Source of the DNA: Halichondria panicea
Taxonomy: Eukaryota > Porifera > Demospongiae > Suberitida > Halichondriidae
Direction of reading: 5' to 3'
DNA: 64,000 nucleotides
Assembly: GCF_963675165.1 (NCBI RefSeq)
Contig: NC_087389.1
Location: 4,634,620 to 4,698,619, forward strand
The notes under the pieces are model-generated. The model ran no database searches, was not told the DNA's origin, and worked only from the letters and a program-made list of their open reading frames with translations. How positions within the stretch are numbered: position 1 is the stretch's first letter; each line of letters begins with the position of its first letter. A program made the translations under genes and the position numbers. This document shows positions 1-64,000 of the stretch, one piece after another.

Positions 1-3000
1 CGTCAAATCACAGATTTGTGACTAATCCGAAACAGAAAGATCTTAATCAAACGGCGAACAGTACGCTGTTTCATACACGGCCTGGCTTCTTTTAGTTGCC
101 GAATTGATTATTGGGCTTTACCTGGGATCATACTTGACCCTTAGTTATAGTTATTCTATAGACAGCAGTGTTGAGTATAGCCAGCTACAGCAAGAGAACA
201 ACAAGACTACTCACAGTGAAAGAGAGAGCTCTAAGATGCGTGATTTACTGTTTGGAATAGAAGGAATAGGACGTGGAGTTGAATATTTCATTGGACCAGG
301 TATAGTTATAAAGGAGCTAGCCTTACTAAATAAGTTAAGCTATTTTACTACGTAAATGCATCAGTCCTTGTGTACTTTTTCGTTCAATGTATATACAATT
401 GTCCAAGACATATACATACACGTCATACATATACAAGTCATACATACATGTCATAGGGGCATATACTTGAAGCATTCACCAATTATACACCTATGCAGTA
501 TCATAATAGGAGCATGGCTTACACTACATAATATTATTCACTTACAGGTATTGGCGTATTGATGTCTTATTTTTCTGTTGACCAATTTCGATCAGTTGGT
601 TGGCTAAACGCAGCTCTGAGCTTGTGCACTCTTATTCCATTCATCTTTTTGTTTCGTGGAGAGAGAAGCTGCAAAGTTAAAAATTGTCAAGTGAACTGCA
701 GTTTCAAACATACATGTCATTCCAACATGGCTATGAGCAAGCTATCCGTGCTTATAATATCCTTACACATAATTATACACAAACAGTGATTACAGTGCAT
801 GGAAGGAACCATTTTATATAACGGACACTTTTGTAAAATTTTTTTGGCTGTTATTAGGTGGCCTTTTGAAGAGTTCTGATTATTTGGGACCCCCTACATA
901 GGTCCTTATTTAAAGTTTGCTTTCTTCAGGGGTGGCCGCTATAAAAGAGGTTTCACTGTAAACACTTGTACTGCTAATCATGGCGTTAATAGCCATGCAG
1001 TAATCCATGGCTATTAGCCATAGGAAAACCTTAACAGTGACTTCAGCACATAATTTCAATGCACCTACTAGCATACCTGCTAGCCATTGGATGGGGAGTG
1101 TTCAATACATTATTGGCCCCAGTTCTAACTGACTCTTTTGGTTTTGACATAAACTTGACAGCTTACTTTATTCTGGCATTCACTATTCCAAGAGTCGTTG
1201 GATCTATTCTTTTGTAAGTATATACAATCAATTTTATGCATCAACTGTGCTGTAAATGTAGAGCCTTCATTGACAATTTTGATAATGATATTGTTAATCA
1301 TTCAGGATACTCCTTCAAAAAATTGGAGTAAGTGTTCAAGTGGTTGGCATTATTGGAATTTTGATTACCATTTGCGGCTATCTGGTAATGACAGACTGGC
1401 AAACTATACCATATGACCCCTGTACCGAGTACAGTCCCTACCACCATCCAGAACTGCTACAGAATGTCACAGCAATAAACTATACAAGTCGCTATTCAAC
1501 AGCTGCTACTAGCAGCAGTCTTCTATTGCAAAGCTCTATCAAATTCAATTTTGAAAATAACAGAACACAATCGTTGTCACTTCAATTGCCTATTCAAATG
1601 TTTGAACGTTGCATGCAAACTGCACATTGTGACTGTAACAGGGACAAATCAAAGTGCCTCACTTTTGACATTGCAGATGAAAACATTTTTACCATACAAA
1701 ACACTGTGCAAGACGAAATAAAGCAGCTCGAAGCATTCAACTGTTCCATCCACCCATACACAATATGTTTGAAGCGACCAATCAATTATTTAGAAACTCT
1801 AAATGTTGAAGCTCAAAGTGTGCAAGTCCTCACAAATAATCAGTTCAATACAGCAAGTAATGTTTGTATTGAGGCAATCATACCTCACCATCGTTGTCAT
1901 TGGATACCGATCACAATGTTGACAGGGAAGAAATGTGCAGATTGCCCACCTATCTGCAGAAGCACTCACCAAACACTAACTCTGACTCAGTTTGTTGTCG
2001 GAGTGTCGTTGTTTATGATTGGCTGCTCAGTTGCCTGGGTAACAGTACTGGCAATCTCCTCAAATGTGACACCAAAACCACTACAGGTACGCAAGTATTA
2101 TAATTATGATGTATCTAAAGCCCTGTTTACACTAGCACTGATCCATAATTCTTTCTGAGTAAGTGGGAATAGTAAACTGACAACTAATTGCATTTGCACC
2201 ACAAACGTTGGTTGATAGGAAGCTACAGGTTTACTCTAGGAAAACGACAAACAGGTACAACACTTCAGAATTAGTACATGTACTTCGTGGCAGGAGTCAC
2301 AGATAGGCCTTGCCCAATTATGCTCAAAATTTTGCCTATTAGTTTACATTTGTGGTCTCCAAGTCTCATGCACTGTACCTACTAGTCTTTAATTCTTACC
2401 AATTAGTCTTTAATTCTTACCAATTAGTCTTTAATTCTTACCTATTAGTCTCAATAAAAAATCATCCACGAGAATTTGCAACAGACGCTTCTATATAATA
2501 TTCTAAGGAACTATATTGGTGATAGAAAAAAGTCAACTGATCTAGTAGTACTACTAGCACCTTCCATACATTACTAATAGCAAGAGTACCGTATTACTAG
2601 GATGTTTTGCAAGCATCAAACCAAGAGGGTTGATCAATTCGCAACAATAAAATTCGCAAAACCTAACTAGTTAATACACACGATCCTTGCCAGAACGCAA
2701 GAGTTAGATCACAAAGGGTCAAAATTTCTGCTGATTTGGCTCATTCGCAAAGGTTTTTCACCCGCAAAATATTCTAGTAATACAGTATATGATAGAGAGA
2801 CTAGATTACATCACCCACACTTGGATTGGTCAGTGTACAAATTCCAAGCTTGTGACAGATACAGGAAGTCACATTACTCTCCAGGCTTAGTGCACTTTTT
2901 CTACCAAAATTTGGTAAAAATTACAGCTAAAAACCACTACTGACCAAGTCCAACCCACCTCCAGAGGTATAGGTTGGGCTAAATGTAATCTATAGAACCA

Positions 3001-3822
3001 GGATTATGCCCGTTTAAACAAGGTTAATAGTAGTAATACTTAATAAATAGGTTTAATCCGGATTCCAACCGGATTACCAGCTCTATACTAAGGTGCACTT
3101 AGCCTGTATGAGGTTGCACTATATAGAAACTGACTTTTGTGTTTTGTCATTGAGTCAATAATATTTTTTACGCATATACTCTAACCTTCCGATTCACAGG
3201 GGATTGTGATGGGCACTCTAAATACAGTCAGCACTCTTTCGGAAGCAACAAGTCCAATTTTCCGTAAGTAAATGTACGTACTACTGCATGTCAGTTAATT
3301 ACCAATGTACTAACCAGTGGCGTAGGAAATTTTGAAAGTAGGGGACACTACAGAATGAGCAAAGGGAGCTCTAGATAAATGTGGGTGTGAGAGTAGGGTA
3401 AACAACTACCGTGGTCCCCACCTTCTTTTCCTATATGCCACTGCTGTTAAAAGAGCAGAAAACAATACTTTTGTCATTGACAACGTGCAATTACCTTGAC
3501 AGGTAATTTTCACGCTGTCAATGACGACGTGCAATTACTGGACCGGATGTGATTGCATCATGCCTTGTACACTCTGCAGTCACTAATAGCACATCATGCG
3601 ATTATGCCCATGCATACACCATACCATAATTATGCAGTGGATGCAGCTTATGAGGGGATGCAGAAACGATTATTTGTCTCCACAATAACAGTTGCGATTC
3701 TGTTTATGCCATTCTTGTTGGAGCTACTATTGCTTCGTCACCAAAACATTGACTCACCTAACAACAAAGAGGGCAAGACTGGAGACACCACTGCCATGCT
3801 GGAAGGACTAGATAATGATTAA
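1..3822 (+). pseudogene. MFSD8-like MFS transporter, copy 1 (5'-deleted)
   Basis: First of four tandem copies of a polytopic MFS transporter resembling MFSD8/CLN7. The window opens inside exon 1. At about 58-67 the end of exon 1 is joined directly to the middle of exon 2: the last codons of exon 1, intron 1 and the first part of exon 2 (all present in the other copies) are missing. The join shifts the frame and reaches a TAG within about ten codons. Exons 3-7 look normal: exon 2 remnant to 299, exon 3 from 548, exon 4 1047-1213, exon 5 1306-2086, exon 6 3200-3263, exon 7 3638-3822, with GT-AG borders and phases that agree with the other copies. It shares with copy 4 the exon 2 donor context, an ATTTTTACC insertion in exon 5, and exon 3 details, so these two are sisters. 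It is a pseudogene if the assembly is right; an assembly misjoin is the main alternative. Confidence 0.75.
2303..2600. repeat. Interspersed repeat in intron 5 of copy 1
   Basis: This stretch carries a short tandem motif (ATTAGTCTTTAATTCTTACC repeated about three times) followed by a segment ending in AAAAAGTCAACTGATCTAGTA. Closely related sequence recurs at about 42,120-42,170 (reverse orientation) and 43,200-43,620, with the same lead-in AGGCCTTGCCCAATTATGCT at about 41,930 and 43,200. It is absent from intron 5 of the other three transporter copies, so it is an insertion of a dispersed, probably non-autonomous element. I see no coding capacity. Confidence 0.6.
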
Positions 3823-4187
3823 ATTGAGTCATTCATAACCAAAATCAATATAATACTCTGCTCATGAGCTCATATATAAACTGTTTGTTGCAAGCACCTT
3901 GAAATGCATGCTTCAGCACTGGCACATATCTTAGTCTGATAGTGGTTCAATAGCTAGCCTATTAGATCTAATAAAATTATGATCTTTACCCAAGATCAAG
4001 AGGCACACAGTACATGCATGCTTACAGAAGTTTTTGCTTGTATGCTGTGCTGACCAGAACCTGTAAACGTATTTGAAGTTCGAAAGAGTCGAACGACAGA
4101 CTATTAGTGCATATGTTACATATGTCAATTCTTGAAGATATAGATCTACATGAATATAATTATAATTATAGTGCACACAGTGTATAA

Positions 4188-4592
4188 TTATTGTGCATAA
4201 ATGAACAAAAAGGACAGCATATAAAATATACTTGTCGACATCGTAGCTTGAGGAGTTTGAATCGAGACGTAGAGGGTGTGGTTCACAAAAGCTGGTGGGG
4301 AAGGTAGCTTGATGGACAGGTGTTCGATTAAATCAATATGGCACCATTTTTTAACCCTTAGATCGCTAGGAGCAGCAACAGACGGAGAGTAATGTTCGTC
4401 CTTTGCATTTCGACAGACATACAGGCCATAATTTGTCAGGTGCACTAGGTGTGGTTTCGCTTGCATGCTGACTGTGTCTCGTATATGCAATTCTTCGACC
4501 AATAGCATCACTTGAGCAGAGAGAACATGCATACTCATTGTGATGTTTTCCATTGACGTATTCATGCTGATCAAGATCTTCTTCAATTTGTC
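4188..4592 (-). pseudogene. Nischarin-like 3' fragment, copy 1
   Basis: An open frame on the minus strand matches the C-terminal part of the nischarin-like protein encoded at 30,293-41,609 (residue strings such as MENITMSMHVLSAQVMLL and SVAAPSDLRVKKWCHIDLIE). Homology stops abruptly at about 4592, just after the codons for DKLKKIL. The sequence beyond is unrelated, and no promoter or upstream exons are present. It is shorter than the fragments behind copies 2 and 3, so it was trimmed further or arose with a different breakpoint. It lies tail to tail with transporter copy 1. It is a gene fragment, not a functional gene. Confidence 0.8.
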
Positions 4593-4848
4593 AATAAGTA
4601 ATTTCAGTTGGTGCTATCTTATTTAGTTCCTTCGTGCACCCATTTTTGTATGTTTTCTCGCCAGCACTGTTTTATTTGGCCATCTTGTGTGTGCTTAGAG
4701 AAAGAGCTGAGAAAGAGTTCGGTGATTCCAGATAGAATAGAAGTCATGAATAGTGGCTTCTTCAATGCAAAATTTCTCTAAGGATAGTCTCACGTGATAC
4801 AGCTTTAGACAGGGCCCCCCCCCCAGCCCCCTTCAGAGCAGTTCTAAA
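4593..4848. other. No gene seen
   Basis: Sequence between the nischarin fragment and an AT-rich repeat. I see no recognisable coding or RNA gene. Confidence 0.4.
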
Positions 4849-5017
4849 ATCGATTATCAAAAATTGAATTTCAATAATCGATTAAAAAATCGAATCAATA
4901 ATCGATTATCAAAAATCGATTATCAAAAATCGATTATCAGATCGATTGTCAAAGATCGTTCACGTGTAAATCGAAAATCAACAGGATTATTAAAAATCGA
5001 CTTCAAAAATCGATTGT
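4849..5017. repeat. ATCGATT-rich short tandem repeat
   Basis: Imperfect repeats of the word AATCGATTATCAAA run through this segment (about ten occurrences of ATCGATT or close variants). They make a locally self-complementary, AT-rich tract. No gene is supported here. Confidence 0.7.
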
Positions 5018-6949
5018 ATATTAGATGCACACACCTATTACATTCTGCCTGAATTTTGTCGCAAACGGCGTTCCATAAATTATAACCGGACAATTTCCAA
5101 AATAATTATTTTTTGCTGTCCAAAGATATACGGTACTATCAAGGGCATATATGCCCTTGGTACTAAACACCGCGGCGATAATTATAATGAAAACCGTAAT
5201 GCGCATGCGCGTAGTCAAAGGCCTCTGGCTGAGCGTAGCAACAAGACGGCTTCCCAGCTGCTGCAAGAGATGTATTGAGTGTAATAGAGGAGCCTGGGCC
5301 TTCAACAACGGTCGGCAGAGGACAGCCAGCTCTAAATGACCTTCTGACATATTGTACTGGAACATTGTGTGTATAATCGTTTTGTATTTGTTAAGTAAAT
5401 GTATTTACCTTATGTTGAGTAAATGTTGGTTACGCTTCGAACCGGTGATTGGCAATCAGCGTAATACCTCAAACTACCCATCAGCTTTATGGAGAGTTGG
5501 AGGGGTTGAACAGCGTAGGAGGAGGCCATCAATGAATATAATTAGCTGCAAATTCCCAGCGATTAATTTGGGTCAATGAATATCATTAGCTGCGAATTCC
5601 CTGCGGTTAATTTGGGTTAATGAATATCATTAGCCCCAGGACGAGGGAATAAAATAGGTGAGTAGCTGGGTACGAGCCCCCTCCAATGAGAATAAATTTA
5701 TCTGAGTCCATGCAAGGAGTACTTGTAACTCGATTAAGTATGGATGTAAGTCACATATAAGTATACACATGAATTTACTGCGAGTCTACAGTATGGGGCA
5801 CAAATCTCGTTTGGAGAAAGGATGCCTGTCCGCGACGAGTAGAAATAGAAGCAGCCCTGCTGCTGTCGCTGGACAGACACAAACTCTGAGGAAGCTTTTA
5901 ACTGACCCAGTCGACAGACACGTCGTTAAAACCGAGGAGAGAGGCTCCGACGGGATGGTCATTTCACCCAATCGCGTGAATTAAGGCAAGGCATGTGCAT
6001 ATGATGGCGCATGAGGGAGTGCCCTGTTTGAGGAGTGTATTTACCGTTTTGGGGAGGATGTTTCGCAGCATGCCCATTGCGTTTTTATGCCCTTTCCAAT
6101 TTGTGATTGAGAGCTATTTGCGGTCAAATGGTGTGTGCGACTGCTGTAATGGAAACCGTATCGACAGGCCCTGCCGATTATTATTATTATTTATTTTGTT
6201 GGTATCGCGGCGATGAGAATAGCTATCATTTTTTGCCTGAAATGTTCTGCGGATGGGGGCTGGGAACCATACAGAGTGCTGCGCACCCCACGGGTCCGTG
6301 TAGTTGTGTAGCATGGAAATGCACCAGGTGGTGTCGGAACGAGCTTCAATGCTTAGGTGGACAAACTGATAAAGTGGTTGACTACCGTGGCGAGCATGCG
6401 CAAGTGAGATATACGGTGTACTCTGTATGTGTGTCTGTGCCGATTGCTACCGCTGCTCAAGGATCAACAAATCCAGCTACGCCTTCCTGGCTCGTGAACA
6501 ATGTTTGGTTGCTTAATTGGAGTGCCATTGCTGTAGCAAAACTTGTTCAACGAGTGTTGCTACTCTACCTAACAGCCGGTTAGCTCTGCACCAGAACGCT
6601 AGCTGCTGCAAGAGTGCATGAGGAAGTTGCGTGGTGAATGTATTTGCGTAGTCCAGCGCCTAGTTTACCCAAGTCGGCTGCCTGTCGAAAGCAGCTAGGT
6701 TGGCCTGCGAAATCTATGTTCTCCTGGTATAGCATTGCGTTTGGGGTTATGGGTTAGAAGTGAGTTGTGTAGTGGGCGTAGACCTTAGATTATCCACCAA
6801 GAGTCCGCATGGACTCCAGCTAATACCAATAATATCTGTAGATATGGCATACACCCCAGCGACATTAGCGTAGTAAACTTGTCCATGGAGTGTTTCTACT
6901 ATATATACTTAGCTCTGTACTAGGTGCAAGAGTGAGAAGAGAGCTCTAC
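5018..6949. other. Intergenic, no gene recognised
   Basis: Several open frames exist, the longest 158 codons (6107-6583, plus) and 114 codons (5021-5365, minus). None shows a recognisable domain, conserved motif, paired exon or paralogue elsewhere in the window, so I do not call them genes. CpG-containing words are more frequent here than in the gene blocks. A small tandem repeat is listed separately. Confidence 0.4.
5530..5632. repeat. ~54-bp tandem repeat, about two units
   Basis: The words TCAATGAATATNATTAGCTG, AATTCCC and GATTAATTTGGGT recur in order about two times, ending with a partial third unit at TTAATGAATATCATTAG. No coding function is seen. Confidence 0.65.
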
Positions 6950-8575
6950 TGACGAAGCCATTACTGGTCCCGAGCTTTTGGTTTTTAAGTAATAATCGTG
7001 GTCAACCATTACCCATTCTTAGAGTTTTTGCATGGTGCAAAATACTCATCATAAAAATTACAATGTGTGATGATTACAATGTGTGTAAGTAAGTGCCTGC
7101 CTTCCTGATAAAATGAGAGGGTCCGCGTGGATCCTAGCTACCATTAGTGTGGTGATGCGTTCACCAGGTGTCTGTGTGGACTGAACCTACCCCTCGATGC
7201 TTGAGGTGCGTGCAGGTGCATTGGTTTCGTCCATTGCCATCGACCGAAGGAGGTGCAGATTGTTATTAATAATCATGGTCGATCATTTCAGAGTTTGCAT
7301 GCGGCAAACAAAATACTCATCATAAAATATATAATGTGTGTAAGTAAGTGCATATGCACTCCGAAAAGGGTCCACGCGGTGGTGATGCGTTCACTAGGTG
7401 CCTGTACCTACCCCTAACTGCTTGGGGGTACGTGCTTTTGTATCACTGACTTTTGCCCATTGCCATGGACAGAAAGAGGTGCAGATAATCATGCATGGTC
7501 GGTCATTTTCCACTTTTGGAGTTTGAATTTGGCAAACAAAAGACTCTAGCTATACCATTAGTGGTGATGTGTTCACCAGCTAGGTGTCCGCGTGGACTGT
7601 ACCTACCCCCAGCTGCTGGGGGTGCGTGCTTTTGTATCAAGATGCATTGGCTTAGCTGGACAGAAAGAAGTGCGGATTGTTAATAATAATCACGGTCGAT
7701 CCGTACCCACTCGTAGAGTTTGCATGCGGCAAACAAAGTGAGAAGGGTCTGCGTGGACCCTAGCTATCATTAGTGGTGATGCGTTCGCCAGGTGTCCGCG
7801 TGGACTGTACCTAACCCTAGCTGCTTGGGGATGCATGCTCTTGTATCAAGATGGATGTATTAGCTTAGCCCCTTGCCGTGGACGGAAAGAAGTGCACTTC
7901 GATCATTACCCACTCTTAGAGTTTGCATGCGGCAATGCTCATTATGATAAATTATAATGTGTGTAAGTCCTGATAAAAGTGAGAAGGGTGGTACGTGATG
8001 CGTTCACCAGGGGTCTGCGTGGACCCTAGCTACCATTAGTGGTGATGCGTTCACCAGGTGTCTGTGTGGACTGTACCTGCCCCATGCAGCAAATTATACT
8101 TAATGCTCATCATAATAATTATAATGTGTGTAAGTCCTGATAAAAAAATAAGGGTCTGCGTGGACCCTAGCTACCATTAGTGGTGATGCGTTCACCAGGT
8201 GTCCGCGTGGACTGTACCTACCCCTAGCCTCGGTCCCAGGCCGATTTTTTTTTAATAGAACGAAGTTGAACCATGCAGCAAATTACTTAATGCAAGAAAT
8301 ACTCATCATGATAATTATAATGTGTGTAAGTCCTGATAAAAGTGAGAATGGTCTGCGTGGATCCTAGCTACCATTAGTGGTGATGCGTTCACCAGGTGTC
8401 CGCGTGGACTGTACCTGCCCCCAGTTGCTTGGGGGTACGTGCTCTTGTATCCAGATGCATTGGCTTAGCCCACTGCCATGGACAGAAAGAGGTGCATATA
8501 TATATATATATTTTTTTTTTAATAGTAATCATGGTCGATCATTACCCACACTTCTATAAAGTTTGCATAATTTTT
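6950..8575. repeat. Degenerate tandem array of ~200-240-bp units
   Basis: At least seven units share an ordered set of words: GGTCCGCGTGGACCCTAGCT, ATTAGTGGTGATGCGTTCAC, CAGGTGTCCGCGTGGACTGT, a C-run CTACCCC, TGCTCTTGTATC, GCATTGGCTTAGCCC, GGACAGAAAGAGGTGC, AATCATGGTCGATCATTACC, GAGTTTGCATGCGGCAA, ATAATTATAATGTGTGTAAG and TCCTGATAAAA. Unit starts fall near 7141, 7378, 7557, 7768, 8034, 8174 and 8371, with a partial unit before. Units differ by deletions and insertions. One carries at 8219-8250 the terminus of the TAGCCTCG transposon family. The word GTCCGCGTGGAC is itself a palindrome-like core. Function unknown. Confidence 0.8.
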
Positions 8576-8727
8576 AATTGTTTTGTAAAATTAATTGCAT
8601 AATAAATAGATTGATTATTATTGTATAATACATTGTTATAACATTGTACAACAATTTCTTTCTGGGTCTCTGGGAGAGGCTTGTCATTGATAACTCCTCT
8701 GAATCACAAAATTAACACAATACGTAC

Positions 8728-9811
8728 TAGCCTCGATCCCAGGCCGAGTTTTCGCTTTTATAACGGTTAGGCGAACAACTGGGCCTGGTACTAGTTGTCT
8801 GCGCATGCGTCAAATTTTCATTGTATATTTGTGGTCGGCAAAAATATTTAATAAATCAATAATAGAAATTTGTACACAGAAAATGCACAGAGTGAGTACA
8901 CAAAAGATGCACATAGGGAGCTGCTTCACAAAGGCCTGGGGAGTTGCCAGTTGTGCTGCAGCACAATTACAGTGACCCAGGGCAACTTCAGGATGATTGA
9001 ATGCCTTCAAATTACGTTTCAAAAAGATTTAGCAGGCTGCTGGACTTCTCTGATTCTAGGCCCCAACTCGTAACTCATTGCTTGAGAAAACGTAGATTCT
9101 CTTGATGTCTCTGAGCTACCCAGCAACGCTCGAATGAGCAGGTCATACTCCAGTCCTGTGTCTGTGAGTATAGGACAATGTTAAAAGAAACCAAAGACGG
9201 TTAAACCCTTACCTCAAACTGTCCAGTCTCGTCCGTTAGTATAGCCAAGAGGAGCACTGTTGGGATAGCTGGATATTAGCCATTGCTCCTGTACAGAGAA
9301 GTAGACATTTTAAATACGTGTAGATCTATACATATTAAATTTCTCGGTTATAGTGTCATTGTCGACGAGCTGATGATGGCAGCACCAAGTTCTCTAGCTC
9401 ACACTCTTCACTTGATCCACCATATTAATGATGAAACTATAGTCTACCTACATTCTTGCCAAACATGAACAAGACTTGATAGCATAGCCATAGGGCCCAC
9501 ACAAAAATATCTGACCTTAACAAGCTTGACAAAGCTTTATACCTCTTCCCTTGTTGTTCAGTCTTCAGAATAAGCTTCAGAGAAGAGAGAAGCTTCAGCT
9601 AAGAGCCATTCCAATCGATTCCAATAATGATAAAACGGGAACTGACTTCTAGTACACGATAGTACACGAATATAAATGTCACGAAAGTGAACGAGAATAT
9701 CCATTCGTCAGAATCTGACGAACGACTGACGCATGCGCAGACAACTAGTACCAGGCCCAGTTGTTCGCCTAACCGTTATAAAAGCGAAAACTCGGCCTGG
9801 GATCGAGGCTA
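8728..9811. mobile_element. Non-autonomous TIR element, TAGCCTCG family, 9-bp TSD
   Basis: The left end (TAGCCTCGATCCCAGGCCGA, continuing to about 8812) is repeated in inverted orientation at the right end (about 9727-9811), giving near-perfect terminal inverted repeats of about 85 bp. The element is flanked on both sides by the 9-bp word AATACGTAC (8719-8727 and 9812-9820), a target-site duplication. No transposase frame is evident in the 1.08 kb. Nine-base duplications and long TIRs are typical of Mutator-like elements, but without a transposase the superfamily stays open. Confidence 0.85.
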
Positions 9812-9820
9812 AATACGTAC

Positions 9821-11102
9821 AAACATGACATAGTTATAATCATTACAAAGTATATACACACACAGCGTCAAAAATATATGTATATAATGCATGAAAGGCA
9901 CACATGGCTCATATCCAAGTATTAAAGCAATACCCCAAAAAAAATGTCATATTCCTATTCTACTATGCATAAACAATTAGAAAACACATTAAACGCTACT
10001 CACGCTAACTTAGAAGTCACTGTGGAGGAACGGAAACATGATAGAGAAAATTTACTACAAGTAGTTACCAATTATTGTTTTTATAATAGAATGTTCCAGC
10101 ATTGATGGCTATTCCCATTCTATTGAATATGGGCTTTCATATAATGCAGCATTCAGTAAGTAATAGACTTGCAAAAGTGAGATATAGGAACAAAACCTTG
10201 CTATTTTGAGCACAAATCCAAGCACAACTGCCAGTGAGCGTACTAGAACATCATGCAGCTGGAGCTATCTGGGAAACCATGTGGATGCTAGAAGCCCAGT
10301 ACATACCTGGATTTCCCCCTGTATAGAGATCTCAGCTGAAGAGAAAAGTGGGCAGAGCTCAACCAGTGCATATATTCTGGAGCGTAACAAGCCTATTCTG
10401 AGGGTGTGACGTCACACGTTGAGATTGCAATGGATCATGTGAGGCGTTTTCAATCCCTTTCTGTTTGTTTATCTATGGTTTAACTTCATTAAACTCCATT
10501 TCCTTATGTTTAACTTTTGTGACGTAATGCCAGCTTAGTTTTATGATTGATGAGTTTTGTGAGAGACCTCATGGAGCACTAGAACTCTGTATGCCTGTAA
10601 TTTGTGTGTTGTTGTTGATTTTCTTGTAAACCATTCAAGCTACTGGTATAGCTAGTCCTACCTATAGAGAAGGATCCACTCGGTGACACAGATGAATTGT
10701 GAAGAAACAAGACAAACCAACTCTGCTGAGGTGAATGAGTTGCAACGGTTAAGGATATGACCAGGAATCTCAATACTGCAAGAACAACAAGCACCTTGGT
10801 GAACCGTTTTGAAGAATGGAGAGTAGCCAGAAGTTTTCCACTTCCATGCATTCGAGAAAATTGAAAAAAAATCTGGATGGAGTGTTGCAGCTATTTTTTA
10901 GCACTCTTAAGAAAGAGAATGGAGAGAGCTATGAACCATGCAGCTTGAGAACGATGCTAGCATGCTTAGACAGGTTTCTAATTATATAAGAGAAAACAAG
11001 AAGCCCTTCCGTATTCTGCATGTACAGCCTAAGACCTACCATGGGTCTCTTTCTTCGTTTCTGTTCCTTCTCAGTGCCAACATTGACCGAACAATTGTGA
11101 CT
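9821..11102. other. No gene recognised
   Basis: A+T-rich sequence with scattered open frames of 67-90 codons (10206-10409, 10579-10851, 10929-11195). None has a recognisable domain or plausible splice partners. I see no RNA gene or long repeat. Confidence 0.35.
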
Positions 11103-11160
11103 TAGCCTCGAGACCAGGCCGATTAAAATACGTACTTTAATCGGCCTGGTCTCGAGGCTA
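11103..11160. mobile_element. 58-bp perfect palindrome, minimal TAGCCTCG-family element
   Basis: Two 25-bp arms, TAGCCTCGAGACCAGGCCGA... and its exact reverse complement, flank an 8-bp centre (ATACGTAC). The arm is the terminus of the family found at 8728-9811 and 62,520-63,040. The 9 bp on each side (ATTGTGACT and ACTCTGACT) agree at 7 of 9 positions, compatible with an old duplication. It could be an internal deletion derivative reduced to its two ends. Confidence 0.75.
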
Positions 11161-11290
11161 ACTCTGACTCTGACTCTGCCTATAGTCAACTTCATATAAT
11201 GATATATTGACTTCTTTATATATTCTTCACTGATATTATTTCTTAAACACGCGCATCATTATGATTAGAAATCAATAGCATGGTTTACTC

Positions 11291-11396
11291 GTGCAATATG
11301 GCACTCATAACAAGCACTGGCAAGGTAAATTGCACTCGGCTACACCTCGTGCAATTACAACCCTTGACAGTGCTTGTTACTCGTGCCATATTGCAC
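11291..11396. repeat. Small inverted-repeat element
   Basis: A 27-bp arm starting GTGCAATATGGCACTCATAA (11291-11317) is repeated inverted at 11370-11396 with three differences. About 50 bp lie between the arms. Related arms with GTGCAATATGG and TAACAAGCA occur at about 29,237-29,365, so this is a dispersed MITE-like family. Confidence 0.7.
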
Positions 11397-11685
11397 TCTT
11401 AACAATACTACTAATAATTATAAAACATCCAAAACAATTGAATAGCACTAGACTACCTAAAAGACGTTGAAAATTTTCGCAGCTATATAATTATTATAAT
11501 ATAATTATTAAAATATAATTATTATAAAAGAGGAGTAGTATGCTATAAATAGGAGGTGGAGAAAAGGATTATAACACAGGTGGTATTTCCTCACAGATAT
11601 TTGATGCATATAGCAGCTATGTTGAGGTGGGTCATAGTGCATTTACTTATATATACAGCCTAATTCAAGATTACATTATTTATGT

Positions 11686-13048
11686 ATTAGTTATTGCCCA
11701 GCCAGAGTGCAATATATGGCATGTTGCACGAGGGCGCTAACTTGTTGCCCAATGACGTTAAACTCGTCTGACTGGTCATATAAATCGTAATAAAAGACAT
11801 AATTATGTTTTGGTGTATTCATTAGTTTTGCTGAATTCTATAGTAAATTTTTAGGTTTTCTTCCCACTACATGTAGTAGTTATAAAAGTAGTAGCCTATA
11901 AAAGGGACCAAATGAGTTATCTCTTTCCTTGGCAATCTGTTGTAGAAATTACAACAACGGTAACGAATCGTTATGATGAATTAGATGAAGTTGTATGTGA
12001 GCTCCTCCCTGACAAACAAACTGTAGTCTAGGTAATGGCCTTATCAGTCAAGTAGGCTAAAAATCTGTGTCCTTTGATGTAAGCTTTGATGTCTCTTTGT
12101 GCATATGTAGTTAAAAAAAAAAAAAAAAAAAAAAGAAACCTTTGACTAGCTAGGAAGAGTAGCAGTAGTAGTAGGAAGAGTAGCAGTAGTAGTAGCAGTG
12201 CAAGCAGGACTAGACTAGATTAAAAAGTTGGTGGAACGAATAACTGACCGTTTGGACGTCACCTGGCTGCCAGACTTTCATCTCGACTCTTCCCCCTGAG
12301 TAGCTGGCCTTTCTCTAAGCCACAAAACTGAGCAAGAAGCTGAAGAAGCAGCTAGACAGAGACATGTACCTAGCCTTGAGAATTGGGAGGCGTGGCTCAA
12401 CTAGTTAGCCCAGCCCAAAGGAATTGTTACCGTGGGTACTGAACAACTGTAGAAGTAGGGCTACCCCTGGCTTTACTGAATTAACTAGCTGTGTCTGCTG
12501 TCTAGTTGGACCAGATTTAGCTAGATAATGGGGTAGAGAATAGTTGAGCGGTGCTGTGTGTAGCTTGAACTGTACTGGCTGGCAAGAATCTAGTAAGCAC
12601 CCTATGCACTGATAACTCGTCAGAATGGAGGGTATGTTCTAGGGATCTGGACAGCTGTACATCCAAAGGAGCCAAGGAGTGCCAATCATCTTCTCCCAGT
12701 CTCTGACACGCTAAACAAAACGAGCTAGAACTGGGAGTCCCAGCTAGAATTGCTAGCCGGATCTAGACTAATAGAATGACATGGAGGCGTGGTGAGGCCG
12801 GATCCACACTAATTGATCGACCTAAAGACGCTCCTGTTCCAGATTTCACGAATGGCAAGGAAAGGGTTATAGGGTGGGATGGTGGGGCATAAGTCCCAAA
12901 AAGATATCTCTTAAAGAAATCTACTGCATATAATCCAGTGCATTATGCCATATAATGCAGTGCAATATATGGTAGCCATGGCAGTGATGCAACATGCCAT
13001 ATACTGAGCACTGGATTGCTTTGATCTGCCCACTCACTGGGCAACAAA
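11686..13048. mobile_element. Insertion upstream of transporter copy 2
   Basis: Compared with the regions upstream of copies 3 (20,400-20,440) and 4 (25,796-25,835), where AAGATNACATTACATTACAC is continuous, copy 2 has about 1.36 kb inserted between ATTACATTA (11,671-11,679 region) and TACATTACAC (about 13,051). The ends read TTATTGCCCAGCCAGAGTGC and, inverted, TTGCCCAGTGAGTGGGCAGA, roughly complementary termini. The same ends, inverted, bound the intron insertion at 13,951-14,885. The interior contains an A-run (12,112-12,134) and no convincing gene, so it is a non-autonomous element. Confidence 0.7.
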
Positions 13049-13174
13049 TATACATTACACTATAATTATAAGCTTACAGCTTCCACATTACTCCCACTCT
13101 ACTATGCATGTCACACATCTAAAATTGTGTCTAGAAGTAAGTAGTAGAAGTAATAATTATAACTACATGTAGAG

Positions 13175-16100
13175 ATGAAGAAGAAGCTGGGAAATGAAAT
13201 TTGGAGACTGAGGATAAACTGGACTTTCTCAGCATTTTTGCTATCAGTGCTGTGGACCAGTACATTCTTAGATCAAATGTCGTCAAATCACAGATTTGTG
13301 ACTAATCCGAAACAGAAAGATCTTAACCAAACGGCAAACAGCAACAATGTAAGTTAGCTACTTCACTTATCATAAGTCTCATGCATGTACAATCATAACT
13401 GTACAGGTTGAGGCAGGATTAGGAGGTTCTGAATTATTTTACTCAATGGTATCAGGCTCGATTCAATTTGGTGCTGTTATCGGAAGTCTATCAATGGGTC
13501 TTCTTGTCAAGTACCTACCCTACTGGTATCTGTTTAACGCCTCTCTATGTGCACTCATAATTGGAAACATCTTGTATGCTGTTTCATACACGGCCTGGCA
13601 TCTTTTAGTTGCCGAATTGCTTATTGGGCTTTACCTGGGATCATACTTGACCCTTAGTTATAGTTATTCTATAGACAGCAGTGTTGAGTATAGCCAGCTA
13701 CAGCAAGAGAACAACAAGACTACTCACAGTGAAAGAGAGAGCTCTAAGATGCGTGATTTACTGTTTGGAATAGAAGGAATGGGACATGGAATTGGATATT
13801 TCATTGGACCAGGTAGTTATGAAGGACTAGCCTTACTAAATAAGTTAAGGTATCTTACAATAACATAATGTAAGTCCTTGCGTACTTTTTGTGAGATGCA
13901 TTCACCAATTATACACCCACACAGTATCATAATAGGAGCATGGCTTACACTACTTGCTGCCCAGTGAGTGGGCAGATCAAAGCAATCCAGTGCTCAGTAT
14001 ATGGCATGTTGCATCACTGCCATGGCTACCATGGCTACCATATATTGCACTGCATTATATGGCATTGTTGCATTTTGAGTGGGCAGATCAAAGGAAACAC
14101 TGGTCCAATATCTGCCATATGCCCCACCCAATAACTCATTTGGTCCATTTTATCATAGATTGAAGAGTTAGAGGGATAGGAAACGGTTTGTATCTCGAGT
14201 AACATCCGCGCTACGCTGCGGTTTAATTGAGGCCATCACAACAATATCTATTTCTACACTCAGTGCATAATAAACTACAAGTAACTGTGCTTAGTCCGTG
14301 CAACTCACTTATTATTAATTATTTCAAGGTCTATACCTATTGTAGTAGTCATAACCAGCACGCTTACACGTTATATGTTCCAATAGCTCTAAAACAGCCT
14401 TGGGAACATATAACTTTATTGGAAAGTCTGGGTGTGGTCAGACATTAGCAAGTACTACATGTGGCTCATGGACTAGGCGTGTTATAAATTGCTGAAAGAG
14501 ATGATGTCTCGAGGAAACACAGCTTTGGGAGTTACCCGGCAAAAATGTGCTTAATAGCCTCGTAACGCGGATATTTTTCGAGGCTCCACTGCAGATTCAA
14601 TGTAAAATCATCATGTGCATCACTCCGTTTCATATCCCTCTAACTCCTCAATCTATGATTTTATAAAGAAAACCTAAAAATTTACTATGGAATTCAGCAA
14701 CACTAAATTCCTTCAAAACACATGTCTTTTTATTACGATTTATATAACCAGTCAGACAAGTTTAACGTCATTGGGCAACAACTTAGTTATTGCAGGCGCC
14801 CTCGTGCAACATTCTATATATTGCACTGGATGTTGCTCCAGTGCAATATATGGCATGTTGCACTCTGGCTGGGCAATAACTAATACATAATATTATTATT
14901 CACTTACAGGTATTGGCGTATTGATGTCTTATTTTAATGTTGACCAATTTCGATCAATTGGTTGGCTAAACGCAGCTCTGAGCTTATCCACTCTTATTCC
15001 GTTCATCTTTTTGTTTCGTGGAGAGAGAAGCCGCAAAGTTAAAAATTGTCAAGTGAACTGCAGTTTCAAACATACATGTCATTCCAACATGGCTATGAGC
15101 AAACTATCCATGCTTATAATATCCTTACACATATACACTAATAGTGACTACATGCAGTGGAACCTTTTTATATAACAGACACCTTTTGATTATTTTTGGC
15201 CGTGGCCTTTTAGGAGTTCTGATTATTTGGGACCCCCCTACATAGGTCCTTATTTTAAAGTTTGCTTTCTTCAGGGGTGGCCGCTATAAAAAAGATTTCA
15301 CTGTAAACACTTGTACTGCTAATCATGGCGTTAATAGCCATGCAGTAATCTTGCTATTCTATGCATGTATATGTATTAGCCATAAAACGAATGGAAAACC
15401 TTAACAGTGACTTCAGCACATCATTTCAATGCACCTACTAGCATACCTGCTAGCCATTGGATGGGGAGTGTTCAATGCATTATTGGCCCCAGTTCTAACT
15501 GACTCTTTTGGTTTTGACATAAACTTGACAGCTTACTTTATTCTAGCATTCACTATTCCAAAAGTCGTTGGATCTATTCTTTTGTAAGTACAATCAATTT
15601 TATGCATCAACTGTGCTGTAAATGTAGAGCCTTCATTGACAATTTTGATAATGATATTGTTATTCATTCAGGATACTTCTTCAAAAAATTGGAGTAAGTG
15701 TTCAAGTGGTTGGCATTATTGGAATTTTGATTACCATTTGCGGCTATCTGGTAATGACAGACTGGCAAACTATACCATATGACCCCTGTACCGAGTACAG
15801 TCCCTACCACCATCCAGAACTGCTACAGAATGTCACAGCAATGAACTATACAAGTCGCTATTCAACAGCTGCTACTAGCAGCAGTCTTCTATTGCAAAGC
15901 TCTATCAAATACAATTTTGAAAATAATAGAACACAATCGTTGTCACTTCAATTGCCTATTCAAATGTTTGAACGTTGCATGCAAACTGCACATTGTGACT
16001 GTAGCAGGGACAAATCAAAGTGTCTCACTTTTGACATTGCAGATGAACACATACGAAACACTGTGCAAGACGAAATAAAGCAGCTCGAAACATTCAACTG

Positions 16101-17624
16101 TTCCATCCACCCATACACAATATGTTTGAAGCGACCAATCAATTTAGAAACTTTAAATGTTGAAGCTCAAAATGTGCAAGTACTCACAAATAATCAGTTC
16201 AATACAGCAAGTAATGTTTGTATTGAGGCAATCATACCTCACCATCGTTGTCATTGGATACCGATCACAATGTTGACAGGGAAGATGTGTGCAGATTGCC
16301 CACCTATCTGCAGAAGCACTCACCAAACACTAACTCTGACTCAGTTTATTGTCGGAGTGTCGTTGTTTATGATTGGGTACTCACTTGCCTGGGTAACAGT
16401 ACTAGCAATCTCCTCAAATGTGACACCAAAACCACTACAGGTACGCAAGTATTATATGATGTATCTAAAGCACAAGTACTGAACAGAATTCTGGTCAGAT
16501 TATTCCGAGTAAGTGGGAATAGTAAACTGACCACTAATTGCATTTGCGCAAACATTGGCTGATAGCCAGAAGCTATACAGGCTTACTCTAGGAAAACCCA
16601 CACACATGTACAATTCAGAGTTAGTACTTTGTGTTTACTCGCAAGAGTCACAGACTCACAGTCACAGCTAAAAACCACTTCTGACCAAGTCCAACCCACC
16701 TCCAGAGGTATAGGTTGGGCTAATCCAGATTAGAACCAGGATTAGGCCCGTTTACACGAACGCGGATCCGTAGATTTAATCCAGATTCCAACCGGATTAT
16801 TTGACGGACATAATCTAATAGGCATCACTTTTTCAGGCTTTTTCAGGCTCTGGAACCAGTTCTATACCAGGTGCACTTAGTATGAGGTAGCACTAGAAAC
16901 TGACTTTTGTGTTTGTCATTGAGTCAATAATATGTTTTACGCACATACTGGCTAACCTTTCAATTCAAAGGGGATTGTGATGGGCACTCTAAATACAGTT
17001 AGCACTCTTTCGGAAGCAACAAGTCCAATTTTCCGTAAGTAAATGTATTGCATGTCAGTTAATACCAATGTACTAACCAGTGGTGTAGGAAATTTTGAAA
17101 GTATAGGGGACATTACGGAGTGAGCGAAGGAAGCTCTAGATAAATGGGGGTGTGAGAGTGGGGTAAACAACTACCAGCACTTGTGAGCCCCACCCTTTTT
17201 TCCTATGCCACTGCTGTATACAAAGAACAAATGTGTTATTAAAAGAGCAGAAAAAACAATACGTTGTCATTGACAGCATGCAATTACTTGACAGGTAATT
17301 GCACGCTGTCAATGACGACGTGCAATTACTGGACCGGGTGTAATTGCATCATGCCATGTACACTCTGCAGTCACTAATAGCACAACATGCGTTATGCCCA
17401 TGCATACACCATACGATAATTATGCAGTGGATGCAGCTTATGAGGGGATGCAGAAACGATTATTTGTCTCCACAATAACAGTTGCCATTCTGTTTGTGCC
17501 ATTCTTGTTGGAGCTACTATTGCTTCGTCACCAAAACATTGACTCACCTAACAACAAAGAGGACAAGACTGGAGGCGCTGAAGACACCACTGCCATGCTG
17601 GAAGGACTAGATAATGATAAATGA
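13175..17624 (+). CDS. MFSD8-like MFS transporter, copy 2
   Basis: Seven exons: 13175-13348, 13407-13812, 14910-about 15052, 15417-15583, 15672-16440, 16971-17034, 17428-17624. Phases agree at every join. The exon 3 donor is uncertain: in-phase GT sites follow codons for SRK and for NCQ. The product is about 635-640 residues. Exon 1 carries TM1, exon 2 TM2-5 (GAVIGSLSMGLLVKYLPYWY resembles the MFS loop 2-3 signature), exon 3 TM6, exon 4 TM7-8. Exon 5 holds TM9, a ~180-residue lumenal loop with 12 cysteines and several N-x-S/T sites, then TM10. The stretch PKPLQ-GIVMGTLN across exons 5/6 matches the PKPQG-x-YMG region of MFSD8/CLN7, whose big glycosylated loop also lies between TM9 and TM10. 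The human protein is 518 residues, so this loop is enlarged. Role inferred from the family: endolysosomal membrane, transport/channel activity. Confidence 0.8.
13951..14885. mobile_element. Insertion in intron 2 of copy 2, with nested element
   Basis: In copies 1, 3 and 4 the intron reads TGGCTTACACTACATAATAT without interruption. In copy 2 about 930 bp separate CTTACACTAC from ATAATATTATT. The ends (TTGCTGCCCAGTGAGTGGGC and, inverted, TTATTGCCCAGCCAGAGTGC) match the element at 11,686-13,048 in opposite orientation. Nested inside, an arm TCATAGATTGAAGAGTTAGA (from about 14,153) is repeated inverted at 14,631-14,656 and bounds a second insertion missing from the upstream copy. The filled and empty sites give a clear relative dating: insertion after the transporter copies separated. 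Confidence 0.75.
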
Positions 17625-18089
17625 TAAATAGAGTCATTCATAACCAAAATCAATATCATAATTATAATACTCTGCTCATGCATAATAATCATTTATTTAT
17701 AAACTGTTTGTTGCAAGCACTTGAAATGCATGCTTCAGCACTGGCACATATCTTGGTCTAGTATAATTCATAGTATTTTAATGGTTCAATAGCCTATTAT
17801 ATATAGATCTATGATATTTACCTGAGATCAAGAGGAACACATGTACATGTATGCTCACAGAAGTTTTTGCTTATGCTGTGCTGTATAAGTTGAAGAAGTT
17901 CGAAAGAGTCGAACGACAGACTATTAGTGCATAATTTATTTTACATACTTCAATTCTTGTAGATACACGACTATAATTATAATTATAAAGTGCACACGTT
18001 GTATAATTATTGTGCATAATAGGACAGCATATAAAATATACATCATGTGACGACATGTTACTATAATTATAGACAGCACAAATCAACGG
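17625..18089. other. Convergent intergenic spacer, duplicated
   Basis: Spacer between the transporter stop codon and the nischarin 3' fragment. It is shared, with small indels, with 3823-4187, 23,855-24,319 and 29,842-30,292, which shows it was carried inside the duplicated unit. It contains ATAATTATAATTATA-type AT tracts and several AATAAA-like signals. No gene seen. Confidence 0.55.
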
Positions 18090-18793
18090 GTAAATATTTT
18101 CCTGTTCTTACGGACCAAAGATTGGACAGTAAATGAACAAAGAAATGCAACAGTTCACTGTTCTTTACTGTCGACATCGTAGCTTGAGGAGTTCGAATTG
18201 AGACATAGAGGGTGTGGTTCACAAAAGCGGGTGTGGAAGGTAGCTTGATGAACAGGTGTTCGATTAAATCAATATGGCACCATTTTGTAACCCTTAGATC
18301 GCTAGGAGCAGCAACAGACGGAGAGCTAGTAATATTTGTCCTTTGCATTTCGACAGACGTACAGGCCACTAGGTGTGGTTTCGCTTGCACGCTGACTGTG
18401 TCTCGTATATGCAATTCTTCGACCAATAGCATCACTTGAGCAGAGAGAACATGCATACTCATCGTGATGTTTTCCATTGACGAATTCCTCGTAATACTCG
18501 AGCTAATGCTGATCAAGATCTCCTTCAATTTGTCAATACTGATATCCGGGTGAGGAATACATTCAACGTCCATTTTTGAGCCTTTCTTGATCTTCTGCGC
18601 GGCCATAGATTCAGAGACAAGGTCACAGAAGTCAAAGTCGGAAATTTCTTCTTTGGCAGAGTTTTGGAGGTTCAAAGTGCACGATAGGGACTGAGTAGAC
18701 TGATAGTGGCAAACTAGTTGTCCGTGTGTATGGTAATGGACAGACTCGAAGAACTGCTTTTAGCAGATGCATACAAAATGGTTGCTGAGAGAT
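18090..18793 (-). pseudogene. Nischarin-like 3' fragment, copy 2
   Basis: Minus-strand sequence homologous to the last ~230 codons of the nischarin-like gene (motifs CDLVSES, KMDVECIPHPDISIDKLKEI, MENITMSMHVLSAQVMLL). Homology ends at about 18,793, right after GAGAGATGAAACA, the same point (31,058 in the intact gene) as in copy 3. A 16-bp deletion and a 4-bp insertion within about 60 bp cancel each other, so the frame is disrupted over some 15 codons and then restored. There are no upstream exons. It lies tail to tail with transporter copy 2. Confidence 0.85.
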
Positions 18794-20551
18794 GAAACAA
18801 AAAAATGACGCGAAACTTCGCCAGATGCAGGAGAAATCAGTTGGGGAGGGACAATCCTGATAGGTATGTGCAGGATTTTTCTCCTGTGTGCCAAATTCAA
18901 TTTTTATTTGAGAATGGCTCCACACTTTAATAATACGAAGTCGATTTTACCAGCCTAAGGAATGGGTGCACAACGCTGGTAGGATGCCCTCCCATATTCT
19001 GTGCAGCTGTTCAACTGAAATGTTTTGATGTGTATGTTGACTCTCAAATGTCAAATTGGAGTTGAGTAAATCGATGGTTAACTCTATAGGTGCTGCATGC
19101 ATGTAGACTGGACTGTCAAAGCAGTAGCTCACTACAAAAAAACTTCACTATTATGAACACAGGATTTATGAAACCACCCAACAAACTTTTAAGAATGCAG
19201 ACACTCCGTTTACTGACATGATAAACATATTTTGAGATGCTTACAAAGAATTTCTCCTATTTAACCCATTTGCATTATTATTGTGAGGCAGCTTAATTTC
19301 CACCTGTAATCTTGAATTCGGAGAAGAAATTTCCTTCTGCATTTAATACATGTACTCCAAAATAATTAAATAGCACTAGACTACCTAGCTATCTAAAAGA
19401 CGTTGGAAATTTTCGCAGCTATAATTATATAATTATAATTGCTACTTTAAAAGAGGAGTATTTATGTTATAGTTATAACACGGGCACAAGGGATGTATGG
19501 AATATATTGCACTGAAGCACGAGGGCGCCAGCCCCGAGGGCTGAGTGCAATATATGCCATGCAGCCCGAGTGCACGTGTTATAACTAGTAGGGCATAGCA
19601 ACATAACACTGTCCTAGTAACACAATATAAACTGCACAAAAAAAGACAGAGACAACTCTAGACACAGCTCCATCTCTTCTCTCTTCTAGACGCCAGTATC
19701 TGCAGCGTGTAAGATTGGCATGACCGACGAATGGCTTGACACAAAATTGTTGGAGTTCCAACGCTGAAATTTGCAAAACAGCCCCGCCCCACTTATTGCT
19801 GCTGCAAAGAAACAGCCCCACCCCACTGTACTACTCAGTGAATACATGTGTATTAGCTGCTGGTCTACGCTCGGCCTCATAACCAAGCCAAGAAAGCTCG
19901 CTTCTACACTGCTGCAAAACAGCTCATGCCCCCAGCAAAAAGAGCCACTTCTAGTGTTAGGGTGAAGCAGAATTGACATGCATCACGAGGTCAAGGACTA
20001 GGTCGATCTAGGAACACAGAATCTTCCAAAATGAATCTTGGACAATTTTAAAACCTGCATGGTTAGAAGAAGAAACTCCAGCAGTGTTGAACATTCATTC
20101 CTGCATGGCTGGACATACTTTGATACTTGTTATTTCTCATGCGTATTAAATTAATTTAATTGTCTGTCTAATGCCAGAGGGGTGTTTGTGGTTAGTGCAT
20201 TATGACTTTGCGGTCAGTGCAATATGACTTTCAGCAGTGCATTATGCTGCATATTGCACTTGGCAACAACGTAGCAACGGGATATAAAGTATGCTATAAA
20301 ATAGGAGGTGGAGAAAAGAATTAACACAGGTGGTTTTTCCTCACAGATATTTGATATGCATAGCAGCTATGTTGAGGTGGGTCATTAGTGCATTGCACTT
20401 AGCCTGATTTAAGATGACATTACATTACACTATACAGCTTCCACATTACTCCCACTCTACTTAGAGCATGTCACACATCTATAGAATTCTATAATCAGTT
20501 AGAAGTATAGATCTATACAGTTATGTAGAAGTAATACAGCTACATGTAGAG
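18794..20551. other. Inter-copy spacer between fragment 2 and transporter copy 3
   Basis: The segment up to about 19,466 is nearly the same as 25,027-25,680 (the spacer before copy 4), so it belongs to the duplicated block. The part 20,300-20,551 corresponds to the promoter-proximal region of copies 2 and 4, with shared words ATAGGAGGTGGAGAAAAG, TCCTCACAGATATTTGAT and GCAGCTATGTTGAGGTGGGT. Between them lies an insertion listed separately. No gene recognised. Confidence 0.5.
19467..20300. mobile_element. ~0.83-kb insertion before copy 3
   Basis: The empty site is visible before copy 4 (about 25,671-25,690): TTATGTTATAGTTATAAAAT. Here TTATGTTATAGTTATAA is followed by about 830 bp before ATGCTATAAAATAGGAGG resumes. 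The left part is itself a hairpin-like mini-element (19,472-19,585) whose ends GTTATAACACG and CGTGTTATAAC are exact inverted repeats. The remainder, including 19,586-20,270 with repeated GTGCAATATG/GTGCATTATG words, has no recognisable gene. Confidence 0.6.
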
Positions 20552-23500
20552 ATGAAGAAGAAGCTGGGAAATGAAATTTGGAGACTGAGGATAAACTGGA
20601 CTTTCTCAGCATTTTTGCTATCAGTGCTGTGGACCAGTACAGTCTTAGATCAAATGTCGTCAAATCACAGATTTGTGACTAATCCGAAACAGAAAGATCT
20701 TAACCAAACGGCAAACAGCAACAATGTAAGTTAGCTACTTCACTTATCATAAGTCTCATGCATGTACAATCATAACTGTACAGGTTGAGGCAGGATTAGG
20801 AGGTTCTGAATTATTTTACTCGATGGTATCAGGGTCGATTCAATTTGGTGCTGTTATCGGAAGTCTATCAATGGGTATTCTTGTCAGGTACCTACCCTAC
20901 TGGTATCTGTTTAACGCCTCTCTATGTGCACTCATAATTGGAAACATCTTGTATGCTGTTTCATACACGGCCTGGCATCTTTTAGTTGCCGAATTGATTA
21001 TTGGGCTTTACCTGGGATCATACTTGACCCTTAGTTATAGTTATTCTATAAACAGCAGTGTTGAGTATAGCCAGCTACAGCAGGAGAACAACAAGACTAC
21101 TCACAGTGAAAGAGAGAGCTCTAAGATGCGTGATTTACTGTTTGGAATAGAAGGAATGGGACGTGGAATTGGATTTTTCATTGGACCAGGTAGTTATGAA
21201 GGACTAGCCTTACTAAATAAGTTAAGGTATCTTACAATAAGTCATTGCGTACTTTTTGTGATGCATTCACCAATTATACACCCACACAGTATCATAATAG
21301 GAGCATGGCTTACACTACATAATATTATTCACTTACAGGTATTGGCGTATTGATGTCTTATTTTCCTGTTGACCAATTTCGATCAATTGGTTGGCTAAAC
21401 GCAGCTCTGAGCTTGTCCACTCTTATTCCATTCATCTTTTTGTTTCGTGGAGAGAGAAGCTGCAAAGTTAAAAATTGTCAAGTGAACTGCAGTTTCAAAC
21501 ATACATGTCATTCCAACATGGCTATGAGCAAGCTATCCGTGCTTATAATATCCTTACACATAATTATACACCAACAGTGATTACAGTGCATGGAAGGAAC
21601 CATTTTATATAACGGATACCTTTTGTAAAATTTTGTTGGCTGTTATTAGGTGGCCTTTTGAGGAGTTCTGATTATTTGGGATCCCCTACATAGGTCCTTA
21701 TTTAAAGTTTGCTTTCTTCAAGGGTGGCCGCTATAAAAGAGGTTTCACTATAAACACTTGTACTGCAAATCATGGCGTTAATAGCCATGCAGTAATCTAT
21801 GGATGTATATCTATTAGCCATAGGAAAACCTTAACAGTGACTTCAACACATAATTTCAATGCACCTACTAGCATACCTGCTAGCCATTGGATGGGAAGTG
21901 TTCTTTACATTATTGGCCCCAGTTCTAACTGACTCTTTTGGTTTTGACATAAACTTGACATCTTACTTTATTCTGGCATTCACTATTCCAAGAGTCGTTG
22001 GATCTATTCTTTTGTAAGTACAATCAATTTTATGCATCAACTGTGCTGTAAATGTATAGCCTTCATAGACAATTTTGATAATGATGATGTTATTCATTCA
22101 GGATACTCCTTCAAAAAATTGGAGTAAGTGTTCAAGTGGTTGGCATTATTGGAATTTTGATTACCATTTGCGGCTATCTGGTAATGACAGACTGGCAAAC
22201 TATACCATATGACCCCTGTACCGAGTACAGTCCCTACCACCATCCAGAACTGCTACAGAATGTCACAGCAATAAAATTAAACTATACAAGTCGCTATTCA
22301 ACAGCTGCTACTAGCAGCAGTCTTCTATTGCAAAGCTCTATCAAATTCAATTTTGAAAATAATAGAACACAATCGTTGTCACTTCAATTGCCTATTCAAA
22401 TGTTTGAACGTTGCATGCAAACTTCACATTGTGACTGTAGCAGGGACAAATCAAAGTGCCTCACTTTTAACATTGCTGATGAACACATACAAAACACTGT
22501 GCAAGACGAAATGAAGCAGCTCGAAGCATTCAACTGTTCCATCCACCCATACACAATATGTTTGAAGCGACCAATCAATTTAGAAACTTTAAATGTTGAA
22601 GCTCAAAGTGTGCAAGTCCTCACAAATAATCAGTTCAATACAGCAAGTAATGTTTGTATTGAGGCAATCATACCTCACCATCGTTGCCATTGGATACCGT
22701 TCACAATGTTCACAGGGAAAAAATGTGCAGATTGCCCACCTATCTGCAGAAGCACTCACCAAACACTAACTCTGACTCAGTTTGTTGTCGGAGTGTCATT
22801 GTTTATGATGGGGTACTCACTTACCTGGGTAACAGTACTAGCCATCTCCTCAAATGTGACACCAAAACCACTACAGGTACGCAAGTATTATAATTATGAT
22901 GTATCTAAAGCCTTGTTTACACTAGTACTGAACCAGAATTCTGGTCAGATTATTCCGAGTAAGTGGGCATAGTAAACTGACCACTAATTGCATTTGTGCA
23001 AACATTGGCTGATAGCCGGAAGCTATACGGCTTACTCTAGGAAACCACAAACATGTACACCACCTCAGAATTAGTACTTCGTGTTTACTCGCAGGAGTTA
23101 CAGACTCACAGTCACAGCTAAAAACCACTTCTGACCAAGTCCAACCCACCTCCAGAGGTATAGGTTGGCAGATTCAGTAGAACCAGGATTAGGCCCGTTT
23201 ACACGAACGCGGACCCGTAGGTTTAATCCTGATTCCAACCGGATTACCAGTTCTATACCAGGTGCACTTAGTATGAGGTAGCACTAGAAACTGACTTTTG
23301 TGTTTGTCATTGAGTCAATAATATTTTTTTTACACACATACTCTAACCTTCCAATTCACAGGGGATAATGATGGGCACTCTAAACACAGTTAGCACTCTT
23401 TCGGAAGCAACAAGTCCAATTTTCCGTAAGTATAATTGCACTGCATGTCAGTTGATACCAATGTACTAACCAGTGACGTAGGAAATTTTGAAAGTAGGGG

Positions 23501-23854
23501 ACACTACGGAGTGAACAAATGTGTTATTAAAAGAGCAGAAAACAATACGTGCAATTACTGGACCGGATGTAATTGCATCATGCCATGTACACTCTGCAGT
23601 CACTAATAGCACATCATGCGATTATGCCCATGCATACACCATACGATAATTATGCAGTGGATGCAGCTTATGAGGGGATGCAGAAACGATTATTTGTCTC
23701 CACAATAACAGTTGCCATTCTGTTTGTGCCATTCTTGTTGGAGCTACTATTGCTTCGTCACCAAAACATTGACTCACCTAACAACAAAGAGGACAAGACT
23801 GGAGGCCCTGAAGACACCACTGCCATGCTGGAAGGACTAGATAATGATAAATGA
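20552..23854 (+). CDS. MFSD8-like MFS transporter, copy 3 (splice-site defect)
   Basis: The same seven-exon layout: 20552-20725, 20784-21189, 21339-about 21481, 21847-22013, 22102-22876, 23362-23425, 23658-23854. All coding frames are open, and exon 5 (775 bp) differs from the other copies only by whole codons (for example an added KL before NYT). The acceptor before exon 4 reads CTTCAA where copies 1, 2 and 4 read CTTCAG (21,841-21,846). The nearest upstream AG (TTAACAG) would bring an in-phase TGA. Exon 4 also has replacements at otherwise constant positions (WEVFFTL for WGVFNTL/NAL). The gene may be inactive or may skip exon 4; otherwise it has the MFSD8-like features described for copy 2. 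Confidence 0.7.
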
Positions 23855-24319
23855 TAAATAGAGTCATTCATAACCAAAATCAATATCATAATTATAATAC
23901 TCTGCTCATGCATAATAATCATTTATTTTATAAACTGTTGCAAGCACTTGAAATGCATGCTTCAGCACTGGCACATATCTTGGTCTGGTATAATTCATAG
24001 TATTTTAATGGTTCAATAGCCTATTATATAGATCTATGATCTTTACCTGAGATCAAGAGGAACACATGTACATGCATGCTCACAGAAGTTTTTGCTTATG
24101 CTGTGCTGTATAAGTTGAAAGAGTCGAACGACAGATAGTGCATAATTTATTTTACGTACTTCAATTCTTGTAGATACACGACTATAATTATAATTATAAA
24201 GTGCACACGTTGTATAATTATTGTGCATAATTGAACAAAAAGGACAGCATATAAAATACATCATGTGACACCATATTACTATAATTATAAACAGCACAAA
24301 TCAACGGGTAAATATTTTC
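23855..24319. other. Convergent intergenic spacer, duplicated
   Basis: Third copy of the spacer between transporter and nischarin 3' end, close to 17,625-18,089 in sequence. No gene seen. Confidence 0.5.
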
Positions 24320-25026
24320 CTGTTCTTACGGACCAAAGATTGGACAGTAAATAAACAAAGAAATGCATGCAACAGTTCACTGTTCTGTACTGTCGACATC
24401 GTAGCTTGAGGAGTTCGAATCGAGACATAGAGGGTGTGGTTCACAAAAGCGGGTGGGGAAGATAGCTTGACGGACAGGTGTTCGATTAAATCAATATGCA
24501 CCATTTTTTAACCCTTAGATCGCTAGGAGCAGCAACAGACGGAGAGTAATATTCGTCCTTTGCATTTCGACAGACGTACAGGCTATAATTTTTGAGGTGC
24601 ACTAGGTGTGGTTTCGCTTGCACGCTGACTGTGTCTCGTATATGCAATTCTTCGACCAATAGCATCACTTGAGCAAAGAAAACATGCATACTCATCGTGA
24701 TGTTTTCCATTGACGAATTCCTCGTACTATCCGAGCTAATGCTGATCAAGATCTCCTTCAATTTGTCAATACTGATATCCGGGTGAGGAATACATTCAAC
24801 GTCCATTTTTGAGCCTTTCTTGATCTTCTGCGTGGCCATAGATTCAGAGACAAGGTCACAGAAGTCAAGATCAGAAATTTCTTCTTCTTTGGCAGAGTTT
24901 TGGAGGTTCAAAGTGCACGATAGGGAGCTGAGTAGAGGCAAACTAGTTGTCTGTGTGTATGGTAATGGACAGACTCGGAGAACTGCTTTTAGCAGGTGCA
25001 TACAAAATGGTTGCTGAGAGATGAAA
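24320..25026 (-). pseudogene. Nischarin-like 3' fragment, copy 3
   Basis: Homologous to the last ~230 codons of the intact nischarin-like gene and to fragment 2. The same upstream breakpoint after GAGAGATGAAACA at about 25,026 shows that fragments 2 and 3 descend from one event. A one-base deletion at about 24,499 (TATGCACC versus TATGGCACC) breaks the frame at the codons for KKWCHIDLIE. No upstream exons are present. It lies tail to tail with transporter copy 3. Confidence 0.85.
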
Positions 25027-25946
25027 CAAAAAAATGACGTGAAACTTCGCCAGATGCAGGAGAAATCAGTTGGGGAGGGACAATCCTGATAGGTATGTGC
25101 AGGATTTTTCTCCTGTGTGCCAAATTCAATTTTTATTTGAGAATGGCTCCACACTTTAATAATACAAAGTCGATTTTACCAGCCTAAGGAATGGGTGCAC
25201 AACGCTGGTAGGATGCCCTCCCATATTCTGTGCAGCTGTTCAAAATGTTTCGATGTCTATGTTGACTCTCAAATGTCAAATTGGGGTCGAGTAAATCGAT
25301 GGTTAACTCTATAGGTGCTGCATGTAGACTGAGTAAGCAGTAGCTCACTACAAAAAAACTTCACTATTATGAACACAGGATTTATGAAACCACCCAACTA
25401 AGAATGCAGACACTCCGTTTACTGACATGATAAACATATTTTGAGATGCTTACAAAGAATTTCTCCTATTTAACCCATTTGCATTATTATTGTGAGGCAG
25501 CTTAATTTCCACCTGTAATCTTGAATTCGGAGATGAAATTTCCTTCTGCATTTAATACATGTGTACTCCAAAACAATTAAATAGCACTAGACTACCTAGC
25601 TATCTAAAAGACGTTGGAAATTTTCGCAGCTATAATTATATAATTATAATTGTTACTTTAAAAGAGGAGTATTTATGTTATAGTTATAAAATAGGAGGTG
25701 GAGAAAAGAATTAACACAGGTGCATGGTTTTTCCTCACAGATATTTGATATGCATAGCAGCTATGTTGAGGTGGGTCATTAGTGCATTTGCACTTAGCCT
25801 GATTCAAGATTACATTACATTACACTATACAGGCTTCCACATTACTCCCACTAGCACTCTACTTAGAGTACTGTGCATGTCACACATCTAGAATTCTATA
25901 ATCAGTTAGAAGTACATCTATAGAAGTAATACAGCTACATGTAGAG
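25027..25946. other. Inter-copy spacer before transporter copy 4
   Basis: Corresponds to 18,794-20,551 without the 830-bp insertion. It carries the shared promoter-proximal words ATAGGAGGTGGAGAAAAG, CTCACAGATATTTGAT and CTACATGTAGAG just before the ATG. These are the best candidates for a conserved transporter promoter/5'UTR because they precede exon 1 in copies 2, 3 and 4. No other gene seen. Confidence 0.45.
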
Positions 25947-28900
25947 ATGAAGAAGAAGCTGGGAAATGAAATTTGGAGACTGAGGATAAACTGGACTTTC
26001 TCAGCATTTTTGCTATCAGTGCTGTGGAACAGTACAGTCTTAGATCAACTGTCGTCAAATCACAGATTTGTGACTAATCCGAAACAAAAAGATCTTAACC
26101 AAACGGCGAACAGCAACAATGTAAGTTAGCTATATACTTCACTTATCATAAGTCTCATGTACGATCATAACTGTACAGGTTGAGGCAGGATTAGGAGGTT
26201 CTGAATTATTTTACTCGATGGTATCAGGGTCGATTCAATTTGGTGCTGTTATCGGAAGTCTATCAATGGGTCTTCTTGTCAAGTACCTACCTTACTGGTA
26301 TCTGTTTAACGCCTCTCTATGTGCACTCATAATTGGAAACATCTTGTACGCTGTTTCATACACGGCCTGGCTTCTTTTAGTTGCCGAATTGCTTATTGGG
26401 CTTTACCTGGGATCATACTTGACCCTTAGTTATAGTTATTCTATAGACAGCAGTGTTGTGTATAGCCAGCTACAGCAAGAGAACAACAAGACTACTCACA
26501 GTGAAAGAGAGAGCTCTAAGATGCGTGATTTACTGTTTGGAATAGAAGGAATAGGACGTGGAATTGGATTTTTCATTGGACCAGGTATAGTTATAAAGGA
26601 GCTAGCCTTACTAAATTAATAAGTTAAGTCCTTGCGTATTTTTTCGTACAATGTATAATAATTATACAATTGTCTAAGACTATATAATAGGGGCATATAT
26701 ATACTTGAAGCATTCACCAATTGTACACCCACACAGTATCATAATAGGAGCATGGCTTACACTACATAATATTATTCACTTACAGGTATTGGCGTATTGA
26801 TGTCTTATTTTTCTGTTGACCAATTTCGATCAGTTGGTTGGCTAAACGCAGCTCTGAGCTTGTGCACTCTTATTCCATTCATCTTTTTGTTTCGTGGAGA
26901 GAGAAGCTGCAAAGTTAAAAATTGTCAAATGAACTGCAGTTTCAAACATACATGTCATTCCAACATGGCTATGAGCAAACTATCCATGCTTATAATATCC
27001 TTATAACGGACACCTTTTATTAAAAAATTTTTGGCTGTTATTAGGTGGCCTTTTGAGGAGTTTTGATTATTTGGGACCCCCCTATATAGGTGCCTAGCTG
27101 TTTTATGAAGTTTGCTTTCTTCAGGGGTGGCCGCTATAAAAAAAGATTTCACTGTAAACACTTGTACTGCTAATCATGGCGGCGTTAATAGCCATGCAGT
27201 AATCATTCTATATTGATATTCTTCATGTATATCTATTAGCCATAAAACGAATGGAAAACCTTAACAGTGACTTCAGCACATCATTTCAATGCACCTACTA
27301 GCATACCTGCTAGCCATTGGATGGGGAATGTTCAATGCATTATTGGCCCCAGTTCTAACTGACTCTTTTGGTTTTGACATAAACTTGACAGCTTACTTTA
27401 TTCTGGCATTCACTATTCCAAAAGTCATTGGATCTATTCTTTTGTAAGTACAATCAATTTTATGCATCAACTGTGCTGTAAATGTATAGCCTTCATAGTA
27501 GCTACCAAGCACAAAATGATAATGATATCGTTATTCATTCCAGGGTACTCCTTCAAAAAATTGGAGTAAGTGTTGAAGTGGTTGGTATTATTGGAATTTT
27601 GATTACCATTTGCGGCTATCTGGTAATGACAGACTGGCAGACTATACCATATGACCCCTGTACCGAGTACAGCCCCTACCACCATCCAGAACTGCTACAG
27701 AATGTCACAGCAATGAACTATACAAGTCGCTATTCAACAGCTGCTACTAGCAGCAGTCTTCTATTGCAAAGCTCTATCAAATTCAATTTTGAAAATAACA
27801 GAACACAATCGTTGTCACTTCAATTGCCTATTCAAATGTTTGAACGTTGCATGCAAACTGCACATTGTGACTGTAACAGGGACAAATCAAAGTGCCTCAC
27901 TTTTGACATTGCAGATGAACACATTTTTACCATACAAAACACTGTGCAAGACGAAATAAAGCAGCTCGAAGCATTCAACTGTTCCATCCACCCATACACA
28001 ATATGTTTAAAGCGACCAATCAATTTAGAAACTCTAAATGTTGAAGCTCAAAGCGTGCAAGTCCTCACAAATAATCAGTTCAATACAGCAAATAATGTTT
28101 GTATTGAGGCAATCATACCTCACCATCGTTGTCATTGGATACCGATCACAATGTTGACAGGGAAGAAATGTGCAGATTGCCCACCAATCTGCAGAAGCAC
28201 TCACCAAACACTAACTCTGACTCAGTTTGTTGTCGGAGTGTCGTTGTTTATGATTGGGTACTCACTTGCCTGGGTAACAGTACTAGCGATCTCCTCAAAT
28301 GTGACACCAAAACCACTACAGGTACGCAAGTAATTATGATGTATCTAAAGCCTTGTTTACACTAGTACTGAACCAGAATTCTGTATTCCGAGTAAGTGGG
28401 AATAGTAAACTGACCACTAATTGCATTTGCGCAAACATTGGCTGATAGCCGGAAGCTATACAGGCTTACTCTAGGAAAACCCACAAACATGTACAATTCA
28501 GAATTAGTACTTCATGTTTACTCGTAGGAGTTACAGACTCACAGTCACAGCTAAAAACCACTTCTGACCAAGTCCAACCCACCTCCAGAGGTATAGGTTG
28601 GGCTAATCCAGATTAGAACCAGGATTAGGCCCGTTTACACGAACGCGGATCCGTAGGTTTAATCCAGATTCCAACCGGATTACCAGTTCTATACCAGGTG
28701 CACTTAGTATGAGGTAGCACTAGAAACTGACTTTTGTGTTTTGTCATTGAGTCAATAATATTTTTTTACACACATACTCTAACCTTCCGATTCACAGGGG
28801 ATGATGATGGGTACTCTTAACACAGTTAGCACTCTTTCGGAAGCAACAAGTCCAATTTTCCGTAAGTAAATGTATTGCATGTCAGTTAATACCAATGTAC

Positions 28901-29841
28901 TAACCAGTGACGTAGGAAATTTTGAAAGTAGGGGACACTACGGAGTGAGCGAAGGGAGCTCTAGATAAATGGGGGTGTGAGAGTGGGGTAAACAACTACC
29001 AGCACTTGTGAGCCCCACCCTCTTTTCCTATACCACTGCTGTATACAAAGAACAAATGTGTTATTAAAAGAGCAGAAGACAATACTTTGTCATTGACAAC
29101 GTGCAATTACTTGACAGGTAATTTTCACACTGTCAATGACGACGTGCAATTACTGGACCGGATGTGATTGCATGTACACTCTCAATCCAGTCACTAATAG
29201 CAGATCATACGATTAGTATAATTAATAGTATGGCTAAGAGTGCAATATGGGATTAATAGCATGACTCGAGTAACAAGCAATGGCAAAGATACTAACTGCA
29301 CGAGGCGTAGCTGAGCTATTAACCTTGCCAGTGCTTGTTATGAGTGCTATTAATCCCTTATTGCACGAGTAGCCATACTATTGATTGTTAATCGTTTGTG
29401 ATGCAGTTTTAAGGACATTTTTAGCTGCAGTTTCAGTAAAAAAATTATCCGCGGCCGTTATTTGAACGTGCGGTCGTCAAGGCAGTAATTGCACGTCGTT
29501 AATGACAACGTGCAACTACTGCCTTGACGACGTGCAATTACTGATACGCGATTAATCACTGTACAAATCACAGTGAATAATGACAAAATGCAATTATGCC
29601 CATGCATACACCATACGATAATTATGCAGTGGATGCAGCTTATGAGGGGATGCAGAAACGATTATTTGTCTCCACAATAACAATTGCGATTCTGTTTGTG
29701 CCATTCTTGTTGGAGCTACTATTGCTTCGTCACCAAAACATTGACTCACCTAACAACAAAGAGGACAAGACTGGAGGCGCTGAAGACACCACTGCCATGC
29801 TGGATCCGGAAGGACTAGATAATGATAAAATTAATAAATAG
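25947..29841 (+). CDS. MFSD8-like MFS transporter, copy 4
   Basis: Seven exons: 25947-26120, 26179-26584, 26786-about 26928, 27277-27443, 27544-28321, 28798-28861, 29630-29841. Borders are GT-AG and phases match throughout, so this copy appears intact. At one of the two candidate exon 3 donors the GT is changed (CAAATGAAC instead of CAAGTGAAC), which favours the upstream site after codons SCK, or use of another donor. Exon 5 (778 bp) encodes TM9, the cysteine-rich glycosylatable loop and TM10; its loop has the FTIQ insertion shared with copy 1. The C-terminus is slightly longer (LDPEGLDNDKINK). It faces the complete nischarin-like gene tail to tail and so represents the ancestral neighbourhood. 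The MFSD8/CLN7 assignment rests on topology and the PKPLQG-MG motif. Confidence 0.8.
29225..29381. repeat. Inverted-repeat element in intron 6 of copy 4
   Basis: The ends ATAGTATGGCTA (29225-29236) and TAGCCATACTAT (29370-29381) are exact inverted repeats. Further in, AGTGCAATA, GGATTAATAGCA and TAACAAGCA pair with TATTGCAC, TGCTATTAATCC and TGCTTGTTA, forming a long imperfect hairpin. The intron 6 copies in transporters 2 and 3 lack it. It resembles the element at 11,291-11,396. Confidence 0.7.
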
Positions 29842-30292
29842 AGTCATTAATTCATAATATCATAATTATAATACTCTGCTCATGAGCTCATAATTATATA
29901 TACAATATTTATAAACTGTTTGTTGCAAGCATCTTGGAATGCATGCTTCAGTGACACATATCTTAGTCTGATAGTGGTTCATAAACATAGCTAGCCTATT
30001 ATAGATCTAATAAAATTATGATCTTTACCCAAGATCAAAGAGGCACACAGTACATGCATGCATGCTTACAGAAGTTTTTGCTTATAATTATACTGTGCTG
30101 TAAACGTATTTGGTTCGAAAGAGTCGAAGGACAGACTATTATTAGTGCATATGTTATATACATAATACATACGTTAATTCTTGAACTATAAAGTGCACAC
30201 ATTGTTATAGTGCAATAATCATAATTGAACAAAAAGGACAGCATATAAAATATACATGACGTGACGACATGTGACTACATAAACAACACAAA

Positions 30293-33200
30293 TCAACGGG
30301 TGTTAATTGGTAAATATTTTCCTGTTCTTACGGACCAAAGATTGGACAGTAAATGAACAAAGAAATGCAACAGTTCACTGTTCTGTACTAGGAAAGTCAT
30401 TCCACTGTCTTTTGTCGACATTGTAGCTTGAGGAGTTCGAATTGAGACGTAGAGGGTGTGGTTCACAAAAGCGGGTGGGGAAGGTAGCTTGATGGACAGG
30501 TGTTCGATTAAATCAATATGGCACCATTTTTTAACCCTTAGATCGCTAGGAGCAGCAACAGACGGAGAGTAGTATTCATCCTTTGCATTTCGACAGACGT
30601 ACAGGCCATAATTTGTCAGGTGCACTAGGTGTGGTTTCGCTTGCACGCTGACTGTGTCTCGTATATGCAACTCTTCGACCAATAGCATCACTTGAGCAGA
30701 GAGAACATGCATACTCATCGTGATGTTTTCCATTGACGAATTCCTCGTAATACTCGGGCTAATACTGATCAAAATCTCCTTCAATTTGTCAATACTGATG
30801 TCCGGGTGCGGAATACATTCAACGTCCATCTTTGAACCTTTCTTGATCTTCTGGGCGGCCACAGATTCAGAGACAAGGTCACAGAAGTCGAGGTCGGAAA
30901 TTTCTTCTTCTTCAGCAGAGTTTTGGAGGTTCAAAGTGCACGAGAGGGAGCTGAGTAGACTGACAGTGGCAAACTGGTTGTCCGTGTGTATGGTAATGGA
31001 CGGACTCGGAGAACTGCTTTTAGCAGGTGCATACGAAATAGTTGCTGAGAGATGAAACAGGCCTAGCTTGATTTCTTTTACCTCGCTGAGCCAAATTCGA
31101 TGGAAGCATCTGACGTCTGAGGAATCTTTCTTACTGAGGAGTGACATGCGCTGAAAAGAAAAGGCACCTCCATCGTCCATCCATTTTCGAATTGAATCGA
31201 CATCAGACAGTAGATAAATGGCATAGTTGCTGGTCAACAAGCACACTTCAATCTCAATATGGTCCTGTGTTGGGCTGGAAGTTGAGCAGTGAGCGAGAAA
31301 TGTGCATAAGGGAATTTCATCTGACTTGATAAACTCGGCTTGTGCCACATGTTTCTTGAAAAACTTTCCTCGCTGGTAATTAGATTGTTTGGCAAAATCG
31401 AGCAGTACCTCACTCTGAAAAAACACGGGGTTTCGGCTTTTTCCTCCATTCACTTTCGGCACTGAGATTTTTCTCGATTTTGAGACTGGCTGTAGAGACA
31501 GAGTGTCAGTGATAGAATCAGTGGCGTGCACAGTCTTCAATTCTTCTTGTCTCAAATCTTTTGAGAAATTCGTCAAATTCACCATAAATTGATCTAAACA
31601 CTCGCGGTCCTGCACACACAACTTCCATCGAAACACACTTTTCTCCGTTCCGGGGACCTCGTTGACAACCTCAAACTTGATCACAAACTCGTACACAGGG
31701 TCGGCGTGTGCAACAACGTGCTGAGCCCGGTCACAGATCTTTATCTTGCTCACAAATTTGAGAGGGTGGGAGTCCAACACGACCGTACGGGGGAGTGGGA
31801 ACTTGATGGACCCACCCTGGGGCCAAGACAAGAGAGATTCAATGCACAGATAAATGGTGTCGTTGGTGAGAATTAAAGTTCTTGTTCGGAGGTGCGGTTG
31901 ACCTATACTTAGAGGGAGGACATCGGTACATATCTCTCCCACCATCACGTGCTGGACAATTTCAAACTTTTGTGCTTGGTCTTCTGAGATTCGTTTCACT
32001 TCAGTTTCGAAATGACTTGCGAGTACAGTTTCGCTTTTGGACGTGACAGCAATGAAGTTACCAACTTGAGCGATAGTTTTCGGCCAGATGAGGTCTTCCT
32101 TGAGCCTTAGAAGGTCTGAACTGTCTGAGGTTACAAACAATGCTCCGTCTGCTTGTTGAGGAGCTATGATCGTTTCTCTTGTGGTCATAACACAGTGATA
32201 GATTTTCAAGTTATCCATGACAGCTTTGATGTTTTCGGTGATAGCAACCATCTGATCGTACTTTCTCGGTAAAAGTGCAAACGATTTGAGAAGTCCTTTC
32301 TCGATAAATTCCAGACAAACGCTCTGATCAAATACTCCAGTTGCAACCCTTGTCACAGTCGCTAGTGGGCAGCTCATTATACAGGCCAATGGCAGGTTGT
32401 CCGTTTCCCAAGATAAGTTCCTCGTTTTGTGCTTGCATGGATCCAGGACCTCCATAAGATACACGGCTTTGTCGCTGACAATCAGCCCCGTTTCAATCTC
32501 GCAAGACGGAGACGATGTAATGCAGCACCCTCCCCACACCACACTCACAATCACTTCACTACAGTCACTAGCAACCAAACCGCTGAAGAAATTCGCTAAC
32601 TGTTCATTTTCAAGTCCAGGCTTTTTAACTGTCTTTGGAGTGACATTTTTCGACGGAATCAAATCCTGCCCGGGGGGTGGATCGAAAACTCCAGATTCAA
32701 GGAAGTCTCGAGAGGCTCTTGAGATTTCTACGGCAGATGAGATAGCTGTTTCGTCTTGACGATCTCGTCTCACCTCTTGGTGATACTGTACGTTTGGTTC
32801 GGGGGTGACGGACCTTTCGTTCAGGTGTATCGGAGATTTGCGAGAGGTGGGTGTGCTACAATTTGACAGTGGCTTTATCGAAGACTCTATGGTTAGTATA
32901 TCGGAATCCAAGCTACTGTTTTGTTTCAAGCTGCTATTTGGAGATTGTGTTAGATTCAGTGAGCTTTGCGTTGACCCTTTACTGTTGGTAGACTCGAGGC
33001 TCAAGGCAGGCCTGCCGTCTTTGATATCAGACAATGAAAAGGTTTGTTCTGCACTGCTCATCGATTCGGTGATCTCAAGTTTTGGGCTGAGCGTATCGGA
33101 GGGTGGACTTGTCGGCGATTGAGGACTGACGATGCTCGTGATTTCGAGGAGGGCCAGTGATGCCTCAGGAGTCCTGTATACATGTACGGGGAAAGGGGAG

Positions 33201-36200
33201 TTAGCGTATTGTAGAGTGTGAACAAATATCACGAAGGCTTGGCTATAATTATATGTACATTGTATATCAATCAAGCTCTTATTTCTTACAGGCATGCATG
33301 CACATGATAAGGTGGAGAGAGGGTCAGGACTACTACCGAACACAATACTAAACAAGGAAAATACACTACCACTTTCGTACAGCTAAAGATGACAACACAT
33401 GTGCATGTAGATCCACACTCGCCTCCCTACTTACGTTGATCTGCTCCGCATGGTGGCCCGTACACAGCTGTACATTCTCACGAGAGCGTCCATTGTTGGG
33501 ACACAATAAACCACCCACATGGAGGAGGAGCCTAAGGTCATGAACTGGAGACACAGAGCCAATCGCTTGCCCTCGTGAACCTTCATATTCATCAGTAGGG
33601 CTGCAGTGGAGGATGGGGGGAGGCGGTAAATTGAGCCTAATGTACACACATGTACACGCACAATTTGCAAAACTATGTAAAACTAAATTCACTAAACACT
33701 ACTATTTGAGGAGACAAAATCTGAAGAAAGAAATAAAAAGCTACAGTATACATGTAAGCTTTGCCAGTTTGAAATATGAGGCACTTTACTGGCTAACTTG
33801 GTAGGCCATAACATGTACAGTATCTTTGTAAAAGTTACGTTCTAATGATAATACCGGACTAACCTAGGTCCCTCTGCGCCCGTGTCCTGTTGGCTGCCAT
33901 GACGACCTCTAGAATCTTGTTGACGGTGGGGTCAACGCTGACGGTGGCCTCCTCCAGACGACAGTTGAGCAACAGCTGGTCCATGTCCCCCGTCGAGAAG
34001 GTCTGTAGGGACCCGACGTACTCGTGAACCGTGACCAGGAAGTTAATGGACGTGGTCAGGCTGAAGAGCAAAGAAATGAAACGTAAAATTCTACAATGCC
34101 CACATTGGTCAGTAGTGATTGGTACTACAGGGCTGCATTGAGGGGGGGGTGAGGGGGGTAATTCTCCCCCCCTGGGCACAGTTTCGCCCCCTCTAGGATC
34201 TGGAAGATTCATTTGTACTGCTATAATTCTGATGACTTCGCCCCTCCTACATTTTTAATTAGCCCAATTCGCTCCCCCTCCTGATCCGGATGCAGCCCTG
34301 TTAACTATAACCACCTCTAAACAAAGTACATGTATGTAGTCTATTTGAGTTGAGTTGGGCCATCATAATGTTGTCACAACTTTGTCATAGTTTCTATCTA
34401 CATGTACAGTAGAGGTGATATTTAGGCTTCAACCGGTTAAAAGTTAGCATTTTTCATGTAGAAGTCTCTGGTATACTTGTCAACCACATAAAGCCCATAA
34501 TCAACCACATAAATTCCGGGGGGGGGGGGGGGGGCTAATTACTTTAAATACTAGTGCTGAATTGAGATTGATGATTGAAAATAGCCACCTGGGCATATCA
34601 CTGTACATCGCAAATTCGTAGACATCTGTTGTAACAATACCACTCCATTAACTAATAGTAGGAGTATCTTATTGCAAAAAGATGTACGTATGTACGTGTA
34701 TGTTATTTGCACTTACTTTTGAGGAGAGTCTGTTTCCTGTTTGGCTGCCACCATTTGAGCCATTGCTGGAGACATGTTCACCTCTAGGTCAACGAGGGAT
34801 GCCTCCACATTCAGGGATCTGTAGGGTGGGGGAGGGAGAGAGTGCTGGTGTGATACGTGTATACTATAAGCTTGTACATGTACATCAGCTAGCATGGCAT
34901 GGTTGTATTATTCCACTGTACACTTCACTTATAATATGGCACACGCACATTCACACACACACGCACACGCACACGCACATTCACACACACACGCACACGC
35001 ACGCACACACACACACACGCACACGCACACACACACTGGCTACATGTACATTGCAAGTACTGAGTGATGTATGGTTTATACATGTATGCAATGGTGAGGT
35101 GTGGTGGGAGATTGTTCAGCTTCATGCAATCCATGGGATATACCTAAACCTCTACGTACCATTTGTACAAATCTGTAGTTGAACTACTAAACTCTCTACA
35201 GGTTATACATGTACAATGTACAATATCTACTACTAGTCAGAGCACAAAGAGATTTGCTAATAGTAAATCTACTAAACGCAGCACTCTAGGACGTGAGTGG
35301 GTTGGTAATACATGTAGGTAGACTCACGCTTCAGGAGTTGTTCTCTTCTTGTCTCTGTGAGTCTTAGTAGACTTTCTCTTTTTCTTCGTTGGACTTCTTC
35401 TCAAAGAGACTACCTCGTTCTCAGACTGTGTGGGAGGTAACAAACAATCCATCATTACGATTCAAATTGGATCACCAGAAAATAACTGTTTGAAGATGCT
35501 ACACTAGAAGCTGAGCGAGTAATTATCTCTCTGGTCTAATATGGATACTTAGAATTCTCAGTTTTAGCTTGTGCATTGTAACTCTAATAAGTATTGCAAT
35601 GGGGTTTGATTGTAGAGCCATGTAAGTAGTTTGGTGTGGTTGGTCTCTAGCTCTGGGAAACAATTTCGTAGTATTATGGTATTAATTGTGTACATGTACA
35701 CTGTTAGAACCTTTTTCTTGTCAGCGTTGAGTATGGCCAGCCATTTATCTCCGCCCTCTTTCCGCAGTTCCTCCAGCTGATTGGTCAGACTCATACCCTC
35801 CTCCACCTCCGAAGCGGCTGTGTGTGTGGTGTGTGGGTTGAACATATTTGGTACAGCACTAGACTAAGTTCGTGTTGTGGTTTTTAAGTGGCTGAGTATT
35901 ATGCGTACCTTCCTTGGTCTCCTGTTCGTCAGTGTCTAGGGAAATGTCCGCAGTCCTGGAGGGAACCTAGACAATGAATAGTGATGTAGTGTGTGTACGA
36001 ATAATGATACTGTACACGTGTACAGAAGCATTGTTTTGCATTGTAAGAAGGCTATAATTATGTATATACAGTTGTACACACGGTGGAGAAGAGTTAGGAG
36101 AGGGATAGTCAGTGTACACACAGTAGCAAAGCAGAGTGTTAGCTAGGTTACACTCTCACCCTCTTGTGGCCCAGAGTGGGTGTGTTCAGGGAGATGCTGA

Positions 36201-39200
36201 TGTACTGCTCGTCGATGGACGCTTTCTTCCCATCCAATGCCACCTGAAATAGTGAGGGTGTGTAAATACAGATCTGTACATTTGCCAGGGATCAAGCTAC
36301 GTACAGAGAGTTAATAAGATTTTTTAACTACGTACAATGCTTATAGCTTAATGGATATAATCTGCACTTTCTATACCGGACCACAGGTATTTCGAAGGGC
36401 TACAAAATGCACCTACATGTAGTTATGAATATCCAAACTCAAGCCCTCCAACTAAGTTATCAAAACAGGCCCATATCGAGAGAAAAATCCCCTTGATTAT
36501 AGAGATCCCATGACTTTTCTTTGAAAATGAAACATTTCATCCGAGTGCAATTAATGACTGATCACTAGGTACTCCACCCACCCTTTCGTCTGTCTTGGGC
36601 AGCTGACTGAAGACCTGCGATCGATAAGAAGGGGACTGTTCGAGCGGGTTGCCTTGGAGGATCAGATAGTTTAGGTTGGCTAGTCGTGACAGCCTCCCAA
36701 CTTCAGCCACCTGTGGGGGGGGGGGGGGCAACACCAGCTGGTTAGAATTGGGCCATTGAGAAACATAACACAACCAACTATAAGGCTATGAACAGAAGTG
36801 AAGAAAATGCATTTCTATAGCATGCAGCTTTGGGAAAATTAATGATGACCCACCAACTTCATTTTTTTATTTTTGTCTAGTAGTTGGTTATTTTAATATA
36901 CATGTATAGAGGTAGTTTGTATCTCCTTGTCTAACAACTTGACTTACGTCTGAAATGTGATTGTTCCCCAAGTCGAAATACTCGAGTGAGAATGTCTTCT
37001 CCACTCCTGCATGGGACGGTAATACACAGTGGTGTGAGCTTAAGCCAAAGTAGCTAAGCAAAACACATACCGTACAGCTGACACACAACCAATTTCAAAT
37101 TACTGTACAACCTGGTATATTTAACTCGCTGACAATGTCAACCCCCGGGCCAGTGATGTGCCCAGATTTTTTGAAGTGGTGGCTATTTTTAATCCTAAAT
37201 TTCAATTCACTTTTATGCAGTAAACTACATGTAGGCCTAAGAGGTAGTTATTTTTTGTCTAGAACTGCCAACGACCAGTGTGGGCACACTGCTCTTGATT
37301 TATTACTCCTCACCTTCGAGTGAAATGATTGAGTTGCTGGAGAGACTGAGTTTCTTGACATTGCCCATTTTCTTGTGTAGGTTGCTCAGGTCAGAGATCT
37401 TGTTGCGGGAGAGGTCAAGCACTCGGAGGTGGGGCAGCTCCTGTGATTAATAAACACTAGTTACAGGATACCGTATTACACAGCACAATGTACATACACA
37501 ATAAAGAATCTACATGTATAACAAACAGACAAAACCGACACACATTCAATACTGCACACGAGAATTGAAAAGGGAAGATTCGTCTATTATTAAAAGGTCA
37601 AATACAACAGTGTGTGTATACATGTATACATGTAGTTGTTCTGAAAGTCTCTTTCAAATGGCGTACAGGGACACACACACCCACACACACCCACATCCAC
37701 CTACCCACACACACCCACACACACCACACACACACACTTACAGTGAGGTTCTCGATATCTTCGATATAGTTGAAACTCAGATCCAGTTTCTCCAGATAGG
37801 GCAAAAGTTTCTGCATGGTACGATACAGTGTAATATTTGGTAAAACAAATAAATATCTTGGTTTTATAAGGGTCTCAGAATAGCGTCACCACTGGTCTCA
37901 ATGGTGTCTATAGTATGTCCTCATTGACCCACTAAACCAACAGCCTTCTTTATAGTCACACATACCACATACCACATCCACTCCACTAGTGGTCTGCAAT
38001 ACAGTGTGAGATTAGCTCAGCAAATGCCTTTGATAGTTAAGCGTATAGACTTGAGGTCATTTAAATGAAAAGCACAATGATACGCATGCAAACAATAAAT
38101 TATGTAGTAGTTATACATGTAGCAATGGTAAAATAAATTACTAATAGGTCTACATGTAACAATACCCAAATGACCAAAAGAGTAGATAGCCAGGAATTTG
38201 CCCATAATCGTCTCTAGACAATATCAACCACCTCTTTTAGGCCTACATGTAGTACTCTTAGTTCAGAATGAGTGTACATGAACACGAACATGTACTTCCT
38301 CTCACCAAACTATCGTCGATTTTGGTTAGCTGGTTTAGTTTGAAGTTGGCATGCCTCAAGTAATTCCACCTCAAGGCTCGACTGTAATCTGGTTCAGAGA
38401 GTGACGGCTTCGGCTTCGGCATTGGCTTGGGAACGTAGTTAGGCGGAGCTTCAAACATGGACGCCTCGTCACAATACTCGACATCGGAGGGAGAGAACAC
38501 AACTAGTATCTCCTGTAGTGCATGGTGGGGGAATAGGATTCTTAAAAAAAAACACACACCATATTGTAGGAGCAGGTAACTTGTAGAGATCACATAGAGC
38601 TAAGATTAGATTGAATGCATCCCTCAGTGTTTTAGAATAAAATACTCTAGGCTTAAAATCCCCGGGGTCATGGGCTAAGTACCTTCAAGGAGGCGATGGT
38701 TCTGCGAACTTCCAGAGCTTGTAGTTGCCCTGGGAACTGATGTCTCCCCTGGAACTGGTGCATGCAAATACTGTCCACAAAAAGCACTGTGATGGACTTC
38801 ATTAGTGATAGGTCAAAAGTCAACTGGCCGGGTTCACGTATTGCAAACAACTCTTCAGCTGGCGGTGCTATCTGTGCGTGTGTGTGTGTGTGTGTGTGTG
38901 GTGTGTGTGCGTGTGTGGGTCTTCAACAGAAACCAAAGGCACTAATAAGACATCATCGTTATGATTCTGTACAGGTGTGAGTGTGCGTACATGTACATTT
39001 TCAACCATTCTCAGCGTACAGCTACATGTACCTTGAGCTTCTTGAGGTTCTGAACAAAATCTAACAGATGTCCGAAATCATCCTTCATTTTGCCACTTTC
39101 TGTACAGGGTAATCAAAAAGAAGCACAATTACGACCGGTCCTGGTATAGATATGTAAATAGTAGGCCTACACTTTCCAATCTACATGTACTGGTTGTGCT

Positions 39201-41609
39201 GTCACCCACCCTTGGGCAGACTAACAATGGCTGTAGTAAAGAGGTGGCCTAGCTGCTGACACAGGTCCAAACACTGTCACAGCTGAGGACACTTAAGGGC
39301 CTACACGTATTATATTATAGAGGGTGGCCTGCTTATAAATGAATGTAGAGACGGGTTCCTCTTATACACCAGAGGCTCACCACTCGAGGCCATGGGTAGG
39401 AAGAGTCTCCGATTCATACAGTGCAGCTGTAGAGGGCTCATCTGAACTGCCTTGTCCTGGGCAATCACAACATCTCCTATATAGGGGAGGGAGGAGGGGG
39501 GTAAGAATTGGTAACAGGGTATGGTGAAAAATGTTTCCACACACCCCAAAAAATAATGTACTAGATTGATGAATAGAGTTGTACCTACATGTAATGCCTG
39601 ATATACAAATGTACATGGGAAGGAAGGATACAATATTCCAGCACATAATTATATACATGTATTATTCTAACACATTACAAGTTCATGCTAACATTTCATG
39701 CCTGATGGGTACATACAGCACATACAGTACAGCAACGTGCACAGGTCATGGCTTTAATCACAACCCCACCTGCTACTGATATGAATCTCATCCTCTGAGG
39801 TACAGTACCAGGATATTAAAGGTCAAACCCACTAGCCAAATTCATGAACCCTCTAAGCATTTTCACACGTGCAACCAACTGGCAGAGGAGTATCACATTC
39901 ATACAGGGGAGAGGCAGTGAGTTTCATTGTACATGTAGTACAATGATAACAGGAAAGCTTTGTTTTGATTACTGAACAGGATTTTATTACACAGAAAATA
40001 CTCTCTTTTTTGTAACAAAGTGTATTTGTAATCATAATGCACTATACAACCTGTACCTTGCTGATAGAAGAAGCGGGCCAGGCCCTGGGTCACACTCAGA
40101 ACGTCCTGTGTGTGTGTGTGTGTTGTTTGTACATGATGAAAACAGTTCATTGTTTGTTCAAGACTCGCTTGTTTTGAAAATCACAATTGTGATTTTCAAA
40201 ACCAACCAGGTTCATTGTTAGATCGTGGCTGTAATAAAGAGGTAGCATGCTAACACAGGTCCAAACACACGCTTTGGGTCCACTAACCTGGCTGTGAGGG
40301 CAGCCTGCTTATTATGGTGAACAGGTTTTAACAATCATTGACATGCACTCTCAATAATTCTCAATCTTTCCTACCAAGCCGACTAAAACCGCCTACAAAC
40401 TCCCGACAAGAATCCTAGATCCGCCACTGATTCTGGTGCAATTTTAGCTCACAAGTCACATAATAGCAGTACAAATGCCTTGTACTATAGACGGGTAGTA
40501 ATTTTAGCGTTTTCAGATTTTTCTCTGTTTTTAGACTACCTGAACAAGCACTATAGAGACTACACATACACACACACACAAATGATCCACTCACACAGAA
40601 CGGGTACTCCAGAAACTTGAAGAGCTCTGTCGGAGCGACTGGACAGTTCTGTACCACGGCCATGAGCATGCCCTCCAGCACACCCTGGGTTTCCATTAGT
40701 TCCCCTTTCTTGAGCTTGGCAAAGAAACCGAGCACTCCTCGCGATGGGAGGAGCTGACGGTCCACTCCGTACAGACTCACTAGCTGTGTGTGTGGTGTGT
40801 GGGGAGAGGGGGTGTGGTCGGATTCGTATGTATAGAGGTGGCAAATCAATAGAGTATTAATTTTACACCATGTCCTGAATGCTTGCTTGTACATTCATTG
40901 TTTCTTTTTTACAATATAGGATTGTACAGGGCCCAGCTGTTGTATATTATAGCGCTAGCAACAATTCTAGTGAAATAATGAGAACTATACATGTAAATAC
41001 AGGTAGAGAAAGGGACTCACCACTTTGTGCAGATCCACAAACTGTTGGTAGGTCCGCAACACTGTCCATTGGAACCCTCCCAGCACAGGACACACCGTGA
41101 AGTACTGCAAGAGAGAAGTATATAAGCAGACGGTGTAAATGATACATGCATGTACATGTAATATACGTACATGTACATGTACATACATGTAGCTTAAGCT
41201 TAGAAAGACCTTAATTCAGCCCTGTATAAAATGAAGTGTGTACAAGCTTCAAACAAGAGCTTGTAAATGGCTTGTAGCATACTATACTAAACAATACATT
41301 GTTAATAATTTCTAAATGCAAACTTATGTTCCACCCCATCAACTCGGGACAACTCACAGTGATTCCGTTCTTCTCCACAAAGCCAGTCACGCGTACACTG
41401 CTGAGCACTGGAGAGTCAAACAGCGGCCACTCTTTGGGCAGACCAGACACACTCTCTTCAATGTCCCCCATAGTTGCACCTGTTGTCTCACTTGTGTGGC
41501 TTTTCAAGTCACCTCTGTCAAAAGCTTGTCTCTCCTCTTCTGAGAGCCACTCGCGGCTGATACTGTCGTACAGAAAGCTGCCGCAGTTTTGCCTTAGAGC
41601 GTGAGTCAT
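30293..41609 (-). CDS. NISCH-like: Nischarin-like PX-LRR protein, 20 exons
   Basis: Exons (5' to 3'): 41609-41358, 41104-41021, 40783-40595, 40105-40057, 39476-39381, 39099-39032, 38871-38683, 38512-38306, 37810-37742, 37440-37314, 37006-36948, 36710-36582, 36243-36160, 35966-35909, 35817-35711, 35425-35328, 34818-34717, 34060-33864, 33600-33435, 33173-30293. Summed, they give 5,211 bp, one frame of 1,736 residues. Residues ~68-185 form a PX domain (FTVCPVLGGFQWTVLRTYQQ, then FVDLHK), ~355-505 leucine-rich repeats (LPYLEKLDLSFNYIEDIENL; LRVLDLSRNKISDL; LNYLILQGNPLEQSPSYR, the capping repeat), then an acidic/basic linker (RRSPTKKKRKSTKT). A Ser-rich region and a large C-terminal region follow. 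Order and motifs fit nischarin (human ~1,500 residues), an endosomal PI3P-binding scaffold linked to integrin alpha5, Rac/PAK and LKB1. The donor of exon 15 (GTTCTA) is weak. The 3' end was copied with the transporters. Confidence 0.85.
34519..34532. repeat. G homopolymer in nischarin intron
   Basis: A run of G residues interrupts otherwise AT-rich intron sequence. Comparable G/C runs occur at 36,714-36,729, 42,856-42,868 and 48,158-48,174. Length in such runs is unreliable in assemblies. Confidence 0.8.
34938..35036. repeat. CA/CACACG microsatellite in nischarin intron
   Basis: Runs of CACACACG and CACACGCACATT units. Long open frames across it on both strands (poly-His/Thr and poly-Val/Cys/Arg) are artefacts of the repeat. 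Similar CA tracts lie at about 37,671-37,739 and (TG)n at 38,877-38,917, right next to splice acceptors of the same gene. Confidence 0.9.
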
Positions 41610-41639
41610 AAGGAAGAACTGTAGGTGAGCTAGGCTAGC

Positions 41640-41850
41640 GACTTAATCATAAATCATTTCAGCAAGACTTTGCACCATGTTTACTCCTCAGTGGTGTAAA
41701 CAAGCCACGCCCCTTACAAAAAAGGGATGTGGTTTGTGATGAATCTCGAATTAGCGCCCTTCCTAGGGCCAGGAAGAGACCGTCTGAATTACAGTTTTAT
41801 TTCACAGGCTGAAATTCCAGCGGCTCCATCAGATTGAGTCATATAGGAGG
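41640..41850. promoter_or_regulatory. 5' flank of nischarin-like gene, duplicated block
   Basis: The sequence just upstream of the nischarin ATG is repeated at 46,925-47,058 and 47,348-47,460, there lying between a nischarin exon 1 remnant and the start of UTP23. Shared words include CCTTACAAAAAAGGG/CCCTTACAAATAAGGG, GGGCCAGGAAGAGACCGTCT and CCAGCGGCTCCATCAGATTG. Because the two genes are divergent at the second site, this block probably contained a shared nischarin/UTP23 promoter. That is inference; no core promoter motif is decisive. Confidence 0.45.
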
Positions 41851-41929
41851 TACATACTTAAAATGTAAATATCTTTCGATTGCAACATTAAAAAAAATTG
41901 TGCTACAAACCACACACGCTGCCCGTAGT

Positions 41930-43621
41930 TAGGCCTTGCCCAATTATGCTAGCATAATTTTGAGACTAATAGGTGCGGTGGAGCATTGAGCATTATATAT
42001 GCTAAGGTAGAAAGAAGTTCAATAGTATGAATAATACCAATAGTTAACCTTTACACGTACTTCTGAGCACATGGTCCACGTCGTGGCTAGACTGAGTATA
42101 CGTATGGAAGGTGCTAGTATAAGTAGTACTACTAGATCAGTTGACTTTTTTCTAAGATTTCTTTCACCAATAATACTTCTTTATATACAGGGTTTTGCAA
42201 AATCCTTGCAACAGGGCTAAACAGACACTGCAAAGACTCCCATATATGGAAGTCAACTGCTGACTATAATATTTTGGGTACAGGGTTTTGCAGAGTTCTT
42301 GTAACAGGGCTAAGCAGACACAGCAATGACTTCCATATATGGAAGTCAACTGCTGACTTTTACTATTAATTTTATTATTACTTTTATTATTGTACATGTG
42401 CAGGTATCTGTATTTTGAATTGAAAGATGTCCTGGAGCCTTAAGAGAGCATCAGCTTATTCACAAGATTTAATTAAGGTGGTGGGTGGTGCACCATGGAA
42501 ATGCTTATCAGGGTGTCATTGAAAATAGCAACAGTTCTGCACACAGTTGAAGCAAATTGTCTTGTCACCAACTTTACGACATTTCCACCTGGTACACCGT
42601 CCATGCACCACCTTAAATCTTGTCAGGATGTCCTCCTGATCTTGTGATGCTCTCTTTTAGGCTCACAGGACAACTTTCAATTCAAGCCATTCAAATAATT
42701 ATACACATACCAGAGTGTCATACAATTGCAATTAGAGAGGGGACACATTACCATTTGAAACATCACCAGAACATAAAAAAACAGGTCAACAGTTATTTCG
42801 ATACCCTACCGCTATGGACACTCAAATACAACTGAGTACCTAAATGCACATTTTAGGGGGGGGGGGGGATTGGAGCCAGAGGAGGGATATAATCATATCC
42901 CTCCTCTGTATGAGCAGTATGACACCCTGCATAGTACACACAATATTTTAAGTCAGCAGTTGACTTGACTTCCATATATGGAAGTCATTGCTGTGTCTGT
43001 TTAGCCCTGTTGCAAGAATTCTGCAAAACCCTGTAGAAGTGTTTGTGATGTTGCAGTATAATTCTCGTTTGATTTTGAGACTAATGGGTAAGAATTAAAG
43101 ACTAATAGGTACTATAATAGAAGCGTTTGTGATGTTGCAATATAATTCTCGTTTGATTGAGACTAATGGGTAAGAATTACAATGCATGAGACTTGGAGAC
43201 TAGGCCTTGCCCAATTATGCTAGCATAATTTTAAGACTAATAGGTGCGGTGGAGTGAGCATTATGCCAGCCTAATAGGCAAAAAATATTAGCACATTAGG
43301 CATGATTTTCTAGTACAGTTAACTCTTCACAAATCTTAGGAAAGCCCAATTATGCTCAAAATATTGTTTATTAGTCTAGTCTCCAAGTGACATGCATTGT
43401 ACCTAATTCTTACCCATTAATCTCTAAGTATTACCCATTAGTCTCAAAATCATCAACGAGAATTATACTGCAACATCACAGACGCTTCTACATAATCTTC
43501 TAAAGAAGTATTATTGGTGAAAGAAATCTTAGAAAAAAGTCAACTGATCTAGTACCGGTATTGTCTTTAATTCTTACCCATTAGTCTCAATAAAAATCAC
43601 CAACGAGAATCATCACAAATA
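41930..43621. mobile_element. Nested repeat cluster replacing most of a UTP23 copy
   Basis: The outer parts (41,930-42,170 and 43,200-43,620) are members of the repeat seen at 2303-2600, beginning AGGCCTTGCCCAATTATGCT and carrying AGTCAACTGATCTAGTA. Inside, a ~90-bp motif (GGGTTTTGCAAAATCCTTGC ... CATATATGGAAGTCAACTGC) occurs twice in tandem at 42,187-42,360 and once inverted at 42,955-43,035. In the centre, 42,446-42,655 is a further inverted repeat whose arms share AAGAGAGCATCA, CAAGATTT and AAGGTGGTG. No coding gene seen. Confidence 0.6.
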
Positions 43622-43813
43622 TCCTGCTCAAGTATACATCAATAGCCAATAATTAACTTTGAAATAAATACTTATTAGAGGGTAACTAAGCTAGCCTTGT
43701 CACAGTGTTTTTAGTATGTTCATGATTCTGTGAAGGTTTGTGCATGTAATGTACATGTATGGTAATTAACCACACTAGTACCCCCTATCTTACAATGATG
43801 CTCATACTTTCAG

Positions 43814-43947
43814 AAAAAGAGACAAAAAATTCAGCAGAAGAAAGCGTTAGAGATTTTGGCTGAAGTGGTAAAGTCTAAGAACTTGTCAGAACTCAGAACA
43901 GCTAATAACAATATCTGTAGCCCTGATGTCTCGACGGGTTTGCTATA
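43814..43947 (+). pseudogene. Orphan last exon of UTP23
   Basis: Preceded by a TTTCAG acceptor, the sequence encodes KKRQKIQQKKALEILAEVV, nearly the same as the last exon of the complete UTP23 gene (52,043-52,144). After that the frame differs and runs past the old stop to a TAA at about 43,947. The other five UTP23 exons are absent upstream; repeats and the nischarin 5' end occupy that place. The exon belongs to a duplicated block that continues into SDR-A. Confidence 0.85.
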
Positions 43948-44352
43948 ATCAAATTATTAATTCCTGTGGTTCTACATCATTTCAATCTGCATATATAGCT
44001 GATCTCCTGACCACCATTGCAAATCATTTACCACTTCATGCATTCTTGGGTTGATCTCACATGGCTGTACACCATATATTGGAGTGAACTTATGTAAACT
44101 GATACATTGTAATAAAACATGCATAATGTTATAAAAAACTAAAAAAAAAAAATGATAATAATTTGAATTCCATACTTTACTAATTCAATTTACAGAATGT
44201 TAACAATTTATTGCAATTCGCTCGCTCGCCCCAAACATTCTCCTAGTTATGATAATAGAACATGAATAAAACATAAAATTATTTGATATTTTAGCATATA
44301 ACGTTGTTTATACATAGCTAGCTGGTACTACAAAACAACCGTCATGTGATAA

Positions 44353-45649
44353 TCAATATTCATGTATTGCTTTTCCTACGATTTCCCTCCATGAGGTTTC
44401 ATCCACCCACCCCAACTCTTTATTTGCCAGATCTGGGAGAGCATTGAAGGCTCTCATAAATTCAACTTGCATCGTACACATGGGAAGGATAGCCAGTCCT
44501 GTAACTACGTACAACCAGCGATTCAAGCGAGTGATTGGAAACAGCAGAGATAAAGGAATACCAAATGGTCTCGGAAGTCCACGTATTTTGGAAACGTGCT
44601 CCATTAGCTCTTTTTGTGAGCATTTTTCTCTCATAGTGATCATGTACACCTTACCACTAATTGTATTAATCTTGACGTGTCCATTCTTGTGTGTTCCACT
44701 TGTCACGCCATTTTCATGGATTCTTTGTACGCCTCCTCCTTTCTTTTGTTCATTGTTCAGCTTCTTCTCTGCCAAAACGTGTGCTTCTACAGCAGAGTCG
44801 ATGTGGACGTAGTCAATCTTAAAGTTCCCGTCTCCAACATACGCTACAATCGGCTTGCAAAAACTCTTCGAAACTTGATTGCTTTTACCACCCAGTAGCC
44901 CTGCCAGCCTAAGAGCAATAGTGTTGAGTTGACCACTACCATCAGCTTCACGAACCATTAACTCAGCCTTGCCTTTCGACTCAACGTATGCGTTTAGTGG
45001 AATCTCTGGGAAGGGGTCCGACTCTTGTATCAGGTCATCTGGTTTGTCCGGGAACTTGCTCATAGTTACAGAAATTGAACTCGTATAAATTAGTCTTTTT
45101 ACTCCTTGTGCTTTGCAGGCGTTTACAACATTTCTTGTGCCGTCTATGTTAACTCTTCGCATTTGGTTATTTGAAAATTTCACAGATGGTTGCAGACTAG
45201 CTGTCAAAAACACTGAATCCATTCCTTCCAGGGCCTTCAAAACATCCTTTTCGTTTGTGATATCCGTCTGTATATAGCTAGCCACACCTTGCAAGCGGCT
45301 GCTTTCAGATGGGATATACAAATCCAACGAGTGTATTGTGTAGGATCCATCTTTAACTAAGCTCTGAACCAATTTCTTTCCAAGTAGACCTTGCCCGCCG
45401 ATCACTAGAGCATTGTTTTCCCCTCCCTTCTCCTGCATATATTAAATGAGCATCACACTATTAGTATCATACTACAAGCATGTACGTATACACATGTACT
45501 ATAAGGTATCTTACATTCAATTTCTGCAGTTTTGATAATTGAAGCCTCTTGAATGGAATTGTCCTCTTTACCCTCAGCAAGACAGAGAGAATCCTTGCAG
45601 AGATGAGAATTGCTACCACAGCTGTAGCAAAGTAGACCAGATACGCCAT
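44353..45649 (-). CDS. 3beta-HSD-type short-chain dehydrogenase, SDR-A
   Basis: Two exons, 45649-45515 and 45432-44353, joined in phase 0, encode 404 residues. The N-terminus has one hydrophobic segment (residues ~3-25, LVYFATAVVAILISARILSV) followed by basic residues, a membrane anchor. A Rossmann nucleotide-binding motif follows (VIGGQGLLGKKL). The YTSS strand end and the YVESK motif give the YxxxK catalytic pair, with an upstream Ser. Conserved 3beta-HSD/NSDHL-family features include DxxNxxGTxNVV-like VNIDGTRNVV and DYVHIDSAVEAHVLAE. Substrate is unknown; the family oxidises 3beta-hydroxy- or 4-carboxysterols with NAD(P) at ER membranes. It lies in the duplicated block and is almost identical to SDR-B. 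Confidence 0.85.
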
Positions 45650-45850
45650 GGCTGATTTTGAACTAGTACCAAGCACAGAAGATCTAACAGTATGTTTGTT
45701 TGTTTGCCGCTCACAACTCATTGAGTTTCACCATAGATATAATTATACTTATAATTATACTATAAATTTATAGTATCTATGGTTTCACCACAGAAACCGG
45801 GCGACGCCCCACTGGTTAGCCTCGATTGCAGCATAGATTGCAAGTAGGCT

Positions 45851-45990
45851 CGTATGGCAAGCCAAGTGTAACAAAATCACCTACATAAACTTATCCTTCA
45901 CCCCGGGATAAGGTCCCTACCCCGGCGTAAGGGTGACCCTCACCCCGGGGTAACGGTTCGGTAATTTTGTTACACTTGGCTTGCCATACG
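45851..45990. mobile_element. 140-bp MITE with 28-bp inverted ends
   Basis: The ends CGTATGGCAAGCCAAGTGTA (continuing AACAAAAT) at 45851-45878 and its reverse complement at 45963-45990 are exact inverted repeats. The interior contains CACCCCGGG(G)TAA-type words in tandem. The paralogous position near 53,993-54,007, downstream of the same GCGACGCCCC...CTCGATTGCAG words, lacks it. Confidence 0.8.
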
Positions 45991-46342
45991 GTCGGGCCAT
46001 GCCCAACTACACTACCACTACCACCACTACCACTACCACGGTACCACCGTTGATCTCGATTGAACCTAGCACGATTATAGCCTCGCTTCGCTCGAAATTA
46101 GGTGGGTGGTATTCTTAATCTCAGAAAATTCACAAGTATTCTTCATGATCAATCACAAGTTTTAACATCAAAATAGGGAACAAATTGGGATTACATGTAC
46201 TCACTAAACTCGCTAATTAACCATCACATCTCAAATTTAACATCAGATCAACATCCGAAATCCAAAACTACTACATGTACATAATCGAATTGTTTCTTTT
46301 GACTTATTGTTTTTCTTTGATTCTTTGCCTTCAGCTCTCTAA

Positions 46343-46575
46343 TCACTTCCTTTGAGCTCCTCCCAGCCAATTTCTTTCTTTCCCAGAGCACCAGTAAACC
46401 TGAATGTACGAGTACACATCGTCATTTCGATCTTTTTCAGCTGGAATGAACAGGTCGAGGGAGTAGATCAGATAGTTTCCATCTTCTATGAGGCAGCGAA
46501 CAATCTGTTTGCCAAGACTTCCACTTCCTCCAGTAACAACAGCTTTGATCTTGCCCTCAGATTTCAATTCTTGGG
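46343..46575 (-). pseudogene. SDR-C-like fragment with internal deletion
   Basis: On the minus strand, sequence for the SDR Rossmann region (AVVTGGSGSLGKQIVRCLIE, through DDVYSYIQ) joins straight to the extreme C-terminal part (YWCSGKERNWLGG reads in a shifted frame of the GALGRKEIGWEDP motif). The middle ~750 bp of the gene, present in SDR-C (54,305-55,053), is missing. The 5' anchor is missing as well: homology stops at about 46,575. It is the counterpart of SDR-C in the duplicated block. Confidence 0.85.
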
Positions 46576-46671
46576 CGAAGTCATCAGAATTATAGCAGTA
46601 TAAATGAATCTGCCTGATCCTAGGGGGGCGAATTGAATGCATGCATGCATGCTCATGCAGCCCTGACTCAC

Positions 46672-47058
46672 AGCGATTCCGCTCTTCTCCACAAAGCCAG
46701 TCACGCGCACACTGCTGAGCACTGGAGAGTCAAAACAGCAGCCATTCTTTGACACACTCTCTTCAATGTCCCCCATAGTTAAGTTGCACCTGTTGTCTCA
46801 CTTGTGTGGCTTTTCAAGTCACCTCTGTCAAAAGCTTGTCTCTCCTCTTCTGAGAGCCATGCCACTCGCGGCTGATACTGTCGTACAGAAAGCTGCCGTA
46901 GTTTTGCCTTGGAGCGTGAGTCATAAGAAATAACTGTAGGTGAGCTAGGCTAGTGACTTAATACACCGGTGCAGACAGCCCAGCAAGACTTTCTACTCAT
47001 CCTGCAGTGTATTTACAAGCCCCTTACAAATAAGGGGTGTGGTTTGTGATGAATCTCA
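46672..47058 (-). pseudogene. Nischarin exon 1 remnant plus 5' flank
   Basis: Homologous to nischarin exon 1 (41,358-41,609) including its start codon (46,924), its GTGAGT donor and the upstream flank. Two 5-bp insertions (in GTTAAGTTGCACC and GAGCCATGCCAC) and a deletion break the frame. There is no PX exon downstream; instead the remnant abuts the SDR fragment. More of the same flank continues at 47,348-47,460 after an interruption that contains UTP23 exon 1. It shows that the ancestral order was nischarin and UTP23 head to head. Confidence 0.85.
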
Positions 47059-47229
47059 TGTTCTTGGTTTCATGACCCTTTTCTTTTGCAGTAAAGATCA
47101 TCACACAAATAATACCATAACGTGCATGAGATAGATAAAGGGTCGATAAAGGTGCTGACTTGGCCATAGGTTTAGGAGATCGAGAAGGCATGTATCAAGA
47201 AGGCCTGGCCTAGCTTAAAGAGAGGAGCA

Positions 47230-50200
47230 ATGAAGATCAAGAGAAATAAACAGGCCAAGAAAATCTTAACCTTCTACAAGCGTAACTTTGGACTACGTGA
47301 ACCATTTCAAGTTATAGGTATAAACTCGTGTACGTGCGTGCGTGTTAGTCTCATGAATTAGCTGCCCTTTCTAGGGCCAGGAAGAGACCGTCTGAGTTAC
47401 AATTTTATTTCACAGGCTGGAATTCCAGCGGCTCCATCAGATTGACTTATTCTAGCCATACCTTAAGGCAATAAAGAACTGCACGTTGCTGAATGCATTT
47501 GAATAACCATTTTACGCATGCATATTTGGTAAACACTTCACACGTAGAAGCTGCGAAACATAAGCAAGCCAAGCAGGGGTCCTTGGGCACAGAGGTAGCA
47601 CCACAGGCAAAACAAATAGGTTCTTGATCTTAGCCTAGCCTGCGCTTGACACTTTGTACAATTAATGTGGCTTAAGGTCACGAATTTGATTACATTCCAT
47701 TGGTGTTGTGAGCAATATCAACACATTCCTCATTGTGAAATGACCTTAAGACAAGAGTGTTCTCTGACCCTCTCCCACAAGGAGGGCAGCTGATTCATGA
47801 GACTTTACGTGTGTGCAGAGTTGGAAAGCACATAATTACGATCACATGGATTCTGTAGATTGTACGGCATCCCCCGTCTCAAGTAAATTTTCATAATTGT
47901 GAATTTACGTCTCTCCTTACCCAGTTGATGGCACGTTCAGTCAAGCTGCTCTCGTGGGCAAGATCCTGATCAAGGAACAGCTACCAAAGTACCTGGGGGG
48001 AGAAGTACAACTAGGTACATGACATTGTGTGGTTAATCGTGTTACGACATGTACATATCTCATTGAGTATTTTATTATTAACCAACAAACATATCCACTG
48101 CTGTACTAATGATTTTACAGCATACAGTACCTACACTATCCTAACACAAGTACACTACCCCCCCCCCCCCCCCCCTACACTAACCTCCTACACTACCCCT
48201 AACACACTACCCTTACAGTAACAACCCGCTGTGTGATATCAGAGCTGAGTTCCTTGGGTAATAAACTGAGTGGAGCCATGCACATTGCGAGGAGGTTCAA
48301 ACTGAGAAAGTGTACCCACAGTGGAACACTACCTGCTGCCGACTGCATACTTGCACTAATCGGTGAGACATCTAGTTGCTATGGCTCAATAAATTAGACA
48401 CCTGTGCTTAGTTAATTGTGGTGGTTAATAGTAAAGTGTTGTTATAGAGAAAGTGTGGGCAGCCATAGGTATGTAGTGGTTACCCGAGGCGCGCGTGGGC
48501 GGCCACGGGTATAGTAGTCCGTTGGTCTGTTTGTTTGTTTGTTTGTAATGTGTGAGTCTACTCACCTGCATGCCATGGCACTGCGTTTACAGCATGGATA
48601 GCCTTCATACAACAAGTTATTAATTTTAATAGTGGCAGAATTTCATGTTAAACCTTCGTTGTCAAATAAAAACGAGCAAAAGCTAAGAAGCTTGTGACTG
48701 GGTCTGCTTACCTGGATGCTCTAGCACTGCGTTTACAGCATGGGTAGCCTCCACACAACAAGTCAGTACTTCTAATAGTGGCAGCTTTCGGTGTTAAAGC
48801 TTCGTTGTCTAATAAAAGCGAGCAAAATGTAGCTTGAACAGAACTTGCACATGCGTTACTTATAACTGAAGTGATCCTGTACCAGGTCCAGAAACAATGG
48901 AACAGGGTCACTAACGTAGAAAGCTGTATATACCAGGAACAATATTGGAACAGGGTCACTAAAGCAGAAAGCTTGCTTTAGCTGACTGGGATCCATGCAG
49001 GACCTGGAGCCATACTTCTCTGAGACTCCATGCTTGTTTGCTGTGATCCTAATCCACAGTGCATATATTTATAGTACTACTACCTGTTCTCAAATGTTTC
49101 AGCATGCCTCCCAGTCTGGTTTAGTTTTATTGCTCCTGAGTTGCTGTGCAAGTCATGCATGATGATGATAACAACATCACTATATGCACTGCATTATATC
49201 AGTCTTCTGGTTTCTTTATAATCATGTCACCAGCCGAGGGTTTGCACTTTAGTGCTCTAGTTGGTTTGTCTGTCTGTTTGCGACATCTGTGAGCCTGCTG
49301 CTCACCTGGATGCCAGAGTGCTGGATGCCAGAGTGCTGCGTTTACAGCATGGATAGCCTTCACACAACAAGTTATTAGTTTTAATAGTGGCAGATTTTGA
49401 TGTTAAAGCTTTGTTGTCGAATAAAAGCGAGTAAAAGCTAATTACTTCTAAAAAAAGTAGAATTATAATTTGTTGCTTGTATAACTGAACACTCCTCTGG
49501 TTTTTATGAATCTATTTAGCAGTACAAATGCCTTGTATTATAGACGGGTAGTAATTTTAGCATTATATAGCGTATAAAGAGCCTTTAAGAAAATGTTGTT
49601 GGCCGCTTTAAATACTGTTTGTATGTGACAAAGATAACAGCTAGCACTTAACCAAACATTTATGCTTCATATATACGACATACATAATTATGTACATTCA
49701 CAATTCATATATACATGTATATGCATACGTACATAGTAATTATATGTACGTGCATGTGGGCTGCTTAGTAACTAATTGCATTGTGCACATGTTGTCTGTG
49801 CAGGTAGTGATAATCCTCATCATTATTTGGTGGCGAGCCAAGACCAGGACATGAGAAGGAAGTTACGTCACCTACCTGGAGTCCCTCTAATGCATATCAT
49901 CAGAAACACCATTGTTCTCGAGAAACCATCAGACTCCACACTAGACAAGGCTGAAGATGTGAGCTGTGCAGTTTACACAAGTATAATGAAGCCTGAAATA
50001 TTTGTCCTTTGTTGAGGTTTATTATGTAAATTTGGTGAGGGCTTTGTTGAGGTTTTATTGTGTGAATATGGTGAGGGCTTTGTAGAACAGCCTTTTGTGT
50101 TCTCAGGTAGGTTGAGAGGGAATGCTGCAGGTTGAGAGGGAATGCTGCAGAGTGGTTTTAAGTTATACTCTTACGGTAATTTAATTATTTATGTACATGT

Positions 50201-52144
50201 AGACACTCCTACATGTACATAAATAATTAAATTACTGGTGAGTGACTTCCAGCACATGGTATGTAGCACACCCACAAGCAATTTAATGCATGAGTACCTT
50301 TACACTTTAATGCATGAGTAACTTTACGCTCTGAGGCATTCCTACCTGAAGAACGTCTGTGTACACATATCCTCGTCCCCCAGGCTTTACTTAAACCAGG
50401 ATTACATTTATTGTACTCCTGTTGAAACTTGTAAGCATGCAATCTTTGAAGGCGACACAAAAAGTTTTCTAATCGTTAGATTCCCCGATTTGTGATTATG
50501 GTAAAAAAGCAGTTATCTTATCCATTTCGATGAAGCTCAACGCACGGGGTGAATGCTCTACTAAGCATCTTGTTTGTCAATTATGTTAGCAGTAGGTACA
50601 CAGTACATGAACTCCTGCAACACTTCCCAGAAACCACACATGGCCTACCAGCTGTGCTACAAACCACAGACCACTGTTTTACTCAACAAACTCACTGACC
50701 AGATTTTGGTAACTGCAGTTCTCCTTTACTGTAAAGCAGTTCACTCTTACATGTACTCTTCATGACTGTCTACCCATTTTGTACTAGCTATGGCCTTGTG
50801 CATGCTGTATTGTTATCAGAATCTGTAATGAACCCCCCCACACACACACGTCACACAGCTCACTATGGTGAGCTATGGCAGCCACTGGAGGACCCAAGGT
50901 TCTTGGTAATAGGTGCATTGTATCTCGGTGTAATTGTTGACTTGATGACCTCAAGAATAGATAGACACATCACTAATAGTAATGTGTACTAATTACCCCA
51001 TGCGTGCATGCACCCACCAGCACAGCACAGCACAGCACCTGCAAGGGCACACTAATTACTCTAATTGGTATGTGTGTGGACACAAAGATTAGCTGTTTGA
51101 TACACAGTCACACTGCTAATAAGACAGTGGTTGAACAATAATAGGTTACTGAAACTTGTAAACAATCTTCGAAGGTGACAAATAATCGTTGCTTTATACA
51201 TTCCCGATTTACGATTACAGTAAAAAGCAGTTATCTTAATATCCATTTGTGCGATGAAGCTCAACGCTGTGTGATGAATCTGAACGCGCACAGGGTGAAT
51301 GCTCTACTGAGCATCTTGTTATCTTGTTTGTTACATGTACATGTAGCAGGAACATGATAACTCTTGCAACACTTCCCAGAAACCACACACGCTGCCTGGT
51401 AGTGCTATAAATCACAGTTTCCTCAAGAACACTAAACAGTTTACTCAACACTGACCAGATTTTGTTTACTGTTAAAAAGTCTACCCATTTTGTACTAGCT
51501 ATGGGCCGCCTTGTGCTGTATTGTTATCAGAATCTGTAATGAACCCCTCCCCCCCACACACACACACGTCACACAGCTCACTCAGTCTAAGATGGACTCC
51601 AGTTCGCAGGTCCTTGATCGCCTCACACCCACCTCTGAGCAAACTAAACCGACAGTCCGACAAAGAAAGAAAATAACCAAAGGCCCCAACCCCCTCTCTG
51701 TTAAAAAGAGCAAGAAGAAGCCAGCTGGTAGTGGTGCTGTTGGCGGTGGTCTGGTTAGCAAGAGTAAGGTCTGTCCTATTGTCGTTACGTAGGTTGTGTG
51801 GTCGTTTTGAGGGTGTAGTTTTGGCAGGCAGTTCAATTCAAATGTATTCATGCCTATGCCTATAGGTGTGCCTCTGAGCTAAACTTTATTAGGAGGTCTT
51901 AATTGTTATTGTCCTGCTCAAGTACACCACGTATTAGGGTACCTAAGCTAGCCTGTTACAGTGTTTAAAGTGTGTTTATGATTCTGTGAAGGTGTGTGTG
52001 TGTGCATGTATTGTTACATGTAATAATTATCTTTGCTTGCAGAAAAAGAGACAAAGAATTCAGCGGAAAAAAGCGTTGGAGATTTTGGCTCAAGTGGTGA
52101 AGTCCACAAATTCACAAGAACTTGTCCGAACTCAGAACAGCTAA
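47230..52144 (+). CDS. UTP23: UTP23 rRNA-processing factor, six exons
   Basis: Exons 47230-47317, 47925-48014, 48219-48362, 49804-49958, 51586-51768, 52043-52144 give 762 bp, 253 residues in one frame (human 249). The N-terminus MKIKRNKQAKKILTFYKRNF and REPFQVI-VDGTFSQAAL, then TTRCVISEL, RKCTH, ADC and SDNPHHYLVASQDQDMRRKL, PGVPLMHIIRNTIVLEKPS, and the basic tail GPNPLSVKKSKKK are characteristic of UTP23. It is a degenerate PIN-domain protein with a CCHC zinc site (C of TRC, C and H of KCTH, C of ADC). It acts in the nucleolar SSU processome, at the early 18S rRNA cleavages with the snR30/U17 snoRNP. Head to head with the nischarin remnant. Its last exon and downstream SDR are duplicated at 43.6-45.8 kb. 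Confidence 0.93.
48561..49440. repeat. Three copies of a ~130-bp repeat in UTP23 intron 3
   Basis: Units at about 48,561-48,684, 48,707-48,828 and 49,303-49,440 share CACTGCGTTTACAGCATGG, TAGCCTNCANACAACAAGT, TAATAGTGGCAG, TTAAANCTTCGTTGTC and AATAAAANCGAGCAAAA. The first two are tandem; the third is some 475 bp away. No coding signal. Confidence 0.75.
50176..50235. repeat. Perfect 27-bp-arm palindrome in UTP23 intron 4
   Basis: Arm GTAATTTAATTATTTATGTA (continuing CATGTAG) at 50176-50202 and its exact reverse complement at 50209-50235, separated by ACACTC. It would form a 27-bp stem with a 6-nt loop. The flanks show no obvious duplication. Confidence 0.85.
50430..51595. repeat. ~0.45-kb direct duplication in UTP23 intron 4
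   Basis: The segment at about 50,430-50,870 recurs at about 51,150-51,580. Shared words include GGTGAATGCTCTACT, AGCATCTTGTT, CAACACTTCCCAGAAACCAC, CTACCCATTTTGTACTAGCT and TGTATTGTTATCAGAATCTG. The second copy ends in the CACACAGCTCACTCAG acceptor of exon 5. The first ends in CACACAGCTCACTATGG, a decayed copy of it, without exon 5 coding sequence. Confidence 0.8.
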
Positions 52145-52586
52145 TAAACAACATCTGTTGCCCTAATCCCTTGACCATGATTGCACTGTTTCGCTATTAT
52201 TCCTGTGGTTCTAAGCTAGTGATATCTTTTGGCTTTGGGCCTGATAAGCTAATCTCTTAATTGACCACCATTGTTAATCATTATACCACTTTATGCATTC
52301 TTGGGTTAATTGTGATCACGTACACTGTATTAATCAAGAATTCATGCACTACTGTGGACATGCAGTCAGTGAAGTTGTGTAAACTGGATATAATAATTAT
52401 TATAGAACACACATAAAACATTGCATAAAAATAATGATAAATATAACTGGGTACACAGATACAATACAACATGCATAAAATAATATAAATTGCATATACA
52501 TGCATAGCTGTATACACACACACGATAATACGATAGCTACACTATAATTATTATAATAAAATAACCATCATGTGATGAAACCACAA

Positions 52587-53896
52587 TCAATATTCATGTA
52601 TTGCTTTCTCCATGATTTCCCTCCACGAGGTTTCATCCACCCACCCCAACTCCTTATTTGCCAGATCTGGGAGAGCATTGAAGTCCCTCATAAATTCAAT
52701 GTGCATTGTACACACGGGAAGGATAGCCAGTCCTGTAACTACATACAACCAGCGATTTAAGCGAGTGATTGGAAACAGCAGAGATAAAGGAATACCAAAT
52801 GGTCTGGGAATTCCACGTATTTTGGAAACGTGCTCCATTAGCTCTTTTAGTGTACATTTTTCTCTCATAGTGATCATGTACACCTTGCCACTAATTGTAT
52901 TAATCTTGACGTGTCCATTCTTGTGTGTTCCACTTGTCACGCCATTTTCATGGGTTCTTTGTACGCCTCCTCCTTTCTTCTGCTCGTTGTTCAGCTTCTT
53001 CTCTGCCAAAACATGTGCTTCTACAGCAGAGTCGATATGGACGTAGTCAATCTTGAAGTTCCCGTCTCCAGCATATATCACAATCGGCTTGCAAAAAAAC
53101 TCCGAAACTGGATTGCTTTTACCACCCAGTAGCCCTGCCAGCCTAAGAGCAATAGTGTTGAGTTGACCACTACCGTCAGCTTCACGAACCATTAACTCAG
53201 CCTTGCCTTTCGACTCAACGTATGCGTTTAGTGGAATCTCTGGGAAGGGGTCCGACTCTTGTATCAGGTCATCTGGTTTGTCCGGGAACTTGCTCATAGT
53301 TACAGAAGTTGAACTTGTATAAATTAGTCTTTTTACTCCTTGTGCTTTGCAGGCGTTTACAACATTTCTTGTGCCGTCTATGTTAACTCTTCGCATTTGG
53401 TTATCTGAAAATTTCACAGATGGTTGCAGACTAGCTGTCAAAAACACCGAATCCATTCCTTCCAGGGCCTTCAAAACATCCTTTTCGTTTGTGATATCCG
53501 TCTGTATATAGCTAGCCACACCTTGCAAGCGGCTGCTTTCAGATGGGATATACAAATCCAACGAGTGTATTGTGTAGGATCCATCTTTAACTAAGCTCTG
53601 AACCAATTTCTTTCCAAGTAGACCTTGCCCGCCGATCACTAGAGCATTGTTTTCCCCTCCCTTCTCCTGCATATAATGAGCATCACACTATTAAAACATT
53701 AGTATCATACTACAAGCATGACGTATACGCATGTACTATATAATACTATAAGGTATCTTACATTTAATTTCTGCAGTTTTGATAATTGAAGCCTCTTGAA
53801 TGGAATTGTTCTCTTTACCCTCAGCAAGACAGAGAGAATCCTTGCAGAGATGAGAATTGCTACCACAGCTGTAGCATAGTAGAACAGATACGCCAT
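52587..53896 (-). CDS. 3beta-HSD-type short-chain dehydrogenase, SDR-B
   Basis: Two exons, 53896-53762 and 53666-52587, again 404 residues with the same phase 0 join, N-terminal membrane anchor, Rossmann motif (VIGGQGLLGKKL) and YVESK catalytic motif as SDR-A. Differences from SDR-A are scattered single residues (for example TSVTM for ISVTM, VIYAGDGNF for VAYVGDGNF, TLKELMEH for SQKELMEH); no frame disruption is seen. It converges on UTP23, whose stop lies about 440 bp away. This is the copy in the ancestral position next to a complete UTP23. Substrate unknown; family reaction is NAD(P)-dependent sterol/steroid 3beta-hydroxy oxidation. Confidence 0.85.
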
Positions 53897-54199
53897 GGCT
53901 GATTGAACTAAACAGTATGTTTGTTTGTTTGTTCACAACTCATTGAGTTTCACAGAAACCGGGCGACGCCCCTTTGGTTAACCTCGATTGCAGGCTCATA
54001 ATTGCCACGGGTGGTATTCTTAATCTCACAAGTATTCAATCACAAAGTTTTAACATCAAAATAGGGGGATTTAATACATGTACTCACTAAACTCGCTAAT
54101 TAACATCACATCTCAAATTTTAACGTCAGATCAACATCCGAAATCCAAAACTACTACATAATCGAATTGTTTCTTTGATTCTTTTTTGACTTCCGAAAT

Positions 54200-55376
54200 C
54201 TAATTGTTTTTCTTTGATTCTTTGCCTTCTTGGATAAGCTCTCTAATCACTTCCTTTGAGCTTCTCGGGTCCTCCCAGCCAATTTCTTTCCTTCCCAGAG
54301 CACCAGTAAACGTCTGAGTCTGGGTGTAAAAGAAAAGGATATCGGGACGCAAACCACGAGCAACAAGAATTTTGCCAGTTATTTTGTAGAAGATGACATT
54401 GGCATACGCCGTAACGGTCATTATCCACAACGGCGTGGAAGTAGCTTTTACTCCGAGTTCTTCTGCAATCAATTCCGATTTTTCCTTATGTGTGAAGGTA
54501 TCTTCTCGAGTCAAGATGTAAACTTTTCCAGCCAGCTTGCATGATTCACCTTCAGCCTTCAACTTCTTTTCGGCAAGAATGTGAATTTGGGCAGTGGTTC
54601 GCATGGTTATGAATTGCATTTTCTTAGAGCCATCGCCATAATATTGACTCTCACCCATAACCCGTTTAGCATCGTAGATATGATGGGGACGAAGAGAGCA
54701 AGTAATAAAACCATCTCCATTTGCACCAAAGAACACACCTTTCGCCCATTGCTTTCGTAGTCCCGTAGTCATCTCGATTTTGTTCTGGATACGGTGTGGA
54801 TTCGTCCAACATCTCCACAACTTGAGAAGGGTCACTGCTAATCATTGTAGCAATACTGCTCGTGTAGATTAGCCTCTTCACTCCAACTTCTTTAGAAGCT
54901 GCTACGACGTTCTTTGTTCCAGTGACATTCACATCGAAAAAGTTTTGATAAGTGAAACCGATGAACGAGGGCACAAGACCGGCATTGTGGAAAACAACTT
55001 CAGCGTCCTTCAGTGCTGATCTCAAACTGTCCATATCGAAGATATCGGCCTGAATGTATGAGTACACATCGTCATTTCGATCTTTTTCAGCTGGAATATA
55101 CAGGTCGAGGGAGTAGATTAGATAGTTCCCATCTTCTATGAGGCAGCGAACAATCTGTTTGCCAAGAGTTCCACTTCCTCCAGTAACGACAGCTTTGATC
55201 TTGCCTTCAGATTTTAATTCTTGGGCTTTTTTCGATTCCACAGTTTGGTAGCTAATTGGTTTCCTTTCCTTGGTCTTTCTCATCCTGTAAATGGCGTAGA
55301 TGGTTGCAAAGAGTACAGCAACAATGAGGATGTTGGAGAGGCTGCAGCACCCTTCGATATCAAATGGAAAGCCCAT
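54200..55376 (-). pseudogene. 3beta-HSD-type SDR-C, frameshifted
   Basis: A single-exon SDR with N-terminal anchor (SNILIVAVLFATIYAIYRM), Rossmann motif (AVVTGGSGTLGKQI), YTSS and a C-terminus ending EGKESKKNN. The first frame (from 55,376) carries YGTTK, the YxxxK motif. At about 54,745-54,750 a one-base shift in the GGCGAAAGGTG context ends it, and the remainder (GVFFGANGDGFITCSLRP through GALGRKEIGWEDP) continues in another frame to 54,200. Both halves align end to end with SDR-D. It is a recent pseudogene or a sequencing error; no intron with GT-AG ends explains the shift. Confidence 0.8.
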
Positions 55377-55773
55377 ATTTTTGTGCCTCTCTCAATTTTT
55401 TTATATGTTGTAGATGGCTTGGCTTGTAGATGCTTGCACTAGCTGGATTATTGCAGAGACTCAGAAGAGAAGAGGTGATACGCACACAGCTACAGCGCAG
55501 TGGAAACAGCCCTTGTGGAACGTGCTCTCTTCGATTTGACCAGGGAACCTTGTGTGATTGTGGTGACACGTAGATCTACTTCAGTAGCTATGTAAACACA
55601 CCGCACCCTGATTTGTTTATAAACTATAGACTATAGACATGTGTATACAGTACAATGTAACTGGTTCATCCAGTAAAACTGCGCATGCGCCAATAAGTGG
55701 CCAGATCACATAGTCTACATTGTAAAATTTTCTTTATAGAGCTTACTTAGCAATGTAAATTCACAGTCATAGA

Positions 55774-57006
55774 CTAATTGTCTTTTTTTGATGCTTTAAT
55801 GAGCTCTCTAACCACATCCTTCCAGCTTCTCGGGTCCTCCCAGCCAATTTCCTTCCTTCCCAGAGCACTTGAATACGTGTGAGACTTGGTCATGAGGTCA
55901 AACATATCGATTCTAAGCATTGGGCTGATAGGGGCTTTTCCAATCACTCTGTACACATACTCATTGAAGTAGACCATAAGCTTCAAGACCCATATTGGAA
56001 TGGAACCACCAACTTCTCCATCTTTCTCAGATGCTACAAATTCGGCAAACTCTCGGTGTGTAAATGAATCTTCGAATCCAACAATGTAAACCTTTCCAGC
56101 AATTTTAGAGGCCAAACCTTCCGCTTGTAACTTTTTCTCGACAAGAAGGTGAATTCTAGCTGCAGTGTCGTTTGGAATAAGCATTTGTTTGTAAAGTCCA
56201 TCACCAAAATACAATAACCCAAAACCTTTGATTGATTTACTGTCAGCAATAAAACAAGGTCGCAAGGCACAGGTTAGAATTCCATCCACGCCATTTGTTC
56301 CAAGTACATTTTTTTCGGCAACTATTTTAGCACTTCCGTAACTCTCCCTAGGTTCTTCCGGATAGGGGGTGGTCTCGTCCAAGTTGTCAACAGTTTGATT
56401 TTTTCGCAACATGGCGTTCACACTACTTGTGTAGATTAGTCTCTTCACTCGAAGTTCCTTACAAACCGATACAATGTTATCTGTTCCAGTGGCAATGACG
56501 TCATAGAAGTCCTGTTTGGTATAGCCGACAAAAGTTGGAATTATGCTTGCAGTGTGGAAAACGACTTCAGCGTCCTTCAGAGCTATTCTCAAACTGTCTT
56601 TATCAAGGATATCGGCTTGAATGTACGAGAACACATCGTCATTTCGAACTTCTTCATCGGGAATGAACAGGTCGAGCGAGTAGATTAGATAGTTTCCATC
56701 TTCTATGAGGCAGCGAACAATCTGTTTGCCAAGACTTCCACTTCCTCCAGTAACAACAGCTTTGATCTTGCCCTCCGATTTCATTGCTTCTGCTTGTTTC
56801 GATTCCACAGTTCGGTAGCTAACTTCTCTTTTTCCTTTGGTCTTTCTTTGTCTGTACATGATGTACATGACTGCAAAGAGCACAGCAAAGAGGAGGATGT
56901 TGGAGAAGCTGCTCAGGGCCCAGCTCCAGGGACGGTAGAGCGGCTCAAACGGATACTCAGTAGTACTCTCTTGACGAGGATTTTTTTTACCCATAGGGCA
57001 AACCAT
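55774..57006 (-). CDS. 3beta-HSD-type short-chain dehydrogenase, SDR-D
   Basis: A single open frame of 410 residues. Residues ~28-50 (WALSSFSNILLFAVLFAVMY) form a hydrophobic anchor followed by RQRKTKGKRE. The Rossmann glycine motif is AVVTGGSGSLGKQI, the substrate-side strand ends in YTSSVNAM, and YGSAK supplies the catalytic Tyr-Lys pair. Conserved family segments such as GLLYFGDGLYKQMLIPNDTA and GRKEIGWEDPRSWKDVV are present. A second ATG at codon 5 could also be the start. It is intronless, unlike SDR-A/B, but like SDR-C, its nearest relative. Substrate unknown; predicted ER-membrane NAD(P)-dependent oxidoreductase. Confidence 0.87.
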   Translation of the reverse strand: MVCPMGKKNPRQESTTEYPFEPLYRPWSWALSSFSNILLFAVLFAVMYIMYRQRKTKGKREVSYRTVESKQAEAMKSEGKIKAVVTGGSGSLGKQIVRCLIEDGNYLIYSLDLFIPDEEVRNDDVFSYIQADILDKDSLRIALKDAEVVFHTASIIPTFVGYTKQDFYDVIATGTDNIVSVCKELRVKRLIYTSSVNAMLRKNQTVDNLDETTPYPEEPRESYGSAKIVAEKNVLGTNGVDGILTCALRPCFIADSKSIKGFGLLYFGDGLYKQMLIPNDTAARIHLLVEKKLQAEGLASKIAGKVYIVGFEDSFTHREFAEFVASEKDGEVGGSIPIWVLKLMVYFNEYVYRVIGKAPISPMLRIDMFDLMTKSHTYSSALGRKEIGWEDPRSWKDVVRELIKASKKDN

Positions 57007-57744
57007 CTTGTTTGATTTGTCTTATCTTCTTTTACTTAATCTCAAAACTTTCAGAAACGTCGATATTCAGAAGAGGTCAAAGTTGTGCACAGGAAGCTCA
57101 GCCCTTGTAACTTGAAGCCACGCCCATATTTTTCTAGAGGCGTTGCCCATAAATTACTAGTATAAATTATATAGTATCTATGCGTTGCCTTTCTAATGAC
57201 AATGTCATGGCCCCTTATTTGCCGCACAAGATGTACAATCATAGATAGTAGTCCATAGACACTATCTATGGTAGTACAATCGACGGCCGGCTTGCGAGTG
57301 TATCTAGATCTACGTATATAAAATCTCTGTCAAAAAAAGAAATTGCCAAAGACAAAGTACTAGATCTATGGAGATGGGCTTCTCTTCCTGGATTGAACAA
57401 GAGTAGATCATCTTCTGGATTTTTACTGCTTCTCTCGAGCTCTTGTGCACACAACTAAACTGCTGACTAGTCTAGACACAAAAATCTGCGCCAACTCAAC
57501 ACATTTTTAGAGCGTTCAATGGTATTATTTTTTGCACGTGATCTCAACACAACTTCCTGCATACAAGATAAATTGTAAGTCAAAGTATAAGGATATCTCT
57601 GGTCTGATACAGTGAAGTGAGATCTGTTTATTACATATACTACCTTTCCAAGCACCAAGCCCGTCATTTAGATACATTTATGATTGCCTGCCTATACGAT
57701 TATAGTAAAAATACAGGTGCATGGACATTGGACTATAATTATTA
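57007..57744. other. No gene recognised
   Basis: A+T-rich spacer upstream of SDR-D containing its likely promoter. Short open frames only; no motif, RNA gene or repeat stands out. Confidence 0.4.
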
Positions 57745-57746
57745 TA

Positions 57747-58045
57747 CAGTAGAACCTCGATTATCCGGACACCTTGGTTCCAGAAGCAGACCGGATAAGT
57801 GAATATGCCGGATAATCGAATATATAAACCACGCCTTGATCCAACCACTTTATTGATAAACAGCAGTGCAGCATGGTTGTCTGCGCATGCGCAGAAGATA
57901 AGCAGGCATGTCTCCATGGTAACAGCTGCAACGCGCATGCGCATTTGGGGGAAACGCCCATTTTCTGATCTGATAAAAAGAAAACTCCCAAGCCGGATAA
58001 TTGAGGTTCCGGATAATGGAGGGCCGGATAATCGAGGTTCTACTG
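57747..58045. mobile_element. pogo/Tigger-type MITE with TA target duplication
   Basis: The ends CAGTAGAACCTCGATTATCC (57747 on) and the inverse GGATAATCGAGGTTCTACTG (ending 58045) are terminal inverted repeats, with extra internal CCGGATAAT/ATTATCCGG words. TA dinucleotides flank both ends (57745-57746, 58046-58047). CAGT..CCTCGATTATCCGG ends are characteristic of pogo/Tigger elements of the Tc1/mariner superfamily. At 299 bp there is no transposase. Confidence 0.9.
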
Positions 58046-58922
58046 TACTAATTAGGCCTATAAAATATCTTCAGAAACTTGAATTGTACTCTGATATCCA
58101 AGTCTTCTGGGTCAGCTGCTGAGAGTGTAACTGACAGCCTCTTGTCTATGATTATAGGCAGAGTGAAACACAGAAGTCAAGGTGAGTATCTTCAAAAGAC
58201 ATTCAATTTATCACGCGAGTACAGTACCTGTAAAAAAGGGCAGTATAGATATAGAAGTATACTAGCACTACATATAATTTTTTATTGTAAAAGTCGTTTT
58301 GTTTACTGAAGCTTAGTGTATCAAGAAGAGTATGCGACTCCCACGCACATTCCATTCTACATATCGGACTGAATCGTCACTAACACTTGTAGAGTCAGTG
58401 ATCAATAATCGGAGCGATCAATTATCATCAACTTTTTCTCGTGCAAGAGTGACTTACAACAAACACTGGTGCTATACAGAGGTGGACCTGGGTCTAAGCA
58501 GCAGGGATCCCAAAGAAGGCCGCTCAGATTCCTTTACCTCGAAAATAGCATACGCTAGATTGCAAAAACTGGTAATATCAATAGTCACACGATAACGATC
58601 TATCTTCGATTAGCTGCTATAACTTGGCACTCAGTCAGAAACAAAGAATATTCCCTTGCACAAAGATAGAGTAGATACTAAGCTAGCCCTGCACAAAAAC
58701 TGTTCTCCTAGTTTTCAACTTGCTTGCTATTAGAAGCTTTTAAGGTCAACCAGAGTTCATATCATTTTTCGTTCACGCATGCGCACTAAGAAATAAACAC
58801 TCTTTTGTAAATCACTTTTATGGAAATCAGTAAACAGGGGTGAAGCTCCAGCTTAACAGCAAGTCAACAATTCAGCAAATGAACAATTCATGACAACAGT
58901 TTTATCATTACAAAAATACGTT

Positions 58923-59936
58923 TTAAAGTTTGCAGTTTACACATAAAAATGATATTGATGCAGCTGATTTTGATGATACCTTCACACAAATACAATGGTA
59001 CCATTTGGAACATGTATCACAGCTGATCCACTTTTGGGCATTCAAATGGGAACACTTGGCTTGCTCGCAAGGAGAAGCTGCACGGTGGAATGTAATAGTT
59101 ACATACTTTACTCTTTAGAATCATTACCTTTAGTACCACTTAAAGTATGTACACCACTTCGTGCACCCTTGCTCCTAGTTGTGGGAAGTTTCGTGACAGC
59201 ATCAGCTTGCTGACCCTCTATAAAATAGGCAATGCATTCAGTGAAGCACCCTCAAAAAAGAATTACAAATTACCTTTAGTATCACTTGAAGTATGTACAC
59301 CACTTCGTGCACCCTTGCTCCTAGTTGTGGGAAGTTTCGTGGCAGCATCAGCTTGCTGACCCTCTATAAAATAGGCAATTAATGCATTCAGTGAAGCACC
59401 CTCAATAGAATTACAAATTACCTTTAGTACCTCGTGCCTTAATCATAGGGGCAGGATTTTTCAGAGACAATTCAGGATGTCGCCTAGAAAAGGATGTCCA
59501 CCATCCATCAGTCACAGTGCGTGCTACGTCTTTGTAATCTAATAGTCGTTGCACAATAGACATTACTTGCTTCCTAGTTTTTGGATATCCTATTTTTGCA
59601 CAACGAAGCAAAAATGCTTGAAGTTCTTTCTCCTCAACATCACTTAAATATTTTGCTGGCCCACTCTTCGTTCCTGGCTTCACTCTATTGTATACTCTGT
59701 CTCCGAGTGTAGATTTAGGCACATTATACTCTGCTGCTGCCTGAGCAAGTGGAATACCTTTCTCTACAGCTCCAAGGGCGCTTCTCATACTCTCTTCGGT
59801 CCAAAGTTTGTATTTTCCATATCTTGCTTGTGGTGTGACTTTCGGAGGCGTATGAAAATGTCTATTGTGAGATGCACGAAAAATTCTTAGGCGTAGGGGT
59901 TCATCAGTTGATAGGACTTCCATCCAGTCTACATTA
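58923..59936 (-). CDS. psq-HTH protein with spliced PHD finger, DDE core missing
   Basis: Minus-strand exons 59936-59422, 59363-59274, 59217-59128 and 59077-58923 join in consistent phase. The first encodes a pipsqueak/CENP-B-type HTH (LWTEESMRSALGAVEKGIPL, AQAAAEYNVPKSTLGDRV) and the start of a second HTH (EEKELQAFLLRCAKIGYPKT), ending RHPELSLKNPAPMIKARGTK. The two 90-bp exons are near-identical 30-residue repeats (QQADAATKLPTTRSKGARSG). The last encodes a PHD finger, C4HC3 spacing visible in SPCEQAKC, WISCDTCSKWYHCICV and FLCVNCKL, then stop. Pogo-like transposases normally have a DDE domain right after the KARG motif; here it is absent. A TTTAATGTAG acceptor precedes the ATG at 59,933, so a 5' exon may exist. 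It is a deletion derivative of a pogo-like transposase or a domesticated fusion. Confidence 0.75.
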
Positions 59937-59999
59937 AAGGAAAAGAACAATAGCTAATTAGTTTTGTAGCGTCAATGTGACTTTGGGGGATTGTAAAGG

Positions 60000-60218
60000 C
60001 CTGTGTTAGTTGAAAACGTGTTTCTGGTCAGCCACCCGCGTACTCATTTTAGGCCCGCCATTAATGACCATTATTGCCGATGTCAGCTATTATTTAATGA
60101 TGTCATTAACAAACTCCACCCAGAAGGAAGCAAGCAATGGAATAATGGGTAATGACTGCCACCCGCATGCTATTTTGAAAAGTCTTTGACCAGAAACATG
60201 TTTGCAACTAACATAGGC
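60000..60218. mobile_element. ~220-bp inverted-repeat element
   Basis: The left end CCTGTGTTAGTTGAAAACGT followed by GTTTCTGGTCA pairs with TGACCAGAAACATGTTTGCA, ACTAACATAGG at the right end. The interior has CCACCCGCATGC/CCACCCGCGTAC words in both halves. It is nested inside the 2.6-kb element. No coding signal. Confidence 0.7.
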
Positions 60219-61071
60219 GCAGCCTAACTTAGTTCCCAGTCAATGTGAGCACCTTAGGGAATTGTAGTTTAACTTAACTTTAACTTAGTTCACACCCATT
60301 TTCTCTACTGCATGCTAGGCCTCCAATTTTATAATGAGAGACTCAGAGTAGGGCCTAGGGGGGATGGGTGGTAAGCCTTAATGTTTAATGTCACAATGAC
60401 ACTATAGATCTACTAGCTAGGACTCTGCTTGTGGTCACTGTTTTCCAAAAACACTCTAGAGAAGTTTATCACTTACCACACTGTTCAGTGATAGATCTGT
60501 GTCAAATACCAGAGATTCTGCTAGGAACTGGACATGGAATGGATTTCTTTATGCCACGAGGCTAGACCAATCTACTACGCATGCGCAACGAAAAATGATA
60601 TGCACTCTGGTTGACCTTAAAAGCTTCTAATAGCAAGCAAGTTGAAAACTAGGAGAACAGTTTTTGTGCAGGGCTAGCTTAGTATCTACTCTATCTTTGT
60701 GCAAGTGAATATTCTTTGTTTCTGACTGAGTGCCAAGTTATAGCAGCTAATCGAAGATAGATCGTTATCGTGTGACTATTGATATTACCAGTTTTTGCAA
60801 TCTAGCGTATGCTATTTTCGAGGTAAAGGAATCTGAGCGGCCTTCTTTGGGATCCTTGCTGCTTAGACCCAGGTCCACCTCTGTATAGCACCAGTGTTTG
60901 TTGTAAGTCACTCTTGCACGAGAAAAAGTTGATGATAATTAATTGCTCCGATTATTGATCGCTTACTCTAGTTGTGTAAACCATAGCAGACCATATGCGT
61001 GTATGCTGATATCTAATTAATACGCACCCACTTAAGATGCGGTCTGATAGTGACGTGGTATGACATACTCC

Positions 61072-61806
61072 TATAGAGGTTAATTATGCAGATCCGGCCA
61101 AAACTCTCTAAAACTCATTAATTAGGGGGCGTGGTTACATACGTCCGCCATTTTGAGTGGCAAAAAGCACGAGTGGCAAGCAGTAGCAATGTTATTTGCA
61201 AAAGTTTGCAGCTCTACTATGGCTGAGTGTGATGCAGGGAGAGTCTCCAACTACTTTTAAGAACTAGAATAGGGTGCTATAAAGCTATCATGTCAAGAAA
61301 AGGAGCATAAACAACAAGAGAATGGATAAACCATGCAAACCAATTGACTGAATTGTAGATTTATAGAGCTGCACACACATGAAAATGTTTGTCTATATTG
61401 CACTGATTTCTGTTTCCATATATCATGTTTATGTTCAGTATCTCTGCATGGAGAGAGAGCGTCTTGACTCTTTCTGCTTGTGATAGAGTGAATAACAAAA
61501 CGGTAGTTTTGCAACTTTTGTGCTCCCCATTCTTTCTCTTGACTTGCAGCTACCCATCAACTATGGCGTTCTAGATATAGAAGAAAGCAATACAATGAGA
61601 GTCTTGATCCTTTAGAGTGTCTGATTGCATTACCAACAGTGTAGCAGCTCTAACCGTAGCTCAACTTTTAGCATTTAGCCTAGGTATCAAGGTACTTTTT
61701 GCCACTCAAAATGGCGGACATATGTAACCACGCCCCTTTTCCAAGAGTTTTTATGTGGCCACACCCCTTTTTGGCCGGAAGTGGGCGGATTTGCATAACC
61801 TCTATA
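61072..61806. mobile_element. ~735-bp TIR element with CCGCCATTTTG subterminal motif
   Basis: The left end TATAGAGGTTAATTATGCAG and right end (inverted) TATAGAGGTTATGCAAATCC begin long imperfect inverted repeats that extend inward through TCCGGCCAAAA, GGGGCGTGGTTACATA and GTCCGCCATTTTGAGTGGCA. The 40 bp around GTCCGCCATTTTGAGTGGCA are the best conserved. TATA at both extremes could be a TA or TATA target duplication. The interior has no recognisable gene. Confidence 0.75.
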
Positions 61807-62519
61807 CCGTAACCTGGTTTACACTACAACTTCTACAGTTGGAGACTCCTCTTAATTAATTCTTAATACACTCCTGATAAAGCCTATAACATGCACCTCA
61901 GTAAAAAGACCGTCATGATAAGAGTCGAGTGAATATTGCTTTAAATGATTGAGAGTATAATAATGATGCATAGTTAGGGGCATGTTGCATCAAAGATAGC
62001 ATCATGTACACTGTTCGCATACAAACACTCCATTTTTTCTGTACACCTTAGGCAAAAGACATCAGTAATGATATGGACGAGCGGATCGATATGTTATTAC
62101 TAGACTATCATGCAAAGGTTTGATGTATGATGGGTACTGATACTGATTATCACATAGGTGACCTCCAAAAAAGAAAAAAAAATTAGGAGACACTTGAGGA
62201 GATTTATTATTATAGCAGTTGCTTTCTGCGCATGATCATCTGGAGAGCCTCACCCACAAAACCTGCAAAACAGTATACAGCAGCCCTACCCCTCTTTTCT
62301 AACCAAAGAGTTTGATCCTATAGCGATAGACGGACAGCATAGTTCAGGAGCAGCAACCTTTAAAATCCGGGACATTTCAGGTAAATAGCAATTTCCGGAC
62401 AGGACACAGGACAGAGCCTCCAAATCCGGGACTGTCCCGGGAGTTTTAAAACAGTTGGCACCTATTTTATCATGTTGATATTCATATAATTATAGTATTC
62501 ATCTATTTTGGGATGCACC
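61807..62519. other. No gene recognised
   Basis: Spacer between two inverted-repeat elements. A short direct repeat AATCCGGGAC / AAATCCGGGACTGTCCCGGG lies near 62,355-62,445. No coding or RNA gene seen. Confidence 0.4.
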
Positions 62520-63040
62520 TAGCCTCAGTCCCAGGCCGATTAAGATAATTATGGCCTGGTATCTATGCATTGGGTGATAGTAATACGCAAGCCTAACATA
62601 GGCGTGGTTCGTCCACGCGCATCTACTATATATACATGTTGATATTGTATGGTAAAGCAGCTTACCTGTGGCTTATGCCCTCTATTTCGTTGTCGAGAAG
62701 GCTTGCACACGAGTCTGAGCTATGCAGAAGAGGCTCTCAAACGATGATGCCTGAGCTTGGTTCCTGTACAGGCTATAGCAAGTCTTTTTTTGCTTCCAAC
62801 TGCAAAATAACCCGACCATGCATACGACCATGCATACGACCATTGTAGAGGTAAAAGAGAGCCTCTTCTGGCTTCAGACTAGTGTCAGCCTTCTCGACAA
62901 CGCAGTAGAGAGTATGAGCCAATTAAGCTTCACAAGAACTGTCACAACGTAATTGTTAAAATTAGCTCATGTGCACTGTCACCCATGCATGCATGCAATA
63001 GACACCAGGCTGTATTTTAATTGGCCTGGATTCGAGGCAA
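62520..63040. mobile_element. Non-autonomous TAGCCTCG-family element, 9-bp TSD
   Basis: The left end TAGCCTCAGTCCCAGGCCGA and right end TTGGCCTGGATTCGAGGCAA are imperfect inverted repeats. The 9-bp word GGATGCACC flanks both sides (62,511-62,519 and 63,041-63,049). An inner pair of arms, CGTTGTCGAGAAGGCT (about 62,686) and AGCCTTCTCGACAACG (about 62,889), with CAGAAGAGGCTCTC / GAGAGCCTCTTCTG between, forms a second hairpin. It is the same family as 8728-9811. No transposase. Confidence 0.85.
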
Positions 63041-63616
63041 GGATGCACCTATGTACAGGCATGTTATATCAGGGGCGTAGCTTAATGGTTTCCTAGTTGC
63101 CCAGAAACCCCCTTGCTTGCTGAAAAATGGGTGGGGCTGATCATGTGCTGAAGTTAATATTGACCACGAGTAGATTAATATCCAGTCTGTATTTATTGTG
63201 CCTATTAGTTACCTTCTGCAATCCAAGATAAGAGACCAAGATCAGCCCAGTTCCTCTACTACTGCTCAGAGTCAGACTCCAGACTGTATTTTACAGTGTA
63301 TACTGCTAATGGCTGGAGACTAGCAAGAGTATGGATTGATATCTAGCCTGGATTTATTTCAATGCCTATTATTAATACTAGTTTAGCTTCTGCAATCCAA
63401 GATAAGAGACCTGATTGTCAGCCCAGTTCCTCTACTGCATGCTCAGACTCCAGACTGCATGTATATGCAGTCTCACCACAATCTGATTCTCAGCCACCAA
63501 CCTCAGAGCTCATGCCCACTGTCAATGTCAATGGTACTGATCTCCTGGTAGTATATTTGTACTTACAACTATAAAGTTTAGGAGATGAGGCCGAGGAGAA
63601 CTGAAGCTGCTGCTAA
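63041..63616. other. No gene recognised
   Basis: Spacer. A ~70-bp motif (TGCAATCCAAGATAAGAGAC ... CAGCCCAGTTCCTCTACT) occurs at about 63,218-63,290 and again at 63,391-63,460, a local direct duplication. Short open frames only. Confidence 0.45.
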
Positions 63617-63891
63617 GGCCACTCCAAGTGACACTCTGGTTTCTGGTCCTAAAGTTTTTCTAATTGCATGCGGGCGGGCGGCTTTTCTCATTATGTCATT
63701 ATCAATTTCACCTTATGAATCTCATTATTTTGCAAATGAATATCATTATCACACTATTTTGTACCACATGGACCATTATGCGCATGCGTAGAAGAAATAA
63801 TGGGATAGAAATCCAATAATGAGATAGAAATCCAAGAATAAAATCTGATGCGGGCGGTGGACCAGAAACCAGAGTATCACTTGGAGTGGCC
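63617..63891. mobile_element. 275-bp MITE with TAA target duplication
   Basis: The ends GGCCACTCCAAGTGACACTC, TGGTTTCTGGTCC and their inverse at 63,859-63,891 form ~33-bp terminal inverted repeats with one or two differences. TAA flanks both sides (63,614-63,616 and 63,892-63,894). A 3-bp TWA duplication and G-rich ends are typical of PIF/Harbinger-derived MITEs. It contains GCGGGCGG words next to each arm. Confidence 0.85.
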
Positions 63892-64000
63892 TAAGACTTA
63901 TCAGCCATAAGGGGTGTAACCGGCATAATTAAGGGGCGCGGCACCGGAAGTGGGCGTGGCCTCAAAAAATTTTGCGGCGCTATCGCGCCGCCTTATTTCT

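Follow-up and report, generated by a model that had tools for sequence, protein, structure and literature searches.

In the sponge Halichondria panicea, a transporter gene and the 3' end of its convergent nischarin neighbour form a head-to-tail array in which only the last unit is followed by a complete nischarin gene. Tandem segmental duplication with a truncated passenger, and later exchange between units, is the origin that we favour (at a probability of roughly 85%). According to this proposal, a segment that starts upstream of the transporter and runs across its 3' end into the last exon of nischarin would have been duplicated head-to-tail; because the segment ends in that exon, each new unit would comprise the whole transporter and no more of nischarin than its last ~250 codons, and the sole full nischarin would be left at the right end of the array. 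Unequal crossing-over would have brought the array to six units or more, which crossing-over and/or gene conversion would then have mixed, so that adjacent stretches of one unit acquired different nearest relatives. Some units have decayed: the two leftmost (A and B) were fused by a deletion, unit 1 is missing parts of exons 1 and 2, and frameshifts have entered the tails. The transporter would have been kept, possibly for a gain from its dosage or variety, with the nischarin tails as hitch-hikers.

Extent and gene content of the array

The window is the whole stretch of 64,000 nucleotides that was analysed (C13:4,634,620-4,698,619). Coordinates follow its numbering, position 0 being the base that precedes window base 1; the stretches to its left, L001 (-9,999 to 0) and L002 (-19,999 to -10,000), have negative positions. 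Genome searches covered the 131-Mb assembly of 39 contigs, and gene models were built by hand from DNA alone.

Comparison of the window with itself, as the initial annotation had suggested, revealed four repeated transporter blocks with kilobase-long alignments at 80-94% identity, a length and identity that rule out chance. Exon mapping placed nischarin 3' coding sequence, in the opposite orientation, behind every transporter in the window, and showed that the upstream continuation of nischarin is present only in the last copy. Thus the initial description of four transporters, each placed tail to tail with nischarin C-terminal sequence and only the last paired with the full gene, was borne out, except that the first of the four genes is broken by a 233-bp deletion. 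The proposed four-fold size proved too small. Exon-by-exon mapping of the window and its left flank gave a total of six units, all in one orientation on one contig, with the left flank contributing a fifth transporter (A) and a sixth unit of which exon 7 alone survives (B). Array homology starts at about -10,494, some 10.5 kb to the left of the window. Four transporters have open frames (A, 2, 3 and 4), and five truncated nischarin tails all lie to the left of the single intact nischarin gene, whose stop codon is 455 bp from that of transporter 4. Genome-wide, the nischarin last-exon ORF had six matches, all in the array and in one orientation, and exon 5 DNA had nine, five in the array and four short ones (74-84%) on C7 and C14.

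Features of the array in window coordinates (negative positions lie left of the window; the right-hand limit of the intact nischarin gene, 41,609, is taken from the initial annotation)
Feature	Position	Strand	Basis
Unit A transporter, exons 1-7	-10,269 to -4,563	+	exon mapping
Nischarin tail fragment A, short (144 bp)	-4,130 to -3,987	-	exon mapping
Unit B, exon 7 only	from -2,405	+	exon mapping
Nischarin tail fragment B, ends at shared junction	-1,739 to -969	-	exon mapping
Transporter unit 1, broken	-105 to 3,822 (window part 1..3822)	+	exon mapping, frames, deletion letters
Nischarin tail fragment 1 (364 bp), stops short of shared junction	4,233-4,596	-	exon mapping
Linker right-hand part, upstream of transporter 2	11,428-11,678	.	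self-comparison; linker positions 539-712, 75%
Transporter unit 2, 7 exons, 660 aa open frame	13,175-17,624	+	hand gene model
Nischarin tail fragment 2, ends at shared junction	18,082-18,799	-	exon mapping
Shared linker, units 2/3	18,800-19,478	.	genome search, self-comparison
Transporter unit 3, 7 exons, 662 aa open frame	20,552-23,854	+	exon mapping
Nischarin tail fragment 3, ends at shared junction	24,300-25,028	-	exon mapping
Shared linker, units 3/4	25,029-25,735	.	genome search
Transporter unit 4, 7 exons, 668 aa open frame, MFS_1 match	25,947-29,841	+	exon mapping, profile match
Intact nischarin gene; last-exon ORF 30,293-33,382; breakpoint 31,059	30,293-41,609	-	domains, breakpoint

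The transporter is a member of the Major facilitator superfamily: the hand-spliced protein of unit 4 scored 50.9 bits against Pfam MFS_1 (cut-off 33.4, E 1.4e-13). A PDB search with the same protein returned no match at E up to 10, and the name 'MFSD8-like', given in the initial annotation, is kept as a label only. Distant relatives were found at the protein level on C2, C4, C7, C10 and C14, several of them lying near one another, with at least 85 exon-level protein matches including those of the array (66 of 161 candidates scored). The identity of nischarin is supported by a PX domain (22.3 bits, cut-off 21.6) and leucine-rich repeats (LRR_4, 70.6 bits, cut-off 27) in its hand-joined upstream exons; the last-exon ORF matched PH_NISCH_C best, at 20.7 bits, which is under the cut-off of 27. 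An Rfam scan of the window gave no match at gathering score.

Shared junction and linker

Three of the five truncated tails (B, 2 and 3) share a common junction, with the last bases matching intact nischarin at -969, 18,799 and 25,028, respectively, all equivalent to 31,059 in the intact gene; fragments 1 and A end elsewhere and lack that end. A common end point had been proposed for fragments 2 and 3 and is confirmed, at the bases given here rather than at 18,793, 25,026 and 31,058. Past the junction, B, 2 and 3 all run into a common linker (652-706 bp as cut for distances). The linker had five matches genome-wide, all within the array: between units 3 and 4, between units 2 and 3 (two pieces flanking an insert), between B and 1, and, as its right-hand part, before unit 2. 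Transporters 1, 2, 3 and 4 thus each have it ahead of them, whole or in part, which accounts for four of the five unit boundaries. A source for the linker elsewhere in the genome was considered and dropped, all five matches being array copies. Inserts were observed after the linker part before transporter 2, reaching 13,050, and after the linker of units 2/3, up to about 20,290.

The common junction of B, 2 and 3, together with the linker at unit boundaries, argues that a segment extending from upstream of the transporter to the last nischarin exon was multiplied. The exact junction and linker in three fragments likewise uphold the suggestion of the initial annotation that transporter and nischarin 3' end were duplicated together through a breakpoint in the last exon.

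The remaining boundary has a different structure. At about -3,987 the tail of A abuts sequence matching 29,358-29,521, which lies in intron 6 of unit 4, and exon 7 of B comes next after this intron-6-like sequence. By this arrangement, the A|B boundary is a deletion scar at which the tail of A is fused to intron 6 of B; exons 1-6 of B appear to have been lost, as do most of the tail of A and its linker.

To the left of unit A no linker was found, and homology stops at about -10,494 beside unrelated flank. A simple two-point duplication predicts a linker at this place, so that an additional step is needed: either the upstream part of A may have been deleted later, or the linker may be filler DNA added at the first junction. 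About 100 bp from the homology edge, the left flank of A also contains a dispersed element of ~300 bp (at least 87 matches, 40 of 992 candidates scored); at this distance the element does not directly account for the edge.

Conflicting relationships among the units

Differences between units range from 1.6 to 12% and vary by segment. In the spacer between exon 7 and nischarin, A, 2 and 3 differ by 1.8-3.0% and B, 1 and 4 by 4.8-7.0%, with 8.8-12.1% between the two groups. In exons 3-5 the nearest pairs are 1-3 (3.0%) and A-4 (3.1%), and around exon 6 the nearest pair is 3-4 (2.2%). Units 2 and 3 are mutually closest in exons 1-2 (1.6%), the nischarin tail (3.0%) and the linker (2.0%).

Alternative topologies were compared for five segments by per-topology likelihoods, with RELL and SH computed in numpy. 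Unit 1, being broken, was excluded from the exons 1-2 tree; B, which has no exons 1-6, from the transporter-body trees; A (144 bp) and fragment 1 (364 bp) from the nischarin-tail tree; and unit 4, because of an insert, from the intron 6 distances. Exon 5 and the nischarin fragments overlap at useful length in units 2, 3 and 4 only; since three units are too few for an unrooted tree, exons 3-5 were compared with the spacer over A, 1, 2, 3 and 4. The trees of these two segments conflict. For the spacer, all 12 of the 15 trees without {1,4} had SH values of 0.000; for exons 3-5, the three trees that hold {1,4} had values of 0.006-0.008, and five of the 15 trees were unrejected at 0.05. Around exon 6, {3,4} is present in all three best trees, with two others unrejected (SH 0.065 and 0.056). 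Exons 1-2 favour {2,3}, with alternatives unrejected at 0.05 (SH 0.072 and 0.138), and the nischarin tail (B, 2, 3 and 4) favours {2,3} as well, the others having an SH of 0.019.

Changes of relationship were also evident along single units. A run-length permutation test was significant after correction in four of ten pairs (A-3, A-4, 3-4 and 2-4), though divergence that varies along the unit may inflate it. Moreover, the difference between B and 2 is 11.7% for the spacer and 4.4% for the adjoining tail (p 7e-7). A rate difference between spacer and tail was considered as the cause and ruled out, since the like-with-like pairs 2-3 and B-4 have equal depths in both segments. Taken together, these patterns indicate that the units are probably mosaics formed through unequal crossing-over or gene conversion; the data are compatible with both, and we infer exchange without assigning it to either.

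A simpler history, in which one duplication was followed by the re-duplication of entire units and no exchange took place afterwards, would account for units 2 and 3 being closest in exons 1-2, tail and linker. It is nevertheless improbable: in exons 3-5 the partners are 1 and 3, and A and 4; around exon 6 they are 3 and 4; and the spacer sets {A,2,3} against {1,4}. The initial annotation had proposed such a course of one duplication and re-duplication; given the conflict of segment trees and the run-length result, it is insufficient by itself. The annotation had also named a fragment phylogeny at odds with joint duplication as evidence against its reading. The trees of exons 3-5 and spacer do conflict, and the shared junction keeps joint duplication in place; exchange between units would reconcile the two.

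Decaying tails, known parallels and significance

Relative to unit 4, unit 1 lacks 233 bp, comprising 7 bp of exon 1, all of intron 1 and 168 bp of exon 2, a loss that shifts the frame, fusing exon 1 to exon 2, and thereby breaks the gene. The frame of A (663 aa) is open, as are those of units 2, 3 and 4. Among these four transporters dS is 0.042-0.057, dN 0.020-0.028 and dN/dS 0.34-0.54, with a significant synonymous excess in all six pairs (p 0.0001-0.025; pairs share branches), which shows that the transporter coding regions are under purifying selection. The tails were scored for indels in B, 1, 2 and 3. Tails B, 2 and 3 contain five, three and three frameshifting indels, respectively, and one substitution stop each; fragment 1 (364 bp) contains one 18-bp in-frame indel and no frameshift or stop. 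Differences at codon positions 1/2/3 between fragments (B-2, 13/6/12; B-3, 16/8/16; 2-3, 12/5/4) have no third-position excess, which is present in comparisons with the intact gene (B-4, 9/6/20; 2-4, 13/4/18; 3-4, 13/6/23). Most simply, the tails would be neutral, decaying passengers and the transporter the retained gene.

Could the tails nevertheless have a function, contributing to new genes or regulating nischarin as antisense sequence? Past the transporter stop, the first AATAAA/ATTAAA is reached after 860, 639 and 496 bases in A, 2 and 3, beyond the start of the nischarin tail; the distances in units 4 and 1 are 168 and 143 bases. As bare hexamer matches, the distances in A, 2 and 3 give a weak hint in this direction. 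Against it stand the frameshifts and stops in B, 2 and 3 and the lack of a third-position excess between fragments, and function of the tails is very unlikely. The more specific proposal that the tails act on nischarin, through antisense read-through from A, 2 and 3 plus conversion with the working gene, is speculative and very improbable; if true, amplification of the transporter would alter the expression or sequence of its neighbour.

Highly heterozygous animals are prone to assembly errors in which haplotypes are stacked or repeats collapsed. The array is known here from the assembly alone, and such misjoining could in principle have created it. This is highly unlikely, given that the units differ by 1.6-12% by segment, that inserts and deletions differ among them, and that they lie within one 6.57-Mb contig. 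Capture and spread of transporter and nischarin tail by a mobile element, for which the repeats in and near the array (including the dispersed element left of A) might speak, can practically be dismissed, as the six nischarin matches all sit side by side in the same orientation on a single contig and every linker match falls within the array.

The architecture of the array, with its truncated passenger, is a close parallel to that of the human RCCX locus (STK19-C4-CYP21-TNX). In RCCX, TNXA is a truncated copy of TNXB that overlaps the CYP21 3' end on the opposite strand, and modules are reshaped by unequal crossover and gene conversion (PMC8362596). As described there, each extra module brings a truncated convergent neighbour, as in the sponge array. 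The genes and the organism are different, RCCX usually has two modules compared with six units here, and the last TNX exon lies inside the CYP21 3' untranslated region, whereas in unit 4 the two stop codons are apart. Among young duplicate pairs of C. elegans, about half are partial or chimeric (PMC2728529), and breakpoints within genes yield partial copies as in the array; those surveys cover pairs, in contrast to the multi-unit array with one recurring breakpoint described here. A literature search on tandem duplication of the major facilitator superfamily in sponge genomes found no paper, and one on nischarin in sponges found none on the topic by title among the matches listed.

The array would thus be a tandem duplication of known kind, notable for its unit number and legibility and not for its mechanism, and is no new kind of system. 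For annotation of this genome, the five nischarin-like pieces are to be treated as truncated copies, there being only one complete nischarin. The breakpoint inside a gene serves as a tag that reveals joint amplification even once exchange has scrambled the unit trees, and the array thereby offers a clean natural record of gene-array growth.

A putative AT-AC intron in the amplified transporter

Intron 3 of the MFS transporter, present in unit 4, the last of the six tandem transporter-nischarin units, and also in units A, 1, 2 and 3, resembles an AT-AC intron of the minor-spliceosome (U12) type. All five copies carry the donor ATATCCTTA together with a CCTTAAC branch-like motif, and the acceptor is CAC; the putative classification uses the U12-type AT-AC consensus. 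Elsewhere in the genome assembly, a solitary piece of transporter exon 2 was observed on a different contig (C5:6,196,472-6,196,753), with 88% protein identity to transporter residues 102-195.

Repeats in and beside the array

Exons 1-2 of unit 2 are flanked by related repeat copies in opposite orientation (11,680-13,050 and 13,951-14,890), and more pieces of this repeat occur in intron 2 of unit A, the leftmost unit (positions 780-1,206 of L001, the stretch from -9,999 to 0). About 6.8 kb (4,597-11,427) separate fragment 1, the truncated nischarin tail of unit 1, from the next piece of the linker that recurs, whole or in part, at four of the five unit boundaries. Self-comparison of the window identified internal direct repeats in this stretch, at 7,000-8,500, which were absent from the Tandem Repeats Finder output. 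Further left, in L002 (-19,999 to -10,000), a dispersed MITE-like element of ~300 bp was found, with at least 40 further places genome-wide and many more candidates.

A dehydrogenase cluster and other reading frames

The window holds a second tandem cluster, comprising four 3-beta-HSD-like dehydrogenase copies on the minus strand (44,353-57,021). Copies 1 and 2 share 92.6% DNA identity, and a Pfam 3Beta_HSD match was obtained in both copies searched (two of the four). The 544-aa ORF in L002 scored 24.5 bits against the fibrillar collagen C-terminal domain, under the cut-off of 26.2. The ORF with a Psq-type helix-turn-helix is perhaps derived from a pogo-like transposon.

Positions of features in the window and in the adjoining stretch L002
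Feature	Position	Strand	Remarks
Transporter intron 3, unit 4	26,995-27,279		
~300-bp element	L002 9,110-9,407 (-10,890 to -10,593)		internal inverted similarity
3-beta-HSD-like copy 1	44,353-45,441	minus	
3-beta-HSD-like copy 2	52,587-53,687	minus	
3-beta-HSD-like copy 3	54,200-55,391	minus	two overlapping ORFs
3-beta-HSD-like copy 4	55,774-57,021	minus	
Psq-type ORF	59,411-59,953	minus	Pfam HTH_psq, E 2e-7
544-aa ORF	L002 4,578-6,212	minus	coiled-coil look
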